This document shows positions 1 through 64,000 of a DNA stretch of 64,000 nucleotides, piece after piece. The position numbers were made by a program, and so were the translations under genes. The DNA is from Photorhabdus asymbiotica (lineage in GTDB: Bacteria > Pseudomonadota > Gammaproteobacteria > Enterobacterales > Enterobacteriaceae), in NCBI RefSeq assembly GCF_003634575.1, contig NZ_RBLJ01000003.1, positions 372,001-436,000 of the forward strand, read 5' to 3'. The notes under the pieces are model-generated. The model was not told the DNA's origin, did no database searches, and worked only from the letters and a program-made list of their open reading frames with translations. Within the stretch, counting starts at the first letter, position 1; the number at the start of each line of letters is the position of its first letter.

Positions 1-275
1 TTCTGCCCACTCACAATGAGCGGCGAACCTATATGGAACTGTTCGCACTCGATCAACCAGGATTGTTGGCCAGAGTCGGCAATATTTTTGCCGAAATGGA
101 AGTTTCACTGCACGGCGCGCACATCACCACTATTGGCGAACGTGTCGAAGATTTTTTTGTCCTGGCAGATAAAGACCATAAAGCACTAAATAAAAAAGTC
201 AGAGAAGAATTATCAGAAAGGTTGACAAAAGCCCTAAATCCAAAGGATAAAATGTCACTGAATACAAACTCATGA
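1..275 (+). CDS. glnD: Bifunctional uridylyltransferase/uridylyl-removing enzyme GlnD, C-terminal end (partial)
   Basis: Only the last ~90 codons are in the window; the reading frame is open from base 3 and the gene starts upstream. GlnD is the nitrogen sensor that uridylylates and deuridylylates PII. The visible part is the final ACT domain, recognisable by [12 protein letters not shown]-type residues followed by [16 protein letters not shown], a near match to the E. coli C-terminus. The stop at 273-275 is followed 29 bases later by the dapD start, and glnD and dapD are also neighbours in E. coli. Identification rests on family recall, but the match is strong. Confidence 0.93.
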
Positions 276-304
276 TTCGGTTGATAACTAAGGAACCAGA
301 TGCA

Positions 305-1129
305 ATGCAGCAATTAAAATCCATTATCGAAAGTGCTTTTGAAAACCGCGCAGCTATTACTCCAGCGACAGTAAACAGTGAAACACGTGATGCTGTTACT
401 CAGGTCATAAATCTGTTGGATAGTGGAAAACTGCGTGTTGCAGAGAAAATTGATGGTCAGTGGGTTACGCATCAATGGCTGAAAATGGCTGTGCTGCTCT
501 CTTTTCGTATTAATGAAAATCGGATCATAGATGGTGCTGAAAGTCGTTATTTCGATAAAGTTCCGATGAAATTCTCTGATTATGATCAGACAAGATTTGA
601 ACAAGAGGGCTTTCGCGTTGTCCCTCCTGCGGCAGCACGTCAGGGCAGCTTTATTGCCCGTAACTGCGTATTGATGCCTTCTTATGTCAACATCGGTGCT
701 TATGTTGATGAAGGAACCATGGTAGATACTTGGGCAACGGTTGGTTCCTGTGCCCAAATCGGTAAAAACGTACATTTATCTGGTGGTGTTGGTATTGGTG
801 GTGTATTAGAACCTTTGCAAGCCAACCCGACTATTATTGAAGATAACTGCTTTATCGGTGCCCGCTCTGAAATTGTAGAAGGTGTCATTGTCGAAGAAGG
901 CTCTGTCATTTCAATGGGCGTCTATATCGGCCAAAGCACCAAAATCTATGATCGTGAAACGGGCGAAATCCATTATGGCCGCGTTCCTGCTGGCTCCGTT
1001 GTTGTCTCTGGCAACCTCCCATCAAAAGATGGAAGTTACAGCCTGTATTGTGCTGTCATTGTGAAAAAAGTGGATGCTAAGACACGGGGAAAAGTGGGCA
1101 TTAATGAACTCTTAAGAGCGATAGACTAA
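305..1129 (+). CDS. dapD: 2,3,4,5-tetrahydropyridine-2,6-dicarboxylate N-succinyltransferase
   Basis: DapD succinylates tetrahydrodipicolinate in the lysine/diaminopimelate pathway in the cytoplasm. The 274-residue product has the family's usual length and is nearly collinear with E. coli DapD ([12 protein letters not shown] at the start, [13 protein letters not shown] at the end). The central part is a left-handed beta-helix with hexapeptide repeats (the [23 protein letters not shown] and [10 protein letters not shown] stretches, about residues 125-215). The ATG at 305 is chosen because it matches the family N-terminus and follows AAGGAACC; an in-frame start 33 bases upstream would lie against the glnD stop. 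A hairpin terminator follows. Confidence 0.97.
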
Positions 1130-1139
1130 ACCTAAAAAT

Positions 1140-1168
1140 ATAGCGGATAATAAGTCCGCTATTTTTTT
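1140..1168 (+). terminator. Rho-independent terminator of dapD
   Basis: The stem ATAGCGGA/TCCGCTAT encloses a short loop and is followed directly by seven T residues, ten bases after the dapD stop codon. This is a textbook intrinsic terminator for the glnD-dapD direction. Confidence 0.85.
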
Positions 1169-1341
1169 GCTTTTTATCATCTTTACCAATCTCAGTCAGT
1201 GTTATTAATACGGATAATCTGAACATGGACAACGTGCATAACCCACAGTGTACATAAAGTACATAAAGAGTTTGCATCCGTCCCATATTCAAAATGACGC
1301 ATAAAATAACCAACTTGGAAAAATACCCTTAAGGTGGTGCC

Positions 1342-1728
1342 ATGTACGATAACTTAAAGAGTCTAGGAATCACATATCCCGAAGAAATTGACCGCTATAG
1401 TCTGCGTCAGGAAGCTAACAACGACATTTTGAAAATCTATTTTCGCAAAGATAAAGGTGAATTCTTTGCCAAAAGCGTGAAATTCAAATATCCACGTCAA
1501 CGCAAAACGGTTGCTGCAAACGATGCAGAACAAGGATACAAAGAGATTAACGAAATCAATACTAACTTACGTTATGTGATTGAAGAGTTGGATCAAATTT
1601 GCAAGCGTGATCAGGTAGAAATGGATTTAAAACACAAAATCCTTGATGATTTGCGTCATCTTGAACACGTTGTTGCCAATAAGATTGCCGAGATTGAAGC
1701 CGATCTGGAAAAACTGACTCGTAAATAA
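1342..1728 (+). CDS. yaeH: YaeH family protein (UPF0325, DUF3461)
   Basis: A 128-residue protein nearly identical in layout to E. coli Yae[12 protein letters not shown] at the start, a basic FKYPRQRKT segment near residue 50, and a helical, probably coiled C-terminal third ending [12 protein letters not shown]. Its function is not established. It follows dapD as in E. coli. The ATG at 1342 is preceded by AAGGTGGTG. It converges with yqcA. Confidence 0.93.
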
Positions 1729-1749
1729 GGCGGTTCTATTAATCACACC

Positions 1750-1773
1750 GCTTATACCCTACCCGGTATAAGC
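1750..1773. terminator. Hairpin between convergent yaeH and yqcA
   Basis: A 9-bp inverted repeat (GCTTATACC, six-base loop, GGTATAAGC) lies between the converging stop codons at 1728 and 1793. There is no clear T-run directly after it on either strand, so its role as a shared terminator is inferred from position. Confidence 0.45.
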
Positions 1774-1792
1774 AGTGTATTAAAAACCTGGA

Positions 1793-2242
1793 TTACTCAA
1801 CTAGCTCGCCCCACTGTTTAATCCAGGGCTGAGCAAACACTTCCGGTTCAGCTTCTTCCACTGCATCCACCAGAAGAATTTCACCAATTCTTATTGCGCC
1901 TTGCTCTTGTAGTAGCTCATCAAAAGTACGACCACCACCGCAAAAATTCTCGTAACTCCCATCACCCAAAGCGATAACGCCATAGCGTAATTCTGGCTGA
2001 TAACCTAATTCATCTCTCAAGGAACAATAAAGTGGCTGAATATTATCGGGTAAATCCCCTTGCCCAGTCGTTGAAGTGATAACTAAAATCACCTGATCAA
2101 GATAGGATTGCCACTGCTCCAGCTCTCCTTCTTCAAATACTTCTATCTCATGACCCTGTTGTTCAAGGATCTGCTGTGCTTCTTCTGCAACTGCCAGGGC
2201 ATTACCGTAAACAGTACCAACAAAAATACCAATTTTCGCCAT
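1793..2242 (-). CDS. yqcA: Flavodoxin-like protein YqcA
   Basis: A 149-residue short-chain flavodoxin. The N-terminal phosphate-binding loop reads GTVYGNA (residues 9-15); [12 protein letters not shown] and [14 protein letters not shown] form the other flavin-binding loops, and the whole chain aligns with E. coli YqcA. It probably carries FMN as a cytoplasmic electron carrier; its partner is unknown. The ATG at 2242 begins [10 protein letters not shown], the family start, so the in-frame upstream codons were dropped. In E. coli it is the last gene of yqcC-truC-yqcA; here 1.2 kb of extra DNA separates it from truC. Confidence 0.9.
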
Positions 2243-2902
2243 AGCTTCTAATCTCTTTTTAAAGGAATTATTAGTTATCCTCGCTGACAACAACAGAAAA
2301 CTCCCCTCTGCCCAAATTAGGCGATAAGGATAATGACACTGCCAGCTAAGAGCCTATCCCTCCCTTTCAGGCCGCCCTAAAGTGCGTTCAAAAGCTATCG
2401 CTTTTGCCGGAACACTGCCCAAGTTCACTCTTTATTACAAAATCGAAGCAAATAAAAGGGCTTTAATGGGATAGACAGTAAGTCGTCGTACCAAATATTG
2501 CCATTATTAAGTTCAATCTGTCATGTAAACAATATCCCGTCAGCACTAATGACTAACGATATATCTGCCAAACTAATTACAGGCAGATGAACTGATCAAT
2601 GATGGTGGTTATTCTACACAAAACGGTAACAGCTGATGATCAAGATCATTGTTATCTGTGATAACTATTATGGAACAGCTAAAGTAAGACAACATTAAAC
2701 TCAGTTATTTATTCGATAATAATTTAATGTTAACATTACTTCCTGAAACAAATTTAGCCATAATATTTTCATGCATATTAAAGAATACGACATGCTCTAT
2801 TTCAATAAAAAATAGCAAAAACAAATCATTAATAAAGAGAGCAAATCACCATATTTAATAATAGAGCCGTTATGCTTAATATGTTATATAGTAGGTAATA
2901 TC
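2243..2902. other. 660-bp spacer without a recognisable gene
   Basis: No convincing coding region is seen on either strand. The part at 2340-2480 is less AT-rich than the rest and holds small inverted repeats such as CAAAAG/CTTTTG near 2390. The 12-base word CTAAGAGCCTAT near 2347 recurs near 47590 between two tRNA genes, which may point to a decayed insertion element. The rest is AT-rich. Confidence 0.4.
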
Positions 2903-3244
2903 ATGCAATTATTTTCTCTTGGATTCTGTCTACTTGGCATTATGATAAATTCTGGCATACTCTATTTGCTATTCACAATTACGGTATTTTTAGCTAATAC
3001 AATTATGCAACCTGTTTTCTTCTCTTATCTAGGGTTATATTCAAAAAAAACACTTTATACTTTAGGTATGCAATCAGGAATTTATGTATTTATTACTATG
3101 ATTATTCTTTTTTATACCATTTACTTAGGTGTTGGTATTGAAGAAATCGTTACTGGATTTACAATATTATTAATTTCTTCAGTAATTATCTCAACGCTTT
3201 TTCTTTCAAAAATAAATTTAAAAAACACTAATATTAACCAGTAA
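2903..3244 (+). CDS. Small hydrophobic membrane protein, possibly the C-terminal remnant of an MFS transporter
   Basis: A 113-residue, very hydrophobic product with three likely membrane spans (about residues 8-35, 58-76 and 82-100) and a polar tail. The segment FLANTIMQPVFFSYLGLYSKK looks like the TM10-11 region of a major facilitator permease, so this may be the surviving end of a larger transporter gene rather than a complete gene. The ribosome site is weak (TAGGTAA before the ATG). It lies opposite to truC and yqcA, splits their operon and is followed by an ERIC element. Function unknown. Confidence 0.4.
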   Translation: MQLFSLGFCLLGIMINSGILYLLFTITVFLANTIMQPVFFSYLGLYSKKTLYTLGMQSGIYVFITMIILFYTIYLGVGIEEIVTGFTILLISSVIISTLFLSKINLKNTNINQ

Positions 3245-3256
3245 AATAAAACCATA

Positions 3257-3383
3257 TATACCCAATAGATTTCGAGTTGCAGCGCGGCGGCAAATGAGCG
3301 AATCCCCGGGAGCATAGGTAACTATGTGACTGGGGTGAGTGAAAGCAGCCAACAAAGCAGTAACTTGAAAGATGAAGGTTATA
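3257..3383 (+). repeat. ERIC element 1
   Basis: A 127-bp imperfect palindrome bounded by TATACCC and (G)GTTATA, with the ERIC core GAATCCCCGGGAGCAT and GTGACTGGGGTGAG. It lies between the small membrane-protein ORF and the 3' end of truC. Confidence 0.92.
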
Positions 3384-3476
3384 TTAGCAACCTTTATTCA
3401 TAATATCTCAACCTTGCCTTATCTCTTAATTGCCTCAATTAAGAAATAAGGCAAAAGGGTATTCTTTGAAAATACG

Positions 3477-4256
3477 CTAATCTATAAAATTTTCTACCTT
3501 ACTCACTTCATCATATTCCAAATCAGGGATAATACCCTGCCAACCAAACTGTTGAATTAAATGCTGCCACGACGCATCCCATTTTGCCGTAAGCGATAAC
3601 TGCTCACCTGTAACAGGATGATCTAGCTTAAGATGACTAGCATGAAGCATTAACCGATTAGTCTGATAATGAGCGCTAATTCCTCTGTTTTGCCGTAAAT
3701 CGCCATGTGTCGTATCACCAATAATTGGATGCCGAATATGTGCCATATGGCGTCTCAACTGATGTTTCCGGCCTGTTTTCGGCGTCAATTCCAATAAACT
3801 AAAACGGGATGTAGGATAACGACCAATTTCCACTGGACATTCTACTTTGGCCAGTGGGCGATAATAAGTAATACTCGGTTGCGCCCCTTTATCACTATCC
3901 GCAAATTTATCTGCGATCTTATCCAACTCTTCAACCAGAGCATAATCAATAACATCTGATTCCAGCACATAACCCCGCACAACAGCATGGTAGGTTTTCT
4001 GTAACTGATGATGTTCAAACTGTTGAGAAAGCTGACGAGCAATATCACTGGAAAGCGCCATCAATAATACGCCTGATGTCGGCCTGTCCAGACGGTGTAC
4101 AGGGAAAACATGCTGACCAATTTGATCACGCAATGTCTGCATAACAAAGACTGTTTCGTGACGTGCCAACCAACTACGATGAACTAACCAACCAGCCGGC
4201 TTGTTAACCGCCACAATATGATCATCCTGATATAACACTTCCAACATATCAGGCAT
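3477..4256 (-). CDS. truC: tRNA pseudouridine(65) synthase TruC
   Basis: TruC isomerises U65 in several tRNAs. The 259-residue product has the RluA-type catalytic motif HRLDRPTSGVLL, with the aspartate near residue 57, then KTYHAVVRGYV and KTGRKHQLRRH. Its length is normal for the family. The ATG at 4256 overlaps the yqcC stop by eight bases; a second ATG at 4247 would give MLEVLYQDDH, which matches the E. coli start better, so the true start is one of these two. Translational coupling with yqcC is likely. Confidence 0.93.
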   Translation of the reverse strand: MPDMLEVLYQDDHIVAVNKPAGWLVHRSWLARHETVFVMQTLRDQIGQHVFPVHRLDRPTSGVLLMALSSDIARQLSQQFEHHQLQKTYHAVVRGYVLESDVIDYALVEELDKIADKFADSDKGAQPSITYYRPLAKVECPVEIGRYPTSRFSLLELTPKTGRKHQLRRHMAHIRHPIIGDTTHGDLRQNRGISAHYQTNRLMLHASHLKLDHPVTGEQLSLTAKWDASWQHLIQQFGWQGIIPDLEYDEVSKVENFID

Positions 4257-4581
4257 TATCCTGAATAAATAAACGATCTAATGCGCGAAGATGTCCAAGT
4301 AGTTGATGATAACGACCGGCAGTATCTTCTTTATAAGATTCCTCAAAATAAGGCGCAATAACGAATGCCGCCGGTAACCCCGCCCCCTGCTCCAATAACG
4401 CATACATTCTCGGAATTAATACCCACTGCAACCACTCTTCCGCTAACATCGTATCAATTGAAAATGGTTCAACACTTTCAAAAGCCTCCGCCTTAGGCGG
4501 ATACTCCTGCCACAGGTTAATTTCCTTCATTGTTTTTTCAATTAATTGTAATATATGCAGAATTTGTTTTTCAGTACTCAT
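4249..4581 (-). CDS. yqcC: YqcC family protein (DUF446)
   Basis: A 110-residue protein matching the YqcC family: PFSIDTMLAEEWLQWVLIPRMYALLE in the middle, PAAFVIAPYFEESY, then LRALDRLF near the end. Its function is unknown; it is regularly found next to truC. The stop overlaps the truC start. The order yqcC-truC and the upstream position of syd match E. coli. Confidence 0.9.
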   Translation of the reverse strand: MSTEKQILHILQLIEKTMKEINLWQEYPPKAEAFESVEPFSIDTMLAEEWLQWVLIPRMYALLEQGAGLPAAFVIAPYFEESYKEDTAGRYHQLLGHLRALDRLFIQDNA

Positions 4582-4686
4582 ATTTCCAGCCTAATAAATA
4601 TTTGCCCGAAGCGACAAAGCTGATAAGAATATCACTGATATCGCTTAAGCTGAAAATCTTACTTTTTCCGTCAAACACAAAAAGAG

Positions 4687-4710
4687 AAGGGAGCGAACAA
4701 ACGCTCCCTT
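4687..4710 (-). terminator. Hairpin with T-run on the minus strand, upstream of yqcC
   Basis: A perfect 9-bp stem (AAGGGAGCG and its complement) with a six-base loop. On the minus strand it is followed by CTCTTTTTG, so it could terminate leftward transcription coming from syd before yqcC. Confidence 0.55.
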
Positions 4711-5059
4711 TAAATTGATTATATAGCAATCCCGCTAATAGTTTGCTCCCTGCTCACTCCCTGATAAATTGTCCCTTAATGGTTATCCTTTACCCATCAT
4801 TTTTATTTATATTGCATACGATCCAGTTATGCATTGTGTCAGTCATATTGACCATCATCACATAATCTATCCTTGAGAGATTGTAGGCAGAAATTCCTTT
4901 TCCTGCGGAAGACAGAATGAATTAATTCGATTTATGAAACAAGCCATATAAATGGAACTGTTAAGTCAGTGAAAAGGGGATAAAATCCGTAATTATTTAT
5001 AGGCTATTGAAATAAAATAAAAATAATAAACCAATGTGAAACTCACTGTAGTAAACATT

Positions 5060-5090
5060 GATATCTCTTACATGAAGTGTAAGAGATATC
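5060..5090 (-). terminator. Stem-loop downstream of syd
   Basis: A perfect 12-bp inverted repeat (GATATCTCTTAC with a seven-base loop) begins 28 bases after the syd stop codon. There is no following T-run, so it may stabilise the 3' end rather than act as a full terminator. Confidence 0.5.
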
Positions 5091-5118
5091 TCACAAATGC
5101 TCAGTTAAAAATCCGGGC

Positions 5119-5670
5119 CTAACAAATGAAGACCGGTTTAATTGCACTAAGAAACCCAATTAAATCGGTAAACAGCGGAGTTCTCTTATTACTACCAAAC
5201 TGCTCCAGGATCACTTCGCCGGTCAAATTACACAGAGAAATAATACTCATATCCGAATCTACAGTCGCAATGAACGCCGTTGGTGACAATCTTAGTCGCT
5301 TCTGCGTCACCAAATGCCCTATTAAGTTTTCCTGCAAACGGATAAAGTCCTCTTCACTCCAGACCTGAATCAAACTAAGTTGTTGGCCTTCAAACATTGC
5401 AGTCATATCACCAGCCAATTGGAAGGTATAAAAATCATGAATTGCTGGCTGCAATTGGATATCCAGTGCAACTTCAACTTTATTCAATTTATCTTCCGAA
5501 GGAAAAGGTCGCGGAAGCCAGTAAACAATGTCATCGCCAGTATGGGTAATACAAGGTGATGGCACACCATAAAGTTCACTGCTGGCAGGTGAAACTCCTG
5601 TTTCTTTTTGCCACAAATCAACATAACGACGGGTAAAATCAGCCAACGCCTCTGTAACATTAGAAATCAT
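5119..5670 (-). CDS. syd: SecY-interacting protein Syd
   Basis: Syd is a cytoplasmic protein that binds SecY and is thought to monitor or disassemble faulty SecY complexes. The 183-residue product has the family length and motifs: [10 protein letters not shown] at the N-terminus, GVPSPC, YWLPRPF and the C-terminal FLSAIKPVF. In E. coli it is next to and divergent from queF. Here queF lies ~24 kb away on the other side of the accessory island, so syd marks the left boundary of the insertion. Confidence 0.94.
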
Positions 5671-5745
5671 ATTATTTTCAACCAGTAACTGTTAGGGTGT
5701 ACTTAATATTTTGATATACAGGATGATATCTTCCCCAGTGACTGC

Positions 5746-5897
5746 TCACCGCCCTGTGCAGAGGTTTACGGCGGATTTTGCTAAAAACTCAGTAGAAGAT
5801 TTCTGTCCAATAAACGCCATTGTACAACCTGACAGTACCATTCCTCCACAGATAAGCGCAGCCAGTGCAACCGACGTTTCAGCTTCAAGGCATTCAT
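5746..5897 (-). pseudogene. Possible decayed small lipoprotein gene
   Basis: On the minus strand, one frame from 5897 reads ATG-start residues MNALKLKRR and another frame continues VALAALICGGMVLSGCT to a stop at 5746-5748. Joined, these look like a lipoprotein signal peptide with lipobox LSGC, but a frame change lies between them. This could be a frameshifted remnant of a ~50-residue lipoprotein. A chance hydrophobic frame cannot be excluded. Confidence 0.3.
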
Positions 5898-5899
5898 TC

Positions 5900-6026
5900 T
5901 ATACCTGTTATCTTTCAAGTTGCCTCTTTGTTGGCTGCACTCACTCACCCCAGTCACATAGTTATCTATGCTCCCGGGGATTCGCTCCCTTGCCGTCGCG
6001 ATGTATCTTGAAATCTATTGGGTATA
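5900..6026 (-). repeat. ERIC element 2
   Basis: A 127-bp ERIC element in reverse orientation, bounded by TATACC and GGGTATA. It carries the core GTCACATAGTTATCTATGC and CCCGGGGATTCGCTCC. It lies at the left edge of the accessory island. Confidence 0.92.
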
Positions 6027-7101
6027 TAGTTAGATAAAATAAGGGTTGGATAAAAAAGTGACACATATCACATAAATTTGTAATTAATAATTTATAAATA
6101 TACTTAATTTGTGATTCACATTAAATTTATTACACCATATTAATAAAACTCGTGTAAATAATTTAAATTATGTTTATATATACAAAGTTAAAAATAATAG
6201 ATTACTTGAAGTGAATGACCAACACGCAAATATACTAGCAATAAGTCAAATATTTATTAACCTGTTATCAAAGATAATCAATAACTCTGATATCATGTGA
6301 AGGCACTATCTTATTTCAAGATGCGCATATATTTGAGTTAAAAAGTGCGTATCCGTTAGTTCTATTCCCTTACTTTGAAGGAAAACAAGCTCAATTTTAT
6401 TAACATTCATGATTTAAAACAATCAAAGTAACTTATTAAATCATTTTTTCATGAAATTACTATTTATAAATTATGCTATCAGTCCCCTTAAAGAAATAAA
6501 ATTGAACAACAGTGACAATCGTAATATGAAGCTATGACACGGAATTATTGTTACCAATCCATACGATATTACCCAATAGATTTCGAGTTGCAGCGCGGCG
6601 GCAAGTGAACGAATCCCCAGGAGCATAGATAACTATGTGACTGGGGTGAGTGAAAGCAGCCAACAAAGCAGCAACTTGAAAGATGAAGGGTATAAGTCAT
6701 TAAACATGGTAATAAGTATCAATATAAAAAGCCTAAAAATGAACAATCAGCTTTTTTAGTTTCTGACGACGCCAAATGTTGCCCCAATTTTACTAGCAAA
6801 ATCGACGACAGTTTCTTTTGTCATCAAAGCCAATAGACTGATTCAGTTATTTTTCGCAATTTGTAGTTTAACCAATACATTGAAGAAAGCATTGATATCC
6901 CAAATGGTTGTTTCAGGATTTGAGAACTTGACTCAAGGGCGGTAGCATTCTTATTTTCTTCTGCTGAAAAATTTTTTCACCGCTTTTCATGACGGAATGA
7001 CTCAAGCGAAACCCATCAACCATTTTTAGTTTTCATACAAGACGGCATTCATTAATGAATGAGTGCTTTTCAATACCGGACTGTTAAAAACCAATTTTCT
7101 T
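6027..7101. other. AT-rich island edge without an intact gene
   Basis: About 1.1 kb, strongly AT-rich, containing one ERIC element (6568-6694). At 6740-7020 the minus strand has short open stretches in shifting frames (for example residues DINAFFNVLVKLQIAKNN ending in a stop, then VVDFASKIGATFGVVRN ending in a stop). This may be the relic of a degraded gene or transposase; I cannot identify it. The promoter of the radical SAM gene is presumably in the right part. Confidence 0.4.
6568..6694 (+). repeat. ERIC element 3
   Basis: A 127-bp ERIC element in forward orientation with the core GAATCCCCAGGAGCATAG and GTGACTGGGGTGAG, ending GAAGGGTATA. It stands ~400 bases upstream of the radical SAM gene. 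Confidence 0.92.
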
Positions 7102-8421
7102 ATGAAAATATTGATCATAATTCCTCCTTATATACCAAGCTATTTTAATGCTGGTCACCATCTACCTATTTTCCAAGTTTCCGCTTTTATACGGAGAAAC
7201 TTACCGAATGTCGATGTTCAATGTCTAGATGCAGCGGCATTAAATGTACACTGGAAGAATATATGCGAGCTACTAATTAATAACGAGTTCGATATTATTA
7301 TAGCGATGAATGATTTTGATGGCATAGACACATTCCAAAGATTTGTACATTACTGCAAAAAATTATCCCCCAAAAGCAAGTTGGTAACATTTGGCCGTTT
7401 GAGTAAACAAAATCCATTTATTTTTAGACAATTTGGATTTGATGCAATTCATTATTCTGGCGACTATGAAGCCGCAATATTAGACTACATTCTGGGATTA
7501 AGAAACGGGATTACCGCATCGGGTTTTCTTGTCCAGGAACTGGGTATTTACCATAAAACGGGTGACGGGCGAATGCTTGATCCTACACAGTGGGTTTTTC
7601 CTAATGTCGAAGAAATTCCTTATATTCATTATGATAAAATGTATATTGATGATTTTAATAAATTTTGCGGCATTCCCCAACGCCGTGAGTTAGTCGTACC
7701 TGTAGCCAGAGGATGTAGCGTTGGTTGTCAATATTGTGATGTACCCGCAATGCAAGGCAATAAGGACCGACGCGTAACGGTAGATTGCACTTTAAATTAT
7801 ATTCAGGATACCTTTTCCAGACAGCCCTTTGACTATGTGACTTTTTATGCTCCTACTTTTACATTGAATAAACAATGGGTTATTGAACTTTGCCAACAGA
7901 TAGAAGAAAGGGAAATGTCAATACCGTGGAAATGTGTCACCACCTTATCCTTCCTCAATGAACGATTGATAAAAGCTATGGCCCGTGCTCATTGCATCAG
8001 AATAAGTTTAGGCGTAGAAACCATTGAAAGTAACGTCGCCAAAAATAATTTACCAAAAATAAAAATCGATGCGTACAATAAACTCGGAAAAATTTCAAGA
8101 ATTTGTCAGGAAAACAATATTGAACTTAATTGTTTCATCATGATGGGAATGCCTGGTGATTCAATTGAGGGTTTAAAAAATACAATTAAATATATACATG
8201 ATAATAATGCCCGTTATCGACCAACTATTTACACCTCTTATGCGGAAATTACAGATGACATGCAACTTTTTGATGTATCCCTATTTAATCGACAACTGTT
8301 CGCAAACCGTAACTATAATGATATTGATGAAATTGAATATTATCGCCTTTTTCATGGTTTCGAATACCGGAAAGACTCTGCAATAAATAACAAAATATCA
8401 ATAAATAAGGCAGCGAAGTAA
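7102..8421 (+). CDS. Radical SAM enzyme with B12-binding-like N-terminal domain (NikJ/PolH-like candidate)
   Basis: A 439-residue protein. Residues ~1-135 form a Rossmann-like B12-binding fold (MKILIIIPPY start) without the DXHXXG cobalamin motif. The radical SAM core follows with the cluster motif C205-SVG-C209-QY-C212 (CX3CX2C). Radical SAM enzymes cleave SAM reductively to start radical chemistry. In nikkomycin and polyoxin pathways NikJ/PolH cyclises 3'-enolpyruvyl-UMP to octosyl acid phosphate and is encoded with an enolpyruvyl transferase; the adjacent MurA-like gene suggests the same step here (inference). The ATG at 7102 is preferred over an in-frame start 39 bases upstream because it begins the typical domain; no strong ribosome site is visible. 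It is the first gene of the rightward block. Confidence 0.8.
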   Translation: MKILIIIPPYIPSYFNAGHHLPIFQVSAFIRRNLPNVDVQCLDAAALNVHWKNICELLINNEFDIIIAMNDFDGIDTFQRFVHYCKKLSPKSKLVTFGRLSKQNPFIFRQFGFDAIHYSGDYEAAILDYILGLRNGITASGFLVQELGIYHKTGDGRMLDPTQWVFPNVEEIPYIHYDKMYIDDFNKFCGIPQRRELVVPVARGCSVGCQYCDVPAMQGNKDRRVTVDCTLNYIQDTFSRQPFDYVTFYAPTFTLNKQWVIELCQQIEEREMSIPWKCVTTLSFLNERLIKAMARAHCIRISLGVETIESNVAKNNLPKIKIDAYNKLGKISRICQENNIELNCFIMMGMPGDSIEGLKNTIKYIHDNNARYRPTIYTSYAEITDDMQLFDVSLFNRQLFANRNYNDIDEIEYYRLFHGFEYRKDSAINNKISINKAAK

Positions 8422-8523
8422 TAATATTATTTCTAATCCTCATTTAATGGTCGCAACCTCAATCATTATTATCGTATTAATATTACGGCTTATCATAAAA
8501 ATAACAAAATTATAATAAAAACA

Positions 8524-8605
8524 CCTACCCAATAGATTTCAAGATGCCGCGTGGTGGCAAGTGAACGCAGCCAAAAAAACAGCAACTTGAAGGATGAAGA
8601 GTATA
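8524..8605 (+). repeat. ERIC element 4, internally deleted (82 bp)
   Basis: Both ends of the ERIC consensus are present (ACCCAATAGATTTC at the left, GCAACTTGAAGGATGAAGAGTATA at the right). The central part with the CCCCAGG...CTGGGG core is missing. It ends eight bases before the start codon of the MurA-like gene and so forms most of that gene's leader. Confidence 0.85.
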
Positions 8606-8613
8606 CTTCACTT

Positions 8614-9936
8614 ATGAAATCATTAAAGGTAACACCCAGCCGACTGACGGGGGGAAATATCAAAGTTAGTGGCTTTAAACATGCAGTAACTTTAGTTATG
8701 GCTGCTTCTGTTGCTCTAAATAACAAAGTTATTATCCGCAATGTTCCCCATGTTTTAGATACCATTATTATTAGCCAAATTATCAATGAGCTTGGTGGCA
8801 CTTGCATCCATAAAAATGATTACCTAGAAATCATATGTACTCAGTTAAACACACCAATAATTCCCCCTTTCATGGCAGATAAAATCCACGGTTCTATTTA
8901 TTTGATTCCGGTATTACTGGGAAAATTAGGTCAAGTTACTTATCAGTCTTTTGGTGGATGTACAATAGGTCAGGGAGGTTCCAGACCAATTAAACACATG
9001 TTAAGTGTGTTAACACGCTTTGGTGCCAGCTTCTCGACTGCTGGTGAAACGACGACTGGTTATACTAACGGATTTAGTGCTTGTTCAATAGATATCATGG
9101 ACTATTCGGATGTTGCCGATGAATTGACAGGCTCTTTGGTCTCCGGAGCGACTAAAACAGCAATTTTAGCAGCAATGTTTGTCACTAACGGTCAAACCGT
9201 GATTCAAAACCCCTATATGAAACCGGATGTTACCGAATTACTGGATTTCTTATCGACTGCGGGTTATCGGGTATCTGGAACCTCCAAAGAAATAATCATT
9301 GAACATGGTACTGTTGATTCTGCTGAGAATACTACGCGTATTATCGAAATGACGCTTGTATCCGATGTCTCAGAAATCATTACCTACCTTACTTTGTCTG
9401 TTTTGGCTAAAGTTTCCATTCAATTAGAATGCAAAAAAATTGAGAAAGTTCAATCAGGACTTTGTGCTGAAATAACACTGTTCAAGGAGATGGGTATTGA
9501 TGTAAATTTCAATAAAGATAAAGTCTTTATCCTAAAGGTCCAGCAATTATATAAAAGTAAAATTATCGTCAAAAGCCACGGCATTTATAGCGACCATCAA
9601 CCATTTTTTGCACTTTTAATGTGTTATGCTGATGGTCATTCATGCATAGAGGAAAGGGTCTGGGCAGAGCGTTTTGCCTATGTTCCTGAATTAAAAAAAT
9701 TAGGTGCTAATATAGCAAAATGCGCTAACCGCATATCGATATTTCCCAACGTGTTACACGATAATCAAACCGAAGTTTTCGCCACTGACTTAAGAGCCGC
9801 CGCGGTCCTGTTAATTGCTTCATTAATTAGAGGCGGTGAAACAACAATTAAAGGAGCACACCACTTAGAACGTGGTTATAGCAATATGCTAGCTAATTTA
9901 CGAATGCTAAATGCCAACGTGGAAACTATCGAATAA
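8614..9936 (+). CDS. MurA-like enolpyruvyl transferase (NikO/PolA-like candidate)
   Basis: A 440-residue EPT-fold protein aligned along its length with MurA (UDP-GlcNAc enolpyruvyl transferase). Key residues are kept: Lys22 (FKHA for MurA's KNA), catalytic Cys116 in GGCTIGQGGSRP, the Asp in GIYSDHQP, the Asp and Arg in DLRAAAVLL, and the RGY near the end. It is therefore probably active. A housekeeping murA would not normally sit in an accessory cluster, so a dedicated substrate is likely; NikO/PolA transfer enolpyruvate from PEP to UMP 3'-OH, and the radical SAM neighbour fits that pathway (inference). The ATG at 8614 lies just after a shortened ERIC element; in-frame codons upstream fall inside the repeat. 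Confidence 0.85.
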   Translation: MKSLKVTPSRLTGGNIKVSGFKHAVTLVMAASVALNNKVIIRNVPHVLDTIIISQIINELGGTCIHKNDYLEIICTQLNTPIIPPFMADKIHGSIYLIPVLLGKLGQVTYQSFGGCTIGQGGSRPIKHMLSVLTRFGASFSTAGETTTGYTNGFSACSIDIMDYSDVADELTGSLVSGATKTAILAAMFVTNGQTVIQNPYMKPDVTELLDFLSTAGYRVSGTSKEIIIEHGTVDSAENTTRIIEMTLVSDVSEIITYLTLSVLAKVSIQLECKKIEKVQSGLCAEITLFKEMGIDVNFNKDKVFILKVQQLYKSKIIVKSHGIYSDHQPFFALLMCYADGHSCIEERVWAERFAYVPELKKLGANIAKCANRISIFPNVLHDNQTEVFATDLRAAAVLLIASLIRGGETTIKGAHHLERGYSNMLANLRMLNANVETIE

Positions 9937-10009
9937 ATTCAAACCCCCATCAGTCTTCCCTAGATGCTAATTTATAATTAACTAATAACCACAAATTAAA
10001 TTGACTATC

Positions 10010-10648
10010 ATGATGAATTTTTCTAATTTTAAAACGGGTACTCCTTGGCCATGGAGTTTAAGTGATAACATACTAGCAACTCCTGTTATTAATAACCTTA
10101 TAGATAACTTTCCTGAAAAATATTTACAAATGTCAGAAAGAAAAAATGGCTCTGATAAGACTTATTTATGCAAGCAACTGAAAATTTACAGCGAGTTTGA
10201 AACTTCTCCGATATCCATTGAACTCAATAAATGTTGGTTAAACTTTATTGAATATATTAAATCGAATCAATACAGAAAGAATATAGAACGTATCACCAAC
10301 TGCAAACTTGCTAACGGGAAAATTGAGATCATTTTAAACCAATATATTGAGAACTGTTTTATGTCCCCACATACTGACCGGGAACCTAAGTTAGTCACCC
10401 ACCTGATTTATCTCAGTGGTAGTCTTGGTACCGATCTTGGCGGTGAATTTGTGGTCCACGATACTCATGGAAATGTTGTAAATATGATAGAACCCTACCC
10501 TGGAAGGTCTATTGTCTTCAAACGTTCAGACCACTCTCTACATTCCGTTAATGCCATGCGTAAAAATTATAAAAGAAACTCGATCCAAATAGTATTTTGG
10601 TCATCTCAACCTAAAAACTCACTTAAAGGAAGGATAATACATGCCTAA
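10010..10648 (+). CDS. 2-oxoglutarate/Fe(II)-dependent oxygenase (first of three)
   Basis: A 212-residue protein with the facial-triad pattern of the prolyl-4-hydroxylase-like 2OG oxygenases: H121-T-D123 in MSPHTDRE, distal H178 in SLHSV, and a 2OG-binding Arg near 189. The N-terminal PWPW and the VTHLIYLS stretch also occur in the minus-strand oxygenase at 26231-26833, so the two are paralogues. In nikkomycin-type pathways a 2OG dioxygenase carries out the oxidative C-C cleavage that shortens octosyl acid; any of the three here could do this. Start: ATG 10010 or 10013, after the TTG at 10001. Confidence 0.8.
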   Translation: MMNFSNFKTGTPWPWSLSDNILATPVINNLIDNFPEKYLQMSERKNGSDKTYLCKQLKIYSEFETSPISIELNKCWLNFIEYIKSNQYRKNIERITNCKLANGKIEIILNQYIENCFMSPHTDREPKLVTHLIYLSGSLGTDLGGEFVVHDTHGNVVNMIEPYPGRSIVFKRSDHSLHSVNAMRKNYKRNSIQIVFWSSQPKNSLKGRIIHA

Positions 10649-10706
10649 ACGTATTAACGTTAGGTATTATCTTGCCAGAAACAGTGGATAAGAAAAAACC
10701 GTAAGA

Positions 10707-12128
10707 TTGTTTGATGTTGGTAGAACCTCTCTGCGGCTCTGGGTTAAAAAAATCGGATATTTTATAATTACCATTATCCATTTTGAGAAAATATTACCGA
10801 AAATAATTGATGGTGAAATTTTGAGAATTATAACGAGTAAAGGCTTAGAGTTGGATTATTATGATGTAATAGAAAAAAGCAAAAATCTATCCTGCTCTAT
10901 TTATAACATTCCTAAAATTTATGCACTCTGTTGCTGGTCAAAAGAAAAAATAGATTATATTTTTTGCTATGAAGCCGCACAGATTTTAGATATTCCTTTT
11001 ATTCCTTTACCTTCATCAATTGAATTCAGTTATGTAAAATCACTAATCCAATCTCTCCCTTTTGCTGTTGCAGTTTATAAAGATAATAACATTATACCAT
11101 TCAATAATACTCACACTCATCTTGTTTCCGATTGGTTACAGCTGGCAAGACTCTGTTTTTTTACTTCAGGTTCTACCGGAGATAAAAAATTGGTATTTCT
11201 GTCTGATAACAACATCAGCACAGCAGTTTCATCTATCCAAGAAAAATTAAAATATTCTCACACGGATCGAGTGATAAATTTCCTGCCGATGGCTTTTGAT
11301 TATGGCTTTTATCAATATCTTCTAGTCAAAAATATTGATGCAACTATTTGTCTTATTGATGAAGGTATGTCAATCTCATCCGTAAGTTTTATCGACAAAT
11401 TTGATGCATCTATTTTACCTATTGTCCCCTCTATGGTTACAGCACTTATTCCGCTTTTTAGAACACGATTTAATGGTGATTCAATCAAGAAAATAACTTC
11501 TACCGGTGAAGCCATTTCAACTGGTCTGATTAATCAGATAATCGATTTATTTCATAAAACCGAATTTTACACAATGTACGGACTAACTGAATGTAAAAGA
11601 GTCAGCATTTTACTGCCCGATGATAAACCTGATTTTCCAGGGTCAGTTGGACAGGCAATTTCCTGCGCAAGAATAGCTATTGATAATCCTGATTCTCAAG
11701 GCAGAGGAGAAATTATTGTTTCAGGATCAAACGTTGCACTAGGAACACTTTCTTTTATGCCTTCTGGCGAAATTATTCGTAAAAACTTCCATGGAACATT
11801 AAATACCGGAGATTTAGGCTTCACTGACAGTAAGGGATTCTTATATGTTGAAGGAAGAAAAGATTCACAAATTAAAATCTTGGGTCAAAGAACCAGTGCC
11901 GTAGAAATAGAAAATGCGGCATTGTCCATCCCTGGTATAATAACCTGTAAAGCCTCCGCCGACGCTTCTGGATGTTATTTGCAATGCATCTCTGATAACA
12001 CGATTACAATACAATATATTCGTCAATCTCTGATTAAACAGCTAGGTACAATTGCAACTAAAATAGCTATAACTATCTCAACCCACTTAGATATGACTGC
12101 TAATTATAAATCCAAGAGGCCGGAATAA
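10707..12128 (+). CDS. AMP-forming acyl/aminoacyl ligase (adenylation enzyme)
   Basis: A 473-residue member of the ANL superfamily. Core motifs: TSGSTG (153-158), YGLTE (291-295), TGDL (367-370), GRKD (383-386), and a C-terminal Lys in YKSKRPE expected to be the catalytic lysine. It probably activates a carboxylic or amino acid as the adenylate and loads it on the carrier protein encoded at 17.6 kb. The start is uncertain: the open frame begins with TTG at 10707 and the first ~35 residues are hydrophobic and unlike the family. It is followed two bases later by the decarboxylase, indicating one operon. Confidence 0.78.
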   Translation: MFDVGRTSLRLWVKKIGYFIITIIHFEKILPKIIDGEILRIITSKGLELDYYDVIEKSKNLSCSIYNIPKIYALCCWSKEKIDYIFCYEAAQILDIPFIPLPSSIEFSYVKSLIQSLPFAVAVYKDNNIIPFNNTHTHLVSDWLQLARLCFFTSGSTGDKKLVFLSDNNISTAVSSIQEKLKYSHTDRVINFLPMAFDYGFYQYLLVKNIDATICLIDEGMSISSVSFIDKFDASILPIVPSMVTALIPLFRTRFNGDSIKKITSTGEAISTGLINQIIDLFHKTEFYTMYGLTECKRVSILLPDDKPDFPGSVGQAISCARIAIDNPDSQGRGEIIVSGSNVALGTLSFMPSGEIIRKNFHGTLNTGDLGFTDSKGFLYVEGRKDSQIKILGQRTSAVEIENAALSIPGIITCKASADASGCYLQCISDNTITIQYIRQSLIKQLGTIATKIAITISTHLDMTANYKSKRPE

Positions 12129-12130
12129 AG

Positions 12131-13219
12131 ATGAAACATTCTACTACCCGATTTATTTATCGTCTTAGCGAAATTAAAGAACGATACAACGAACTAAAAT
12201 CATCAATTCCTGCCCACAGAATTTACTACTCTATTAAAGCCAATCCTAATATTGAAATTTTAACGTTTATATCACAGCTGGGCTTAAAGGCTGAAGTGTC
12301 ATCACCAGGAGAGCTAATTATTGCAATAAACGCAGGTTTTAACCCCGCTTACATTGTTTATGGCGGGCCAGGAAAAACCATTAAAGATATCGACTTTGCA
12401 GCAGAAAAAGGCGTGAATTATTTCAGTTTGGAGTCACTCTCTGAGCTTGATAAACTTGATATCGTTGAAAAACAAATCGGAAAAAATTTTAAACGGATTC
12501 TACGCTTATTCATTCCTAACAATAATGGCCGCTTAAATATGATGATGCCAAATTCTAAATTTGGTATCACTCTTGAAGAAGTGAAAAATTACGTCGCAAA
12601 TGGTGATAACGATGTGTATGGCATTCATCTTTATAGTGGCACACAAATAAACGAAACTGGATTCAGAGCTTCTGTTATTCAAACCAATCAAATTGTATCT
12701 GAAATCGAATCCATAATTGGATATAAATTAAAGTATGTTAACTATGGCGGTGGCCTAGAATGGCCATTTATGCGCTCTGGAAAACCCATTATTTCCCCTA
12801 CTAAAGTAGAAGGTATTTTGCCTGATATCGAATCATGCTTTGAGTTCGGAAGATATCTTGTTGCATCATGTGGTATTTTAGAAACAGAAATTTTAGATGT
12901 TAAAGAAAGAAATGGTTATCAAATATTGATCATAAGTGCCGGTATAAATATTTTAAATGGGATTTCAGCTAGTGGCCGATTAATCCATCAACAGCCGGAT
13001 TTTCATGTTTCCAATAATAAAAATAACAATATCATGCTACCTACAGCTATATATGGTCCTCTATGTACACCAGTCGATTATTTAACCCTAAATACGTTAT
13101 TACCGCAATTATTCCAAGGAGATATACTAACGATTCCTAATTGTGGCGCTTATGCTGCTAATACAGGGATTTCAAATTTCCTCATGCGAGAACCAGCCCA
13201 GGAGATTACTGTTGAATAA
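12131..13219 (+). CDS. Fold-III PLP-dependent decarboxylase (DapDC/ODC type)
   Basis: A 362-residue alanine-racemase-fold decarboxylase. The PLP lysine is in YSIKANPN (Lys36), the glycine-rich phosphate loop is NYGGGLEWPF, and YGPLCTPVDYL is the cysteine-containing active-site segment typical of diaminopimelate and ornithine/arginine decarboxylases. The substrate is not evident. It lies between a ligase and an acyl-CoA-dehydrogenase-like gene with a carrier protein nearby, so it may act on a carrier-bound amino acid, as BtrK does on glutamyl-BtrI in butirosin biosynthesis (inference). Start ATG 12131. Confidence 0.8.
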   Translation: MKHSTTRFIYRLSEIKERYNELKSSIPAHRIYYSIKANPNIEILTFISQLGLKAEVSSPGELIIAINAGFNPAYIVYGGPGKTIKDIDFAAEKGVNYFSLESLSELDKLDIVEKQIGKNFKRILRLFIPNNNGRLNMMMPNSKFGITLEEVKNYVANGDNDVYGIHLYSGTQINETGFRASVIQTNQIVSEIESIIGYKLKYVNYGGGLEWPFMRSGKPIISPTKVEGILPDIESCFEFGRYLVASCGILETEILDVKERNGYQILIISAGINILNGISASGRLIHQQPDFHVSNNKNNNIMLPTAIYGPLCTPVDYLTLNTLLPQLFQGDILTIPNCGAYAANTGISNFLMREPAQEITVE

Positions 13220-14285
13220 TAATATTAAAAACTCCCATGAGTCTATTCTTAGGACTTTTGGACTAAAATATTTTCAGACCTGTGATTACAATAATGAGTT
13301 TCCTCGTGAGTATTTTAATTCATTAAAAGCCAATAACCTACTTTATCACCTTATTACTGATTATGAATCTGCTAATCTCTTCAGTTATATAGCGCATCTT
13401 ATTGGTCAATACTCTATTTCTGCATCCATTTGCTGGGTTATGCATAACCAACAGATAAATACAATCCGTCAATTATCTCCGAAAATATATGAACAGCTTG
13501 TGCGTGATCAATCATTAATTGCTTCTGTAACTTCTGAATATAATGAAATAGCGAGTAATGTTCTGTCTGAAGAAAGGGATAAACTGAGGGTGATACGCAG
13601 CGCTCCGGTCTGTAGCTATAGATATGATGCTGATTTTTTTGTTATTTCCATGCAACATAAAGACATAACGCCTTCTGACAGATATTTAGTTTTACTGCCA
13701 AAGGAATACGTAAAATCTACTAGCGGCTACCCTCTGAGCAGCAATAGATCAACCTCTAGCGGTCCAATTGAGATTGATACTTATATCAATACTGAGCAGA
13801 TAATAGGCAACCTTTCAACAATCTTTGCATCAACTTTTGTTCCAATTGCGCACATTGGCTGGATGTCTTCTTATAATGGTGGACTAGAAGGTGTCCTTAG
13901 TCGAATAAGATCCTCTTTCCGGAAAAAAAAGAGTCTGTTGAGCAAAAAGTTATCTGATGCCTTATTTCGAAATCGTATATCCCAGGTCATCGCTTTAGAA
14001 TATACCAACAGATGTCTTATTCAGGACTGCTTATACAAAAATTACAGTATCTCTGATACTTCTCGCAAACTTTCTTTAAATGTTATCAAAACAGAAACTG
14101 CAAGAAATATCCGTAATGCATCATATCTTCTTGAAGAAGCACTAGGTTTAAAATATACCATGACACCTTTTGATGAGTTTGGCGCTGAAATATTCTGTCG
14201 CGATGCTAAGTCTGCCAGTCTAATGGTTCATAATGATAGGTTTTATCAAGATATTTTCGATTTATGGATTTTAAAAATGACCTAG
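13212..14285 (+). CDS. Acyl-CoA-dehydrogenase-like flavoprotein, divergent
   Basis: About 357 residues with the layout of an acyl-CoA dehydrogenase: a helical N-terminal part with SISASICWVMHNQQ, a beta middle domain (about residues 105-180), and a helical C-terminal half with FVPIAHIGWMSSYNGGLEGVLSRIR. Such enzymes desaturate acyl or aminoacyl thioesters, including carrier-bound prolyl groups. Start TTG at 13212 is chosen because AGGAG sits about eight bases before it and because it overlaps the decarboxylase stop by eight bases, implying coupling. The family match is from overall pattern and is weaker than for its neighbours. Confidence 0.62.
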   Translation: MNNNIKNSHESILRTFGLKYFQTCDYNNEFPREYFNSLKANNLLYHLITDYESANLFSYIAHLIGQYSISASICWVMHNQQINTIRQLSPKIYEQLVRDQSLIASVTSEYNEIASNVLSEERDKLRVIRSAPVCSYRYDADFFVISMQHKDITPSDRYLVLLPKEYVKSTSGYPLSSNRSTSSGPIEIDTYINTEQIIGNLSTIFASTFVPIAHIGWMSSYNGGLEGVLSRIRSSFRKKKSLLSKKLSDALFRNRISQVIALEYTNRCLIQDCLYKNYSISDTSRKLSLNVIKTETARNIRNASYLLEEALGLKYTMTPFDEFGAEIFCRDAKSASLMVHNDRFYQDIFDLWILKMT

Positions 14286-14354
14286 TAAAATATAACAAAC
14301 AATTTATTCATACCAGTATCTTTCTCATAATCCAAATTATAGATAACGCTTGCT

Positions 14355-16196
14355 ATGTTTAAAAAACTTAACATTAATAATTGGTTTGCTAACTGGATTA
14401 AGCCTTTTAATTCTATTGGAAGTATGCCACCAGATTCATCCATTAAATTCATTACTCATTATTTAAAACAGGCAAAGTTGCCTATTTTTTTCATGTTACT
14501 GTTGAGCGGTTTTGTTGCCGGAATAGAAGCGGGTATGTTTTATTTTATTGGCCATATTGTTGATATGCTCAATACTTCTCCCAAAGATTTATCTGCACTA
14601 ATCGCATTATACGGCACTGAGCTTTTTATCATGGCTGTCATCATAATCTTTATAAGAACGTTATTCACTTGGTTATTATCGCTAATTCAGAATTTAACCA
14701 TCACACTGGGTTTCAGTATGATGGTACGCTGGCAAACATATACCTACATAATTCAACAAAGTTTGAATTTCTTTAACAGTAACTTAGCCGGTTCCATAGA
14801 ACGTAGAGTCTGGGATGCGGGTGGTTCTATCGTGAATTTAATCAACACGCTGATCCAAACGCTATGGTTTATTATTATATATACATTGACTACCATATTC
14901 CTCATTGGCAAAACTGAACCCATGATAGCGGTTACGTTACTCATCTGGGTTGCTATTTATTTTGCGATTGCATTCTTTTATGTTCCCAGAATCCGTAAGT
15001 ACGCAGTGCAACATTCTGACAGTGGTTCAAAAGTAAAAGGTGCAATTATAGACAATTTTGCTAATGTCGTTACTCTGAAACTTTTTGGTGCTAATAGTCA
15101 AGGTTCAACTTTTGTCAGAAATAACTTCGACGAATACTATTCAGATACAAAACTACTTACCGGTAATATCTCAAATGCCACCAATTTAGTTACATTATTA
15201 TCAGGTTTAATGATCGCCATGACGACGTGGATTTCATTTATCAGTTGGTCAGATAACGTATTAACAACCGGCGCAATCGCTTTTACACTGGGCTTAGTGT
15301 TACGGTTAAATACCATGCTTTCTGGCCTATTGTCGCAACTAAATCTTCTCATGCGTCATATTGGCGCTCTGCAAAGCGCCGCCAAGCTAATATCAAAACC
15401 GCTTGAAATAACTGATGCTCATGACGCAACAGAATTAAAAATATCCACAGGGGAAATCGTTTTTGAAAATATCTGCTTTGGCTATCGTTCAAATAAGACC
15501 GTAATAAATGATTTAAATCTTAAGATTAGACCCGGTGAGAAAGTCGGTATTGTTGGTCCATCCGGCTCCGGTAAGACAACAATTCTCAACCTACTTTTAC
15601 GTCTTTACAACCCCAACTCTGGCAGGATTCTGATTGATGGACAGGATATTGCTAAAGTCACACAAGTCTCTCTGCGTAATGAAGTTGTCGCTGTTACCCA
15701 AGAAGGCGGGTTGATTCACCGTTCTGTCCGAGACAACCTTATTCTGGGTAGAGATGATATTAGTCAGAATGATATAGAAATCGCGGTAAAACTTGCCAGA
15801 GCTGACGAATTCATTCAAGACCTTGAAGACAAAAATAAACGCAAAGGCCTTGATGCTTTTGTTGGAGAAAGAGGAATAAAACTTTCCGGAGGCCAACGAC
15901 AGAGGATAGCCATAGCCCGAGTTATGTTAAAAGACGCTTCAATTTTCTTATTTGATGAAGCCTCCTCGGCTTTAGACAGTGAGATCGAAGCAGCTATTCA
16001 GCAAGAGATATTGTCTAAAATGGAGGGTAAAACGGTTATTATGATTGCTCATCGTCTTTCCACCATTACTTCAATGGATCGATTAATCGTCTTACGAAAA
16101 GGTGAAATCGTAGAACAAGGAACTCATGACCAGTTGCTTAATGCAAACGGCATATATAGCAGATTATGGAAACTCCAGTCCGGCGGATATCATTGA
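14355..16196 (+). CDS. ABC exporter, fused permease and ATPase
   Basis: A 613-residue half-transporter. Residues ~40-335 hold the six-helix permease domain. The ATPase follows with Walker A GPSGSGKT (401-408), signature LSGGQ (510-514), Walker B FLFDEAS (531-537) and the H-loop in MIAHRLST. It probably works as a homodimer in the inner membrane. Its place inside the biosynthetic block suggests export of the product or of an intermediate, and possibly self-protection. A 69-base gap separates it from the preceding gene. Confidence 0.9.
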   Translation: MFKKLNINNWFANWIKPFNSIGSMPPDSSIKFITHYLKQAKLPIFFMLLLSGFVAGIEAGMFYFIGHIVDMLNTSPKDLSALIALYGTELFIMAVIIIFIRTLFTWLLSLIQNLTITLGFSMMVRWQTYTYIIQQSLNFFNSNLAGSIERRVWDAGGSIVNLINTLIQTLWFIIIYTLTTIFLIGKTEPMIAVTLLIWVAIYFAIAFFYVPRIRKYAVQHSDSGSKVKGAIIDNFANVVTLKLFGANSQGSTFVRNNFDEYYSDTKLLTGNISNATNLVTLLSGLMIAMTTWISFISWSDNVLTTGAIAFTLGLVLRLNTMLSGLLSQLNLLMRHIGALQSAAKLISKPLEITDAHDATELKISTGEIVFENICFGYRSNKTVINDLNLKIRPGEKVGIVGPSGSGKTTILNLLLRLYNPNSGRILIDGQDIAKVTQVSLRNEVVAVTQEGGLIHRSVRDNLILGRDDISQNDIEIAVKLARADEFIQDLEDKNKRKGLDAFVGERGIKLSGGQRQRIAIARVMLKDASIFLFDEASSALDSEIEAAIQQEILSKMEGKTVIMIAHRLSTITSMDRLIVLRKGEIVEQGTHDQLLNANGIYSRLWKLQSGGYH

Positions 16197-16232
16197 TCCC
16201 GTGTTTAACTTCATTAATACAGGTAAATCACA

Positions 16233-17471
16233 ATGACAATAAATATTGCTCCCTTTCAGTATTATATGCTCGAATATGAAAAAATTTTCCTTGCCCGACA
16301 AAATAATGCCGCAATTCTTTATGAATTGCCCAGTGATGTATCAGATTTACAAGTTAAAATAGCCGCTTTAGGTATTTTTGAGTTATTTCCAGCATTAAAG
16401 TCAGTCTTTAAGAAAACTTCCGGCGAATGGCACGCCTCTCTGAATACAAAAGATGTCTCTCTATATTATTCAGAAATAGAATGCCATGAGGATGAGCAAA
16501 TTACGGAAGCAGCCAACAGGATTTTCCATGACTACAATTATCACCTTAATATTTCGGAAGGCCCATTAACGCATTTTATTCTAATTAGAAAAGATACGGA
16601 ACGTAATCTCCTTTTTATTGGAAATCATCTTGTCTATGACAAGCTGTCTTTAAGGAACATAGAATCCAGTATGTGGAAATTACTTCATAATAAAACCGCC
16701 ATCTTACCCCATTGCCGTTTTCTAGATTGGACGTCTGAAGTTACACACTATCTCCATAATGACTTCCATAAAGATATTTCTTACTGGCTAAACACTGATT
16801 GGAACAAATCAGCTCAACTTCCTGTATTTCAACATATTGAAACTAAACCTGCGACCAGAAAAAGCTGGACAGTCCAGTTTTCACCTTCAGCCAGTCAATA
16901 TCTTCTTTCTTCAATGGGTACTTCTATCACATTAATTGATATCCTGCTGGCTAAACTTAATTTAGCTGTCTCTGAATTTATGTCCTCTTCTTCTCTGTCT
17001 GTCGAGCTATGGGATAATGGACGAGACTCTCTCAAGGATAGATCTTCCGTTGGGCCTTATACTTCTTTTTGGCCTATTCTCATTAATAAGTCTTCAGGTT
17101 CTTTACTGGACGAAGCAAAAAAGATTGGGTACACAAGAGCAACAGTACCACCTAAATATGGCTATCTATTAGGGCGTTTTAAAGGAAGAAGCGAATATGA
17201 ACGACGCCTTTTTGAAAGTATCCCCACTCCTCAGTTTAAAGTAAATTTCCTTGGACACATATCGGGAACGCGCAGAAATACAAAGAAATTATTAAGAATA
17301 ACTAAACTACCTTCATGTATTCCTATTGATCATTTAGCGTATTCCCATATATCTATTATCTTTTCTGTTGAAAATGGTATTGTCACCATGAACTGGTCAC
17401 ATTCTTCCGCAGCACACAAAGAAGAAGATTTAAAACAGATAGCCAAAATAATGATTGATATGTCTCTTTAG
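16233..17471 (+). CDS. Free-standing NRPS condensation-domain protein
   Basis: A 412-residue single-domain protein resembling an NRPS condensation domain. The HHxxxDG active-site motif appears as N131-H-L-V-Y-D-K137: the second His and the Asp are kept, the first His is Asn and the Gly is Lys. FKVNFLGHISG near residue 335 matches the C-terminal half of the fold. It could join the carrier-bound acyl or aminoacyl group to an amine or hydroxyl of the nucleoside part (inference). The motif changes may alter activity but the catalytic His is present. Confidence 0.7.
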   Translation: MTINIAPFQYYMLEYEKIFLARQNNAAILYELPSDVSDLQVKIAALGIFELFPALKSVFKKTSGEWHASLNTKDVSLYYSEIECHEDEQITEAANRIFHDYNYHLNISEGPLTHFILIRKDTERNLLFIGNHLVYDKLSLRNIESSMWKLLHNKTAILPHCRFLDWTSEVTHYLHNDFHKDISYWLNTDWNKSAQLPVFQHIETKPATRKSWTVQFSPSASQYLLSSMGTSITLIDILLAKLNLAVSEFMSSSSLSVELWDNGRDSLKDRSSVGPYTSFWPILINKSSGSLLDEAKKIGYTRATVPPKYGYLLGRFKGRSEYERRLFESIPTPQFKVNFLGHISGTRRNTKKLLRITKLPSCIPIDHLAYSHISIIFSVENGIVTMNWSHSSAAHKEEDLKQIAKIMIDMSL

Positions 17472-17628
17472 ACCAAAAATAGAAGTGTATCGGATCATTA
17501 TTGGTCAATATAAAGGAATAAAAGCCGGGCGGTAACAAGTTCATAAAATAGATCGATTCATATATTTCCAAAGTTACCAGCACTCATTTGAAATATAAAA
17601 ATCACCTTTTCATATAAGAGCTTATATA

Positions 17629-17823
17629 ATGATAACTGTAGAAGAAGTCTGCGCGCAAATCTCAATGATTGTTCCTGATGTTACTGTTAATCCAGATGAT
17701 AAACTGGATGAAAGTGGAATTGATAGTATGACGTTGGTACGATTAGTTTTGCAACTTGAAAATGAGTTTGACATTATGATTCCTGATGCATTATTAGGCC
17801 CGGAAACATTTATACCCGCTTAA
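17629..17823 (+). pseudogene. Acyl/peptidyl carrier protein, 5' part, truncated by an IS630-type insertion
   Basis: Sixty-four codons are left. The 4'-phosphopantetheine site is Ser33 in ESGIDSMTLVRL, typical of carrier proteins. The frame runs into the IS at 17813 and stops after IPA. Deleting 17813-18911 (the IS plus one copy of the TA duplication) restores ETF-KTPRSITNALNMSKE-stop, a normal carrier C-terminus, for a 76-residue protein. The break therefore removes the end of the fold, most of helix 4. The shortened protein might retain some activity, but loss of function is more likely. It is the expected partner of the upstream ligase and condensation protein. Confidence 0.85.
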
Positions 17824-18909
17824 CTTGAAGATGCAGGATTCAGAATCTGAAAATTGTCATTAATACGGCGTGACAGACTCCCGGCAAGTTCCGGTAATAT
17901 TTCCGTAAAAAAGTGATGTATTGCCTGCCTGAACAAGGCCGCCGAGGCGAAGTAACGATTATTTCTGACTTGTTCATTCATCACTTTCCACAGCCTTTCT
18001 ATCGGGTTCAGATTTGGGCTGTAGGGCGGTAAGTAATGAAGTTCAATATTCATCACATAAGCCCAGTCTTTCACCAACTCACTCCGGTGATAACCGGCTC
18101 CGTCAAGGATAATATGAACCTTCTGACTGACCGGATAGGTTTCACGCAGGGCAATGAAGAATTCTGCGATGTGATAACTGTCGATACGATCATATTCGTG
18201 TACGACTGTTTTGCTGATATCGGCCAGATTCAGGGCTCCCATCAGGTTCAGACGGGTACGGCTTCCCGTGGTTTTCACTACGGTTTTCTGGCCTTTACGC
18301 ATCCAGCCATAAGCCAGTTTCGTCCCCTGAGTGGGATGGACGCCATCAATGAACAGGATGGGCTCATTGTCTCCGGCTTCCTGCTTGAGTTTCCCGTAGG
18401 TTTCTATAAAGGCCCGCTGCTGTTCCGCGTTGAACTTGTGTGGCACGCCGGTCGGTTTTTTATAACTAAATCCATTGTGGTGCAGCCATTTATTCATGCC
18501 GGGAACGGTGTAACTGATATTCCACGCTTCTTTGACAAGGTGGATAACCGCCTGTGTGGTGGGCAGAAGATTCGCGGTCAGATAAGCGATAAGTTCCTTC
18601 GTCTGTGTTTCGCTGAGGTGGCTCTGAGAGCCGCCATTGTCGGGCTTGAGTTTGCGGTGATTAAGGTAATCGCTGATATGACGATTAACGGTCATTTCAT
18701 GCAGGCGCAGGGCCTGAGCGATCATGACAGAGCTCCAGCCCTCAGAGGCCAGCAGGACCGCTTTGATACGATCACACTCCCGCTTATCACGGCAGGTGTG
18801 ATGAAGGTGTTCAAGTTCGGCTTTTTGTTCGTCGGTAATGAATATTTTCATGACGGATACCCTGAACCTCATTTGGGCGAAAATCAAGCAGTTTCAATGA
18901 GCACGGGTA
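17813..18909 (-). mobile_element. IS630-family insertion sequence (about 1097 bp)
   Basis: The ends form an imperfect terminal inverted repeat, TACCCG...TTGAA..TGC, read inward from both sides. TA is duplicated at 17811-17812 and 18910-18911, the target-site duplication expected for IS630/Tc1-mariner elements. It carries one transposase gene on the minus strand and interrupts the carrier-protein gene. The intact transposase and exact duplication suggest a fairly recent insertion. Confidence 0.9.
17820..18851 (-). CDS. IS630-family transposase
   Basis: A 343-residue DDE transposase from the ATG at 18851. The N-terminal helix-turn-helix region (about residues 35-75) has SSVMIAQALRLHEMTVNRHISDYL. 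The catalytic residues are in FIDGVHPT (Asp), ILDGAGYHRS (Asp) and NLNPIERLWKVMNE (Glu). The stop codon lies inside the left terminal repeat. In-frame codons upstream of 18851 come close to the other IS end and are less likely to be used. The gene looks intact. Confidence 0.92.
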   Translation of the reverse strand: MKIFITDEQKAELEHLHHTCRDKRECDRIKAVLLASEGWSSVMIAQALRLHEMTVNRHISDYLNHRKLKPDNGGSQSHLSETQTKELIAYLTANLLPTTQAVIHLVKEAWNISYTVPGMNKWLHHNGFSYKKPTGVPHKFNAEQQRAFIETYGKLKQEAGDNEPILFIDGVHPTQGTKLAYGWMRKGQKTVVKTTGSRTRLNLMGALNLADISKTVVHEYDRIDSYHIAEFFIALRETYPVSQKVHIILDGAGYHRSELVKDWAYVMNIELHYLPPYSPNLNPIERLWKVMNEQVRNNRYFASAALFRQAIHHFFTEILPELAGSLSRRINDNFQILNPASSS

Positions 18910-18911
18910 TA

Positions 18912-18958
18912 AAACGCCTCGCAGCATAACCAATGCGTTGAATATGAGTAAAGAATAA
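18912..18958 (+). pseudogene. 3' remnant of the carrier-protein gene
   Basis: The bases immediately right of the IS encode KTPRSITNALNMSKE and a stop at 18956-18958 when joined to the 5' part at 17812. They complete the carrier-protein fold and show where the gene ended before the insertion. Confidence 0.8.
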
Positions 18959-19099
18959 AAACGAGCCATATAAAATGACTACCAACCTAATTTTAATAAA
19001 TCAGGAATTTATAATTTTCTATGATAATAATTTAAACGCGTTAAACTCCTAACCTATCCATTCTTGAGAATACACAATACTATGAAAGGCAATAATTAG

Positions 19100-20233
19100 A
19101 TGCAACATATCCGTTTAAGCTTTGCAGGAGAATTTATAAGCATATATGGCAATACAGATATATGTGATAACGTCCAGGACTGTTTGCTACCCGCATTTAA
19201 AATCCATGGCAATGCTGATGTACTGAAAATATTGTGCCATTTTGAACTTAACGCTGTAGATAACCTTCACAGCGTTATTCGTGAACTGAACATCGAATTG
19301 GATTACAGTAAACCTCATCGCCTTCCTCCAATATTAATGACCGATGAAGTACTGGGTGAAGGAATGAGGATTTTAAAATATGACGGGCAGACTACAAAAA
19401 TATTGTGTGAAAAGACACCTGAACAGGATGAAATTCTCATCGATATTAGTCAGCAAGGTACAAACTGGAAGATCACATACGAGCGAAATAATATGCTAGC
19501 GGGTAGAGCTATTGTTCGTATGATAAAATATATCGTTGGCTGCGCTCTGTTTAAAAAAGGCTGTCTATTTTTTCATGCCTCTGGCATTAACTATCATGGA
19601 CAAAATTATATTTTCTATGGTGTTAAAGGTGCAGGAAAAACCAGTACCATGTTTAAATCCTGTTTTCACTTGGGTGCAAGTTTTTTATCAGATGATATGA
19701 TTGTCGGCTGGCTTGATGGTGACGAATTAAAATTCTCCGGCTGGCCTAAACGTGTTGGGCTGAACTTAAGTGCAATTAGCCACGATCATTTGTGTTCATT
19801 GGATATTAATTCTAACCGTCCCCAAAACATCTCCCCTGATGAGATTTATCGATATGCGGGACAACATTTACCGCCGGATGAGCGAAAACGACTTGAATTT
19901 GACACAAAAGAGTTTATAAATATTTTTAAACTTAAATATCAAGGAGATAGAAAAAATGCCATTTTTATAAACCTGAAATTTACAACCCGTGATATATTTT
20001 CAATTGCCGCACAAGATCTTAAGCATAGTGAATTATTCCTAGAAGAGAAAAATATAAAATACTTTATTGACTACTTGTCTATTACCCCCAAAATAACGCA
20101 AGACATTAGAGAAAAAGTGAAAATGAAGCTTAGTAAATTACCCTCTTACGGTTGTTGCTATAGTTATAACGATACGGAAAATTTCGATTTATTCTTTAAT
20201 AAAATTATTAAATTTTGCAATAATAGACAATAA
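19100..20233 (+). CDS. HPr-kinase-like P-loop protein
   Basis: A 377-residue protein whose middle resembles HprK/P-like kinases: FHASGI (158-163), then the Walker A loop GVKGAGKT (174-181) and SDDMIVG as the Walker B-like strand. The N-terminal ~150 residues are not recognised. HprK-related kinases occur in several biosynthetic and exosortase-linked loci and not only in sugar regulation. A kinase that phosphorylates a nucleoside intermediate (as in the cryptic 2'-phosphorylation of nikkomycin/polyoxin intermediates) is a reasonable candidate role. The gene follows the IS and may have been cotranscribed with the carrier gene before disruption. Confidence 0.65.
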   Translation: MQHIRLSFAGEFISIYGNTDICDNVQDCLLPAFKIHGNADVLKILCHFELNAVDNLHSVIRELNIELDYSKPHRLPPILMTDEVLGEGMRILKYDGQTTKILCEKTPEQDEILIDISQQGTNWKITYERNNMLAGRAIVRMIKYIVGCALFKKGCLFFHASGINYHGQNYIFYGVKGAGKTSTMFKSCFHLGASFLSDDMIVGWLDGDELKFSGWPKRVGLNLSAISHDHLCSLDINSNRPQNISPDEIYRYAGQHLPPDERKRLEFDTKEFINIFKLKYQGDRKNAIFINLKFTTRDIFSIAAQDLKHSELFLEEKNIKYFIDYLSITPKITQDIREKVKMKLSKLPSYGCCYSYNDTENFDLFFNKIIKFCNNRQ

Positions 20234-20305
20234 GAAACTTTAATGAATATAATTAACATTAACACTTATTACTGAATAACCATATACCTTGATGGAATAA
20301 AGCAT

Positions 20306-20836
20306 ATGATAAAAAGAATAATTGAAGTTGTTGAGTACGATTCACAATGGCCTGCATTGTATCAAACAGAAGCAAATTTATTAAATAATATACTTAACGG
20401 AAATATATACCGAATCCACCACATTGGTAGTACCAGCGTCGAATACCTCGCTGCCAAACCAATCATCGATATTTTAGTGGAAGTCAATGATATTAACGAA
20501 CTCGATAACTATACCGATATTATGCAGTCTCATGGCTATAAGGCCAAAGGTGAATTCGGCATCACCGGCCGGCGCTATTTTCAAAAAGGGGGTAACAACA
20601 GGACACATCAGGTACACGCATTTAAAGTCGGCGATCCACAAATCGTAAAGCATTTAGCTTTTCGTAATTATTTAAGAAGACATCCCCATATTGCAAAAGA
20701 ATATGGCGATCTAAAAAAACAAGTAGTAAAAATCTGTAATAATGATATAGACAAATATTGTCATGGTAAAGAGGCATTTATCATTCACCATCTTGTTGAA
20801 GCCCTTAAAGAATATCCAAATTATATGACTGAATAA
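20306..20836 (+). CDS. GrpB/UPF0157 family nucleotidyltransferase-fold protein
   Basis: A 176-residue protein of the GrpB family: VVEYDSQWPALYQ at the N-terminus, then HHIGSTSVEYLAAKPIIDILVEV (38-60), which carries the GS and Asp residues of the nucleotidyltransferase fold. The family's biochemical function is poorly known, and members occur in several natural-product clusters. The ATG at 20306 follows GATGGAATA. It lies between the kinase-like and NTF2-like genes with short gaps. Confidence 0.82.
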   Translation: MIKRIIEVVEYDSQWPALYQTEANLLNNILNGNIYRIHHIGSTSVEYLAAKPIIDILVEVNDINELDNYTDIMQSHGYKAKGEFGITGRRYFQKGGNNRTHQVHAFKVGDPQIVKHLAFRNYLRRHPHIAKEYGDLKKQVVKICNNDIDKYCHGKEAFIIHHLVEALKEYPNYMTE

Positions 20837-20861
20837 ACGCAAGCTAACAACCGGTAAAAAA

Positions 20862-21263
20862 ATGTTTAATATATCTGAATGCAATCAAAAAAAATCGAAA
20901 ATTACAGACTTTTACCAATTAATTTATCAAAGGAAACAGTACGATAGTGCTAACGATATCCTGGCAGAAAACTATTCTGGATTTTTTCTTAAATATCCAC
21001 AAGTCAAAGGAATCAGTGATTTTATAGCTAGCGTAAAAACATTTCACTCAAATTACAGTAATATTTCTATTGATATAGAAAGATTTTATTTTAATAACGA
21101 AAATGAGGTTTGTATTATAGCTAATATGAACAGGACACGAAAAACAAGTGTTAATTCACATTTTAGTGAGGAAATTTCCGAAAAGCTTAAGTTCATTGAC
21201 ATATATGCCTTTGATGAAAAAATCAGAATCACATCAAGGCGACATTACAAAATAAACTCTTAA
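20862..21263 (+). CDS. NTF2/SnoaL-like small protein
   Basis: A 133-residue alpha+beta protein. The pattern of an N-terminal helix (ITDFYQLIYQRKQYDSANDIL), the sequence GISDFIASVKTFHSNY and then alternating strands ending IYAFDEKIRITSRRHY fits the SnoaL-like NTF2 superfamily. These are small cyclases, hydrolases or ligand-binding proteins in many secondary-metabolite loci. No catalytic residues can be assigned. It starts 26 bases after the GrpB-like gene. Confidence 0.5.
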   Translation: MFNISECNQKKSKITDFYQLIYQRKQYDSANDILAENYSGFFLKYPQVKGISDFIASVKTFHSNYSNISIDIERFYFNNENEVCIIANMNRTRKTSVNSHFSEEISEKLKFIDIYAFDEKIRITSRRHYKINS

Positions 21264-21293
21264 TCTCAAAATATAAATTATTCGAACAACAAA

Positions 21294-21911
21294 ATGATTG
21301 ATTTTAATGCAATAAAAAATGCCGAGTTATTGGTTAAACCTTTTAAAGTTGGCATCACAACCAATCTATTTACTGATCCCAAGCCACTTTTTAAGTCTTA
21401 TCCCAATAGTGGTTTTCACAATATAGAAAAAGGAACAGAACATGAGAAACAGTACCGCTTTTCAGTTCGTGAAATCACCACTTCCGATCTTGAGAATGAT
21501 TTTAAAAATCTCGGGAAATGCTGGCAAATTCTATATCAGGAAGTTTCTAGTGTTCAATATCGAGATGCTATTCTTAAAGCCATAGATTTGGATATATCGG
21601 GACTAAAATTCAAAATGGGATTTTATAAATATTACCGTACTGGTGATTGGATTTCACCTCATAAGGATAAACCTGAAAAAATTCTGAATCACGTGATGTT
21701 TTTTAATGAAACCTGGAATTGTGCCAATGGCGGACAATTTTTAGGTTTAAGATCACAAAATATGGATGATATTGTTTTTGAAGTTGAGCCACTAGTCGGT
21801 AACTCAGTGTTTTTTGAACCGAGAGAAAATTCGTGGCATGCTGTGAGGCCATTACTCTGTGACCAGCCACGGCTTTCTGTCCAGATTGAAATTTTCAGAA
21901 CTCAATTTTAA
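21294..21911 (+). CDS. 2-oxoglutarate/Fe(II)-dependent oxygenase (second of three)
   Basis: A 205-residue protein of the 2OG-Fe(II) oxygenase superfamily. The metal triad is H123-K-D125 in SPHKDKPEK and H182 in SWHAV; R193 is the likely 2OG anchor. It is less like the two PWxW-type oxygenases at 10.0 and 26.2 kb, having its own N-terminal half. It may hydroxylate or cleave the sugar or amino acid part of the product. It is placed in a tight row with the NTF2-like and P-loop genes. Confidence 0.78.
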   Translation: MIDFNAIKNAELLVKPFKVGITTNLFTDPKPLFKSYPNSGFHNIEKGTEHEKQYRFSVREITTSDLENDFKNLGKCWQILYQEVSSVQYRDAILKAIDLDISGLKFKMGFYKYYRTGDWISPHKDKPEKILNHVMFFNETWNCANGGQFLGLRSQNMDDIVFEVEPLVGNSVFFEPRENSWHAVRPLLCDQPRLSVQIEIFRTQF

Positions 21912-21943
21912 TGTGTTACATTTATCCCAGGAAAAGATGAATT

Positions 21944-22732
21944 ATGATCATATTATTGTTAGGTGCTCCAGCCACAGGAAAAAGTACTCTTGGGCCTTTA
22001 TTAAATGCAATTATCCGGTTAAATGAGAGAGTCTGGAAACTGGATTTTCTCAGGCTAAATACTTTACTTGACCAATTAATTGAATCATTTGCCGGACAAT
22101 ATTCACAATCCGACGATAAAACAGCATTAGAACATCTTATTCGTATAGGTAATATCTCGGTTCCAGACTTCCACTGTCTAAATAATCTCAGAGAAAGTGA
22201 TTTTAAATGTGCAGAAATTGATAATTGCAAAGACTACCGTGATGGTCAAGGAAATCTGAAAACAGATTTAACGTTTAAAGCCCATGCTTTTATTCAGCAG
22301 CAAGTAATTTACGATATCAGCCGAATCCTTATTCCTGGTACCGGAATGTGGCTTAACAGACTATTGCCTTTATTAGAAGAAAAACCAAACACACTATTTA
22401 AGGTCGTTGTCCCTGACCCACAATTACAAGGTTATTTTTTTAATGAATTGGCATTGGCAATAAAAAGAAGGTCTTCTAAACAAGCTCAAAAACAGCAAAA
22501 ATTTGTTACTCAAGAAGTTATGAAAGACATTTATAACCGACAACGACAGTTTCTTAGCACCAATGGCCCCTGGAGTAAAATAAAAGGATGTCAAAGCGGC
22601 AAAGCACTCTCAAATAAAATAAAGCATGTCCTTAGCGATATCGGCGATCCAGTGCGGTTAAACCAAGAAACCCAAAAAATCCGCGATGAACTCAAACAAC
22701 TTCTCCAATACAGCGACACACGGGAGGAATAG
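21944..22732 (+). CDS. P-loop kinase-like protein
   Basis: A 262-residue protein starting directly with MIILLLGAPATGKST, a Walker A loop at residues 7-15, as in small nucleoside or adenylate-type kinases. KVVVPDP near the middle and a basic region (KRRSSKQAQKQQK) suggest a lid for binding phosphorylated ligands. The specific substrate is unknown; phosphorylation of a nucleoside intermediate or of the product for self-resistance are both possible. The stop at 22730-22732 is followed three bases later by the next start. Confidence 0.65.
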   Translation: MIILLLGAPATGKSTLGPLLNAIIRLNERVWKLDFLRLNTLLDQLIESFAGQYSQSDDKTALEHLIRIGNISVPDFHCLNNLRESDFKCAEIDNCKDYRDGQGNLKTDLTFKAHAFIQQQVIYDISRILIPGTGMWLNRLLPLLEEKPNTLFKVVVPDPQLQGYFFNELALAIKRRSSKQAQKQQKFVTQEVMKDIYNRQRQFLSTNGPWSKIKGCQSGKALSNKIKHVLSDIGDPVRLNQETQKIRDELKQLLQYSDTREE

Positions 22733-22734
22733 AA

Positions 22735-23724
22735 TTGTTAGTTGTTCAAAACCATAGCGAGGTAAATGCCGTTGAATGGAATGCGTTTATGGTTCATCAT
22801 TCCAGTACGCCCTATCCTCAAACGACTATTCACGCGGAATACGTCCAACAGTGCTATAGCGCATCACCGTTATACATCACAATACAATCTGAACGTGCAG
22901 AATTAAGATGTCTGATCTTTATCAATAAAAAAAGCGGTACAGTCACTTGGTACTGTGGCCCCGTCATCAAAGGAACCAGTGTAGTAATAAACATATTAAT
23001 TGACAGATTCTTGCGCTGGATAACGCAATTTGGATTTCCAATCAGAAACGCCAGCTGCATCGAAATGGCTGGCCTGCAAGCGATATTAACCAGCAATGAA
23101 ATACTGAATTATGCCGCTCAATATAATATTACGTCTACCCTAGCCACTCTCATTAAAATAAGACTGGATTGCGATATCTGGGAACAAGCTATTTACCACA
23201 CGGGAGGAAAGAAACGGAAAATTAAAAACATGGTATTAAAAAGCGTTAGAGACGGAGTAGTGGTAAGTTCATCGTCGGAATTTCTCCCCCTAGAAGAATC
23301 AGTCTTATATATGGAAAAATATAAAACCCTAATGGAACGAGGATTTCAGCGCAATGCCATTACACAACAGGATGCTTCAGGTGCATGCAAAATATTACGG
23401 TCTCAGGACAAGAGAGGAGACAGTAAAACTTTTTTTGCTTTTAAAGGGAAAGATGTTTTAGCATGCCTTAATTTCGCAATTATTGGGTCAGAAGCATATT
23501 TGCGTAAGCTGGTTTACGACGACAAAAGCTATCTATCCAATAGCGGAGTAACCTATCATGTAATGATGACCGCCGCTGAATGGGCTCAGTCTCAGAAACT
23601 GAAAACACTTAATCTCACCTCGGTGCGATTATCTAAAGACGACAAAACAAGGCATATGAGACAGTACAAAACACGCTTTGGTGGAACTATTTTCCCTATA
23701 TATGAATTTTCCTCTGAAAAATGA
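22735..23724 (+). CDS. FemX/GNAT-like aminoacyl or acyl transferase
   Basis: A 329-residue protein with the tandem-GNAT look of FemAB/FemX or related acyltransferases: a C-terminal half with MERGFQRNAITQQ, FFAFKGKDVLACLNFAIIG and a MMTAAEWAQSQKLKTLNLTS helix-strand unit. FemX-type enzymes in uridyl peptide pathways (PacB in pacidamycin) transfer an aminoacyl group from tRNA to the intermediate, so an amide-forming role is possible. The start is TTG at 22735, supported by GGGAGG seven bases before it. Its stop overlaps the next ATG (ATGA). Family assignment is moderate. Confidence 0.55.
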   Translation: MLVVQNHSEVNAVEWNAFMVHHSSTPYPQTTIHAEYVQQCYSASPLYITIQSERAELRCLIFINKKSGTVTWYCGPVIKGTSVVINILIDRFLRWITQFGFPIRNASCIEMAGLQAILTSNEILNYAAQYNITSTLATLIKIRLDCDIWEQAIYHTGGKKRKIKNMVLKSVRDGVVVSSSSEFLPLEESVLYMEKYKTLMERGFQRNAITQQDASGACKILRSQDKRGDSKTFFAFKGKDVLACLNFAIIGSEAYLRKLVYDDKSYLSNSGVTYHVMMTAAEWAQSQKLKTLNLTSVRLSKDDKTRHMRQYKTRFGGTIFPIYEFSSEK

Positions 23725-24311
23725 TTAACATTAGAAAACTCAGTTTTGCTGGCATTAACTATTATCGAATGGCTTTAGGTTACGGAGACATTTCCTTTTG
23801 TCCAGAATTGCTGGATGTGCTGGTTGATTTTCGTAATCCTCAGGAAGCCATTCGTAATACAACTATAGCGAAATGTTGTATTAATTTACCAATGACGGAT
23901 GCAGGCAGTAAATACCGTAATATCCGTATACCCTGTATCAATGATCTGCTGGAATTTTATATAGAGATTGTAGAGCGTTATCAGCCTGAATTTCGTCAGT
24001 TAAATACCATAGTAAGCAGCAATAAATTAGTGGGTTTCGGTTGTTATTTTGGTAAAGACCGAACTGGAATCGCTTCATATTTTCTTAGTAAAATGTATGG
24101 TCTTCCTTGGGAAGGGATTATCTATGATTATGAACAATCTGGCATAGAATTGATAAGAAAAATTGATTATTTTTCATCTCATTGGGAAAAAAGAAATATA
24201 ACCAAACAAGATTATATGAACAGATTAAAAACGGATGGAAAAGCTATTTTGCAATTAGACGACTACATTATAAAAAAATATGGTTCTGTTGCTAATTACT
24301 TAATATCATAG
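23721..24311 (+). CDS. CX5R tyrosine-phosphatase-fold phosphatase (NikL/PolJ-like candidate)
   Basis: A 196-residue protein with the signature C108-YFGKD-R114-T in VGFGCYFGKDRTGIASYFL, the phosphate-binding loop of the protein tyrosine/dual-specificity phosphatase fold. The catalytic Cys and Arg are both present, and an Asp at the end of PMTD (about 57-60) may be the general acid. In nikkomycin and polyoxin pathways NikL/PolJ of this fold removes a phosphate late in nucleoside assembly. It is translationally coupled to the FemX-like gene and ends the rightward block; an ERIC element follows 18 bases later. Confidence 0.72.
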   Translation: MINIRKLSFAGINYYRMALGYGDISFCPELLDVLVDFRNPQEAIRNTTIAKCCINLPMTDAGSKYRNIRIPCINDLLEFYIEIVERYQPEFRQLNTIVSSNKLVGFGCYFGKDRTGIASYFLSKMYGLPWEGIIYDYEQSGIELIRKIDYFSSHWEKRNITKQDYMNRLKTDGKAILQLDDYIIKKYGSVANYLIS

Positions 24312-24328
24312 TTTAATTTTCTCAGCTA

Positions 24329-24435
24329 TATACCCTGCATCCTTCAAGTTGCTGCTTTGTTGGCTGCTTTCACTCACCCCAGTCACATTGAACTGGGGAT
24401 TCGCTCTCTTGTCGCCGCGCAATCTATTGAGTATA
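24329..24435 (-). repeat. ERIC element 5, shortened (107 bp)
   Basis: A reverse-oriented ERIC with the ends TATACCC and GAGTATA and the core CTCACCCCAGTCACAT. About 20 bases are missing in the centre. It sits between the convergent phosphatase and P-loop kinase genes. Confidence 0.88.
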
Positions 24436-24489
24436 TAAAAAATAAGATTCACTCCTATTAGCACTACAAATAAACACATAAAATTACAT

Positions 24490-24981
24490 TTAATATCTGT
24501 GAATTTTAACACAATCACTCGATTTATTTATCGCCTCATTAAACTGATGGTAAAATTTATAATAGAAAACTATTTTCTTAAAGAAAAACTTTATATTGAA
24601 CTCCCTATACCAGCCAGAATAACTCGTATTTCGCTCTTTTTTGCAAGCTCGCATCACAATACGTCTAAAGTAGCGATAAACGGCTTTATACCAAGTACAA
24701 TTCAATATTATGATATCACTACAATAATGCATACGAAACGCCAAAGTCTGTAAATAGTTTCCCGCAATAATCCACTCCTCCAACTCCAAAACCTGTTTTA
24801 AATTTTCTTTAAATGTTGCATCATCTGGACGCCGCCATCCTTTTTCCCAATAAATATCATCCAAGTCAAAAAGATTTATCCCTGTCGTTTCAGATAACTG
24901 TTTACCAAGAGAAGTTTTACCGCTACACGGACGGCCTACTATTAGAATTTTCCTTCCCTTAAAATCGTTTAATCGAATCAA
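24490..24981 (-). CDS. Adenylate-kinase-like P-loop protein
   Basis: A 163-residue protein with Walker A GRPCSGKT (16-23), LFDLDDIYWEKGW and WIIAGNYLQTL, the pattern of the small AAA/adenylate-kinase-like 'topology modulation' proteins that bind ATP and probably phosphorylate small molecules. Its start overlaps the 3' end of the aminotransferase gene by 23 bases, so the two are one transcript. It could provide the cryptic phosphorylation expected in nikkomycin-type pathways; this is inference. Confidence 0.7.
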   Translation of the reverse strand: MIRLNDFKGRKILIVGRPCSGKTSLGKQLSETTGINLFDLDDIYWEKGWRRPDDATFKENLKQVLELEEWIIAGNYLQTLAFRMHYCSDIIILNCTWYKAVYRYFRRIVMRACKKERNTSYSGWYREFNIKFFFKKIVFYYKFYHQFNEAINKSSDCVKIHRY

Positions 24982-26014
24982 TCAATTTTCCTCTTGCGTC
25001 TTCCTTACACACTGTCACTCTATAATGATTTTCAAACCCCGGAATGTGGTTCAAATTCGCAACATAAACCCCTTGAGAAAGTAACTCTTTCCACAACTCC
25101 CCAGAAGAAGCGGTTTTTAGCAATTTAAATAATACAAAGTTACTCACGCTCTGCGTATAAGTTTCAATACACTCCAGCATGACCATTTTATTTATCAGTT
25201 GCATTCTATTGTATTGAATACTATTGCGATATTGTAATAAAAAATCAGGTTTTTTAATTAATTGATTCGCAATATAGAGACTGATACCCGACAATGTTGA
25301 TTCAGGAAACAAACAACCTATATCTTCTATATTTTTTGCATTACCCGCAATCCAACCAACTCTTAATCCTGGTAATCCATAGGATTTAGAGAAGCTGTTC
25401 AGTACGAGTAAATTATCATAGGTTTTAGTGAGCATAATATCTGAATCACGGCCAAAACCCGAATAGACTTCATCCAAAATAACAGTGATGCCACGGTCTT
25501 TGCAGTTCTGGAGAAATACGGTGATCTGATCGCGTTCAAAACAATCACCAACAAAAGGGTCTGGGTTAGTCAAAACCAATAAATTACACTGATTCCTTAA
25601 CGCCTGTTCATATAAAGATGATAAATCAAACGGGCTATCTGGTGTTCTCGAACACTGTACATAAGGTATTTCATTAATATTAAGATAAAGAGAATAGCCA
25701 TCATAATTTGGTGTCGTTAATAAAACTTTATTTTTTATCTTATCAAGGCTACTAAAGAGTACTCTAATAGCATCATGGCAACCGCTGGTCAATACAATAT
25801 TTTCAACACCAAGATGTGATTTAAGACGATGATATATATCATCGTAAACTGGATACTTAAGAAGCTCAATAGGATCGACATTATTTAGTAATGTCCGAAA
25901 AAACAAGGGATCATCTGTTACCAGATTTTCATTACTCTTCAGATTTAAATATCGCCTTTTGTTCTCTTTTGTTCGGCGAATTATCTGTATTCTTGAATTG
26001 ATGCTATGTAACAT
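24959..26014 (-). CDS. HisC-like class I/II aminotransferase (NikK/PolI-like candidate)
   Basis: A 351-residue fold-type I PLP enzyme with histidinol-phosphate aminotransferase features: LTSGCHDAIRVLF (PLP phosphate region), LTNPDPFVGD with Asn150, ILDEVYSGFG with Asp181 and Tyr184, and the Schiff-base Lys210 in NSFSKSYGLPGLRVGW. Length is usual. Nikkomycin/polyoxin pathways use such an enzyme (NikK/PolI) to install the amine of the aminohexuronic acid, which suits this cluster. It is the first gene of a short minus-strand operon with the P-loop kinase. Confidence 0.85.
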   Translation of the reverse strand: MLHSINSRIQIIRRTKENKRRYLNLKSNENLVTDDPLFFRTLLNNVDPIELLKYPVYDDIYHRLKSHLGVENIVLTSGCHDAIRVLFSSLDKIKNKVLLTTPNYDGYSLYLNINEIPYVQCSRTPDSPFDLSSLYEQALRNQCNLLVLTNPDPFVGDCFERDQITVFLQNCKDRGITVILDEVYSGFGRDSDIMLTKTYDNLLVLNSFSKSYGLPGLRVGWIAGNAKNIEDIGCLFPESTLSGISLYIANQLIKKPDFLLQYRNSIQYNRMQLINKMVMLECIETYTQSVSNFVLFKLLKTASSGELWKELLSQGVYVANLNHIPGFENHYRVTVCKEDARGKLIDSIKRF

Positions 26015-26093
26015 ATTGCAATACCTTTGCGTCTAATTTTTCCATCTGCGTGTTCACTCTAATATCAAGTAGCGAAATATAAACTTGAATGGT

Positions 26094-26216
26094 TATACTC
26101 GTTATCTTTCAAGTTGCCTCTTTGTTAGCTGCATTCACCCCATTCACAGAGTTATCTATGCTCCCAGGGATTCGCTCCCTTGCTGTCGCGAAGCATCTTG
26201 AAATCCATAGGGTATA
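26094..26216 (-). repeat. ERIC element 6 (123 bp)
   Basis: A reverse-oriented ERIC bounded by TATACTC and GGGTATA with the core GTTATCTATGCTCCCAGGG. It lies between the aminotransferase and the third oxygenase. Confidence 0.9.
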
Positions 26217-26230
26217 CACACAGGTTATTT

Positions 26231-26833
26231 TCATGATTTTAAAAAAATAATTTGCATACAATATCTATCCACACCTTCAACCTTAACAGGAGAGACGCTA
26301 TGCCATGATTTATCGTCAGTTTTTATCACCACTGAGTTTTGATAGTGTGGTTCAATATGGGCTATAACTGAAGCCTCATCAGACGTTGTTAGAATATTCA
26401 AACAGCCACCATAGGATTTTAGCCATTCCTCACTAAAATAAATAAGATGAGTAACATATTTTTCGGCTTTATCTAAATGCGGTGATAAATAGTTTTGATT
26501 TGAATATTTCCAGATATTGATGACGCACTCTTTATCCAATAATGCTGCTGTTGTGAACTCACTTAACGCTTTTATATATTGAATAGAGCGTACATCTTTC
26601 AGTAATTCATTTAATCTCTCTCCCCGCACATTCTGTCTATTAGTTTCAAACAACGACATACTATAGCTTTTGTCACTTCTCTCTGCCGCAATAGGACGAA
26701 AATCCAACCATTCTATTTCAGATGCAATTTGAATCGCATCCTGTCTTGTTATTAAATTATTAATAACGCCCCATTCCCAAGGATAATTATTAAATTTAGC
26801 AGATTGAAAGGCTGATAACTTTAAGATTTTCAT
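26231..26833 (-). CDS. 2-oxoglutarate/Fe(II)-dependent oxygenase (third of three)
   Basis: A 200-residue oxygenase with triad H119-L-D121 in YLSPHLDKAE, distal H178 in SWHSV and R190. The N-terminal PWEW and VTHLIYF segments make it a paralogue of the oxygenase at 10.0 kb. It ends 14 bases after an ERIC element and is transcribed leftward. One of the three oxygenases may perform the ring-opening oxidation of the octosyl acid core, and the others may tailor the product. Confidence 0.8.
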   Translation of the reverse strand: MKILKLSAFQSAKFNNYPWEWGVINNLITRQDAIQIASEIEWLDFRPIAAERSDKSYSMSLFETNRQNVRGERLNELLKDVRSIQYIKALSEFTTAALLDKECVINIWKYSNQNYLSPHLDKAEKYVTHLIYFSEEWLKSYGGCLNILTTSDEASVIAHIEPHYQNSVVIKTDDKSWHSVSPVKVEGVDRYCMQIIFLKS

Positions 26834-27267
26834 ACTAGCATTTTTATTCAGTTATTTTTGGTTAATAGTATTTAAAATCATTATTTTTTGCAATACATAT
26901 CGTATATTTCCCCTCCCACCTGATGTCAACTTACCGGGCTGATTCAATACCAGCTACATTGTAAAGGGCTTTAATAAAAAACGCCTAAAAATAACATTGT
27001 GATTTAATAAAATCCTTAAAGAATATATAGTTGCACACCCTTGGCAAATATTATAGCATAAGAATATTAGATAATTTATACCCTTCAAGTTGCTGCTTTG
27101 TTGGCTGCTTTTACTTACCTCAGTCACAGAGTTATCAATGCTGCTGGGGATTCGTTCACTTGCCGCCGCGCTGCAACTCGAAATCTATTGGGTATATTCA
27201 TTTTAGAAATAGAAAAAGTAAATTTTAAGAACAAAATCAATCAATACATACTGACGGATGTAAAAAT
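26834..27267. other. Divergent spacer with one ERIC element
   Basis: A 434-bp AT-rich gap between the divergent oxygenase and nucleotidyltransferase-like genes. Apart from the ERIC at 27077-27196 no gene or strong hairpin is seen. It should hold both promoters. Confidence 0.5.
27077..27196 (-). repeat. ERIC element 7 (120 bp)
   Basis: A reverse-oriented ERIC bounded by TATACCC and GGGTATA with the core CAGTCACAGAGTTATCAATG. The left arm is a few bases short. Confidence 0.9.
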
Positions 27268-28299
27268 ATGCACGATATTCTTGATAAAAAAAACATAACC
27301 TCAGCCAATTATATCATCAGTGATTATTTAGGTATAAAAAAAAATGAGGACTTAGATTTAGATAATGTTATCTCTGCCGATCTGCATTTTCTGGGAAAAC
27401 ATAAACTCATTCCAATATGGTTTGACCTGATAAAAAAATATGGTGAAGTAAAGAAACTCACACGGCAAACTTACTATATGCTGTCATCATATCTCACGTA
27501 TATGAGAAATCAGCAAGAAACAAAATTGCAGGAAATACAGAACATTGGTAAGCAATTTGATCAAAATAACCTGCCTTATGCCATTAGAAAAGGGCACGCT
27601 TTATCATCTCTGTATAAAGATAAAATACACAGGAATTATAATGATATCGACTTATTAATAAACAATTCACAACTAGAAAAGTACTTAGATATTCTTTATT
27701 CACAAGGCTATATTGAAGGGATTTACGACTATAGCAAACAAGAAATTATTAAATATTCTCGATTCGATCTGATTAAATACCAGTTAAGCCCCGACCATCA
27801 TCCACATCTGATTAAATTAATTGATGATATACCTGTCGCTATCGATCTCGCATACACATCTTGCTGGCACACTCACCCAGAAGCAAAAACATTTCATATA
27901 AATAACTCAGATACAGAAATTATTGATGGCGTCCGCTGTCTGAGCGGTAAATCTCTTTATTACGATACGATGTTTCATCTATACAGAGAAAGTCGATTTC
28001 TTAGTTCATTAGAAGGTAGATCTCCATTTTTATTAAGTTACATAGATCTGATGCTCTTGAAAAACAGTTATCCTGGCCTCATTCAACCTAAATTTAAAGA
28101 AAACGAAGCACTCGAAAAAGATATTTCTGTCATTTTATCAGATGATATTGATAATATCCTAAATTATAAAGTTAAATTAGCTGATATAAAAAACAACACT
28201 TTCTTTAATCTCTTTTTATACACCGCCAAGAGTTCAAAAAAGGAAGCTAAAAAAATGATTGAAGACGTTAGAAAAGAAAATTTGAAAAACAGGAAATAA
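27268..28299 (+). CDS. Nucleotidyltransferase-fold protein (NTP_transf_5-like)
   Basis: A 343-residue protein with an antibiotic-type nucleotidyltransferase core: AIRKGHALSSLY (105-116), then RNYNDIDLLIN with the metal-binding Asp pair D126 and D128. Large C-terminal helical part. Members of this family occur in polysaccharide and secondary-metabolite loci; adenylylation of a small molecule or product inactivation is possible. It is followed seven bases later by the acid phosphatase gene, so the two probably form an operon. Confidence 0.68.
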   Translation: MHDILDKKNITSANYIISDYLGIKKNEDLDLDNVISADLHFLGKHKLIPIWFDLIKKYGEVKKLTRQTYYMLSSYLTYMRNQQETKLQEIQNIGKQFDQNNLPYAIRKGHALSSLYKDKIHRNYNDIDLLINNSQLEKYLDILYSQGYIEGIYDYSKQEIIKYSRFDLIKYQLSPDHHPHLIKLIDDIPVAIDLAYTSCWHTHPEAKTFHINNSDTEIIDGVRCLSGKSLYYDTMFHLYRESRFLSSLEGRSPFLLSYIDLMLLKNSYPGLIQPKFKENEALEKDISVILSDDIDNILNYKVKLADIKNNTFFNLFLYTAKSSKKEAKKMIEDVRKENLKNRK

Positions 28300-28306
28300 A
28301 TTTATT

Positions 28307-29113
28307 ATGAAAACAAAAACGACTTTTTTTGCTATTTCATTTATAGCGATACTATTAGCTGGCTGCGGCTACAATCAGCAAGATAGTGAAACGATTCTCA
28401 CAAAACAAAATACCAGCGCTGTGTTATGGATGCAAAACTCCAGCGAATATCTCGCATTAGTGGCACAAGCTTTTAATATAGCAAAAGACGCTTTTGATCG
28501 TGCAGATAACATACCAGGTAAAAAGAAAGCTGTTGTGGTAGATCTTGATGAAACGATCTTAAACAGCACATCATATAACGCTCAACAAATTAAAAGTGGT
28601 GAATTGTCTAACCAGAGAAACTGGGAAGAATGGGTATCAAAGGAAAAATCCAGCCCTATTCCTGGCGCTGTTGATTTTGTAAATTATATCATCAATAACG
28701 GTGGAGAAATATTTTACGTTTCGAATAGAAAGTCTGACGATTACCAGCATACTATGAATACTCTGATCAAAAATGGGTTCCCACATGTCTCAGAAAAAAC
28801 ATTACTTTTACGGGATAAAACGTCCAACAAACAACACCGTTTCAACACAATCATTGCGTCCGGTTATCACATCGTGGTATTTATGGGAGATAATTTAAAC
28901 GATTTTGGCGATATTTTTTATCGTAAAAAAAACAATAAACGTAAAGAATTAGTCATGATGAATGCTCCGAATTTTGGTTATAAATTTATTATGATGCCAA
29001 ATCCTATTTATGGTTCTTGGGAAAATGTATTAACTGACAATTACCCTAGATTAAACCTCAATGGAAAAATTGAAGCACGTAATAAACTCATTCATGATAA
29101 GAGTTATAAATAA
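28307..29113 (+). CDS. Class C acid phosphatase lipoprotein (e(P4)-like, HAD fold)
   Basis: A 268-residue protein with a lipoprotein signal peptide (lipobox LLAGC, Cys20) and the class C acid phosphatase pattern: DLDETIL (D79, D81), SNRKSDD as the Ser-containing motif II, and MGDNLNDF as motif IV. Homologues such as the Haemophilus P4 protein are outer-membrane 5'-nucleotidases. In this context it could dephosphorylate an exported phosphorylated nucleoside outside the cytoplasm, giving the active compound only after export (inference). Alternatively it is simply a scavenging phosphatase that came with the island. Confidence 0.85.
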   Translation: MKTKTTFFAISFIAILLAGCGYNQQDSETILTKQNTSAVLWMQNSSEYLALVAQAFNIAKDAFDRADNIPGKKKAVVVDLDETILNSTSYNAQQIKSGELSNQRNWEEWVSKEKSSPIPGAVDFVNYIINNGGEIFYVSNRKSDDYQHTMNTLIKNGFPHVSEKTLLLRDKTSNKQHRFNTIIASGYHIVVFMGDNLNDFGDIFYRKKNNKRKELVMMNAPNFGYKFIMMPNPIYGSWENVLTDNYPRLNLNGKIEARNKLIHDKSYK

Positions 29114-29174
29114 AACAGGTCATCATTAAAAACCTATCCCCAAAGCCGGTATTTGTACTTAGACTTGTCAAGGT

Positions 29175-29261
29175 TTAGTCGGGATTGATATCTCTAAAGC
29201 TTCTCTGGATATCACTGCGGGTAGTGAAATAAAACAATTCACTACCCGCAGTGATAAATGA
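29175..29261 (+). pseudogene. Fragment of an IS110-family transposase
   Basis: A short frame reads LVGIDISKASLDI followed by TAGSEIKQFTT and a stop. GIDISK-type residues form the N-terminal catalytic Asp motif of IS110/IS1111 (DEDD) transposases. No start and no downstream domain remain, so it is a relic. It lies at the right edge of the accessory island. Confidence 0.55.
29210..29256. repeat. Perfect 19-bp inverted repeat with a 9-base loop
   Basis: TATCACTGCGGGTAGTGAA and its exact complement flank nine bases (29229-29237). It lies 96 bases after the class C phosphatase stop. No T-run follows on the plus strand. It might stabilise the 3' end of the operon or be a structural relic of the transposon. 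Confidence 0.75.
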
Positions 29262-29358
29262 TATTGGATGGCTTTGACACCATTTTCGGCAGTAAATAAA
29301 TAAGACTCTGATAAAACCCCGTAGCTTGCTAAACTTGGGCAATGACTACGATCACTAT

Positions 29359-29485
29359 TATACCTAATAGATTTCGAGTTGCAGCGCGGTGGCAAGTGAA
29401 CGAATCCCCAGCAACATAGATAACTCTGTGACTGGGGTAAGTAAAAGCAGCCAACAAAGCAGCAGCTTGAAAGATGAAGGGTATA
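29359..29485 (+). repeat. ERIC element 8
   Basis: A full 127-bp forward ERIC (TATACC...GGGTATA) with the core GAATCCCCAGCAACATAG and GTGACTGGGGTAAG. It ends 19 bases before the queF start and forms its leader, marking the right boundary of the island. Confidence 0.92.
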
Positions 29486-29504
29486 TCAGATTTTGAGGAA
29501 TAAC

Positions 29505-30353
29505 ATGTCGTTATATCAGGATCATCAAGCTCTTGAGCCGCTTACTCTAGGTAAAACCACTTCATACCATGACCAATACGACGCCAACTTGCTGCAAGCA
29601 GTGCCGCGCAGTATGAACCGTGAACCCCTGAACATTTTTCCTGACAATTTGCCGTTCCACGGGGCTGATATCTGGACGCTTTATGAACTATCATGGCTGA
29701 ATAGTCGTGGCTTGCCGCAAGTTGCTGTCGGGCATGTCAGCCTGAATGCAAAGAGTAAAAATCTGATTGAATCTAAAAGTTTCAAACTCTATCTGAATAG
29801 CTTTAATCAAACCCGTTTTGAAAACTGGCAAGCCGTTGAAGAAACATTACAGCGTGATCTCGCCGCTTGTGCTGATGGTCATGTAACAGTGACACTTCAT
29901 CATTTAGATCATTTCAATAACCAACCGATTTCTGCTTTTACCGGTGAATGTATTGATAATCAAGATATTGACATTACTGAATATAATTTCAACCGCGATT
30001 ATCTGCAAGGTGCTGCGCAAGGCCCGTTGGTGGAAGAGGTTTTGGTTAGCCATCTACTGAAATCCAATTGTCTGATTACCCATCAACCTGACTGGGGATC
30101 TGTCCAGATTCACTATAAAGGAGCAAAAATTAACCAAGAATCGTTACTACGTTATCTGGTATCATTTCGGCATCATAATGAATTTCATGAGCAATGTGTT
30201 GAGCGTATTTTCAATGATTTACAACAGCTATGCTCGCCAGAAAAACTCTCGGTCTATGCCCGTTATACCCGTCGCGGGGGATTAGATATCAATCCATGGC
30301 GCACAAATAGTACCGACTTTGCACCAAAAACAGGCAGACTGGCACGTCAATAA
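29505..30353 (+). CDS. queF: NADPH-dependent 7-cyano-7-deazaguanine reductase QueF
   Basis: QueF reduces preQ0 to preQ1 in queuosine biosynthesis. The 282-residue long-form protein matches E. coli QueF throughout: [52 protein letters not shown] (catalytic Cys) and [16 protein letters not shown]. The ATG at 29505 gives the family start [10 protein letters not shown] and has GAGG just upstream; the in-frame TTG at 29493 is less likely. Its usual neighbour syd is now 24 kb away. Confidence 0.96.
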
Positions 30354-30507
30354 ATAGAGTTTACTGAGTGCAGTCGGTGAAAACCAAGCTGAAATAGGAA
30401 ATGTGACAGATTTAGCAAAAACCGTCGTAAACCCTCGTCCAGTACGGGCGGGAGCAGTCGTTTTACGATATTGAGGTGAAACCCATACACGATATAAGGA
30501 GTCATTC

Positions 30508-31875
30508 TTGATTACACATATCAACCCACTCGGTTCAATGGATTTATTATCTCAACTTGAAGTAGATATGCTGAAAAGTACCGCAAAAAGCGATCTTCAT
30601 CGCTTGTTCCGAAACTGTTCACTGGCTGTACTCAACTCTGGTAGCCAAACTGATAATAGTAAAGAGCTCCTCGCTAAATACACGGATTTTGATATTAACG
30701 TATTGCGCCGTGAGCGTGGAGTGAAACTGGAATTGGTAAATCCACCAGAAGAAGCATTTGTTGATGGGAAAATTATCCATTCACTACAAGCTAATTTATT
30801 CGCAGTGCTGCGGGATATCTTGTTTGTTCATACTCAGATTACTGATTCAGGAAAACAGCATCATCCCAATCTGGAAAATGGTGCCTATATCACCAACACC
30901 ATCTTCTCTATTCTGCGTAACGCCAGAGCGTTACATACCGACGAAGATCCCGATATGATTGTCTGTTGGGGCGGCCACTCAGTGACTAAACAAGAGTATC
31001 AATATAGCCGTAACGTTGGTCATCAACTTGGACTACGAGGGCTTAATATCTGTACCGGCTGCGGCCCTGGTGCAATGGAAGCACCGATGAAAGGTGCAGC
31101 CGTAGGTCATGCACAACAGAATTATAAAGATAGCCGTTTTATCGGTATCACCGAGCCATCAATCATTGCAGCTGAACCACCTAACCCATTAGTGAACGAA
31201 TTGATTATCATGCCAGATATAGAAAAACGTCTGGAAGCCTTCGTTCGTATTGCCCACGGTATCATTATTTTCCCAGGTGGCGTCGGCACAACAGAGGAAT
31301 TACTCTACCTGTTGGGTATTCTGATGGACCCGGAAAATCAGGAACAGATATTGCCATTGATTCTTACCGGTCCGAAAGAAAGCGCAAATTATTTCCAAGT
31401 CTTGGATGAATTTATTGTTCATACATTGGGAAAAGAAGCACGACGCTACTATCACACCATTATTGATGATCCACCTGAAGTTGCCCGGATAATGAAAGAA
31501 GCAATGCCATTAGTAAGAGATAACCGTCACAGTACCGGTGATGCATACAGTTTTAATTGGTCAATGAAGATCAACTATGATTTACAACAACCGTTTGCAC
31601 CCTCTCATGAAAACATGGCTAATCTTAATCTCCATCCTGATCAGTCGCCTGACAAACTGGTAGCTGCACTACGCCGTGCTTTTTCTGGGATTGTTGCCGG
31701 CAATGTGAAAGAAATTGGTATTCAAGCGATTGAAAAACATGGCCCATTCAAAATCCACGGAGATGCTGAAATAATGCGCCATATGGACAAGCTGCTGGCA
31801 GACTTTGTAGAACAGCACCGGATGAAACTACCCGGTGGGACTGCCTACGAACCTTGCTACGAAATTAGCCGATAA
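30508..31875 (+). CDS. ppnN: Nucleotide 5'-monophosphate nucleosidase PpnN (YgdH)
   Basis: PpnN cleaves purine and pyrimidine nucleoside monophosphates to base and ribose 5-phosphate and is controlled by (p)ppGpp in E. coli. The 455-residue product is collinear with E. coli PpnN and has the LOG-type motif [11 protein letters not shown] in the middle domain. The start is TTG at 30508 ([12 protein letters not shown]), the same rare start used in E. coli, with AAGGAG upstream. It follows queF as in E. coli. Confidence 0.94.
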
Positions 31876-31940
31876 AACTTACTGCCCGAAAAAATATCTG
31901 CTCCATGGATGGAGCACAATGCTGCTTAATAGTGAACCCT

Positions 31941-32699
31941 ATGATACACCTTCTAATTGTTGATGCTCTTAACCTTATCCGCCGCATTCACGCTGTGCAG
32001 GGTAGCCCATGCATTCCTGCTTGCGAGAACGCACTAAGGCAGTTGATCCAACATACCAATCCTACCCATGCTGTCGCAGTCTTCGATGAAGAGGCTCGTA
32101 GTAACAGTTGGCGGCATCAAATATTGCCTGACTATAAAGCCGGTCGCTCTCCAATGCCTGACAATCTGAAACAAGAGATGCCGCAGATCAGAATATCATT
32201 TGAACAACAAGGTATTGCCTGCTGGCATGCCCAAGGGCATGAAGCTGATGATCTCGCCGCAACGTTGGCAGTAAAAGTCGCTGCTGCCGGTTACCATGTT
32301 ACGATTGTTTCTACTGATAAAGGTTATTGCCAATTACTTTCACCCAATATCTGTATTCGTGACTACTTCCAGAAACGCTGGCTAGATATGCCATTTGTTC
32401 AACAAGAATTTGGTGTTGCTCCGCAACAATTGCCTGATTACTGGGGATTAGCGGGGATCAGTAGCAGTAAAATCCCCGGAATTCCGGGAATTGGACCTAA
32501 AACTGCCACTATTTTACTGCAACAGTCCGGTACGCTGGATAATCTTTTCCAGAACCTCAAGCAACAACCTGATAAATGGCGCAACAAATTGGAATCAAAT
32601 AAAGAAATTGCGTTTATCAGCCGGAAAGTTGCGTCATTACGTACCGATTTAGCTTTAAATGGCAACTTACAACAACTCCGGCTGACAACAGCAAACTAA
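31941..32699 (+). CDS. xni: Flap endonuclease Xni (ExoIX)
   Basis: A 252-residue 5'-3' nuclease-family protein related to the polymerase I N-terminal domain. It has the acidic residues in [37 protein letters not shown] and STDKGYCQL, and a helix-hairpin-helix in [12 protein letters not shown]. The ATG at 31941 gives the family start MIHLLIVDA; upstream in-frame codons were dropped. Its stop overlaps the convergent prtD stop by four bases. The sdaC-sdaB genes that precede xni in E. coli are absent. Confidence 0.9.
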
Positions 32700-34069
32700 C
32701 GAAAATACCCGGCTACCTTATCCAAATGTTCACCTTTTAACTCACCGGCCTCATTAAGTAGGCCGACCCAAGCTTTAATATAATTATATTTGGCCTGAGA
32801 GAGATCACGCCGGGCAGTATATAGCTGCTGCTCAGCATTCAGAACATCCACATTAACCCGCTGCCCAAGAACAACGCTCTTACTGGTTGCATCCACCTGC
32901 AAGCTAGCTGATTCAACGGCCATTTCATACGCATTAATCCGCTTTTCGCTATTCAGGTACTGATTATAATTCCGACGTAATGCATTAAGAACTTCTCCTG
33001 CCTGGGCATCAAGCTCATATTTGGTTCTTCCATATTGCGCCGCCGCCTGACGCACAGCAGCAGATGTACCACCACCATTATAGATATTCATGCTCATCCG
33101 TAATCCAATGGTATCGGTTCGATACTTCTGATCTACCGTATTATCGCTGCTAGATTCGCTTTCAGAATGGGAAGCATAAAGTTCCAACTTAGGTAAATAT
33201 CCTGCCCGATTACGTTGCACTTCATGGTACGCCGCTTTCACTTCCTGACGGGAAGCGGCCAGAACCGGATTGTTAGCTAATGCCAGTTTTTCCCATTCTT
33301 CATAATGGCTTGGCGACAACTGCAATATTTTAAACTGCTTTTTATCTGATAACCGCTGCACCGGTAAATCAATGGGAAGAGGAACACCAACAATCAATTG
33401 TAAGCCTCGGATTGCGGCATCCAGATCGTCTTTAGCTGCTATCTCATCCGCAATAGCCTGGCTGTAACGGGATTGTGTTTCCACCACATCAGTGCGTGTC
33501 CCTTCACCAGAAGCAAACAATTTCCTGTTCAATTCCAATTGTTTTTCATACGCCATTCTCTGACGTATCACTAAGTCAATCTGATCCTGTGCATAAGCCA
33601 CATCCACGTAAGCATTCACTACCCGGACAGCCAGTTGCTGAAAATCTGCCCGAAAACGTTCATTGCTCATCAACGTATGCGCCTGACTGGCTTTATAACG
33701 TGCCCATATCTCAAAATCTATCAATGGCTGAGTCAACACAACTGCCACGTTATAACTGCTATATTGGCGATCCCGGCTGGCAGTTGTCTTATTTCCCCGA
33801 CGATCATACGCAGGTTGCTCCATATGTTGCCAGTTCCTCGGTGAATTCTGATAAGACATCATCACCTTAGGTAACAATTCTGCCCTACCTATCTTTTCAT
33901 ACTCTGCTCCACCTTCTCTCTCTTTTACCGCTGCGAGGAAAGTAGGATCATTTTCTAATGCCAGCGCATAAGCCTCTGTCAGACTCAGTGCCCATACAGG
34001 AAAAGAGAACAAACTGACGCTGAAAAGAATCAACAAACCCACTGATAAAGAAGCATGATTTAGTCTCAT
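32696..34069 (-). CDS. prtD: TolC-like outer-membrane component of the protease type I secretion system
   Basis: A 457-residue outer-membrane efflux protein with a signal peptide (hydrophobic residues about 10-26, cleavage near VWA-LS) and the duplicated OEP repeat ([14 protein letters not shown] and a second copy in the C-terminal half). It forms the trans-periplasmic channel for the PrtB-PrtC exporter. The ATG at 34069 has GAGGAG eight bases before it, two bases after the prtC stop. Naming follows the Photorhabdus prtA-inh-prtBCD convention (the Erwinia homologue is PrtF). Confidence 0.88.
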
Positions 34070-34071
34070 AA

Positions 34072-35400
34072 TCACTCCTCTATCAACGATGTCGAAGCCC
34101 GATCCCACAATGGCTTAAACAGATAACTCAACAAGGAACGTGAACCGGTTTTGACAAATACCTCAACTGGCATCCCCGGCCTAATATCCAGCCCTTTCAG
34201 TTTTTCCATCCCTTCAGGGGATACGACAGCTCTCATCTGATAATAAGGTTGGCTAGTCACGGGATCTACCAGTCTATCTGCGGAAACCATGACCACTTTT
34301 CCTTCAATTTTGGGTGTCCGGTTCTGATTAAAAGCGGTGAACATCAGATCTACATCCAGTCCTTTGCTGATTTTATCCGCCAAATTAACCGCAACCCGGG
34401 TTTCCACTTCAAGCGCCATTTGGTTCGGCAAGATTTCCATCAGTTTTTCACCGGGAGCAACAACACCACCCTGTGTAAAAATATTTAACCCAACAACTGT
34501 GCCATCAACCGGCGCCACAATTGAGGTATGCATAAGTTCAAACTGGGCAGTATCCAACTTATTTCTGTATTCACTGGCGGCAACCTGCTCTTCTGCCAAT
34601 TGCGTGCGCACTTCACGCTGATAGTCTGCTTTACGTTGAATGATACGTTGTTGGGTTTCCTGTAGCTGTTTTTCAAGCTGACCGGCACGTCCTTCCATTT
34701 CCGCTATGCTGCTGTTCAGCTCAGCCTGTTCACGCAGAAGTTCCAAATAACGATTACGCGGGAAATACCCCTCATCCGCTAAAGATTTAAGATTAGTCAT
34801 CTGCTCTTTAAGTGCTGTCTGTTGCACTCGCTTACTGACAAGAGAAGCTTTCAGTCCTTTAATCTGAAAATGGGTCCCTGCCACAGACTGCTCAAGCCCT
34901 GCCAAATCGCTTTGCAGCATTTCACGGCGTGATGCGAACAATTGTTTTTGCAGCGCGATAATTTCTTTCACCCGAGGTTCAGATTGTAATTGCTGCAATA
35001 TTTCGGGAAAAACCAGCATGTCATCACCATGCTGTTCAGCCAATAAACGAGTTTCCGTTGCTAGCGTGGTATACAGTTGATCCTGAATCGCATCTACCTG
35101 CGCTTTTGCCTGCACCTGACTGAGCTGGACAAGGGTTTGGCCCGCTTTTATCGTTTCTCCCTCAACAACCATAATCTGGCTGATAATACCGCTTGCCGGA
35201 GCCTGAACCGTTTTGCGGTTGCCATCCACAACCACCACACCTGAAGACGCAACCCCTTTATCCAACGGCGCGAATGCTGCCCAAATGAGAAACCCCAAGA
35301 TCCCCACACCAATCACCAACCATCCTAGTCGTAAAAAATGCCCTTCTTCTAGTGGCAACAATCCTTTTCCATCCACTACCGGCGTATTCTGATCAGACAT
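34072..35400 (-). CDS. prtC: Membrane fusion protein of the protease type I secretion system
   Basis: A 442-residue HlyD/PrtE-family periplasmic adaptor. One N-terminal membrane span (about residues 26-45, LGWLVIGVGILGFLIWAAFAPL), a biotinyl-lipoyl domain beginning with KTVQAPASGIISQIMVVEGE, a long coiled coil (about 100-270), then the second lipoyl half with VAPVDGTVVGLNIF. It links PrtB to PrtD. The ATG at 35400 has GGGAG at good spacing; a GTG two codons earlier overlaps that ribosome site. Confidence 0.92.
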   Translation of the reverse strand: MSDQNTPVVDGKGLLPLEEGHFLRLGWLVIGVGILGFLIWAAFAPLDKGVASSGVVVVDGNRKTVQAPASGIISQIMVVEGETIKAGQTLVQLSQVQAKAQVDAIQDQLYTTLATETRLLAEQHGDDMLVFPEILQQLQSEPRVKEIIALQKQLFASRREMLQSDLAGLEQSVAGTHFQIKGLKASLVSKRVQQTALKEQMTNLKSLADEGYFPRNRYLELLREQAELNSSIAEMEGRAGQLEKQLQETQQRIIQRKADYQREVRTQLAEEQVAASEYRNKLDTAQFELMHTSIVAPVDGTVVGLNIFTQGGVVAPGEKLMEILPNQMALEVETRVAVNLADKISKGLDVDLMFTAFNQNRTPKIEGKVVMVSADRLVDPVTSQPYYQMRAVVSPEGMEKLKGLDIRPGMPVEVFVKTGSRSLLSYLFKPLWDRASTSLIEE

Positions 35401-35466
35401 ATCCACTCCCGGACAGAAATCTCCGTCTCAGCTATTTGATATTATTATAATTAAATGCCTATTTAC

Positions 35467-37197
35467 TTATGATGCCTGAGCAACTGCCTTAGTTGCTGAA
35501 TGTTCCTGACTCTTATTCTGTTGTGATAAAGCCGTCATTACTTGTTGAGATGACCCAAACATCTTCATTTTTCCCTGAACCAGCAGCAATATTTTGTTCG
35601 TCTGTGACAACAATGATGTGCGATGAGTAATCACAATCACGGTTTTTCCTTGCGCTTTTAGCTGAGCAATAGCTTGATTCAATGCTCTTTCACCCGCTTC
35701 ATCCAGACTGGAATTCGGTTCATCTAAGACCACAAGTGACGGTTCATCATACAACGCACGAGCAAGACCGATTCGCTGCTTCTGCCCACCAGATAGTCCA
35801 ATACCTCCAGCACCAATAATGGTGTCATAACCCTTATCCAGCGCTAATATCAGTTCATGAACCCCAGCTTTCTTTGCCGCCTGAACAACTTTTTCGGGTT
35901 CTACCTCATTGAAACGAGCAATGTTCTCAGCGATAGTGCCGCCAAACAGCTCAATATCTTGCGGTAAATATCCTATTGAAGAGCCCAATTCATCTTTGTT
36001 CCATTGATAAATATCTGCATTATCCAAACGGACTACACCTTCCTGTGCCGGCCATATTCCGACCAGTAACCGGGCGAGGGTCGATTTCCCCGAAGCACTG
36101 GGGCCAATTAATCCCATCACATCACCCGCATCCAGCGCGAAACTGACATCCTGCAACACAACCTTACTGTTTCTTCCCGGAGGTGCTGCTGAAACTTTTT
36201 CTACCACCAAATTGCCTTTTGGCGCCGGTAATGACATTCCCGATTTCCGTTCCGGTTGCTGCTCCAGCAGATCGGTTAACCGTTGCCATGACAAACGAGC
36301 GGAGCTCCAACCTTTCCAAGCTTGAATCAGCTGTTCAATTGGCGAAAGTGCCCGCCCCATCAGAATTGAAGCCGCAATCATCATTCCCGGCGTAATATGC
36401 CCACCAATCGCTAACCAACCACCTAGTCCGAGGATCAGCGACTGTAACGCCAAACGCACCGTTTTAGTGACCGAATTAATCACTGAAGCCCGTTCACTAG
36501 CAATACGCTGGAAATTCAGAAAACGTTCATGTAATCCAAACCATCTCCGGCGCAGTACTGGCAACATACCCAACGCCTCTATTACTTCAGCATTACGCAA
36601 GTTGGTGCTGGCAAGGCTAGCTGAACGCAGAGCAAGTTTATTGGCTTCTGATAAAGGCTGACTTGATACCCACTGATTCAATACAGCAAGGGCGATCAAT
36701 ACCAACGCACCCACCAATGACAACAAACCAAGCCAGGGGTTAAAAAGAAAAATAACCAACAAATAGATTGGAAACCAAGGAGCATCAAAGAAAGCAAATA
36801 AGGCGTTACCCGTCAGAAACTGGCGAATATTTGCCAAGTCATTGAGCATCTGACCCGCATCTGTTGTACCATTTTTCAAATTTGATTCGTAAGATGCGGT
36901 ATAAACCCGATTATTCAGCTTCATATCAAGCTGACTACCAATACGGATAACAATCATGCTGCGGATATATTCCAGCATTCCCATCATGGCAAACATGCCA
37001 AGAGTGATCAGGGTCAACATCAGCAAAGTGATTTCATTGCCCGATGGCAACACTCTGTCATAAACCTGCAACATATAAACAGACGGAACTAACATGAGCA
37101 GGTTAATAAAAGCGGTGAACAACCCGATAGTCCAAAACACCCGACTACGGGCACGAATGACGTCAGCAATCTCATCCTTTGGGAGTAGTAATTTCAC
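35467..37197 (-). CDS. prtB: ABC transporter of the protease type I secretion system
   Basis: A 576-residue permease-ATPase of the PrtD/AprD type. Membrane segments lie in residues ~20-280; the ATPase has Walker A GPSASGKS (365-372), signature LSGGQKQR and Walker B LVVLDEPNSSLD. No peptidase or C39-like domain, as usual for protease exporters. It energises secretion of PrtA from its uncleaved C-terminal signal. The start codon is GTG at 37197 after AAGGAAG. It lies downstream of inh and upstream of prtC. Confidence 0.93.
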   Translation of the reverse strand: MKLLLPKDEIADVIRARSRVFWTIGLFTAFINLLMLVPSVYMLQVYDRVLPSGNEITLLMLTLITLGMFAMMGMLEYIRSMIVIRIGSQLDMKLNNRVYTASYESNLKNGTTDAGQMLNDLANIRQFLTGNALFAFFDAPWFPIYLLVIFLFNPWLGLLSLVGALVLIALAVLNQWVSSQPLSEANKLALRSASLASTNLRNAEVIEALGMLPVLRRRWFGLHERFLNFQRIASERASVINSVTKTVRLALQSLILGLGGWLAIGGHITPGMMIAASILMGRALSPIEQLIQAWKGWSSARLSWQRLTDLLEQQPERKSGMSLPAPKGNLVVEKVSAAPPGRNSKVVLQDVSFALDAGDVMGLIGPSASGKSTLARLLVGIWPAQEGVVRLDNADIYQWNKDELGSSIGYLPQDIELFGGTIAENIARFNEVEPEKVVQAAKKAGVHELILALDKGYDTIIGAGGIGLSGGQKQRIGLARALYDEPSLVVLDEPNSSLDEAGERALNQAIAQLKAQGKTVIVITHRTSLLSQTNKILLLVQGKMKMFGSSQQVMTALSQQNKSQEHSATKAVAQAS

Positions 37198-37272
37198 GGC
37201 ACTTCCTTAATAACTATCTGATATATCTTGTTGTTATAAATATATGACTATCTGATGTTAACGTTCCTTGCC

Positions 37273-37668
37273 TTATTCCCTTTGCTCACCAGGTCTCATT
37301 ATCAGTTCCCGACCATCAGCAAACCGGGCAAACCAACCATCTGATTCATGAGCAAAGAAAGCCAGACCACTCCCCTGATTATCTGTAATCGTGATGCCAT
37401 CAGGTGTAGGCCGCCAACCAGCAGGTACTTCGCCAAACATATCCGCCAAACAAGCATTATCACCATTAAGTGACCAAATTGATCCTTCCGGTAATGGCTG
37501 GTCAGTCAATGACACATCACATTGTTGACGTTTATCTGATAGTTGCCATATGCCTTTCAATTCACTGGCGTGTGGGAGATCAAGACTACTTGCCATACTT
37601 CCTCCGATAATGCCGAATGTAAGAGCAACAAAGAATGCAAATTTCAGATACCAAACTGCAAAAACCAT
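37273..37668 (-). CDS. inh: Periplasmic metalloprotease inhibitor Inh
   Basis: A 131-residue protein of the Inh/Omp19 family with a signal peptide (hydrophobic residues ~4-24, cleavage near SMA-SS). The mature part is a small beta-barrel with the expected cysteine pair (about residues 50 and 73) and GWRPTPDGITI. It blocks the active site of the serralysin before or during export. It lies between prtA and prtB, separated from prtA by a stem-loop. Confidence 0.9.
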   Translation of the reverse strand: MVFAVWYLKFAFFVALTFGIIGGSMASSLDLPHASELKGIWQLSDKRQQCDVSLTDQPLPEGSIWSLNGDNACLADMFGEVPAGWRPTPDGITITDNQGSGLAFFAHESDGWFARFADGRELIMRPGEQRE

Positions 37669-37685
37669 GCCGCCTCCAAACGAAT

Positions 37686-37710
37686 AACCGCATCCAAATC
37701 AGATGCGGTT
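37686..37710 (-). promoter_or_regulatory. Stem-loop (attenuator) between prtA and inh
   Basis: A perfect 9-bp inverted repeat, AACCGCATC with a seven-base loop and its complement, begins twelve bases after the prtA stop. No strong T-run follows, so it probably lets some transcription through and reduces inh-prtBCD expression relative to prtA. Confidence 0.6.
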
Positions 37711-37721
37711 GTGTTGTTGTG

Positions 37722-39224
<1,503 letters not shown>

Positions 39225-39412
39225 TCAATAAAACCTGAAAACGACAGACCGCCCCTGGTCAGATAAATTAAGAACTAAAATCCCTTTCACATCAAAGTAA
39301 CACTAAAGTTAATTATGTAAAAAGCAATTAACATATTTTTTTAATATAAACGTGATAAAAATAACATAAAACAAATAAGCGATTGTTTTATATAACATAA
39401 CTATTTAAGGCG

Positions 39413-39445
39413 AAAAAAATACCGCTAATTTCTTAGCGGTATTTT
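39413..39445. terminator. Orphan bidirectional terminator hairpin
   Basis: Stem ATACCGCTAA/TTAGCGGTAT with a four-base loop, flanked by an A-run on the left and a T-run on the right, so it could act on both strands. There is no gene within 240 bases on the side needed to use it on the plus strand. Confidence 0.7.
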
Positions 39446-40034
39446 ATTACTCATCAATTATCTATTATTTAACTATCTCATAAAGTAAACTTTAAAAAAT
39501 TTATAGAATTATTGTTGATAATTTTAATAAGAAATTATCCCAGACCGTTATATGAATAGACAAAATAAGAATAATCTTCCTTATTCAACTGCAATATTGA
39601 ACGACATGACGCATTATAGAAGGAATCTAACTCAGTAAATTCCTATACATTATTATCAAACAAAGTAATAACAACTTGGTTAAATCAATAAAAAATATAT
39701 ATCACATGATGGTTACTACTTTATTTATTCTAAATCATTATTTGCTGATATAATTAAATTATATTTTCAGTTTTCATCAATTAAATAATAATATCAGCAC
39801 AACTGATTAAACATTCTTAAAAATAAGATACAAATTCAATATATTCATAAGGATATCAAGTTTAAAACCGTAACTTAAGTTAAGATAATATTTATCTTAA
39901 CTTAACACCACAATTAAATTTCACACTCTAAAATTAATTTAACAAACAATCAACTCCATTATTTTTAAGTTTATAATATCAATTTATTAGATTATTTTAC
40001 ATTAATATTATGTTTCATTAATCAATTATAATAA

Positions 40035-40161
40035 TATACCCTTCATCCTTCAAGTTGCTGCTTTGTTGGCTGCTTTCACTCACCCCAGTCACATAGTTAT
40101 CTATGCTCCTGGGGATTCGTTCATTTGCCGCCGCGCTGCAACTCGAAATTTATTGGGTATA
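40035..40161 (-). repeat. ERIC element 9
   Basis: A full 127-bp reverse ERIC bounded by TATACCC and GGGTATA, with the core GTTATCTATGCTCCTGGGG. Confidence 0.92.
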
Positions 40162-40380
40162 TATTTATTTTGTTATTTATTTTAAGTCAATTTAAAAAAT
40201 CAACAATTTCTCGACGCAAATCATACAATATTCATTGTCATATTACATCACAATAACCTCGCAATAGAATATTATTGTCATATACTCTCTGTTGAATAAA
40301 TAGGTTAAATCACTTCAACATTCCACTTTTATTATACATAGGAGTGAAAAACAAAATGCAATAATGTCATTAAATATTTA

Positions 40381-40411
40381 AATAAAAACGCCTCAGAATA
40401 TCATTGAGGCG
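40381..40411 (-). terminator. Rho-independent terminator of rlmM
   Basis: On the minus strand, CGCCTCA/TGAGGCG with a nine-base loop is followed by TTTTTATT, 57 bases after the rlmM stop codon. Confidence 0.8.
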
Positions 40412-40467
40412 CTTTATGAAGTCTTATTTTAGGAATTTATTCCAAGATAATGATGAACAACAGTTAA

Positions 40468-41568
40468 TCAGTCATTATTCCGACTAGCTGCATAAGCAGA
40501 CCAAATACGGCGAACATGAACCGTTATTTCTTCCCTGTCATGATAAAGGTGCTTTGCCTGAATTTGTGCATTTATACCATTCTCTTTTAATTGCAGATTC
40601 ATTTTCTGCAAATTATGCGCAACTTCTTCATAACGCTTTTTCATGGGCAATTTGAGATTAAAAATAGCCTCCCGGCACCAACCATTAACCAGCCAATCTG
40701 CCATTAATTGCGTCACTTTTGCTGGCTTTTCTACCATATCGCACACCAACCAATAGATGTTTTTTACCAAAGGTTCAAACTTAAAACCATCCACTTTGTG
40801 ATGCCGAACCTGCCCGGTATCCATCAGGCTTTGCGACATTGGACCATTATCCACAGCATGAACCATCATACTGCGTTTCACCAATTGGTAAGTCCAACCA
40901 CCAGGACATGCCCCCAAATCAACCGCATACAGACCACTAGCTAATCGCTCTTCCCATTCGTCATAAGGAATAAAAACATGAAAAGCTTCTTCCAACTTCA
41001 GTGTTGAACGACTTGGTGCATCTGAAGGAAATTTCAGCCGGGGAATGCCCATATAAAATGGCGAGTTGTTATGACTGTAAGAATAACCAACATAACAGCA
41101 ACCCGGCGCAATAAAGAAAACGTGTATTACAGGACGCTTGGTGTTTTCCCTAATCTGCAAAATTTTTTCCTGGCGCATCGCATTACGCAACGGCACAGTA
41201 AATTTCCGGCAGAATTTCAGTAACTCTTTACTTTCATTAGTATCAGGCACTTCAACCCGCAAGTCGCCTGCTCGTTCAATGACACCGTGCAACATACCAA
41301 CGATTGGACTTACCCGATCTTCAGGCGGCAAATCGCGCAATAATTCACCCACGACCAACATTTGGCGGGCAAAAATCAATTCCCGAAAAGGTATCTCACG
41401 AATAAGCCGATCTGCATCTTCATGCTGATAACACTCAAACAGGACATAACCACTGTTGTCTTTTACCCGGGCAAAACCGTAAATCTCTTTTTGACCCGCT
41501 TTATCGGTGATTTCTGCCGCACACTCTTTTTCAAAACCAGGGCGACAATATAAAGCAATTTTATTCAT
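40468..41568 (-). CDS. rlmM: 23S rRNA (cytidine-2498-2'-O)-methyltransferase RlmM
   Basis: A 366-residue protein matching RlmM (YgdE). The N-terminal THUMP-like domain begins [20 protein letters not shown]; the Rossmann methyltransferase domain has the SAM motif [16 protein letters not shown] (about residues 215-230) and the KDKE-type catalytic residues further on. It 2'-O-methylates C2498 of 23S rRNA. The start overlaps the ygdD stop by eight bases, so they form one operon as in E. coli. Confidence 0.96.
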
Positions 41569-41956
41569 GGCGAAGCGCCGATTTCCTTAGACGCAAAGCG
41601 CCGATTAATACTAAGAGCCAGCCAACAAGAAAGCTGAACCCTCCAATTGGAGTAATATAAGCGAAAAATTTAACCTGTAATAAGGCCATACAATAGAGAC
41701 TGCCACTAAACAACAAAATACCTACCGCGAAAAAGACACCACTCCAGTAAAACCAGAGAACAACTTTACGCATCAACATGGCAGATATAGCCATCATTGC
41801 CAGAGTGTGAATCCCCTGATATTGCAGGCCAAGTTCAATCCAACCTAGCTGATATTTTGCCATAATCGGGGACAATAAATGCGACCCGATAGCACCAAAC
41901 GCCACATAGAAAAAACCACTAATACCAGCAAAGATAAGCATTAAACGACTATTCAC
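41561..41956 (-). CDS. ygdD: DUF423 inner-membrane protein YgdD
   Basis: A 131-residue integral membrane protein with four likely spans and the DUF423 signature GAIGSHLL near the N-terminus and [12 protein letters not shown] near the C-terminus. Function unknown. Cotranscribed with rlmM. A pair of ERIC elements lies directly upstream. Confidence 0.9.
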
Positions 41957-41978
41957 TGTTATCTTCCTTTTTCATATT

Positions 41979-42105
41979 TATACCCGTCATCTTTCAAGTT
42001 GCCTCTTTGTTGGCTGCACTCACTCACCCCGGTCACCTAGTTCTCTATGCTCCCGGGGATTCGCTCCCTTACCGTCGCGATGCATCTTGAAATCCATTGG
42101 GTATA
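41979..42105 (-). repeat. ERIC element 10 (first of a tandem pair)
   Basis: A 127-bp reverse ERIC bounded by TATACCC and GGGTATA. It shares its right-hand TA with the next element. Confidence 0.92.
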
Positions 42106-42230
42106 TACCCTTCATCTTTCAAGCTGCTGCTTTGTTGGCTGCGTTCACTTACCCCAGTCACATAGTTATCTATGCTCCTGGGGATGCGTTCACTTGCCGC
42201 CGCACTGCAACTTGAAATCTATTGGATATA
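42104..42230 (-). repeat. ERIC element 11 (second of a tandem pair)
   Basis: A 127-bp reverse ERIC bounded by TATACCC and GGATATA. It abuts element 10 head-to-tail; the two differ at many bases, so this is not a fresh duplication. Confidence 0.92.
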
Positions 42231-42270
42231 TATCTGAGAGCTCTCGTAACCCGAATGACTTATCCTTTTC

Positions 42271-43191
42271 TTATTCATTGGTAATAAAACCCAATTTTTC
42301 CTGCTCACTAGCAGCCTGTGCCAGAACCCATTGCCGGAATGCCGCGATTTTCCCCAACTCAGCCTGACTGTCATGACAAACAAGGTAAAATGCATTCTTA
42401 CTCACTAACACATCATTAAATGGGCAAACTAAACGCCCAGCATCAATTTCAGTCTGAGCCATGACATTATTTGCCAATGCAACCCCTTGTCCATGAACAG
42501 CCGCCTGGATCACCATTGCGCTATGGCTAAAGATCGGCCCTTGCTGAACATTTATCTGCTGCTGCATATCAAGTTGGCGTATATAAGCCTGCCAATCACG
42601 GCGAGAAGAATCGTGCAACAATGTATGACGCGCCAAATCTGCTGGTGTCTTCAGAGGATTCTCCCCAGTCAGTAGCGAAGGAGAGCAAACAGGGAGCAAA
42701 TATTCTGCATAAAGACGATCCGTCCGCAACCCTGGCCAGTTTCCACGACCATAAAATATAGCAACATCTACATCATCAGCGAGTTTATCTTCTTCCCGAT
42801 CCACCGCTTGTATCCTGACATCAATTCCTGGATAAGCTAAATTAAAGCCAGATAACCTTGGAACCAACCACTGAATAGCAAAACTGGGTGACAGGCTGAC
42901 AGTCAAAGCCCCTTTCGCACTCCGCGCCTGAAGTTTACGCGTTGCTTCATTTATCGACGTGAAAATTTCTTTAATATCCAAATAATAGCTTTGTCCCTCT
43001 TCAGTCAACAACAGTGATCGGTTGCGACGACGAAACAGCTTTAGCCCCAGAAAATCCTCTAAACTTTTCATCTGATGGCTAACTGCGGCCTGCGTCACAA
43101 ATAACTCCTCAGCTGCCTTAGTAAAACTTAAATGGCGCGCCGCAGCATCAAAAACCCGCAACGCATTAAGTGGTGGTAAACGTTTGGACAT
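42271..43191 (-). CDS. gcvA: LysR-type transcriptional regulator GcvA
   Basis: A 306-residue LysR-type regulator nearly collinear with E. coli GcvA: MSKRLPPLNALRVFDAAARHLSFTKAAEELFVTQAAVSHQ with the winged HTH in residues ~8-65, and an effector domain to the C-terminus. GcvA activates the glycine cleavage operon and the divergent gcvB sRNA. The gene order gcvA/gcvB/csdA matches enteric bacteria. Confidence 0.95.
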   Translation of the reverse strand: MSKRLPPLNALRVFDAAARHLSFTKAAEELFVTQAAVSHQMKSLEDFLGLKLFRRRNRSLLLTEEGQSYYLDIKEIFTSINEATRKLQARSAKGALTVSLSPSFAIQWLVPRLSGFNLAYPGIDVRIQAVDREEDKLADDVDVAIFYGRGNWPGLRTDRLYAEYLLPVCSPSLLTGENPLKTPADLARHTLLHDSSRRDWQAYIRQLDMQQQINVQQGPIFSHSAMVIQAAVHGQGVALANNVMAQTEIDAGRLVCPFNDVLVSKNAFYLVCHDSQAELGKIAAFRQWVLAQAASEQEKLGFITNE

Positions 43192-43278
43192 GTGAGCCCT
43201 TATTCAATATTGGTGATACCGGTAACTCTTTATATTTAGTTATTAGTTTTTGTAATCCGAACCATTATAAATTGTCCA

Positions 43279-43307
43279 TTGAGGATACACCAGTAAATCC
43301 CTATAGT
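43279..43307 (+). promoter_or_regulatory. gcvB promoter
   Basis: TTGAGG (43279-43284), a 17-base spacer and TATAGT (43302-43307), with the expected gcvB 5' end seven bases later. GcvA is expected to bind in the region just upstream. Confidence 0.75.
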
Positions 43308-43313
43308 GGCGCC

Positions 43314-43512
43314 ACTTCCTAAGCCGGAACGAAAAGTGAATTAGCAGTAACGCTATGAAACTTTTGGCTTTGTGGTTGTGATGTTGTGTTTGCAAGTTGT
43401 CTGGGAAACTAGACTGTGTAGCTTAAGCTACTGTTTTTTTTCACTTCCTGTACATTTACCCTGTCTGTCCATAGTGATTTTTTAATGCACCGCAGTTGCG
43501 GTGCTTTTTTTT
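43314..43512 (+). ncRNA. gcvB: GcvB small regulatory RNA
   Basis: About 199 nt beginning ACTTCCTAAGCCGGAACG, the conserved GcvB 5' end. The G/U-rich R1 target-binding region is at ~43367-43400, the TTTCACTTCCTGTACATT segment is in the 3' half, and the final terminator is stem GCACCGCA/TGCGGTGC followed by eight T. An internal stem GTAGC/GCTAC followed by a T-run (43418-43441) matches the early stem-loop of E. coli GcvB. GcvB is an Hfq-dependent repressor of amino acid and peptide transporter mRNAs. It is divergent from gcvA. Confidence 0.95.
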
Positions 43513-43639
43513 GGCATAATCACTGGAACATGGCACTATTACTTAATGTAACAACCTATCCATTTTCAGCCAAAAACAAACGACTAATCGCTATTACCAA
43601 CAGAATAGCCTGATAAACAACAACGAAATAAAATCAACT

Positions 43640-44848
43640 ATGAAACAGTTCGAACCAGAACAATTCCGCCAGCAATTTCCAGCCCTACAACAACAGACTG
43701 TATTTTTGGATAGTGCAGCAACGGCACTCAAGCCACAAGCTATGATAAAAGTAACGCAGGATTATTATCAGTGCAGTGGTACTACAGTACATCGCAGCCA
43801 ACATCACGCTGCACTGGAAACCACATCCCGCTATGAAAATGCTCGGCAGCTGGTTGCTGAACTCATCAATGCCCCAAAACCTGAGAATATTATCTGGACA
43901 AGAGGAACAACAGAATCCCTCAATCTAGTTGTTCAGAATTATTTTCGTACTCATCTCCAACTAGGCGATGAAATTATAGTGAGTGAGCAGGAACACCATT
44001 CCAACCTAATCCCTTGGTTAATGCTGGCAGAGCAAATTGGTGCCAAGGTTATTAAATGGCCTTTAGGCAACGGCAAGTTGCCAGATATCAACACCTTGCC
44101 TGATCTTCTGAACCAACACAGTCGATTGATAGCCATTAGCCAAATGTCCAACGTGACCGGCGGAGCAGTTGATTTAACTGCAATAACAAAAATAGCGCAC
44201 CAACATGGTTGCCTGATCGTAGTTGATGGCGCGCAAGGCGTTGTTCATAATCCTGTTGATGTTCAGCAAACAGATATCGATTTCTACGCATTTTCGGCTC
44301 ATAAGCTCTATGGTCCAAATGGTGTTGGCGTACTTTATGGTAAAAGTGAACTACTTGAATCCATGTCTCCTTGGCAAGGCGGCGGTAAAATGCTTACCCA
44401 GGCATCATTCAGCGGTTTTACACCGGAAGCTGTACCATTCAGATTTGAGGCGGGTACACCGAATGTTGCCGGTGTGATTGGTTTTGCTGCCACACTGGAA
44501 TGGCTGAAAGATCTTGATATGACCAAAGCTGAAGCCCATGCTGTCACTCTCACTGACTATGCCGAAGAACAACTTTCCGCTTTACCCGGATTTATCAGCT
44601 ACCGTATTGCCGGTTCCAGCTTATTAGCGTTTAATTTTGCGGGTATTCATCACAGTGATTTGGCAACCATTCTGGCAGAACAAAATATTGCTTTACGCTC
44701 TGGTCAGCACTGTGCTCAACCACTGATAGAGACTCTCGGTATCAGTGGCTGTTTACGGGCATCTTTTATGCCTTATAACAATCAGCAGGATGCCAACTCT
44801 TTAGTTCAAGCAGTAAAATTCGGCCTTTCTCTATTACAAGATGAATGA
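43640..44848 (+). CDS. csdA: Cysteine desulfurase CsdA
   Basis: A 402-residue class V aminotransferase-fold desulfurase. The PLP lysine is K222 in FSAHKLYGPNG, and the persulfide-forming cysteine is C358 in LRSGQHCAQPL. It takes sulfur from cysteine and passes it to CsdE. ygdI, which lies between gcvA and csdA in E. coli, is missing here. csdE follows three bases after the stop. Confidence 0.95.
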   Translation: MKQFEPEQFRQQFPALQQQTVFLDSAATALKPQAMIKVTQDYYQCSGTTVHRSQHHAALETTSRYENARQLVAELINAPKPENIIWTRGTTESLNLVVQNYFRTHLQLGDEIIVSEQEHHSNLIPWLMLAEQIGAKVIKWPLGNGKLPDINTLPDLLNQHSRLIAISQMSNVTGGAVDLTAITKIAHQHGCLIVVDGAQGVVHNPVDVQQTDIDFYAFSAHKLYGPNGVGVLYGKSELLESMSPWQGGGKMLTQASFSGFTPEAVPFRFEAGTPNVAGVIGFAATLEWLKDLDMTKAEAHAVTLTDYAEEQLSALPGFISYRIAGSSLLAFNFAGIHHSDLATILAEQNIALRSGQHCAQPLIETLGISGCLRASFMPYNNQQDANSLVQAVKFGLSLLQDE

Positions 44849-44851
44849 TAT

Positions 44852-45313
44852 ATGACACAATCCACTGAAACCTTGACTGCCCCACATCCATTCGGTCAAG
44901 AAATTAGCCAACAACAGTTAATCGAAACTTTTAACCAATGCCGCCAATGGGAAGATCGCTATCGCCAGTTAATTTTACTGGCAAAGAAGCTACCAACATT
45001 GCCTGACAATTTGAAACAACAGGATATCGAAATGTCAGGCTGTGAAAACCGAGTTTGGTTAGGGCATCAATTACTATCAGATGGCAATTTGCACTTTTAT
45101 GGTGACAGCGAAGGCCGCATTGTAAAAGGTCTTCTGGCAATAATCCTAACCGCCATAGAAGGAAAAACACCGAAACAAATTTCGGAAGCTCACTTGCTGG
45201 CGTTGTTCCACCAGCTCGGACTAGAGCAACAGTTAAGTGGTTCACGGTTGAACGGCGTGAAATCGCTGATTCATACCGTGCAAAATATCACAAAACATTA
45301 CATCAAGGGTTAA
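44852..45313 (+). CDS. csdE: Sulfur acceptor protein CsdE
   Basis: A 153-residue SufE-family protein. The sulfur-accepting cysteine is C64 in MSGCENRVWLG. It receives the persulfide from CsdA and acts with TcdA/CsdL in a sulfur-transfer link. Its stop overlaps the convergent tcdA stop by four bases. Confidence 0.93.
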   Translation: MTQSTETLTAPHPFGQEISQQQLIETFNQCRQWEDRYRQLILLAKKLPTLPDNLKQQDIEMSGCENRVWLGHQLLSDGNLHFYGDSEGRIVKGLLAIILTAIEGKTPKQISEAHLLALFHQLGLEQQLSGSRLNGVKSLIHTVQNITKHYIKG

Positions 45314-46125
45314 AGTTCACCTTGGCGTTGAGCTTTAGCCACCATCTTTTTCAATGCATGGGAAACCGCAACAAACCCAAATGTTGCCGTGACCATCGTC
45401 GCGGCACCAAAACCGGAAGCGCAATCCATTCGTTTACTCCCTTCGGCTGTACTTTTAGCGGCGCAAACAGAACCATCGCTTTGCGGATAAACTAATTGCT
45501 CTGTTGAAAACACACAATCAATTCCCAACTTGCCTTTACTATTCTTCACAATGTGATAATCAGATTTCAGCCGTTCCCGCAACTTAGCTGCCAACGGGTC
45601 CTGAATAGTTTTCGCTAAATCAACAACCTGAATCTGTGTAGGATCGAGTTGCCCGCCAGCGCCCCCCGTTGTCACCAACGGAATTTTATGGCGACGACAA
45701 TAAGCCAACAAAGCTGCTTTTGGCCTAATGCTATCGATAGCATCAACCACATAACTGAACCCGGCAGACATAATTTCCTCGACATTATCTGGTGTGAGAA
45801 AATCATCAATACACGTCACTTTGCATTCAGGGTTAATTGCCAGAATACGTTCTGCAATCACTGCCGTTTTGGGTTGCCCAATATGCTGTTTTAAAGCATG
45901 TAACTGACGGTTAGTATTCGTAATGCATACATCATCCATATCAATCAGGGTGATCGCACCTACTCCGGTACGAGCCAAAGCCTCAGCTGCCCAAGAACCC
46001 ACACCACCGATGCCCACGACGCAAATATGGGAATGAAAAAATAAAGAAAGCGCTTTTTGACCATATAAACGAGCAGTACCCGCAAAACGTTGCATGTACG
46101 CATCAGAAAGAGAAACTTGTATCAC
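45310..46125 (-). CDS. tcdA: tRNA threonylcarbamoyladenosine dehydratase TcdA (CsdL)
   Basis: A 271-residue E1-like enzyme that cyclises t6A to ct6A in tRNAs with ATP. The nucleotide-binding GIGGVG is at 38-43, and VTTGGAGGQLDPTQIQ and RMDCASGFGAATMV are conserved in the family. Nearly collinear with E. coli TcdA. It is convergent with csdA-csdE, as in enterics. Confidence 0.95.
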   Translation of the reverse strand: MIQVSLSDAYMQRFAGTARLYGQKALSLFFHSHICVVGIGGVGSWAAEALARTGVGAITLIDMDDVCITNTNRQLHALKQHIGQPKTAVIAERILAINPECKVTCIDDFLTPDNVEEIMSAGFSYVVDAIDSIRPKAALLAYCRRHKIPLVTTGGAGGQLDPTQIQVVDLAKTIQDPLAAKLRERLKSDYHIVKNSKGKLGIDCVFSTEQLVYPQSDGSVCAAKSTAEGSKRMDCASGFGAATMVTATFGFVAVSHALKKMVAKAQRQGEL

Positions 46126-46170
46126 TGAATATCAATCCTGAAAACCTGTTATAAAATCCATGAAGAAGCA

Positions 46171-47268
46171 CTACTGATTTACCATCAGCATAGCCGGTTG
46201 CTCTTTTTTCAGCACCCAAACTCGACCATAGTGGTTATAAAACCCCGCTATCATACCAGCCTCACGACCAATACCATGATAGATATCGAAGTGATGACCT
46301 TTTATTGCACCGCCGACATCCAATGCAATCATCAGACGCATCTGATACTGACCGGTAAATTTACCCTGTTTATCCAACAAAGGTACCTCTGCCAACAATG
46401 TTGTTCCTGGCGGAATAAGCCTTTTATCTGAAGCCACAGACGCTTTTGCAATCAAAGGAACAGCACTAGCTCCCCGCACCGGGGCGTAAACTTCAGGTTT
46501 AAAGAAGACAAACGAAGGGTTCTGTTCCAGCAGCTTGCGGACTTCTGCCTCACTATGAGATTCAATCCATTTACGAATCGCCAGTATAGATATATCTTCC
46601 TGCGCGATTTCTCCGCGGTCAATCAATAGCTTGCCAATACTGCGGTAAGCCCGCCCATTTTTACCAGCATAACCCAAAAAGATCAGCGGCCCACCATCAC
46701 CAAAATCAACATAGCCACTACCCTGTACTTCCATTAGATAATTATCAATCAGTGAACGACTGTAACCAATAACCAGATTAGGATTGAGGGCGCCATTATA
46801 TATCTCAGCCCGACTTGGTAAGCGATATCTGCTTTTGGGAGGCATGCGGTACAGAGGATATTTAAATTCACCTTGTTTAACACGGCGAGCTTGTAATATC
46901 GGCGTATAGTAACCCGTGAACTGGACATTACCGTAATTATCCACACCTTCCATCTGATAAGCATGTAAATTAAACAAATTCAATTTACTGGTTTCTCCAC
47001 CAGCTAACATCCAGTTCTGAACAGCATCAAAAGTCGAGCTATTATTCTTATACAGACGAGGGGCAGACTGACTAATAAACGCAACCTGCTCTGAAAAATC
47101 TTTAGCATTAACCGGCCTACCCTGAGCATTAGGTTGATTCACTAGCAATAAATCCTCAGTAATATGACCATCTTTATATTGTTGGCCCTGATCTATTGGG
47201 CGGGAATGACATCCAACCAGCAGTGAAATCATGACCCCACACAGAAGATGCTTATTCCAAAGTCTCAT
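46171..47268 (-). CDS. mltA: Membrane-bound lytic murein transglycosylase A
   Basis: A 365-residue outer-membrane lipoprotein (lipobox LLVGC, Cys20). The MltA double-psi barrel and 3D domain are visible in NYGNVQFTGYYTPIL, EVQGSGYVDFGDGG, and DVGGAIKGHHFDIY, the last carrying the catalytic Asp region. It cleaves murein to 1,6-anhydro products. It is upstream of the initiator tRNA genes as in E. coli, but divergent from them. Confidence 0.94.
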   Translation of the reverse strand: MRLWNKHLLCGVMISLLVGCHSRPIDQGQQYKDGHITEDLLLVNQPNAQGRPVNAKDFSEQVAFISQSAPRLYKNNSSTFDAVQNWMLAGGETSKLNLFNLHAYQMEGVDNYGNVQFTGYYTPILQARRVKQGEFKYPLYRMPPKSRYRLPSRAEIYNGALNPNLVIGYSRSLIDNYLMEVQGSGYVDFGDGGPLIFLGYAGKNGRAYRSIGKLLIDRGEIAQEDISILAIRKWIESHSEAEVRKLLEQNPSFVFFKPEVYAPVRGASAVPLIAKASVASDKRLIPPGTTLLAEVPLLDKQGKFTGQYQMRLMIALDVGGAIKGHHFDIYHGIGREAGMIAGFYNHYGRVWVLKKEQPAMLMVNQ

Positions 47269-47444
47269 TGTTGCTCTCTCTCACCAACATGCTCAGCGGC
47301 AAACAATACCAAACCAACAAAAATAATGAAACTTACCATAAAAAATAACGTAACGAGACAACGACACAAACGAACAAAAATACGCCAATATGCAGAGTAA
47401 CTAATCAAAAACGTAATGAAACAAACAATAATTAATAAAAAAAC

Positions 47445-47472
47445 TTGCAACGGATCTCATCCTGAGTATAGT
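47445..47472 (+). promoter_or_regulatory. Promoter of the initiator tRNA genes
   Basis: TTGCAA (47445-47450), a 16-base spacer and TATAGT (47467-47472), followed by a G/C-rich discriminator GCCCGC, as expected of a stringently controlled stable-RNA promoter. The first tRNA begins 12 bases later. Confidence 0.8.
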
Positions 47473-47484
47473 GCCCGCATCGGA

Positions 47485-47561
<77 letters not shown>

Positions 47562-47640
47562 ATACTATGAAATAGTTAGATATTTGCGACTAAGAGCCTA
47601 TTCCGGTAAGTATTATCAAGGCAAGATAGGTTATGACGGA

Positions 47641-47717
<77 letters not shown>

Positions 47718-47747
47718 ATTTTTCGCAACTCAGAATACTAAAACGGA

Positions 47748-47824
<77 letters not shown>

Positions 47825-47917
47825 ATTCTCTGTGCATTTCAGCATACAAATTCCAAAAAAAATTCATCGATGCTTTTATCTCCATTATGTCCGCGTTCAG
47901 TTTAAATGGCGGGTATT

Positions 47918-49165
47918 TCACCGCCGAACCAAATCACCACCATTCCTAAAATAAGCTTTGATACCCGCAAAAATTGACTCTGCTACCTGTTGCTGGAAAC
48001 GCGCAGTTTTCAGTTTTCGCTCCTCTTCCAAGTTACTAATAAACGCCGTTTCTACCAGAATGGAAGGGATATCTGGGGCTTTGAGTACCGCGAACCCTGC
48101 CTGATCTACCCGGTTTTTATGCAATTTATTCACTTTGCCCATGCGCCTGAGTACTTCACTGCCAAATTTAAGGCTGTCATTGATTGTCGCGGTTTGTAGC
48201 AAATCAAACATTGTATGATCCAGATATTTATCGCCGCTTTTACTTACCCCACCAATCTGGTCAGCCTCGTTTTGAGTCTGAGCTAAAAAACGTGCGGTAT
48301 TACTGGTCGCACCTTTAGTAGAAAGTGCAAAAACTGAAGAGCCACGTGCCGCTCGGTTAGTAAAGGCATCAGCGTGAATAGAAACGAATAAATCAGCTCG
48401 CATCTTACGCGCTTTTGCCACCCGAACTTTTAGCGGAATAAACACATCTTCATTGCGGGTCATATAAACTTTCATATCTGGCTCACGCTGGATAATACTT
48501 TTCAACCGGCGGGCAATTTGTAGCACAACGTCTTTTTCTCGGGTTTTATATTTACCAATAGCACCAGGATCTTCTCCCCCATGTCCCGGATCAAGCATAA
48601 TAACAATCGGCCTGTCCTTACCTGCTTTGCCTGGTTTTGGGGTTTTCGCTGGCAAATCCTCGGCCAAATTACCTTTATTATATTCCTCAAGCAGAGCAAG
48701 TAGTGGATCATCATCGGTATTAGTTCCCGCTGCCGGATAAAGATCCAGTACCAGACGATGCTTAAATTCTGCCACTGGTTTCAAAGTAAACATGTGTGGG
48801 CTGACCGGCTGTTTAACTTCAAACACCAAACGAACAGTTTTAGGATCAAATTGCCCGGCCCTAACCAGTTTAAGATAAGGATCACGGGATTGGATCTGTT
48901 CTCCCATCCCTTTTAAGGTGTGATTCAATTGTACGCCTTCAAGATCAACAACAATTCTGTTTGGATTTGTCAGCATAAATTGGCGATATTTGAGTGGAAT
49001 ATTAGACTCAAGCGTTACACGGGTATAACTGGATGCAGGCCAAATACGTACAGCAATAATTTTTGATGACGATGCGTAACCCACATGGCTGACACTAAGC
49101 AACCACATTGCCGCGGCTCCCTGCAACAAGCGACGTCGTGACAGATTATGATCTGAATGACTCAT
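47918..49165 (-). CDS. amiC: N-acetylmuramoyl-L-alanine amidase AmiC
   Basis: A 415-residue periplasmic cell-separation amidase. The N-terminus has a twin-arginine signal (SRRRLLQG) and hydrophobic core, then an AMIN domain (about residues 35-150) and an amidase_3 domain with zinc ligands in [20 protein letters not shown] and the catalytic Glu in [10 protein letters not shown]. Tat export is known for E. coli AmiC. It follows the metZWV tRNA genes as in E. coli. Confidence 0.95.
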
Positions 49166-49359
49166 CTACTATTTTATTCCATTCATAAAATACAAATATT
49201 CAGAGTGATATTTACCAAAGGAAACAGCAAGTGAAAAACTCTAACCAATCAACATTATGCTGTCATCAGCAAAAGGCATTTTATATTCTGCAAATTATTA
49301 ACGTCCACATCTATATCGCAATGTTTTTGTCTTAATTGCCTCTTGCCATTCCTCCCCAA

Positions 49360-49398
49360 AAGGAATAAAAATACATAAATTTCGAATAAAAATTCAAT
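49360..49398 (+). promoter_or_regulatory. Tandem ARG boxes upstream of argA
   Basis: Two 18-bp ArgR half-operators separated by three bases. The second (49381-49398) has a perfect GAATAAAAATTCA core; the first (49360-49377) has GAATAAAAATACA, with one mismatch. They end about 12 bases before the argA start and mark arginine repression. Confidence 0.85.
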
Positions 49399-49410
49399 CG
49401 AGAGTCTGTT

Positions 49411-50745
49411 ATGAAAGAACGAAGCACCGAATTAGTTGAGGGATTTCGCCACTCGGTTCCGTACATCAATGCACACCGTGGCAAGACTTTTATTATTATG
49501 CTTAGTGGAGAGGCAATTGCTCATGATAACTTCCCGAACATCATCAACGACATTGGATTACTGCATAGTTTAGGCATCCGTCTGGTTGTCGTTTATGGGG
49601 CCAGACCACAAATCGAACAAAATATTGCAGACCATCATTATGAGCCGGCTTATCACAAACACACCCGTGTAACTGATAACAAAACATTGGAATTTGTCAA
49701 GCAATCTGCTGGCTTAGTGCAACTGGATATCACCGCTCGTCTTTCCATGAGCCTGAATAATACTCCATTACAAGGGGCGAATATTAATGTTGTCAGCGGT
49801 AACTTTATTATAGCTCAACCTCTGGGAGTTGATGATGGTGTCGATTATTGCCACAGCGGCAGAATTCGTCGCATTGATGAGAATGCCATCAACCTTCAGC
49901 TAGACCATGGCGCAATAGTGCTGATTGGCCCTGTTGCGGTTTCTGTCACTGGTGAGAGTTTTAATCTATCATCCGAAGAAGTTGCTACCCAGTTGGCTAT
50001 CAAGCTACAGGCTGAAAAACTGATTGGTTTCTGCTCTTCTCAAGGTGTACAAGACAAAGATGGAAAAATTCTGTCCGAAATTTTTCTTAACCAAGCCCAA
50101 GAATACATTGAAGAATTGGTAGCCCAAGGTGATTATTATTCAAGTACAACCCGTTTTTTACGCAGTGCTGTGAAAGCTTGTCGTGGTGGTGTTCGTCGCA
50201 GCCACCTATTAAGTTATCAGGCAGATGGTGCTCTGGTTCAGGAATTATTCTCCCGTGATGGTATTGGCACCCAAATAGTCATGGAGAGTGCAGAACAAAT
50301 ACGCAGGGCTAACATTAATGATATTGGTGGCATTCTCGAACTTATCCGGCCACTGGAACAACAAGGAATTCTGGTACGGCGTTCAAGGGAGCAACTTGAG
50401 AGGGAAATTGATAAATTCATCATTATTGAACGCGACAACCTGACTATCGCCTGTGCTGCACTTTACCCTTATCCTGATGAAAAAATTGGAGAGATGGCTT
50501 GTTTAGCCGTTCATCCCAAATATCGAAGTTCGTTAAGAGGTGAAGTACTATTGAATCGTATCTCAGAACACGCTCAACAGCTCGGGTTAGAAAAACTTTT
50601 CGTCCTGACTACTCGTAGCATTCACTGGTTTCAGGAACGGGGTTTTGAACCTGCCGAAATCTCCATGCTACCGATTCAGAAACAAGCACTATATAACTAT
50701 CAGCGCTGCTCAAAAATCCTTATGCTGAGTTTGGAACCACAGTAA
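49411..50745 (+). CDS. argA: N-acetylglutamate synthase ArgA
   Basis: A 444-residue enzyme for the first step of arginine synthesis. Residues ~1-285 form the amino acid kinase-like domain that binds arginine for feedback inhibition; the GNAT domain follows (about 295-444), with [24 protein letters not shown] as the acetyl-CoA motif. Collinear with E. coli ArgA ([18 protein letters not shown]). The start at 49411 has GAGAG upstream and overlapping ARG boxes. Confidence 0.96.
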
Positions 50746-50772
50746 TAAAATGACCCGTGCCGAAAGGCTTAC

Positions 50773-50797
50773 ATTGCCCTTGACGCGTCGGCAATGA
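50773..50797. terminator. Weak hairpin between convergent argA and recD
   Basis: The inverted repeat CATTGCC/GGCAATG with an 11-base loop stands between the two converging stop codons. No T-run follows, so the terminator call is tentative. Confidence 0.35.
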
Positions 50798-50990
50798 TAT
50801 TAAACCTACGGCACAGACTTATTAATTCAATGGCATCTTACAACCAACATTCAAGATAATGTTTTTCCTTATTCTATTTTTACCTTTAAAATAACGAACA
50901 ATCCCATTTTAACTTCAAGCCATTGGTAATAATGTGCAACGCTACTTCTCATCCTGATCTGAGACTACCAAAACAAACCGATGTTTCTTA

Positions 50991-52847
50991 CTAATCCACC
51001 AGCCGGCTAAGACGTTCAGCCAACCCACTACGCCTTTGAGTGGGCGTTTGAATGGCCTGACGCAATACCGCATCATGTGTATAAAGCGTTAGCTTCTTTC
51101 TAGCCCTAGTCATCGCTGTATAGACCAGTTCTCGGCTAACAACCGGTACAAACTGCGTTGGCAGTACCAGAGCCGTATGTTCAAATTCTGATCCCTGCGA
51201 TTTATGTACAGTCATCACATATGCTGTTTCATGCTGTGGTAAACGGCTTGGTTGAATTCCTTTAATCTGTCCATCTGGTAGTTGAAAATAAGCACGTAGT
51301 TCACTATTTTCATCCCTGAGCATAATACCGATATCACCATTAAACAGGCCAAGTATACTGTCATTACGGGAAATCATAATTGGTCGACCTGCATACCCAC
51401 GACTAAAAATCCCCATAGGGCGACGAATAAGCCCCTGACGATGTAATAGCTGTTCTATACGCTCATTAAGTCCACTAACACCAAATGGCCCTTCTCTAAG
51501 TGCACACAACAAACGATAGCGGTTAAATTCATCCAAAACCTCTTTAGCCGGTGCTTGCTTTGCAACCAGTTGCAAATAAGAGCGATAACTCAATACCGTT
51601 TCAGCCAGTAACCGCTGATAATCTTCATCGTCAAGCAATGGGTAAAAACAGATATCATTCAATGGCTGTTGCAAGATAGAGAGAGCTTGCCGACTCTTTC
51701 CCTGATTAACTGCCGCAGCAAGTTGACCTATCCCCGAATCTACATCAAAACGATAACTTCTGCGTAAAAGGCACAAACGATCACGAACTTCCGGGATATT
51801 CTCCTGCTCGCCTGCAACTAACTGGCATCCAGTCAATCGGCTTAGCTGCTCCACTCTCACGGCGCTATATCCCATCTCAACAAAACGGCATACATCTCCC
51901 AATACAGCTCCAGCCTCCACTGACGCCAATTGATCACGATCACCAAGCAAAACAATTTTTGCATATAACGGTAACGCATCAACCAACCTAGCCATCATGG
52001 GCAAATCCACCATTGAAGCTTCATCTACCACCAAAACATCCAAACTCAATGGGTTATCTCGGTCATAACGTAACTGCTGACTATCCGGCTGAGCCCCTAA
52101 TAAGCGGTGAATCGTCTGGGCCTGATCTGGCATAGATTCAAACTGTTTCTCCGTCAGAGAAAGCTTTCTGACAGCACTGTTAAGAGATTCTGTCAATCTG
52201 GCAGCTGCTTTTCCCGTCGGAGCAGCCAATCGGATCACCAGATTTTTGTCAGGATTAAGTTTGATTAAAGCTGCCAATAACTTCGCAACAGTTGTTGTTT
52301 TCCCGGTTCCCGGCCCACCAGAGATAACTGAAACTCTGCTAGTTACCGCTACAGCAGCAGCCACCTTTTGCCAGTCCATTGTCTCATCAGATAGCGTAAA
52401 TAATTCATCCAGAATAGTTCTCAGCTGCTCTTCCTGAATACTATCGGTTGATTGATTGTTGGTAGAGAAAAAAGCAGCAACTTGGCACTCACTTTGCCAC
52501 ATCCTTTGCAAATAAAGTCGGTTATGCGAAAGAACAACGGGTGCTGGCTGAAAGCCATCACTAACAGCAGCACAACTCTCTAATGCTGCACGCAAGCTCT
52601 GCTCATCAGGTTTCCCTGCCACCTGCCATAACTGCTCTGCAAATTCACGCTGCCGCCCATCAAAAAAATATTCAGGCATTATCCGGCTAATAGGTAGGCA
52701 AACATGCCCAGCACCAGCTTCAGCACTTAATAGCGCCATCACCAGCAACAGAGCAGGATTTTCATCCCCAATCAACGCATGAGCGAACTGTAAATCCAAT
52801 GAGCGCAGAAGCCTGAGATCTACTGCCTGTTGTAATAACGAAATCAT
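50991..52847 (-). CDS. recD: Exodeoxyribonuclease V alpha subunit RecD
   Basis: A 618-residue 5'-3' superfamily 1B helicase. Walker A is GGPGTGKT (177-184), Walker B is VLVVDEASMVD, and VMTVHKSQGSEF is motif VI. It is the fast motor and regulatory subunit of RecBCD. The ATG overlaps the recB stop by one base, so the two are translationally coupled. Confidence 0.96.
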   Translation of the reverse strand: MISLLQQAVDLRLLRSLDLQFAHALIGDENPALLLVMALLSAEAGAGHVCLPISRIMPEYFFDGRQREFAEQLWQVAGKPDEQSLRAALESCAAVSDGFQPAPVVLSHNRLYLQRMWQSECQVAAFFSTNNQSTDSIQEEQLRTILDELFTLSDETMDWQKVAAAVAVTSRVSVISGGPGTGKTTTVAKLLAALIKLNPDKNLVIRLAAPTGKAAARLTESLNSAVRKLSLTEKQFESMPDQAQTIHRLLGAQPDSQQLRYDRDNPLSLDVLVVDEASMVDLPMMARLVDALPLYAKIVLLGDRDQLASVEAGAVLGDVCRFVEMGYSAVRVEQLSRLTGCQLVAGEQENIPEVRDRLCLLRRSYRFDVDSGIGQLAAAVNQGKSRQALSILQQPLNDICFYPLLDDEDYQRLLAETVLSYRSYLQLVAKQAPAKEVLDEFNRYRLLCALREGPFGVSGLNERIEQLLHRQGLIRRPMGIFSRGYAGRPIMISRNDSILGLFNGDIGIMLRDENSELRAYFQLPDGQIKGIQPSRLPQHETAYVMTVHKSQGSEFEHTALVLPTQFVPVVSRELVYTAMTRARKKLTLYTHDAVLRQAIQTPTQRRSGLAERLSRLVD

Positions 52848-55800
52848 CAGTTTTTCTCTTTCTCAGGTTGTTCATTGCCACTAAACAGCAGATCCAAAGC
52901 ATTAACAAATTCGGCCGATGGCCGACAACTGAAAATACCATTTCCCGGTTGTTGTTTATTAATTCCTCTCAGGAACAAATAAATCACTCCGCCAAAATGT
53001 TGCTGGTAATCATAACTAACCAGCCTGTGACGCAAATAACGATGCAGTGCTAGTGTATAAAGCTGATATTGCAAATCATAGCGATGCTCAATCATAGCGG
53101 TTTCCATCGCTTCACGGGTATACGCCTGGCTATCATTTCCCAACCAGTTTGATTTGTAATCCAACACATAGAACCGATTTTGCCAACAGAAGACTAAATC
53201 AATAAACCCTTTCAGCATTCCTTTCACTTGCTGAAACTCCAATTGGGGACAACGGGCAGAAATAGGATCATAGCGACGCATTACTGCATCTAGCTCTTGG
53301 GATCGTAAAAGTTGTTCAACCGGCAAATAAAACTGCATTTCATCTTGCTGATGATGAAGCGGAATTTCTGAAAGCTGCATACCTTCATCATCCAAGGGAG
53401 TCGTAAAAATATCTACCATCCACTGCCGTAATATCTCACTCCAATGTTCATCAAACCCAGCTGATTTCAGTTGTTCAACCAACCATTCCTCATCAGGTAA
53501 TTGGCTGAAATTGAGCTCTTCCAATATCGAATGCAAAAAAGTGCCGGCAGAGGCTCCCCGTGGAAACGTATGTGGCGTCATTTCATATTGTTCTGCTATT
53601 TGCTTTTCACCATTAGCATCAACATCCAATTTTGGTGCAATAGACTGAACAATGACATCAATAGATTCTTCGCCAGCAAAAGGGAAAACCGTACCGCGAT
53701 GAACAACGGCGTTTTGTAAACCAGAATAGCTGGTAATACGCCAGTCATCCTGAATACGGCGCTTAAACTGCTTTGCCGACAGCCCCAAATCATGTTGGCT
53801 TTGTGACTCCCAAGGATGATCACCCATATCATTGATTGATGATACAGCGATTCCATCTCCGCTTAATTCTTTAAGGCATGTGGCCAAAAAATCAGCATCA
53901 CCTTTAGCACCATTTTGCAGAAGGTAACCCAGAGCACACTGATGCAGATCAGTATCCCCTACCTTTTTCTTATTACCTTTTATCAGTGGAGCCACGCCGA
54001 CACTGCAATGGTAAACAGAACGTGTCAATGCGACATAAAGCAAACGCAAATCTTCTGCCAATCGTTCTTGCTCAGCCAATTTGATGGTTTCCTCACCAGG
54101 GAAAATATCAAGACAAGCATCGAAGCTTACACGATCATGATATATCGCCTGTTTCTGCATCCTGAAATTACAGGCAAATGGTAACCATACCAGCGAGTAC
54201 TCCAGACCTTTAGATTTATGGATAGTACAGATTTGTACCAAATGACGATCACTTTCCAGCCGCATCTGTTGGTTTTCTGATTGTGGATCAGGATGGGATA
54301 TTTGCTGAGCCAACCAACGGGTGACCGCATGTTCACTATCGAGTTGTAAAGATATCTCTTGTAACAACTCGCCGATATGCATCACATCCATCAAACGCCG
54401 TTCACCGTCATAACTGGCAAGTAAATTCTCAGCAATATGGTGGTTTGTCATTACTGCCCGTAACATAGGCAACACCCCACGACGCTGCCACAAACGGAAA
54501 TAGCCATCAAACTCCTCAACGAGCTGATCCCACGCCTTTTCATCATGATTCAGTTTGTCTATCTGCCGAGCAGTCAAACCAAATAAACCACTGGCAAGCG
54601 CACTTCTCAAAATCCGTTCTTTCTCTGGTGACAACACAGCTTGCAGTAACCAAAGAATATCCTTTGCTTCTGCGGTATCAAATACGCTCTCCCGATTAGA
54701 AAGAAACACAGAAGGAATAGATAACAGATTAAGTGCATCACGGATCAGTATGGCTTCTTTTCTGCTACGAACCAGAACAGTGATATCAGCAGCAGTAACA
54801 GGCCGAACCTTCTCATCTTTATGTAACAGAGCTCTCCCTTCACTACCCGCTTGCAACCAATCACGAATTTGTGCTGCACAGAATCGTGACATCATTTGCT
54901 CATAATCTCCGGTAGAAACCCCTTCCCCTGGCTGTAACCAAAAATTCAATGCGGCTTGTTCCTTAGTACCATAACTAAAAGCAAACCCACGGTTTTTCTC
55001 CGCCGCAGAAACCTCAACAAAGGGAATTTGTTCAAACAAAAAGGGATTTTCTGAACGCATAAACAACTTGTTTACTGCCCGTACCATTGACTCAGCAGAA
55101 CGCCAGTTTGTCTCTAGAGTATAGTGAGCACTTACCTGAGAGCGAGCGCGAATATAAGTAAAAATATCGGCACCACGAAATGCATAAATAGCTTGTTTAG
55201 GATCACCGATAAATAACAATCCATTTTCAGGCTGATTGCCATAGATGGTGTGGAAAATTCGATATTGCTGTGGGTCGGTATCCTGAAATTCATCAATCAA
55301 CGCAACTGGATAGCGCTGACGGATAGTCTGAGCAAGTAAATCACTACCAGGGCCTTTCAAAGCATCATCAAGGCGGGTTAATAAATCACCAAACCCCATC
55401 TGACCACGCATTAATTTTTCCTGACGGATTGACTGGCGAACCTCGATAATAGCTTTAGAGATAATCAAATCACGTAATGTCAATGGTTGCTGATACAAAT
55501 TATCTATCGCAACAAAAAGTGAGTGCTCAGGTACATTACCTTTTTTTGTCTTTTCCACTAATACTGACTGCCGGAATTTCTCCAGCTCTTTTGGCAACTG
55601 ATAATCTTCTGTAGGCTGCTGAGCCCAATCAGTAACTCTGTTCAGCCAGTTTGGTAAGTGCTTACTACTGTAACTTCTTTTATCTACACCAGAACCCGCG
55701 ATTAAATCATGCAACTCTCCAGCAGCTTCATTCCATTGACATTTAACTCCATAGATAAACTGTGTAATTTTTTCATGACGGCTTAACAGCGTTTCATCAC

Positions 55801-56452
55801 TGTTTGGCGCATCAACGATATATGGCACATCCCCTTGCAAATAAGGGTGTAATTCGGCCAACAGTGCTTCCGGCCCACTCCAATCCAGGCTAATAACCCG
55901 GGCCATTGATAATGGTAACGGATAACAGTGTCGCCGCCAGAAATCGGCACACCCCTGCCTCTCTAATGGATGTTCATCCTGAATTAATGTCTGTTCAAAT
56001 AAGATTCCGGATTCAAAGGCATTATGTGCCAGCATTCTTTGACAAAAACCATGAATGGTATAAATCGCAGCCTCATCCATCTGTCGTTCTGCGGCCAGCA
56101 ACCAGATAGCGGCCTGCTCTTTATCTGGGATTTCATCTAATAGCTGTTGATAGGCAGACTCTGTACCTTCTACTTCATTTCGAATACAAGCAAGGCGAAG
56201 TGTATGGATGTTTTCACGGATACGCCCACGTAGCTCATCTGTTGCTGCCTCAGTAAATGTCACTACCAAAATTTCTTCCACGCTTAAGGGGCGAGGAAAA
56301 GCAGCATTTTTCCCCAACCCAAGTAGAAGACGCAGATATAGAATACCAATAGTGTAAGTTTTACCCGTCCCGGCAGAGGCTTCAATCAGCCGCTGACCAT
56401 TCAGCGGCAGAGTGAATGCATTAAGCTTGTGGACAGATATCTCTGTACTCAC
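52847..56452 (-). CDS. recB: Exodeoxyribonuclease V beta subunit RecB
   Basis: A 1201-residue 3'-5' helicase-nuclease. Walker A is EASAGTGKT near residue 25-32, helicase motifs continue through ALIDEFQDTDP and ICTIHKSKGLEY, and the C-terminal nuclease domain has FIDLVFCWQNRFYVLDYKSNW with the catalytic Asp and Lys. The start codon is GTG, which overlaps the ptrA stop (GTGA). Length is that of the family. Confidence 0.96.
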   Translation of the reverse strand: MSTEISVHKLNAFTLPLNGQRLIEASAGTGKTYTIGILYLRLLLGLGKNAAFPRPLSVEEILVVTFTEAATDELRGRIRENIHTLRLACIRNEVEGTESAYQQLLDEIPDKEQAAIWLLAAERQMDEAAIYTIHGFCQRMLAHNAFESGILFEQTLIQDEHPLERQGCADFWRRHCYPLPLSMARVISLDWSGPEALLAELHPYLQGDVPYIVDAPNSDETLLSRHEKITQFIYGVKCQWNEAAGELHDLIAGSGVDKRSYSSKHLPNWLNRVTDWAQQPTEDYQLPKELEKFRQSVLVEKTKKGNVPEHSLFVAIDNLYQQPLTLRDLIISKAIIEVRQSIRQEKLMRGQMGFGDLLTRLDDALKGPGSDLLAQTIRQRYPVALIDEFQDTDPQQYRIFHTIYGNQPENGLLFIGDPKQAIYAFRGADIFTYIRARSQVSAHYTLETNWRSAESMVRAVNKLFMRSENPFLFEQIPFVEVSAAEKNRGFAFSYGTKEQAALNFWLQPGEGVSTGDYEQMMSRFCAAQIRDWLQAGSEGRALLHKDEKVRPVTAADITVLVRSRKEAILIRDALNLLSIPSVFLSNRESVFDTAEAKDILWLLQAVLSPEKERILRSALASGLFGLTARQIDKLNHDEKAWDQLVEEFDGYFRLWQRRGVLPMLRAVMTNHHIAENLLASYDGERRLMDVMHIGELLQEISLQLDSEHAVTRWLAQQISHPDPQSENQQMRLESDRHLVQICTIHKSKGLEYSLVWLPFACNFRMQKQAIYHDRVSFDACLDIFPGEETIKLAEQERLAEDLRLLYVALTRSVYHCSVGVAPLIKGNKKKVGDTDLHQCALGYLLQNGAKGDADFLATCLKELSGDGIAVSSINDMGDHPWESQSQHDLGLSAKQFKRRIQDDWRITSYSGLQNAVVHRGTVFPFAGEESIDVIVQSIAPKLDVDANGEKQIAEQYEMTPHTFPRGASAGTFLHSILEELNFSQLPDEEWLVEQLKSAGFDEHWSEILRQWMVDIFTTPLDDEGMQLSEIPLHHQQDEMQFYLPVEQLLRSQELDAVMRRYDPISARCPQLEFQQVKGMLKGFIDLVFCWQNRFYVLDYKSNWLGNDSQAYTREAMETAMIEHRYDLQYQLYTLALHRYLRHRLVSYDYQQHFGGVIYLFLRGINKQQPGNGIFSCRPSAEFVNALDLLFSGNEQPEKEKN

Positions 56453-59337
56453 TGACTTCTTGCCTCAACGGGTAGCTGTTTCTGAAATTCAGTAACATCA
56501 TGATAAGTTTTCCAGCCTTTCAGTTTCGCATATCCATCTGAGCTTCCTGATTTACCAATCACTTGTGAAATAAATGACAGCCCACGATGCTTTATTACCG
56601 CATCCCGATAAAAATTAATCAGTTGTTTCTGTGTGGTTTTCTTCAGTATCTCAAGCATTTTATCTCTGCTGTCGAAACTAAAGTTATTGCGGCTGAAATC
56701 ACCAGAGAAACGAGCAACTTCGGCATAGAACGTTTGTGGCGGTTGCTGCCTTGCATTAATCAGTGCGTTCTTGTACTGCTCAAAATCAGTTTGGGACATG
56801 GCCTCCAGTTTACTGCTCGCCTTTTGGTAGAAATCCTGATAGCGCTGATTCAAATATTTTGGTTGCTTACTATTACTTTGTAGTAAAAAACCCAGCCCCC
56901 ATTGCTCCCCAACACTGATATTGAAAGCAAACACCGCATATCCCAGCTGCTCTGTTGTTCTCAGTTGCTCATAGAACCACGGATTGAGCATATTGCTTAG
57001 CAAACTCGAATAAGCATAACTTTCTATACGGTTATAACCAGTCGGAATATAAATTTCTGCCAAGGCTCCATCGGTACTACTACCAACACGCTGAAAATTA
57101 ACCCGGTGATTTTTATCAATCACCACCTTATCGCCCCCCCACCAATGACTTCCTTGGTTCGCCAATTGATTATGGGCAGATTCAGCAATGATTTTGCTCT
57201 GCTGTTCGGTCAAGTTTCCAATTATCATCATCTGCAAAGCAGAATTTTTTATTAACTCATGGCGATACTCCACAATATCCTGAACGGTGATAGACTCTAA
57301 TTCTTTCAAACGAACGGACTGTTCAGTATAAGGCACCACAGAAAGACGTTTCAGCGGCTGCATCGCCATGTCATAAGCTTTCGCGTTATTAGAAACCGCT
57401 ATCTGTTCACGATACCAAGATTTAGCTTGTTCTAGTTGATTCTCAGTTGGCATAAACGCCATGTAATCATTAATTAAAGAGGTTAGAAGCTCTGGAAGAT
57501 TCTGAGTGTAACCACTTACACCCAATTGCAGCCCGTCCGATGAACTAGTAAAAATATTCATTCCTGCAACAGAAGCCTGATAACTAAGCTGGTCAAGGGA
57601 AAGCCCGGCCAAATAGTCAAGTAAAGAGGAAGTTACCTGCTTACGGGCACTATTCAAGCTTTCGTCGTTGTGCAAATCAAGAGCGATACTGGCTTTTGGC
57701 TCATCAGCAAAATATTGGCTCGGCATATAGAGTAAGCGCACATTCTGCTGTTCAAGGATCATCTTTGGATGCTTCTGACTTTTATCTGCCTTTATTAACT
57801 GCAAGTCATGGGGAATATAAGGATTTGGCACCGGCAGAGCAAAGTTCATCTGCTCCTCTAACTGCTGCCATTTCACTCGTTGCTGTGATGTGATTCGATC
57901 AACCTGATAAGGTGCTTGGACAAAATAAGCCTGTTTATTGTGCGGCTCTTTTGGACTGATATACCAGATACGTGCATTTTCAGGGGTCAATTCACCGAGT
58001 CTGCTGGCGATTGCTTTTGGATTATAGTCATCAGCCAAATAACCAGCATTAAGTACATTGGAAACAGGAACTCGCAGCATAGCATCCGATAACCATTCTA
58101 TGTAATTCATATTACGAACAATGGAGCCATACCGGAAAGACAGATTCAAAACCTTTGCGATTTCATCAAAATAACTTTTCTGAATGCCTTTTTGTTTTAA
58201 CAAATTAATATAAGCAAAAATGGCCGCAACAACCTGATCCCGATGTTCAAGCCCTTTGTCTGTCAAGGTAACATAAATAAAAAATATACCTTTGTTGCGG
58301 TCAATCATCGGTTCAGCTCCGGCACTGATACTTTCTGCCAACCCCTGAGTTTGCAACCAGTCTGATAATGTATTCAGGCTACGATTACTTATCATATAAC
58401 CGAGATATTCATCCGTTTTACTGCGGAAATCAGCACTGTTATTGTCAATACTGAACTCCAATTGCAACGCTTTTTGCGGCTGAGCAGGAACATAATGGAT
58501 GATAATCCCTTTCTCTTTTTCTGTTACTGCTGGAACAGTAATAGCAGGCACACTGGCTTTTCTATCAGGTATCCGACCAAAAGTATCAACAGCTATCTGA
58601 GTTAGTTTATCGATAGGCTGATTGCCGTAAATGACACCTTTCATCAGATTAGCTGAATAATAGCGTTGATAGAAATCCACTAACTCTGTTTGTAATTTAC
58701 TCCCTGGTTTATCTTTCAATGTTTCTAGATTACCACCAGAGAAACGGGCATTTGGATGTGCAGGATTCAAGGTTTCTGAGCGTATTTGAGCAACCCGCAT
58801 CCCATCACGAGAACGCGCCATTGTTAGCTCTGCATTAACGGCATTTCGTTCCCGATCTGCATTGACCGGGTCAAGCAAAGGTTCTGCCAATGCATCAGCC
58901 AAGCGATCTGTAGCATTAGCTAACGCTTCATTTTCCACTTCAAGGTAGAAAGCCGTGCGATAAGAAGCAGTGCTGGCATTATGACTACCGCCGTGTTTTT
59001 GCAAAAATTCAGATAAACCGCCCGACTGCGGATAACGCTGAGATCCCATCAGAACCATATGTTCCAGATAATGTGCAAGCCCTAGCTGACTGTCTGGGTT
59101 TTCCATACTGCCAACTGGAATCGCTACCGCTGCCAGAGATTTCGTTGCCTTTTCATCAGACACCAGCAAAACCGTCATATTGTTTGCCAACTTGATTCCC
59201 TGATACTGACGATGATCATTTTCGCTTTTATAAATTGTCTCTTGCAGTGGCTGCCACTGTGGTGTTTGAGCATAACTTGCCGTTCCCCAAAAAAGCAGGA
59301 ACATCACAGCAACCATGCGGACAAAATGTTTATGCAT
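56449..59337 (-). CDS. ptrA: Protease III (pitrilysin)
   Basis: A 962-residue periplasmic M16 zinc metalloprotease. Signal peptide at residues 1-23 (cleavage after SYA). The inverted zinc motif HXXEH is H89-YLE-H93, with the distal Glu in the downstream ERNAVNAELTMA helix. It degrades small polypeptides. The location between recC and recB is the usual enterobacterial arrangement. Confidence 0.95.
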   Translation of the reverse strand: MHKHFVRMVAVMFLLFWGTASYAQTPQWQPLQETIYKSENDHRQYQGIKLANNMTVLLVSDEKATKSLAAVAIPVGSMENPDSQLGLAHYLEHMVLMGSQRYPQSGGLSEFLQKHGGSHNASTASYRTAFYLEVENEALANATDRLADALAEPLLDPVNADRERNAVNAELTMARSRDGMRVAQIRSETLNPAHPNARFSGGNLETLKDKPGSKLQTELVDFYQRYYSANLMKGVIYGNQPIDKLTQIAVDTFGRIPDRKASVPAITVPAVTEKEKGIIIHYVPAQPQKALQLEFSIDNNSADFRSKTDEYLGYMISNRSLNTLSDWLQTQGLAESISAGAEPMIDRNKGIFFIYVTLTDKGLEHRDQVVAAIFAYINLLKQKGIQKSYFDEIAKVLNLSFRYGSIVRNMNYIEWLSDAMLRVPVSNVLNAGYLADDYNPKAIASRLGELTPENARIWYISPKEPHNKQAYFVQAPYQVDRITSQQRVKWQQLEEQMNFALPVPNPYIPHDLQLIKADKSQKHPKMILEQQNVRLLYMPSQYFADEPKASIALDLHNDESLNSARKQVTSSLLDYLAGLSLDQLSYQASVAGMNIFTSSSDGLQLGVSGYTQNLPELLTSLINDYMAFMPTENQLEQAKSWYREQIAVSNNAKAYDMAMQPLKRLSVVPYTEQSVRLKELESITVQDIVEYRHELIKNSALQMMIIGNLTEQQSKIIAESAHNQLANQGSHWWGGDKVVIDKNHRVNFQRVGSSTDGALAEIYIPTGYNRIESYAYSSLLSNMLNPWFYEQLRTTEQLGYAVFAFNISVGEQWGLGFLLQSNSKQPKYLNQRYQDFYQKASSKLEAMSQTDFEQYKNALINARQQPPQTFYAEVARFSGDFSRNNFSFDSRDKMLEILKKTTQKQLINFYRDAVIKHRGLSFISQVIGKSGSSDGYAKLKGWKTYHDVTEFQKQLPVEARSQ

Positions 59338-59352
59338 TATCTAATATTCTCC

Positions 59353-62300
59353 CTATGTACTCTGATATCGCGCTATCGGTAACAAATAATTGAGCGCTTC
59401 CTGTTTAAGTTTTGCCAAAAATAATTTATCAACCTGCCTGAAAGCTCGCTGAACATAAGGATCATCGCCTTCACCTTTGCGTCCTTGATCCCCAAACCAT
59501 GTTTTTAGTAGCTGACCTTCAGCTTTTAACTGAATCTCATCACTGTCATCAATCTGGCCAGTTTCTTTATTCATACATGCGGAAAGCCACATCCAACCAC
59601 TTTTACAAAACAGCGGTAAAGGCACCGATATTCCTCGTTGATAACCTTCAACCAATTGATTTAGATAATCTTTAGCTTGTTCTGAAGCTACAGGAACAAA
59701 ACGCCATTCGCTGTCGTCACGCCCATAACTACGGCTTTCACCCTGACCACCCGCAAGACAGTAAGCCAAATGCTCAATCCATAATTGCATGCCATCATTG
59801 GCAGTCAAACTAGCTGGACGCCAGCGTAACAAGCCATCCGGCTGTACCTTATTAATTCGCCCTGTCAGAATGACCTTCCCTAAATCATGATGTAAATCGA
59901 CAGACAAAGCTTCCATTTGTTGTTCACGAATCTTATCCGCCAAAGGTTGCATCTCTTTCTGCTGCTTCAACCAATAAACCTCCCCAAAAGCGCCAAAAGG
60001 CAATCCTCCAGCAGCACGAAGACGATTGAAAAGCAATACAGGTGATTGCTGCTCAATCAGCGTATTCAGCAATAACTGATTAAATTGATAACGTCGAAGA
60101 TTATCCAAAACGAAAGGTTCTTCCTCTGGTAATTCCGTTTCTTCAATGACAAAGTTTACTTTCAAGCAACGTTGGAAAAAAAACCTAACAGGATGACGAT
60201 AAAAGCGACTCAAATCATCGAGTGTAATCTCCCGAATTTGTTCCGCTTCAATAGGTTGACAAAATTCAGAATGTGCAGCACCTTGTTCAGATGCTGCCGG
60301 CAGCCATTCTGCTGCATAACTTTGCTGATAACTACCCGATATAAAATTTCCCGGCGCAAATGGAACACGAGTATGAAGACACAGCAGATGTTTTCTGACA
60401 TTAGCAGCACTTTCATCAACATTGAATTTCTCACTTCCTGGCAAACAAAAACTTTGGCAAACATAATCCAGCAATTCATTAACCAGTACTGAAGGATTGC
60501 ATTCCGTATTATCACGAATGGATTTACCAATGTAACTGATATAGAGGAATTGTTCGGCAGATATCAGAGCTTCAAGGAATAAATAACGGTCATCATCCCG
60601 TCGTTTTCTATCTCCCCTTTGGCTTTTTTCTGCCATCAAGTCAAACCCAAGCGGTGGAATTGAACGGGGATAAATACCATCATTCATCCCCAATAGACAA
60701 ACAACTTTAAAGGGGATAGAACGCATCGGCATCAGGGTACAAAAGTTGACAGATCCAGCGAGAAAACGTTGACTAATTTTTTCATTATCAAATCGGAGCG
60801 CCAATTCATCCCTTAACAAAACCAATGGCACGCTTTCCTGATAGCAGGCATTCAACCCATTACCTATGACTCTCTGCCACTGCTGTTCTATCATTGCCAG
60901 AACTAATTCAGTTTCACTGTCTGATGCAAAAAATGCTTCCAGCAACTGTTGGCAGACAGGTAACCAATCCCCTAATGTCTGGCTCTCACTAAGAATTTTG
61001 CGCCAATAGCTCAGTTGCATTAAAAACTCAGCCAATTGACCTGCAAGCTCCGCGGCTAAACCACTGGAGTTATCATAAGGCAACACATCTTTCCAAGGAC
61101 CTGACCGGCTATCCATTGCATAACCCAATAACATTCTAGTCAATCCAAAACGCCATGTATGCTGGCCTGTTACCGGTAAGGATAACTCTTCCACATTATC
61201 ATCATCCAATCCCCAGCGAATACCAGATTCATCAACCCAACGCCTTAATAAACGCAGCCCATCTTCATGAATGCCAAATTTATTTGCCAACGCCGGAACT
61301 TCTAGCAATGCTAAAACCTGCTCAGTGGTAAAACGGCTTTGAGGTAAATCAAGCAGTGTAATAAATACCTGTAAAATTGAATGCGCCTGACGAGCCTTAC
61401 GATCAGAAATGGCAAATGGAATATAACGTTCAGCGGAGGCATTACCAAACACCGCCTGAACATAAGGGGTATAACTGTCAATATCTGCAACCATCACAAT
61501 AATATCTCTTGGCGTCAGTGATGGATTATCTTCCAGTAACCTTAGAAGCTGATCTTGTAAAACTTCCACTTCACGTTGAGGGCTATGGCAAACATGGAAA
61601 GATAAAGAACGATCTAATGGATTAAGCAGCCGTTTTTTCAGGCTATTTTCAAATGCTTCCTTCGTTGAGCCAATTTGAGCATGATCTTCCAGATAAAGGA
61701 GATCCCTTTGCAGCTGATGTAATACATTATCCGGTTCTAACTCAACAAAGGCGTGAACATCTGAACTTTGCTCAAGTTGCGACAATAAATAAAGATTATC
61801 ACGACCTAATCGTCCCCATGACGCTAATAGAGGATTACTGACATCCTGTTCACCCTCATCATTAAACAATGATTGAGCATTTCCAGGATCTTTAAAATAT
61901 TCCAGTTCTCGCTCACTCTTATAGTGACGTGGCTTACGGTTACTCATTTTTGCCAGAAAAGAATAATTCTGAATATCTCCCCAATAATATTGACATGGAT
62001 TAGTAAACATTAGGTGAATATCAATGTGCCGTCCCAATGCCTGTAAAGCCTGTAAATAAACAGGCGGTAAAGCCGAAATACCACAGATAAATACTCGTTT
62101 GGGTAAACAACAAGCTGAAAAGTCAGCACTATTTTCCAGTGTAGAAATAAAACGCTGATATAAGTTAGCACGATGCCATTTAGGTTGTTGCAACTGGTGA
62201 GTATATTCCGTCAGTTCCAGCCATAATCTTTTTTGCCACAACTGATTATCACTCAAACCATCAATAAGCTGCCCTTGCTGCCAACTTTCCAACCATTGTG

Positions 62301-62727
62301 GGCGATAAACAAGATATTGGTCGAACAGGTCAGCAACTCGTCCAGCCAATTGATGAATCTTCCGTTTATCAAGATCTTGATCAAGGTAGTGCCTGAGTGC
62401 GACAAATTCTGCTTCTGGCAATAATTGCGGCAATAATGCCATCAATTTCCATGTCATAGCATCCTTACTGAAAGCGCTTTCTTTAGGAATATCAGACAAT
62501 ACTTTAGTAAACATATCCCAGATAAAAGTAGCCGGAAGTGGAAACGAAATATTAGCTGATATGCCTATCCTTTCAGCTAGTTGGATTTGCAGCCACTGTG
62601 ACATTCCAGGGCTTTGTACCAAAATAACTTCCTGTTCAAACGGATCAGGCAGCGGATGATCCCCGATAAATATTGCTATCAATTCTTTAAGAAGATCTAA
62701 CTGATTAGAATGATAAACCTTGAACAT
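59353..62727 (-). CDS. recC: Exodeoxyribonuclease V gamma subunit RecC
   Basis: A 1124-residue subunit with an inactive helicase-like fold and the family start MFKVYHSNQLDLLKELI. It recognises Chi and splits the duplex in RecBCD. LVQSPGMSQWLQIQLAE and PRDIIVMVADIDSYTPYVQAVF are conserved RecC segments. The start overlaps the ppdC-like gene by 23 bases. Confidence 0.95.
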   Translation of the reverse strand: MFKVYHSNQLDLLKELIAIFIGDHPLPDPFEQEVILVQSPGMSQWLQIQLAERIGISANISFPLPATFIWDMFTKVLSDIPKESAFSKDAMTWKLMALLPQLLPEAEFVALRHYLDQDLDKRKIHQLAGRVADLFDQYLVYRPQWLESWQQGQLIDGLSDNQLWQKRLWLELTEYTHQLQQPKWHRANLYQRFISTLENSADFSACCLPKRVFICGISALPPVYLQALQALGRHIDIHLMFTNPCQYYWGDIQNYSFLAKMSNRKPRHYKSERELEYFKDPGNAQSLFNDEGEQDVSNPLLASWGRLGRDNLYLLSQLEQSSDVHAFVELEPDNVLHQLQRDLLYLEDHAQIGSTKEAFENSLKKRLLNPLDRSLSFHVCHSPQREVEVLQDQLLRLLEDNPSLTPRDIIVMVADIDSYTPYVQAVFGNASAERYIPFAISDRKARQAHSILQVFITLLDLPQSRFTTEQVLALLEVPALANKFGIHEDGLRLLRRWVDESGIRWGLDDDNVEELSLPVTGQHTWRFGLTRMLLGYAMDSRSGPWKDVLPYDNSSGLAAELAGQLAEFLMQLSYWRKILSESQTLGDWLPVCQQLLEAFFASDSETELVLAMIEQQWQRVIGNGLNACYQESVPLVLLRDELALRFDNEKISQRFLAGSVNFCTLMPMRSIPFKVVCLLGMNDGIYPRSIPPLGFDLMAEKSQRGDRKRRDDDRYLFLEALISAEQFLYISYIGKSIRDNTECNPSVLVNELLDYVCQSFCLPGSEKFNVDESAANVRKHLLCLHTRVPFAPGNFISGSYQQSYAAEWLPAASEQGAAHSEFCQPIEAEQIREITLDDLSRFYRHPVRFFFQRCLKVNFVIEETELPEEEPFVLDNLRRYQFNQLLLNTLIEQQSPVLLFNRLRAAGGLPFGAFGEVYWLKQQKEMQPLADKIREQQMEALSVDLHHDLGKVILTGRINKVQPDGLLRWRPASLTANDGMQLWIEHLAYCLAGGQGESRSYGRDDSEWRFVPVASEQAKDYLNQLVEGYQRGISVPLPLFCKSGWMWLSACMNKETGQIDDSDEIQLKAEGQLLKTWFGDQGRKGEGDDPYVQRAFRQVDKLFLAKLKQEALNYLLPIARYQST

Positions 62728-63091
62728 CAGAACTCCCGTTTGAACAAATCCATCGGCTTGATTTGCTTTGCTGATTATAAGGTGTTGTTACTATAACTGT
62801 AAGCTGATAGCAATCGGACGACTGATAAGTTGTCTGAAATTCAGCATGCCATCCCGATGGCAATGTTATTTCTGGTAAAGGACTTTGACCTGCAATTAAT
62901 TCATATTGTTCCAGATACTCATGAGATAATTTGTCTGCCCTTGATTGTTGCCAATGTTGCTGAAACCCCAATAATAACGCTTGATGATAACGTATTAATC
63001 CTAACAAAGAGATAGAAAAGACCATAACGGCAACCATCACTTCGGGTAAACTCATTCCTGACTGATATTCATGAAAAGGCTCCGATTTCAT
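62705..63091 (-). CDS. ppdC: Prepilin-peptidase-dependent protein C-like (type II/IV pseudopilin)
   Basis: A 128-residue type IV pilin-like protein. The prepilin site is G/MSLPEVMVAVMVFSI (residues ~13-27), with the Glu at +5 of the mature form and a long hydrophobic helix, cleaved by a prepilin peptidase. The ATG at 63091 overlaps the ygdB stop (ATGA); the in-frame TTG two codons earlier is less likely. The small pilin-like set upstream of recC is conserved in enterobacteria, but its role is unclear. Confidence 0.85.
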   Translation of the reverse strand: MKSEPFHEYQSGMSLPEVMVAVMVFSISLLGLIRYHQALLLGFQQHWQQSRADKLSHEYLEQYELIAGQSPLPEITLPSGWHAEFQTTYQSSDCYQLTVIVTTPYNQQSKSSRWICSNGSSDVQGLSF

Positions 63092-63555
63092 GAACAAAAC
63101 CCCATATCTACTTCAGGACAAAAATCCAACCACCCACTTTCTACCGGAATAAGAGAATCACTTCCACCATAAGAGACTAATTTCATCCATTGATATAATC
63201 CAACAGATTGCCCAGATGCCACATCTGCCACACCTTTCAGCAGAAAAAAATTACTCGATTGCCTTTTTAAACAGCTTGTTAGATAGAACTCATTCTGTTG
63301 CTGGCAATGCCATTCTTCTGTTTTATCACTATGAAATGGCCATGACTGAGTCATTCCCCATGCCAATGAAGATTCTGCTTGCTGAAAAGCATTTAAATAT
63401 CTGCGTTCATCAACCATCATGATTAATGCATTATCCAGATGATGGTGCAAAGCTTTCAACATCATCAGGCTCACAGCCAACAACATTAGTACTGAAATCA
63501 GCAATACATTACCTTGCTGAAATTGAAGACAGATATTCGGAGAATGCTCAGCCAT
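63088..63555 (-). CDS. ygdB: YgdB-like pseudopilin-related protein
   Basis: A 155-residue protein with an N-terminal hydrophobic segment (QGNVLLISVLMLLAVSLMMLKAL, about residues 14-36), the general shape of a minor pseudopilin such as YgdB. Glu is not obvious at +5, as in GspK/PilX-type members. The gene lies between ppdB and ppdC, as in E. coli. It starts six bases after the ppdB stop. Confidence 0.8.
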   Translation of the reverse strand: MAEHSPNICLQFQQGNVLLISVLMLLAVSLMMLKALHHHLDNALIMMVDERRYLNAFQQAESSLAWGMTQSWPFHSDKTEEWHCQQQNEFYLTSCLKRQSSNFFLLKGVADVASGQSVGLYQWMKLVSYGGSDSLIPVESGWLDFCPEVDMGFCS

Positions 63556-63560
63556 GGTAC

Positions 63561-64000
63561 CTATTCCCTGATATTGCGCAAACGTATTACTGCCTGATAT
63601 TGGTAGTTTATCGATGGATGTTTAAACCAATGTGCAATAAGCACCAATTTAATAAAAACTAAGCCATCGTTTGTTCGTAATTTTTCAATTGTGAATGAAT
63701 CTACTCCTATTTCATTTGGATCAAATAATCTTTCCCAACCATTTTCCTGACAGTTACCAGCCCCTCTTTTCCACTCTACTGACTTATTACTAAGGCGATA
63801 GCCGAAGAATTCCGATTCACTGTGTTCTGGTGGCTCCCATCGGTTATTAATGTTAAGATCATAGGCAATAATTAGGCATGAATTCTCACTTTCATCACTT
63901 TTATTATTGATTAATATTGGATTCCCATCGCAATAATGTTGACAATATCCAGCACGACGAATGTCTTTCTCTATAATATGTAATGCTTGTTTAACGAAGT
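63561..64000 (-). CDS. ppdB: Prepilin-peptidase-dependent protein B-like, C-terminal part (partial)
   Basis: An open frame enters from the right end and runs 146 codons to a TAG at 63561-63563. Readable residues include FVKQALHIIEKDIRRAGYCQ (the pilin-helix extension) and CQENGWERLFDPNEIGVDSF, typical of PpdB/GspJ-like proteins. The N-terminus and prepilin site lie outside the window. Confidence 0.8.
   Translation of the reverse strand, partial: FVKQALHIIEKDIRRAGYCQHYCDGNPILINNKSDESENSCLIIAYDLNINNRWEPPEHSESEFFGYRLSNKSVEWKRGAGNCQENGWERLFDPNEIGVDSFTIEKLRTNDGLVFIKLVLIAHWFKHPSINYQYQAVIRLRNIRE

What the first reader, a model, noticed from the sequence alone, without database searches (positions are those of the whole stretch)
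5700..29480. Cryptic peptidyl-nucleoside biosynthetic island of the nikkomycin/polyoxin type in an enterobacterial genome
One island holds a MurA-like enolpyruvyl transferase, an adjacent radical SAM enzyme, three 2OG/Fe(II) oxygenases, a HisC-like aminotransferase, P-loop kinases and a CX5R phosphatase. Established knowledge: NikO/PolA, NikJ/PolH, a cryptic 2'-kinase, a 2OG dioxygenase, an aminotransferase and a late phosphatase build aminohexuronic acid nucleosides in actinomycetes. Inference: this island makes a related high-carbon sugar nucleoside joined to an acyl or aminoacyl arm. I do not know of a described product of this class from such bacteria.
Basis: partly seen in the sequence, partly recalled or inferred. 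Interest (0 to 1): 0.95.

Follow-up and report, generated by a model that had tools for sequence, protein, structure and literature searches.

The report
Nikkomycin-like nucleoside cluster in Photorhabdus-like genome
A luminous, Photorhabdus-like bacterium carries a gene island whose two signature enzymes are true relatives of those that build nikkomycin-type antifungal nucleosides, but with a different, partly interrupted, set of genes for attaching the side arm.

Summary
Confirmed: an island of about 22 kb between syd and queF (7063-29113) holds every enzyme named. The MurA-like protein falls with NikO (248 bits; best MurA 136), split from MurA at 100/100, with NikO-type residues. The radical SAM protein falls with NikJ from two nikkomycin clusters (44% identity), apart from five outside radical SAM proteins (100/100). 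Kinase, phosphatase, 2OG oxygenases and aminotransferase complete the core at family level. Distinctive here: no dedicated TruD (probably an N-nucleoside, unlike Pantoea and malayamycin), no ATP-grasp ligase found, but a FemX-like protein and an arm cassette whose BtrK-like decarboxylase, acyl-CoA dehydrogenase, carrier and C domain match none of the 26 related loci. An IS630 element cuts the carrier gene's 3' end, and a sister species keeps only a decayed remnant, so the pathway may be silent or dying. Product and activity are untested.

The parts
7102..8421 (+). NikJ/PolH/MalJ-type radical SAM protein (octosyl acid phosphate synthase type); listed frame starts GTG 7063, homology starts at ATG 7102
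   Evidence: 44% to NikJ over 413 aa, 66% to Pantoea dispersa, tree
8611..9936 (+). NikO-type enolpyruvyl transferase; listed frame starts at 8551 inside a repeat fragment, probable start ATG 8611
   Evidence: PDB NikO 248 bits against best MurA 136; trees; KH/HGxxY/long-loop residues
10001..10648 (+). 2OG-Fe(II) oxygenase 1
   Evidence: PF13640; counterpart in Pantoea 53%; tree
10707..12128 (+). AMP-forming ligase of the arm cassette
   Evidence: PF00501; homolog followed by the decarboxylase homolog in L047, L048 and L049
12131..13219 (+). fold-III PLP decarboxylase, LysA/BtrK-like
   Evidence: PDB: DAP decarboxylase 137 bits, BtrK 118 bits
13209..14285 (+). divergent acyl-CoA dehydrogenase-family protein (listed frame from 13143); no Pfam match of its own
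   Evidence: tblastn, 12 best of 31 plasmid records: 23-27% over about 90%; 7 of the 12 annotated, all as acyl-CoA dehydrogenase family; L047/L048
14355..16196 (+). MsbA-like ABC exporter
   Evidence: PF00005/PF00664
16233..17471 (+). stand-alone condensation-domain protein
   Evidence: PF00668
17629..17823 (+). carrier protein, keeps the DSGIDSM attachment site; 3' end cut by the IS
   Evidence: PF00550, profile positions 4-54 of 67; sequence
17820..18887 (-). IS630-family transposase inside an insertion of about 1.1 kb (ends judged by eye)
   Evidence: PF13358; sequence
19100..20233 (+). HprK-like P-loop kinase
   Evidence: TIGR04355 28.7 bits, cut-off 200; Pantoea 29%
20306..20836 (+). GrpB-family protein
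   Evidence: PF04229; recurs in 8 of 26 loci
20862..21263 (+). SnoaL/NTF2-like protein
   Evidence: PF12680 21.5 bits, below the Pfam cut-off of 27
21294..21911 (+). 2OG-Fe(II) oxygenase 2, no ortholog in Pantoea; joins oxygenases of clusters L006 and L007
21944..22732 (+). P-loop protein (GAPATGKST)
   Evidence: sequence; Pantoea 27%
22735..23724 (+). FemX-like tandem-GNAT protein, candidate aminoacyl-tRNA-dependent ligase
   Evidence: Pantoea 42%; Foldseek best six all Weissella FemX, E from 2.7e-9, low-confidence model
23721..24311 (+). NikL/MalL-type phosphatase, CX5R
   Evidence: PF13350; match at the NikL place of L045, E 7e-7; motif
24490..24981 (-). PolQ2/MalE-type 2'-kinase candidate (FlaR-like P-loop)
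   Evidence: homolog next to the carbamoyltransferase in S. malaysiensis subsp. samsunensis L018; match in 24 of 26 loci; no match in the fetched stretches of the nikkomycin clusters
24959..26014 (-). NikK-like (HisC superfamily) aminotransferase
   Evidence: PF00155; Pantoea 46%; NikK places E 4e-23 and 2e-27; other aminotransferase matches of the genome at most 46 bits
26231..26833 (-). 2OG-Fe(II) oxygenase 3
   Evidence: PF13661; counterpart in Pantoea 44%
27268..28299 (+). NTP_transf_5 nucleotidyltransferase, possible self-protection
   Evidence: PF14907 65 bits
28307..29113 (+). class B acid phosphatase with lipobox LAGC, possible final dephosphorylation outside the cytoplasm
   Evidence: PF03767 171 bits; N-terminus

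Best explanation
The island encodes a peptidyl (aminoacyl/acyl) high-carbon-sugar nucleoside of the nikkomycin/polyoxin/malayamycin class. Proposed route: the NikO-type enzyme puts enolpyruvate on the 3'-OH of a pyrimidine nucleoside 5'-phosphate (probably UMP); the NikJ-type radical SAM enzyme closes it to an octosyl acid 5'-phosphate; the MalE/PolQ2-type kinase adds a passing 2'-phosphate; 2OG oxygenases 1 and 3 (and perhaps 2) oxidise the new ring; the aminotransferase installs an amine; the CX5R phosphatase removes phosphate. The amine is then acylated by the FemX-like protein (from an aminoacyl-tRNA) and/or by the carrier/C-domain cassette, in which an amino acid is adenylated, loaded, decarboxylated and desaturated. 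The ABC exporter removes the product, and the lipoprotein phosphatase and nucleotidyltransferase may serve self-protection. Shown: family membership of most enzymes, clade membership with NikO and NikJ, conserved clustering. Inferred: substrates, order of steps, product, and the role of the kinase and of the FemX-like protein.
For: NikO clade 100/100 and signature residues; NikJ clade 100/100 and 44% identity; match to the run of nikI-J-K-L-M-(transporter)-O in L045 (names recalled) and to a Pantoea dispersa cluster; among 26 NikJ-type loci a match to the EPT in 23, the kinase in 24, the aminotransferase in 23 and the phosphatase in 14; the kinase sits beside the carbamoyltransferase in S. malaysiensis subsp. 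samsunensis; FemX fold match; ligase-decarboxylase-dehydrogenase neighbours on Streptomyces plasmids. Published roles: PolH/PolJ (PMC5365060, parts 1 and 2 of 3 of its text read), malayamycin (PMC8724604, passages), PolQ2/MalE/PumH kinase family (PMC7955054, passages).
Against: No product or enzyme activity is shown. The aminotransferase is only 22-23% identical to the protein at the NikK place, the phosphatase 26% to that at the NikL place and without a match in the second nikkomycin cluster; the kinase has no match in the stretches fetched of either nikkomycin cluster. PMC10127198 (passages) finds that the related pseudouridimycin oxidase SapB works on the unphosphorylated nucleoside, so a kinase gene does not prove a 2'-phosphate step. 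The FemX model is weak (pLDDT 49, pTM 0.44, TM about 0.33), and many plain GNAT acetyltransferases match half of it. The carrier gene is cut by an IS and a sister species has lost most of the island, so the pathway may be inactive. The nearest relative carries TruD, so this island may have lost a needed step.
Confidence: 0.78

Rival explanations
1. The product is a C-nucleoside like malayamycin: pseudouridine phosphate comes from RNA turnover or the housekeeping TruD, and the dedicated TruD was lost as dispensable.
For: Sister cluster in Pantoea has TruD; TruD lies within 15 of 26 fetched loci; a review says MalO acts almost exclusively on 5'-pseudouridine phosphate (PMC8724604 passages).
Against: No TruD match in the window at E up to 1; the own genome has a single TruD frame, outside the window; clusters without TruD exist: none was found in 9 of 13 genomes of such loci, 5 of them actinomycetes.
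Confidence: 0.2
2. Two independent pathways lie side by side: a nucleoside pathway and a separate small carrier-based amine/acyl pathway, not joined in one molecule.
For: Decarboxylase, dehydrogenase, C domain and carrier have no match at E 1e-3 in any of the 26 loci (AMP ligase: weak matches in 4), and similar ligase-decarboxylase-carrier-dehydrogenase runs occur without NikJ-type genes on Streptomyces plasmids.
Against: The cassette lies between OG1 and the HprK-like gene, which are adjacent in Pantoea, and on the same strand; a lone C domain needs an acceptor.
Confidence: 0.2
3. The island is a decaying relic: the core may still make an octosyl or amino-nucleoside, but no complete product is made in this strain (not exclusive of the best explanation).
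For: IS630 in the carrier gene; sister genome G199 keeps only GrpB, SnoaL-like, OG2 (one in-frame stop), the first 139 aa of the P-loop protein and a phosphatase lacking its first 49 aa; a repeat copy at the deletion point.
Against: No other island frame in the window shows a stop or insertion; dN/dS of 0.12-0.41 between the retained copies.
Confidence: 0.4
4. The MurA-like and HisC-like genes are ordinary duplicates of host genes.
For: Generic family names only.
Against: Host MurA is 28% identical and outside the clade; other aminotransferase matches in the genome score at most 46 bits.
Confidence: 0.01

Closest known systems
Nikkomycin / polyoxin clusters (nikI-O; polA, H, J)
   Same: NikO-type EPT, NikJ-type radical SAM, NikI/NikM-family 2OG oxygenases, NikK-like aminotransferase, NikL-like phosphatase; no TruD match in the stretches fetched
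   Different: No ATP-grasp ligase of the NikS/PolG kind found among the 22 island proteins scanned; FemX-like protein and a carrier/C-domain cassette instead; the island's FlaR-like kinase has no match in the fetched nik stretches; deep sequence divergence
Malayamycin-type cluster, here L018 of S. malaysiensis subsp. samsunensis (taken as mal from species and gene content)
   Same: MalO/MalJ/MalK/MalL and oxygenase counterparts, MalE-type kinase, GrpB nearby
   Different: No TruD and no carbamoyltransferase in the window by Pfam or tblastn; no methyltransferase among the 22 proteins scanned
Pantoea dispersa DSM 30073 cluster (L005; found here, no publication seen in the listings)
   Same: 11 shared genes, including FemX-like, HprK-like and P-loop genes; two counterpart 2OG oxygenases
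   Different: Pantoea has TruD, another ABC exporter, alkaline phosphatase and NTP_transf_2; it lacks an ortholog of OG2, the SnoaL-like gene and the carrier cassette
BtrK-type carrier-bound amino acid decarboxylation cassettes (butirosin; Streptomyces plasmids L047, L048)
   Same: AMP ligase, PLP decarboxylase and acyl-CoA dehydrogenase in the same order; a carrier gene in the run
   Different: 23-33% identity; on the plasmids the carrier lies between decarboxylase and dehydrogenase, here it lies 3.3 kb further down; butirosin uses a different ligase (recalled); substrate unknown
tRNA-dependent aminoacyltransferases FemX, MprF, Sbb17 of streptothricin, PacB of pacidamycin
   Same: Foldseek matches of the model to FemX, MprF and Sbb17
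   Different: No credible sequence match in Pfam or PDB (the Pantoea copy matches LPG_synthase_C at 13 bits only); model of low confidence; PacB known here from a passage of PMC11641026

Membership tests
High-carbon-sugar (octosyl acid-derived) nucleoside pathway | NikO-type 3'-enolpyruvyl transferase | tested here: met
High-carbon-sugar (octosyl acid-derived) nucleoside pathway | NikJ/PolH-type radical SAM cyclase | tested here: met
High-carbon-sugar (octosyl acid-derived) nucleoside pathway | 2'-kinase of the PolQ2/MalE family | tested here: inconclusive
   Homologous to the kinase beside the carbamoyltransferase of the malayamycin-type cluster L018 (same NCBIfam model), which I take for MalE from its place; no labelled PolQ2 or MalE sequence was at hand, and no match in the fetched nikkomycin stretches
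High-carbon-sugar (octosyl acid-derived) nucleoside pathway | 2OG oxygenases of the NikI/NikM family | tested here: met
High-carbon-sugar (octosyl acid-derived) nucleoside pathway | NikK-type aminotransferase and NikL-type phosphatase | tested here: inconclusive
   Homologous, but 22-26% identity; the aminotransferase tree leaves its exact place weak
Nikkomycin/polyoxin proper | ATP-grasp ligase joining peptidyl arm and nucleoside (NikS/PolG) | tested here: not met
   No ATP-grasp family among 22 window proteins scanned in Pfam; 4 of the 22 had no Pfam match at all
Malayamycin/pseudouridimycin C-nucleosides | Dedicated TruD-like pseudouridine synthase | tested here: not met
Octosyl acid pathway | Formation of 3'-enolpyruvyl-UMP and octosyl acid phosphate | not testable with these tools
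   needs enzymes in vitro
FemX/MprF tRNA-dependent aminoacyltransferases | Tandem GNAT fold | tested here: inconclusive
   Foldseek E 2.7e-9 to FemX, but pLDDT 49 and TM 0.33
BtrK-type cassette | Decarboxylase acting on a carrier-bound amino acid beside ligase and carrier | tested here: inconclusive
   BtrK among the best PDB hits, below a DAP decarboxylase; gene order

The most novel reading that the evidence does not exclude
A peptidyl N-nucleoside antibiotic of the nikkomycin class, made by an insect-killing nematode symbiont, in which two non-classical arm systems, an aminoacyl-tRNA-dependent FemX-like ligase and a carrier/C-domain route delivering a decarboxylated, desaturated amino acid, replace the ATP-grasp ligase; the likely target would be chitin synthase of fungi or insects.
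Probability: 0.35. Interest if true: 0.82.

Novelty: new variant of a known kind. Interest (0 to 1): 0.66.

Why it matters
Nikkomycins and polyoxins are chitin synthase inhibitors used or studied as antifungals (abstracts and passages) and come from Streptomyces. This work shows that the NikO/NikJ core is also present in Enterobacterales, Legionella MAGs, Pseudoalteromonas, a Mesorhizobium plasmid and a Staphylococcus, and that one enterobacterial branch pairs it with other arm-forming genes. That gives concrete enzymes to test and sources outside Streptomyces; for a nematode symbiont in insect cadavers a chitin synthase inhibitor would fit its ecology (inference).

Tried and rejected
Housekeeping duplicate of MurA or HisC: rejected. 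B12-radical SAM family: rejected; only PF04055 found, NCBIfam B12-type models far below their cut-offs, outside proteins split off at 100/100 (the outgroup branches there are very long, so only the split is used). A TruD remnant upstream of the radical SAM gene, where Pantoea has TruD: none found at E up to 1. Other nucleoside antibiotics of these genera are of other kinds: 4'-thiothymidine from Photorhabdus, with another radical SAM gene and no mention of nikkomycin, polyoxin or enolpyruvyl (PMC12691670, passages); puromycin-like clusters in Xenorhabdus (PMC11641026, passages); a GTP-mimic prodrug of Photorhabdus (PMC9239236, listing only). Plasmid searches with the FemX-like and P-loop proteins found nothing. 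The FemX-like search in 369 genomes of the class found only the window's own. Draelos 2021 and 2022, Sosio 2018 and Hong 2019 were not held: known only through citations and passages in other papers. Shi 2022 (PMC9177418) and Meesil 2023 (PMC10676414), searched in the main text for a few terms, do not contain nucleoside, nikkomycin, polyoxin or malayamycin. Searches for a described product from Xenorhabdus, Photorhabdus or Pantoea: none seen, but the listings are partial (30 of 1,081 papers, 15 of 959, 15 of 17, 2 of 2, 7 of 8), and most subscription papers are not held.

Rows dropped: L010 (partial) from the EPT trees; L029 from the second radical SAM tree (it was); L012, L014, L015, L029 from the aminotransferase tree; L009, L010, L012, L014, L015 and matches above E 1e-6 or under 100 aa from the oxygenase tree. 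In one search at least two of the four own-genome rows (L059, L060) took the wrong longest frame, so that tree has no good outgroup; the bit scores are used instead.

Composition as a sign of foreign DNA: weak, since the flanks overlap the island's range.

Full report
What is there. Between syd (5119-5670, -) and queF (29493-30353, +; names recalled) lies an island of about 22 kb. Its G+C is 32-39% over most of its length and 42-43% over the IS; the left flank has 36-42%, the right flank mostly 41-47% with a dip to 30-33%, so composition alone proves little. Pfam and NCBIfam place the proteins as listed under parts. Two start codons in the mechanical list are probably too early: the radical SAM homology begins at the ATG at 7102, and the EPT frame begins inside a repeat fragment, so that ATG 8611 is the likely start. 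The genome is Photorhabdus-like: it holds two strong LuxC matches (494 and 487 bits), one of them followed by a gene that I read as luxD (name recalled), and its genus differs from that of G012, whose 10,494-base contig equals the Xenorhabdus griffiniae contig L015. The species name is not given; the genus is an inference.

NikO test. Against all PDB sequences the EPT scores 248 bits with NikO (4fqd) and 136 with the best MurA. In a tree of 27 rows (window, 22 loci, NikO from two genomes, two MurA) all 25 NikO-type rows are split from MurA (one of them the host's own, 28% identical) at 100/100; the window is sister to Pantoea dispersa at 100/99 (likewise, with the PDB NikO row). All 25 have K-H or R-H where both MurA rows have K-N, HGxxY where these have RASIW or RASIL, and a longer loop after the GG[C/D] motif. 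That these MurA residues bind UDP-GlcNAc is recalled knowledge.

NikJ test. NikO found at 98% and 95% identity in two Streptomyces genomes (4 of 392 searched had a match at E 1e-45 or better) led to two nikkomycin clusters. One (L045) shows in order matches to an oxygenase, the radical SAM protein, the aminotransferase, the phosphatase, an oxygenase, a transporter and the EPT, which fits nikI-J-K-L-M-N-O (gene names recalled). The other (L043/L044) shows the same except that the phosphatase gives no match. The window radical SAM protein is 44% identical to this NikJ over 413 residues (E 8e-125). In a tree with five outside radical SAM proteins all 28 cluster proteins, NikJ included, form one side at 100/100. 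The outgroup branches are very long, so only this split is used.

How wide the class is. One scan of a collection of 84,980 species genomes, with a 3-row alignment that used two peptide patterns and so gives a lower bound, returned 25 loci; with the Mesorhizobium plasmid 26. Over these 26, at E 1e-3, the EPT is matched in 23, the FlaR-like kinase in 24, the aminotransferase in 23, a 2OG oxygenase in 24, the phosphatase in 14 and GrpB in 8; short contigs lower these counts. TruD lies inside 15 of the 26 fetched stretches, and for L016 further out on the same contig. In a sample of 198 genomes of the window's family 2 had the radical SAM gene (the window's own included), in its genus 1 of 12 (its own).

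Closest cluster. Pantoea dispersa DSM 30073 (L005) shares 11 genes: radical SAM 66%, EPT 54%, OG1 53%, GrpB 48%, phosphatase 47%, aminotransferase 46%, kinase 44%, OG3 44%, FemX-like 42%, HprK-like 29%, P-loop 27%. It also has TruD directly upstream of the radical SAM gene (8910-9950). The window has no TruD match (E up to 1), and its genome has a single TruD frame, outside the window. So the two sister clusters seem to differ in base linkage: C-nucleoside in Pantoea, probably N-nucleoside here. That is inference; another source of pseudouridine phosphate is kept as a rival.

Kinase and phosphatase. In L018 (S. malaysiensis subsp. samsunensis; PMC8724604 gives S. malaysiensis as the malayamycin producer) the FlaR-like kinase directly follows the carbamoyltransferase. 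[quoted passage not shown] The window kinase and the L018 kinase hit the same NCBIfam model, PRK08118 (92 and 88 bits, cut-off 215). Against this: no match to the window kinase in the stretches fetched of the two nikkomycin clusters, no labelled PolQ2 or MalE sequence at hand, and in the pseudouridimycin pathway SapB works on the unphosphorylated nucleoside (PMC10127198, passages). The phosphatase has the CX5R motif and weak similarity to the protein at the NikL place (E 7e-7).

Three 2OG oxygenases. OG1 and OG3 pair with the two Pantoea enzymes (100/100 each); OG2 groups with oxygenases of the clusters L006 and L007 (97/84); NikI and NikM lie in other branches. All three thus belong among enzymes found in such clusters, but which reaction each does is open.

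The arm. No ATP-grasp protein of the NikS/PolG kind is among the 22 window proteins scanned, 4 of which had no Pfam match; PMC11641026 (passages) names NikS and PolG as joining enzymes. Instead there are two candidates. First, the 329-aa protein 22735-23724, matched in Pantoea only (1 of 26 loci) and in none of 368 other genomes of the class. Its model is poor (pLDDT 49, pTM 0.44, two sequences), yet Foldseek ranks six Weissella FemX structures first (E from 2.7e-9, probability 1.00), then another FemX, MprF, L-PGS and the streptothricin enzymes Sbb17 and Sba18, which their entries call aminoacyl-tRNA-dependent peptide synthases; TM is only about 0.3, and plain GNAT acetyltransferases follow from rank 13, matching about half of the model. 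Second, the cassette AMP ligase, BtrK/LysA-like decarboxylase (BtrK 118 bits, DAP decarboxylase 137), acyl-CoA dehydrogenase-like protein, C-domain protein and carrier. Decarboxylase, dehydrogenase, C domain and carrier have no match in any of the 26 loci; the ligase has weak ones in 4. Streptomyces plasmid loci L047 and L048 show ligase, decarboxylase, carrier, dehydrogenase in a row; in a search of 12 loci the window's ligase, decarboxylase and dehydrogenase match them at E 1e-32 and 5e-37, 7e-58 and 6e-51, 3e-18 and 2e-19. L049 has ligase, decarboxylase and carrier.

State of the island. An IS630-family insertion sits at the 3' end of the carrier gene; the attachment motif DSGIDSM remains, and the frame now seems to end in IS sequence. 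In the nearest genus mate G199 (syd 94% identical as DNA) the same site holds only GrpB (93%), SnoaL-like (89%), OG2 (89%, one in-frame stop), the first 139 residues of the P-loop protein and a phosphatase lacking 49 N-terminal residues, then queF. Synonymous divergence of these pieces (0.15-0.28) is like that of syd, queF and ppnN (0.18-0.29), with dN/dS 0.12-0.41, so the island was probably in the common ancestor and was cut down in G199; by eye, a repeat copy lies between the conserved leader and GrpB there. In 7 of the 11 other genus genomes syd and queF are 133-513 bases apart with no island gene between them (L077-L083); in three (G207, G206, G198) queF was not within the stretch fetched.

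Possible self-protection (inference). The window has a nucleotidyltransferase (PF14907) and a class B acid phosphatase with a lipobox; Pantoea has instead an NTP_transf_2 protein and an alkaline phosphatase with a signal-like start. Different families that may fill the same two roles suggest modification inside and dephosphorylation outside the cytoplasm.

Novelty. Core known, combination new: new variant of a known kind. No described product of this class from Photorhabdus, Xenorhabdus or Pantoea was seen, whose listings are partial and come from an open-licence library; He et al. 2016 (PMC5365060) report mined clusters, but their supplementary list could not be read.

Noticed in passing
L004, L005, L006, L011, L018, L019, L020, L023, L046; window 20306-20836: GrpB-family proteins of unknown function recur in NikJ-type clusters (8 of 26 loci, plus the neighbouring stretch of L016); a role in the pathway is likely but unexplained.
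   Followed up: partly
L008 (Staphylococcus gallinarum DSM 20610, 7180-base contig): A compact set of phosphatase, NikJ-type radical SAM, aminotransferase, NikO-type EPT and kinase matches in a Staphylococcus.
   Followed up: no
L019, L023, L025, L026: Their NikO-type EPTs have GGD where the others have GGC, the Cys-to-Asp change known (recalled) from fosfomycin-insensitive MurA.
   Followed up: no
L009, L012-L015: Five Xenorhabdus species share a closely similar cluster with TruD, a protein that reads as an amidinotransferase (by eye) and an MFS transporter (80-100% to X. griffiniae): possibly a C-nucleoside.
   Followed up: partly
window 3257-3373, 5900-6026, 6570-6694, 24339-24420, 26094-26216, 27063-27196, 29359-29485, 40035-40161, 41976-42230: A dispersed repeat of about 125-134 bases with about ten copies, several at island edges; a fragment at 8526-8593 overlaps the listed EPT start.
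   Followed up: partly
L076 (genus mate G207, syd site): queF is not found within 19 kb of syd; the stretch has 1165-aa and 1101-aa frames and a 561-aa frame weakly like BamA (29 bits): the site may be an insertion hotspot.
   Followed up: partly
window 43314-43512: GcvB small RNA (Rfam, 151.6 bits).
   Followed up: no
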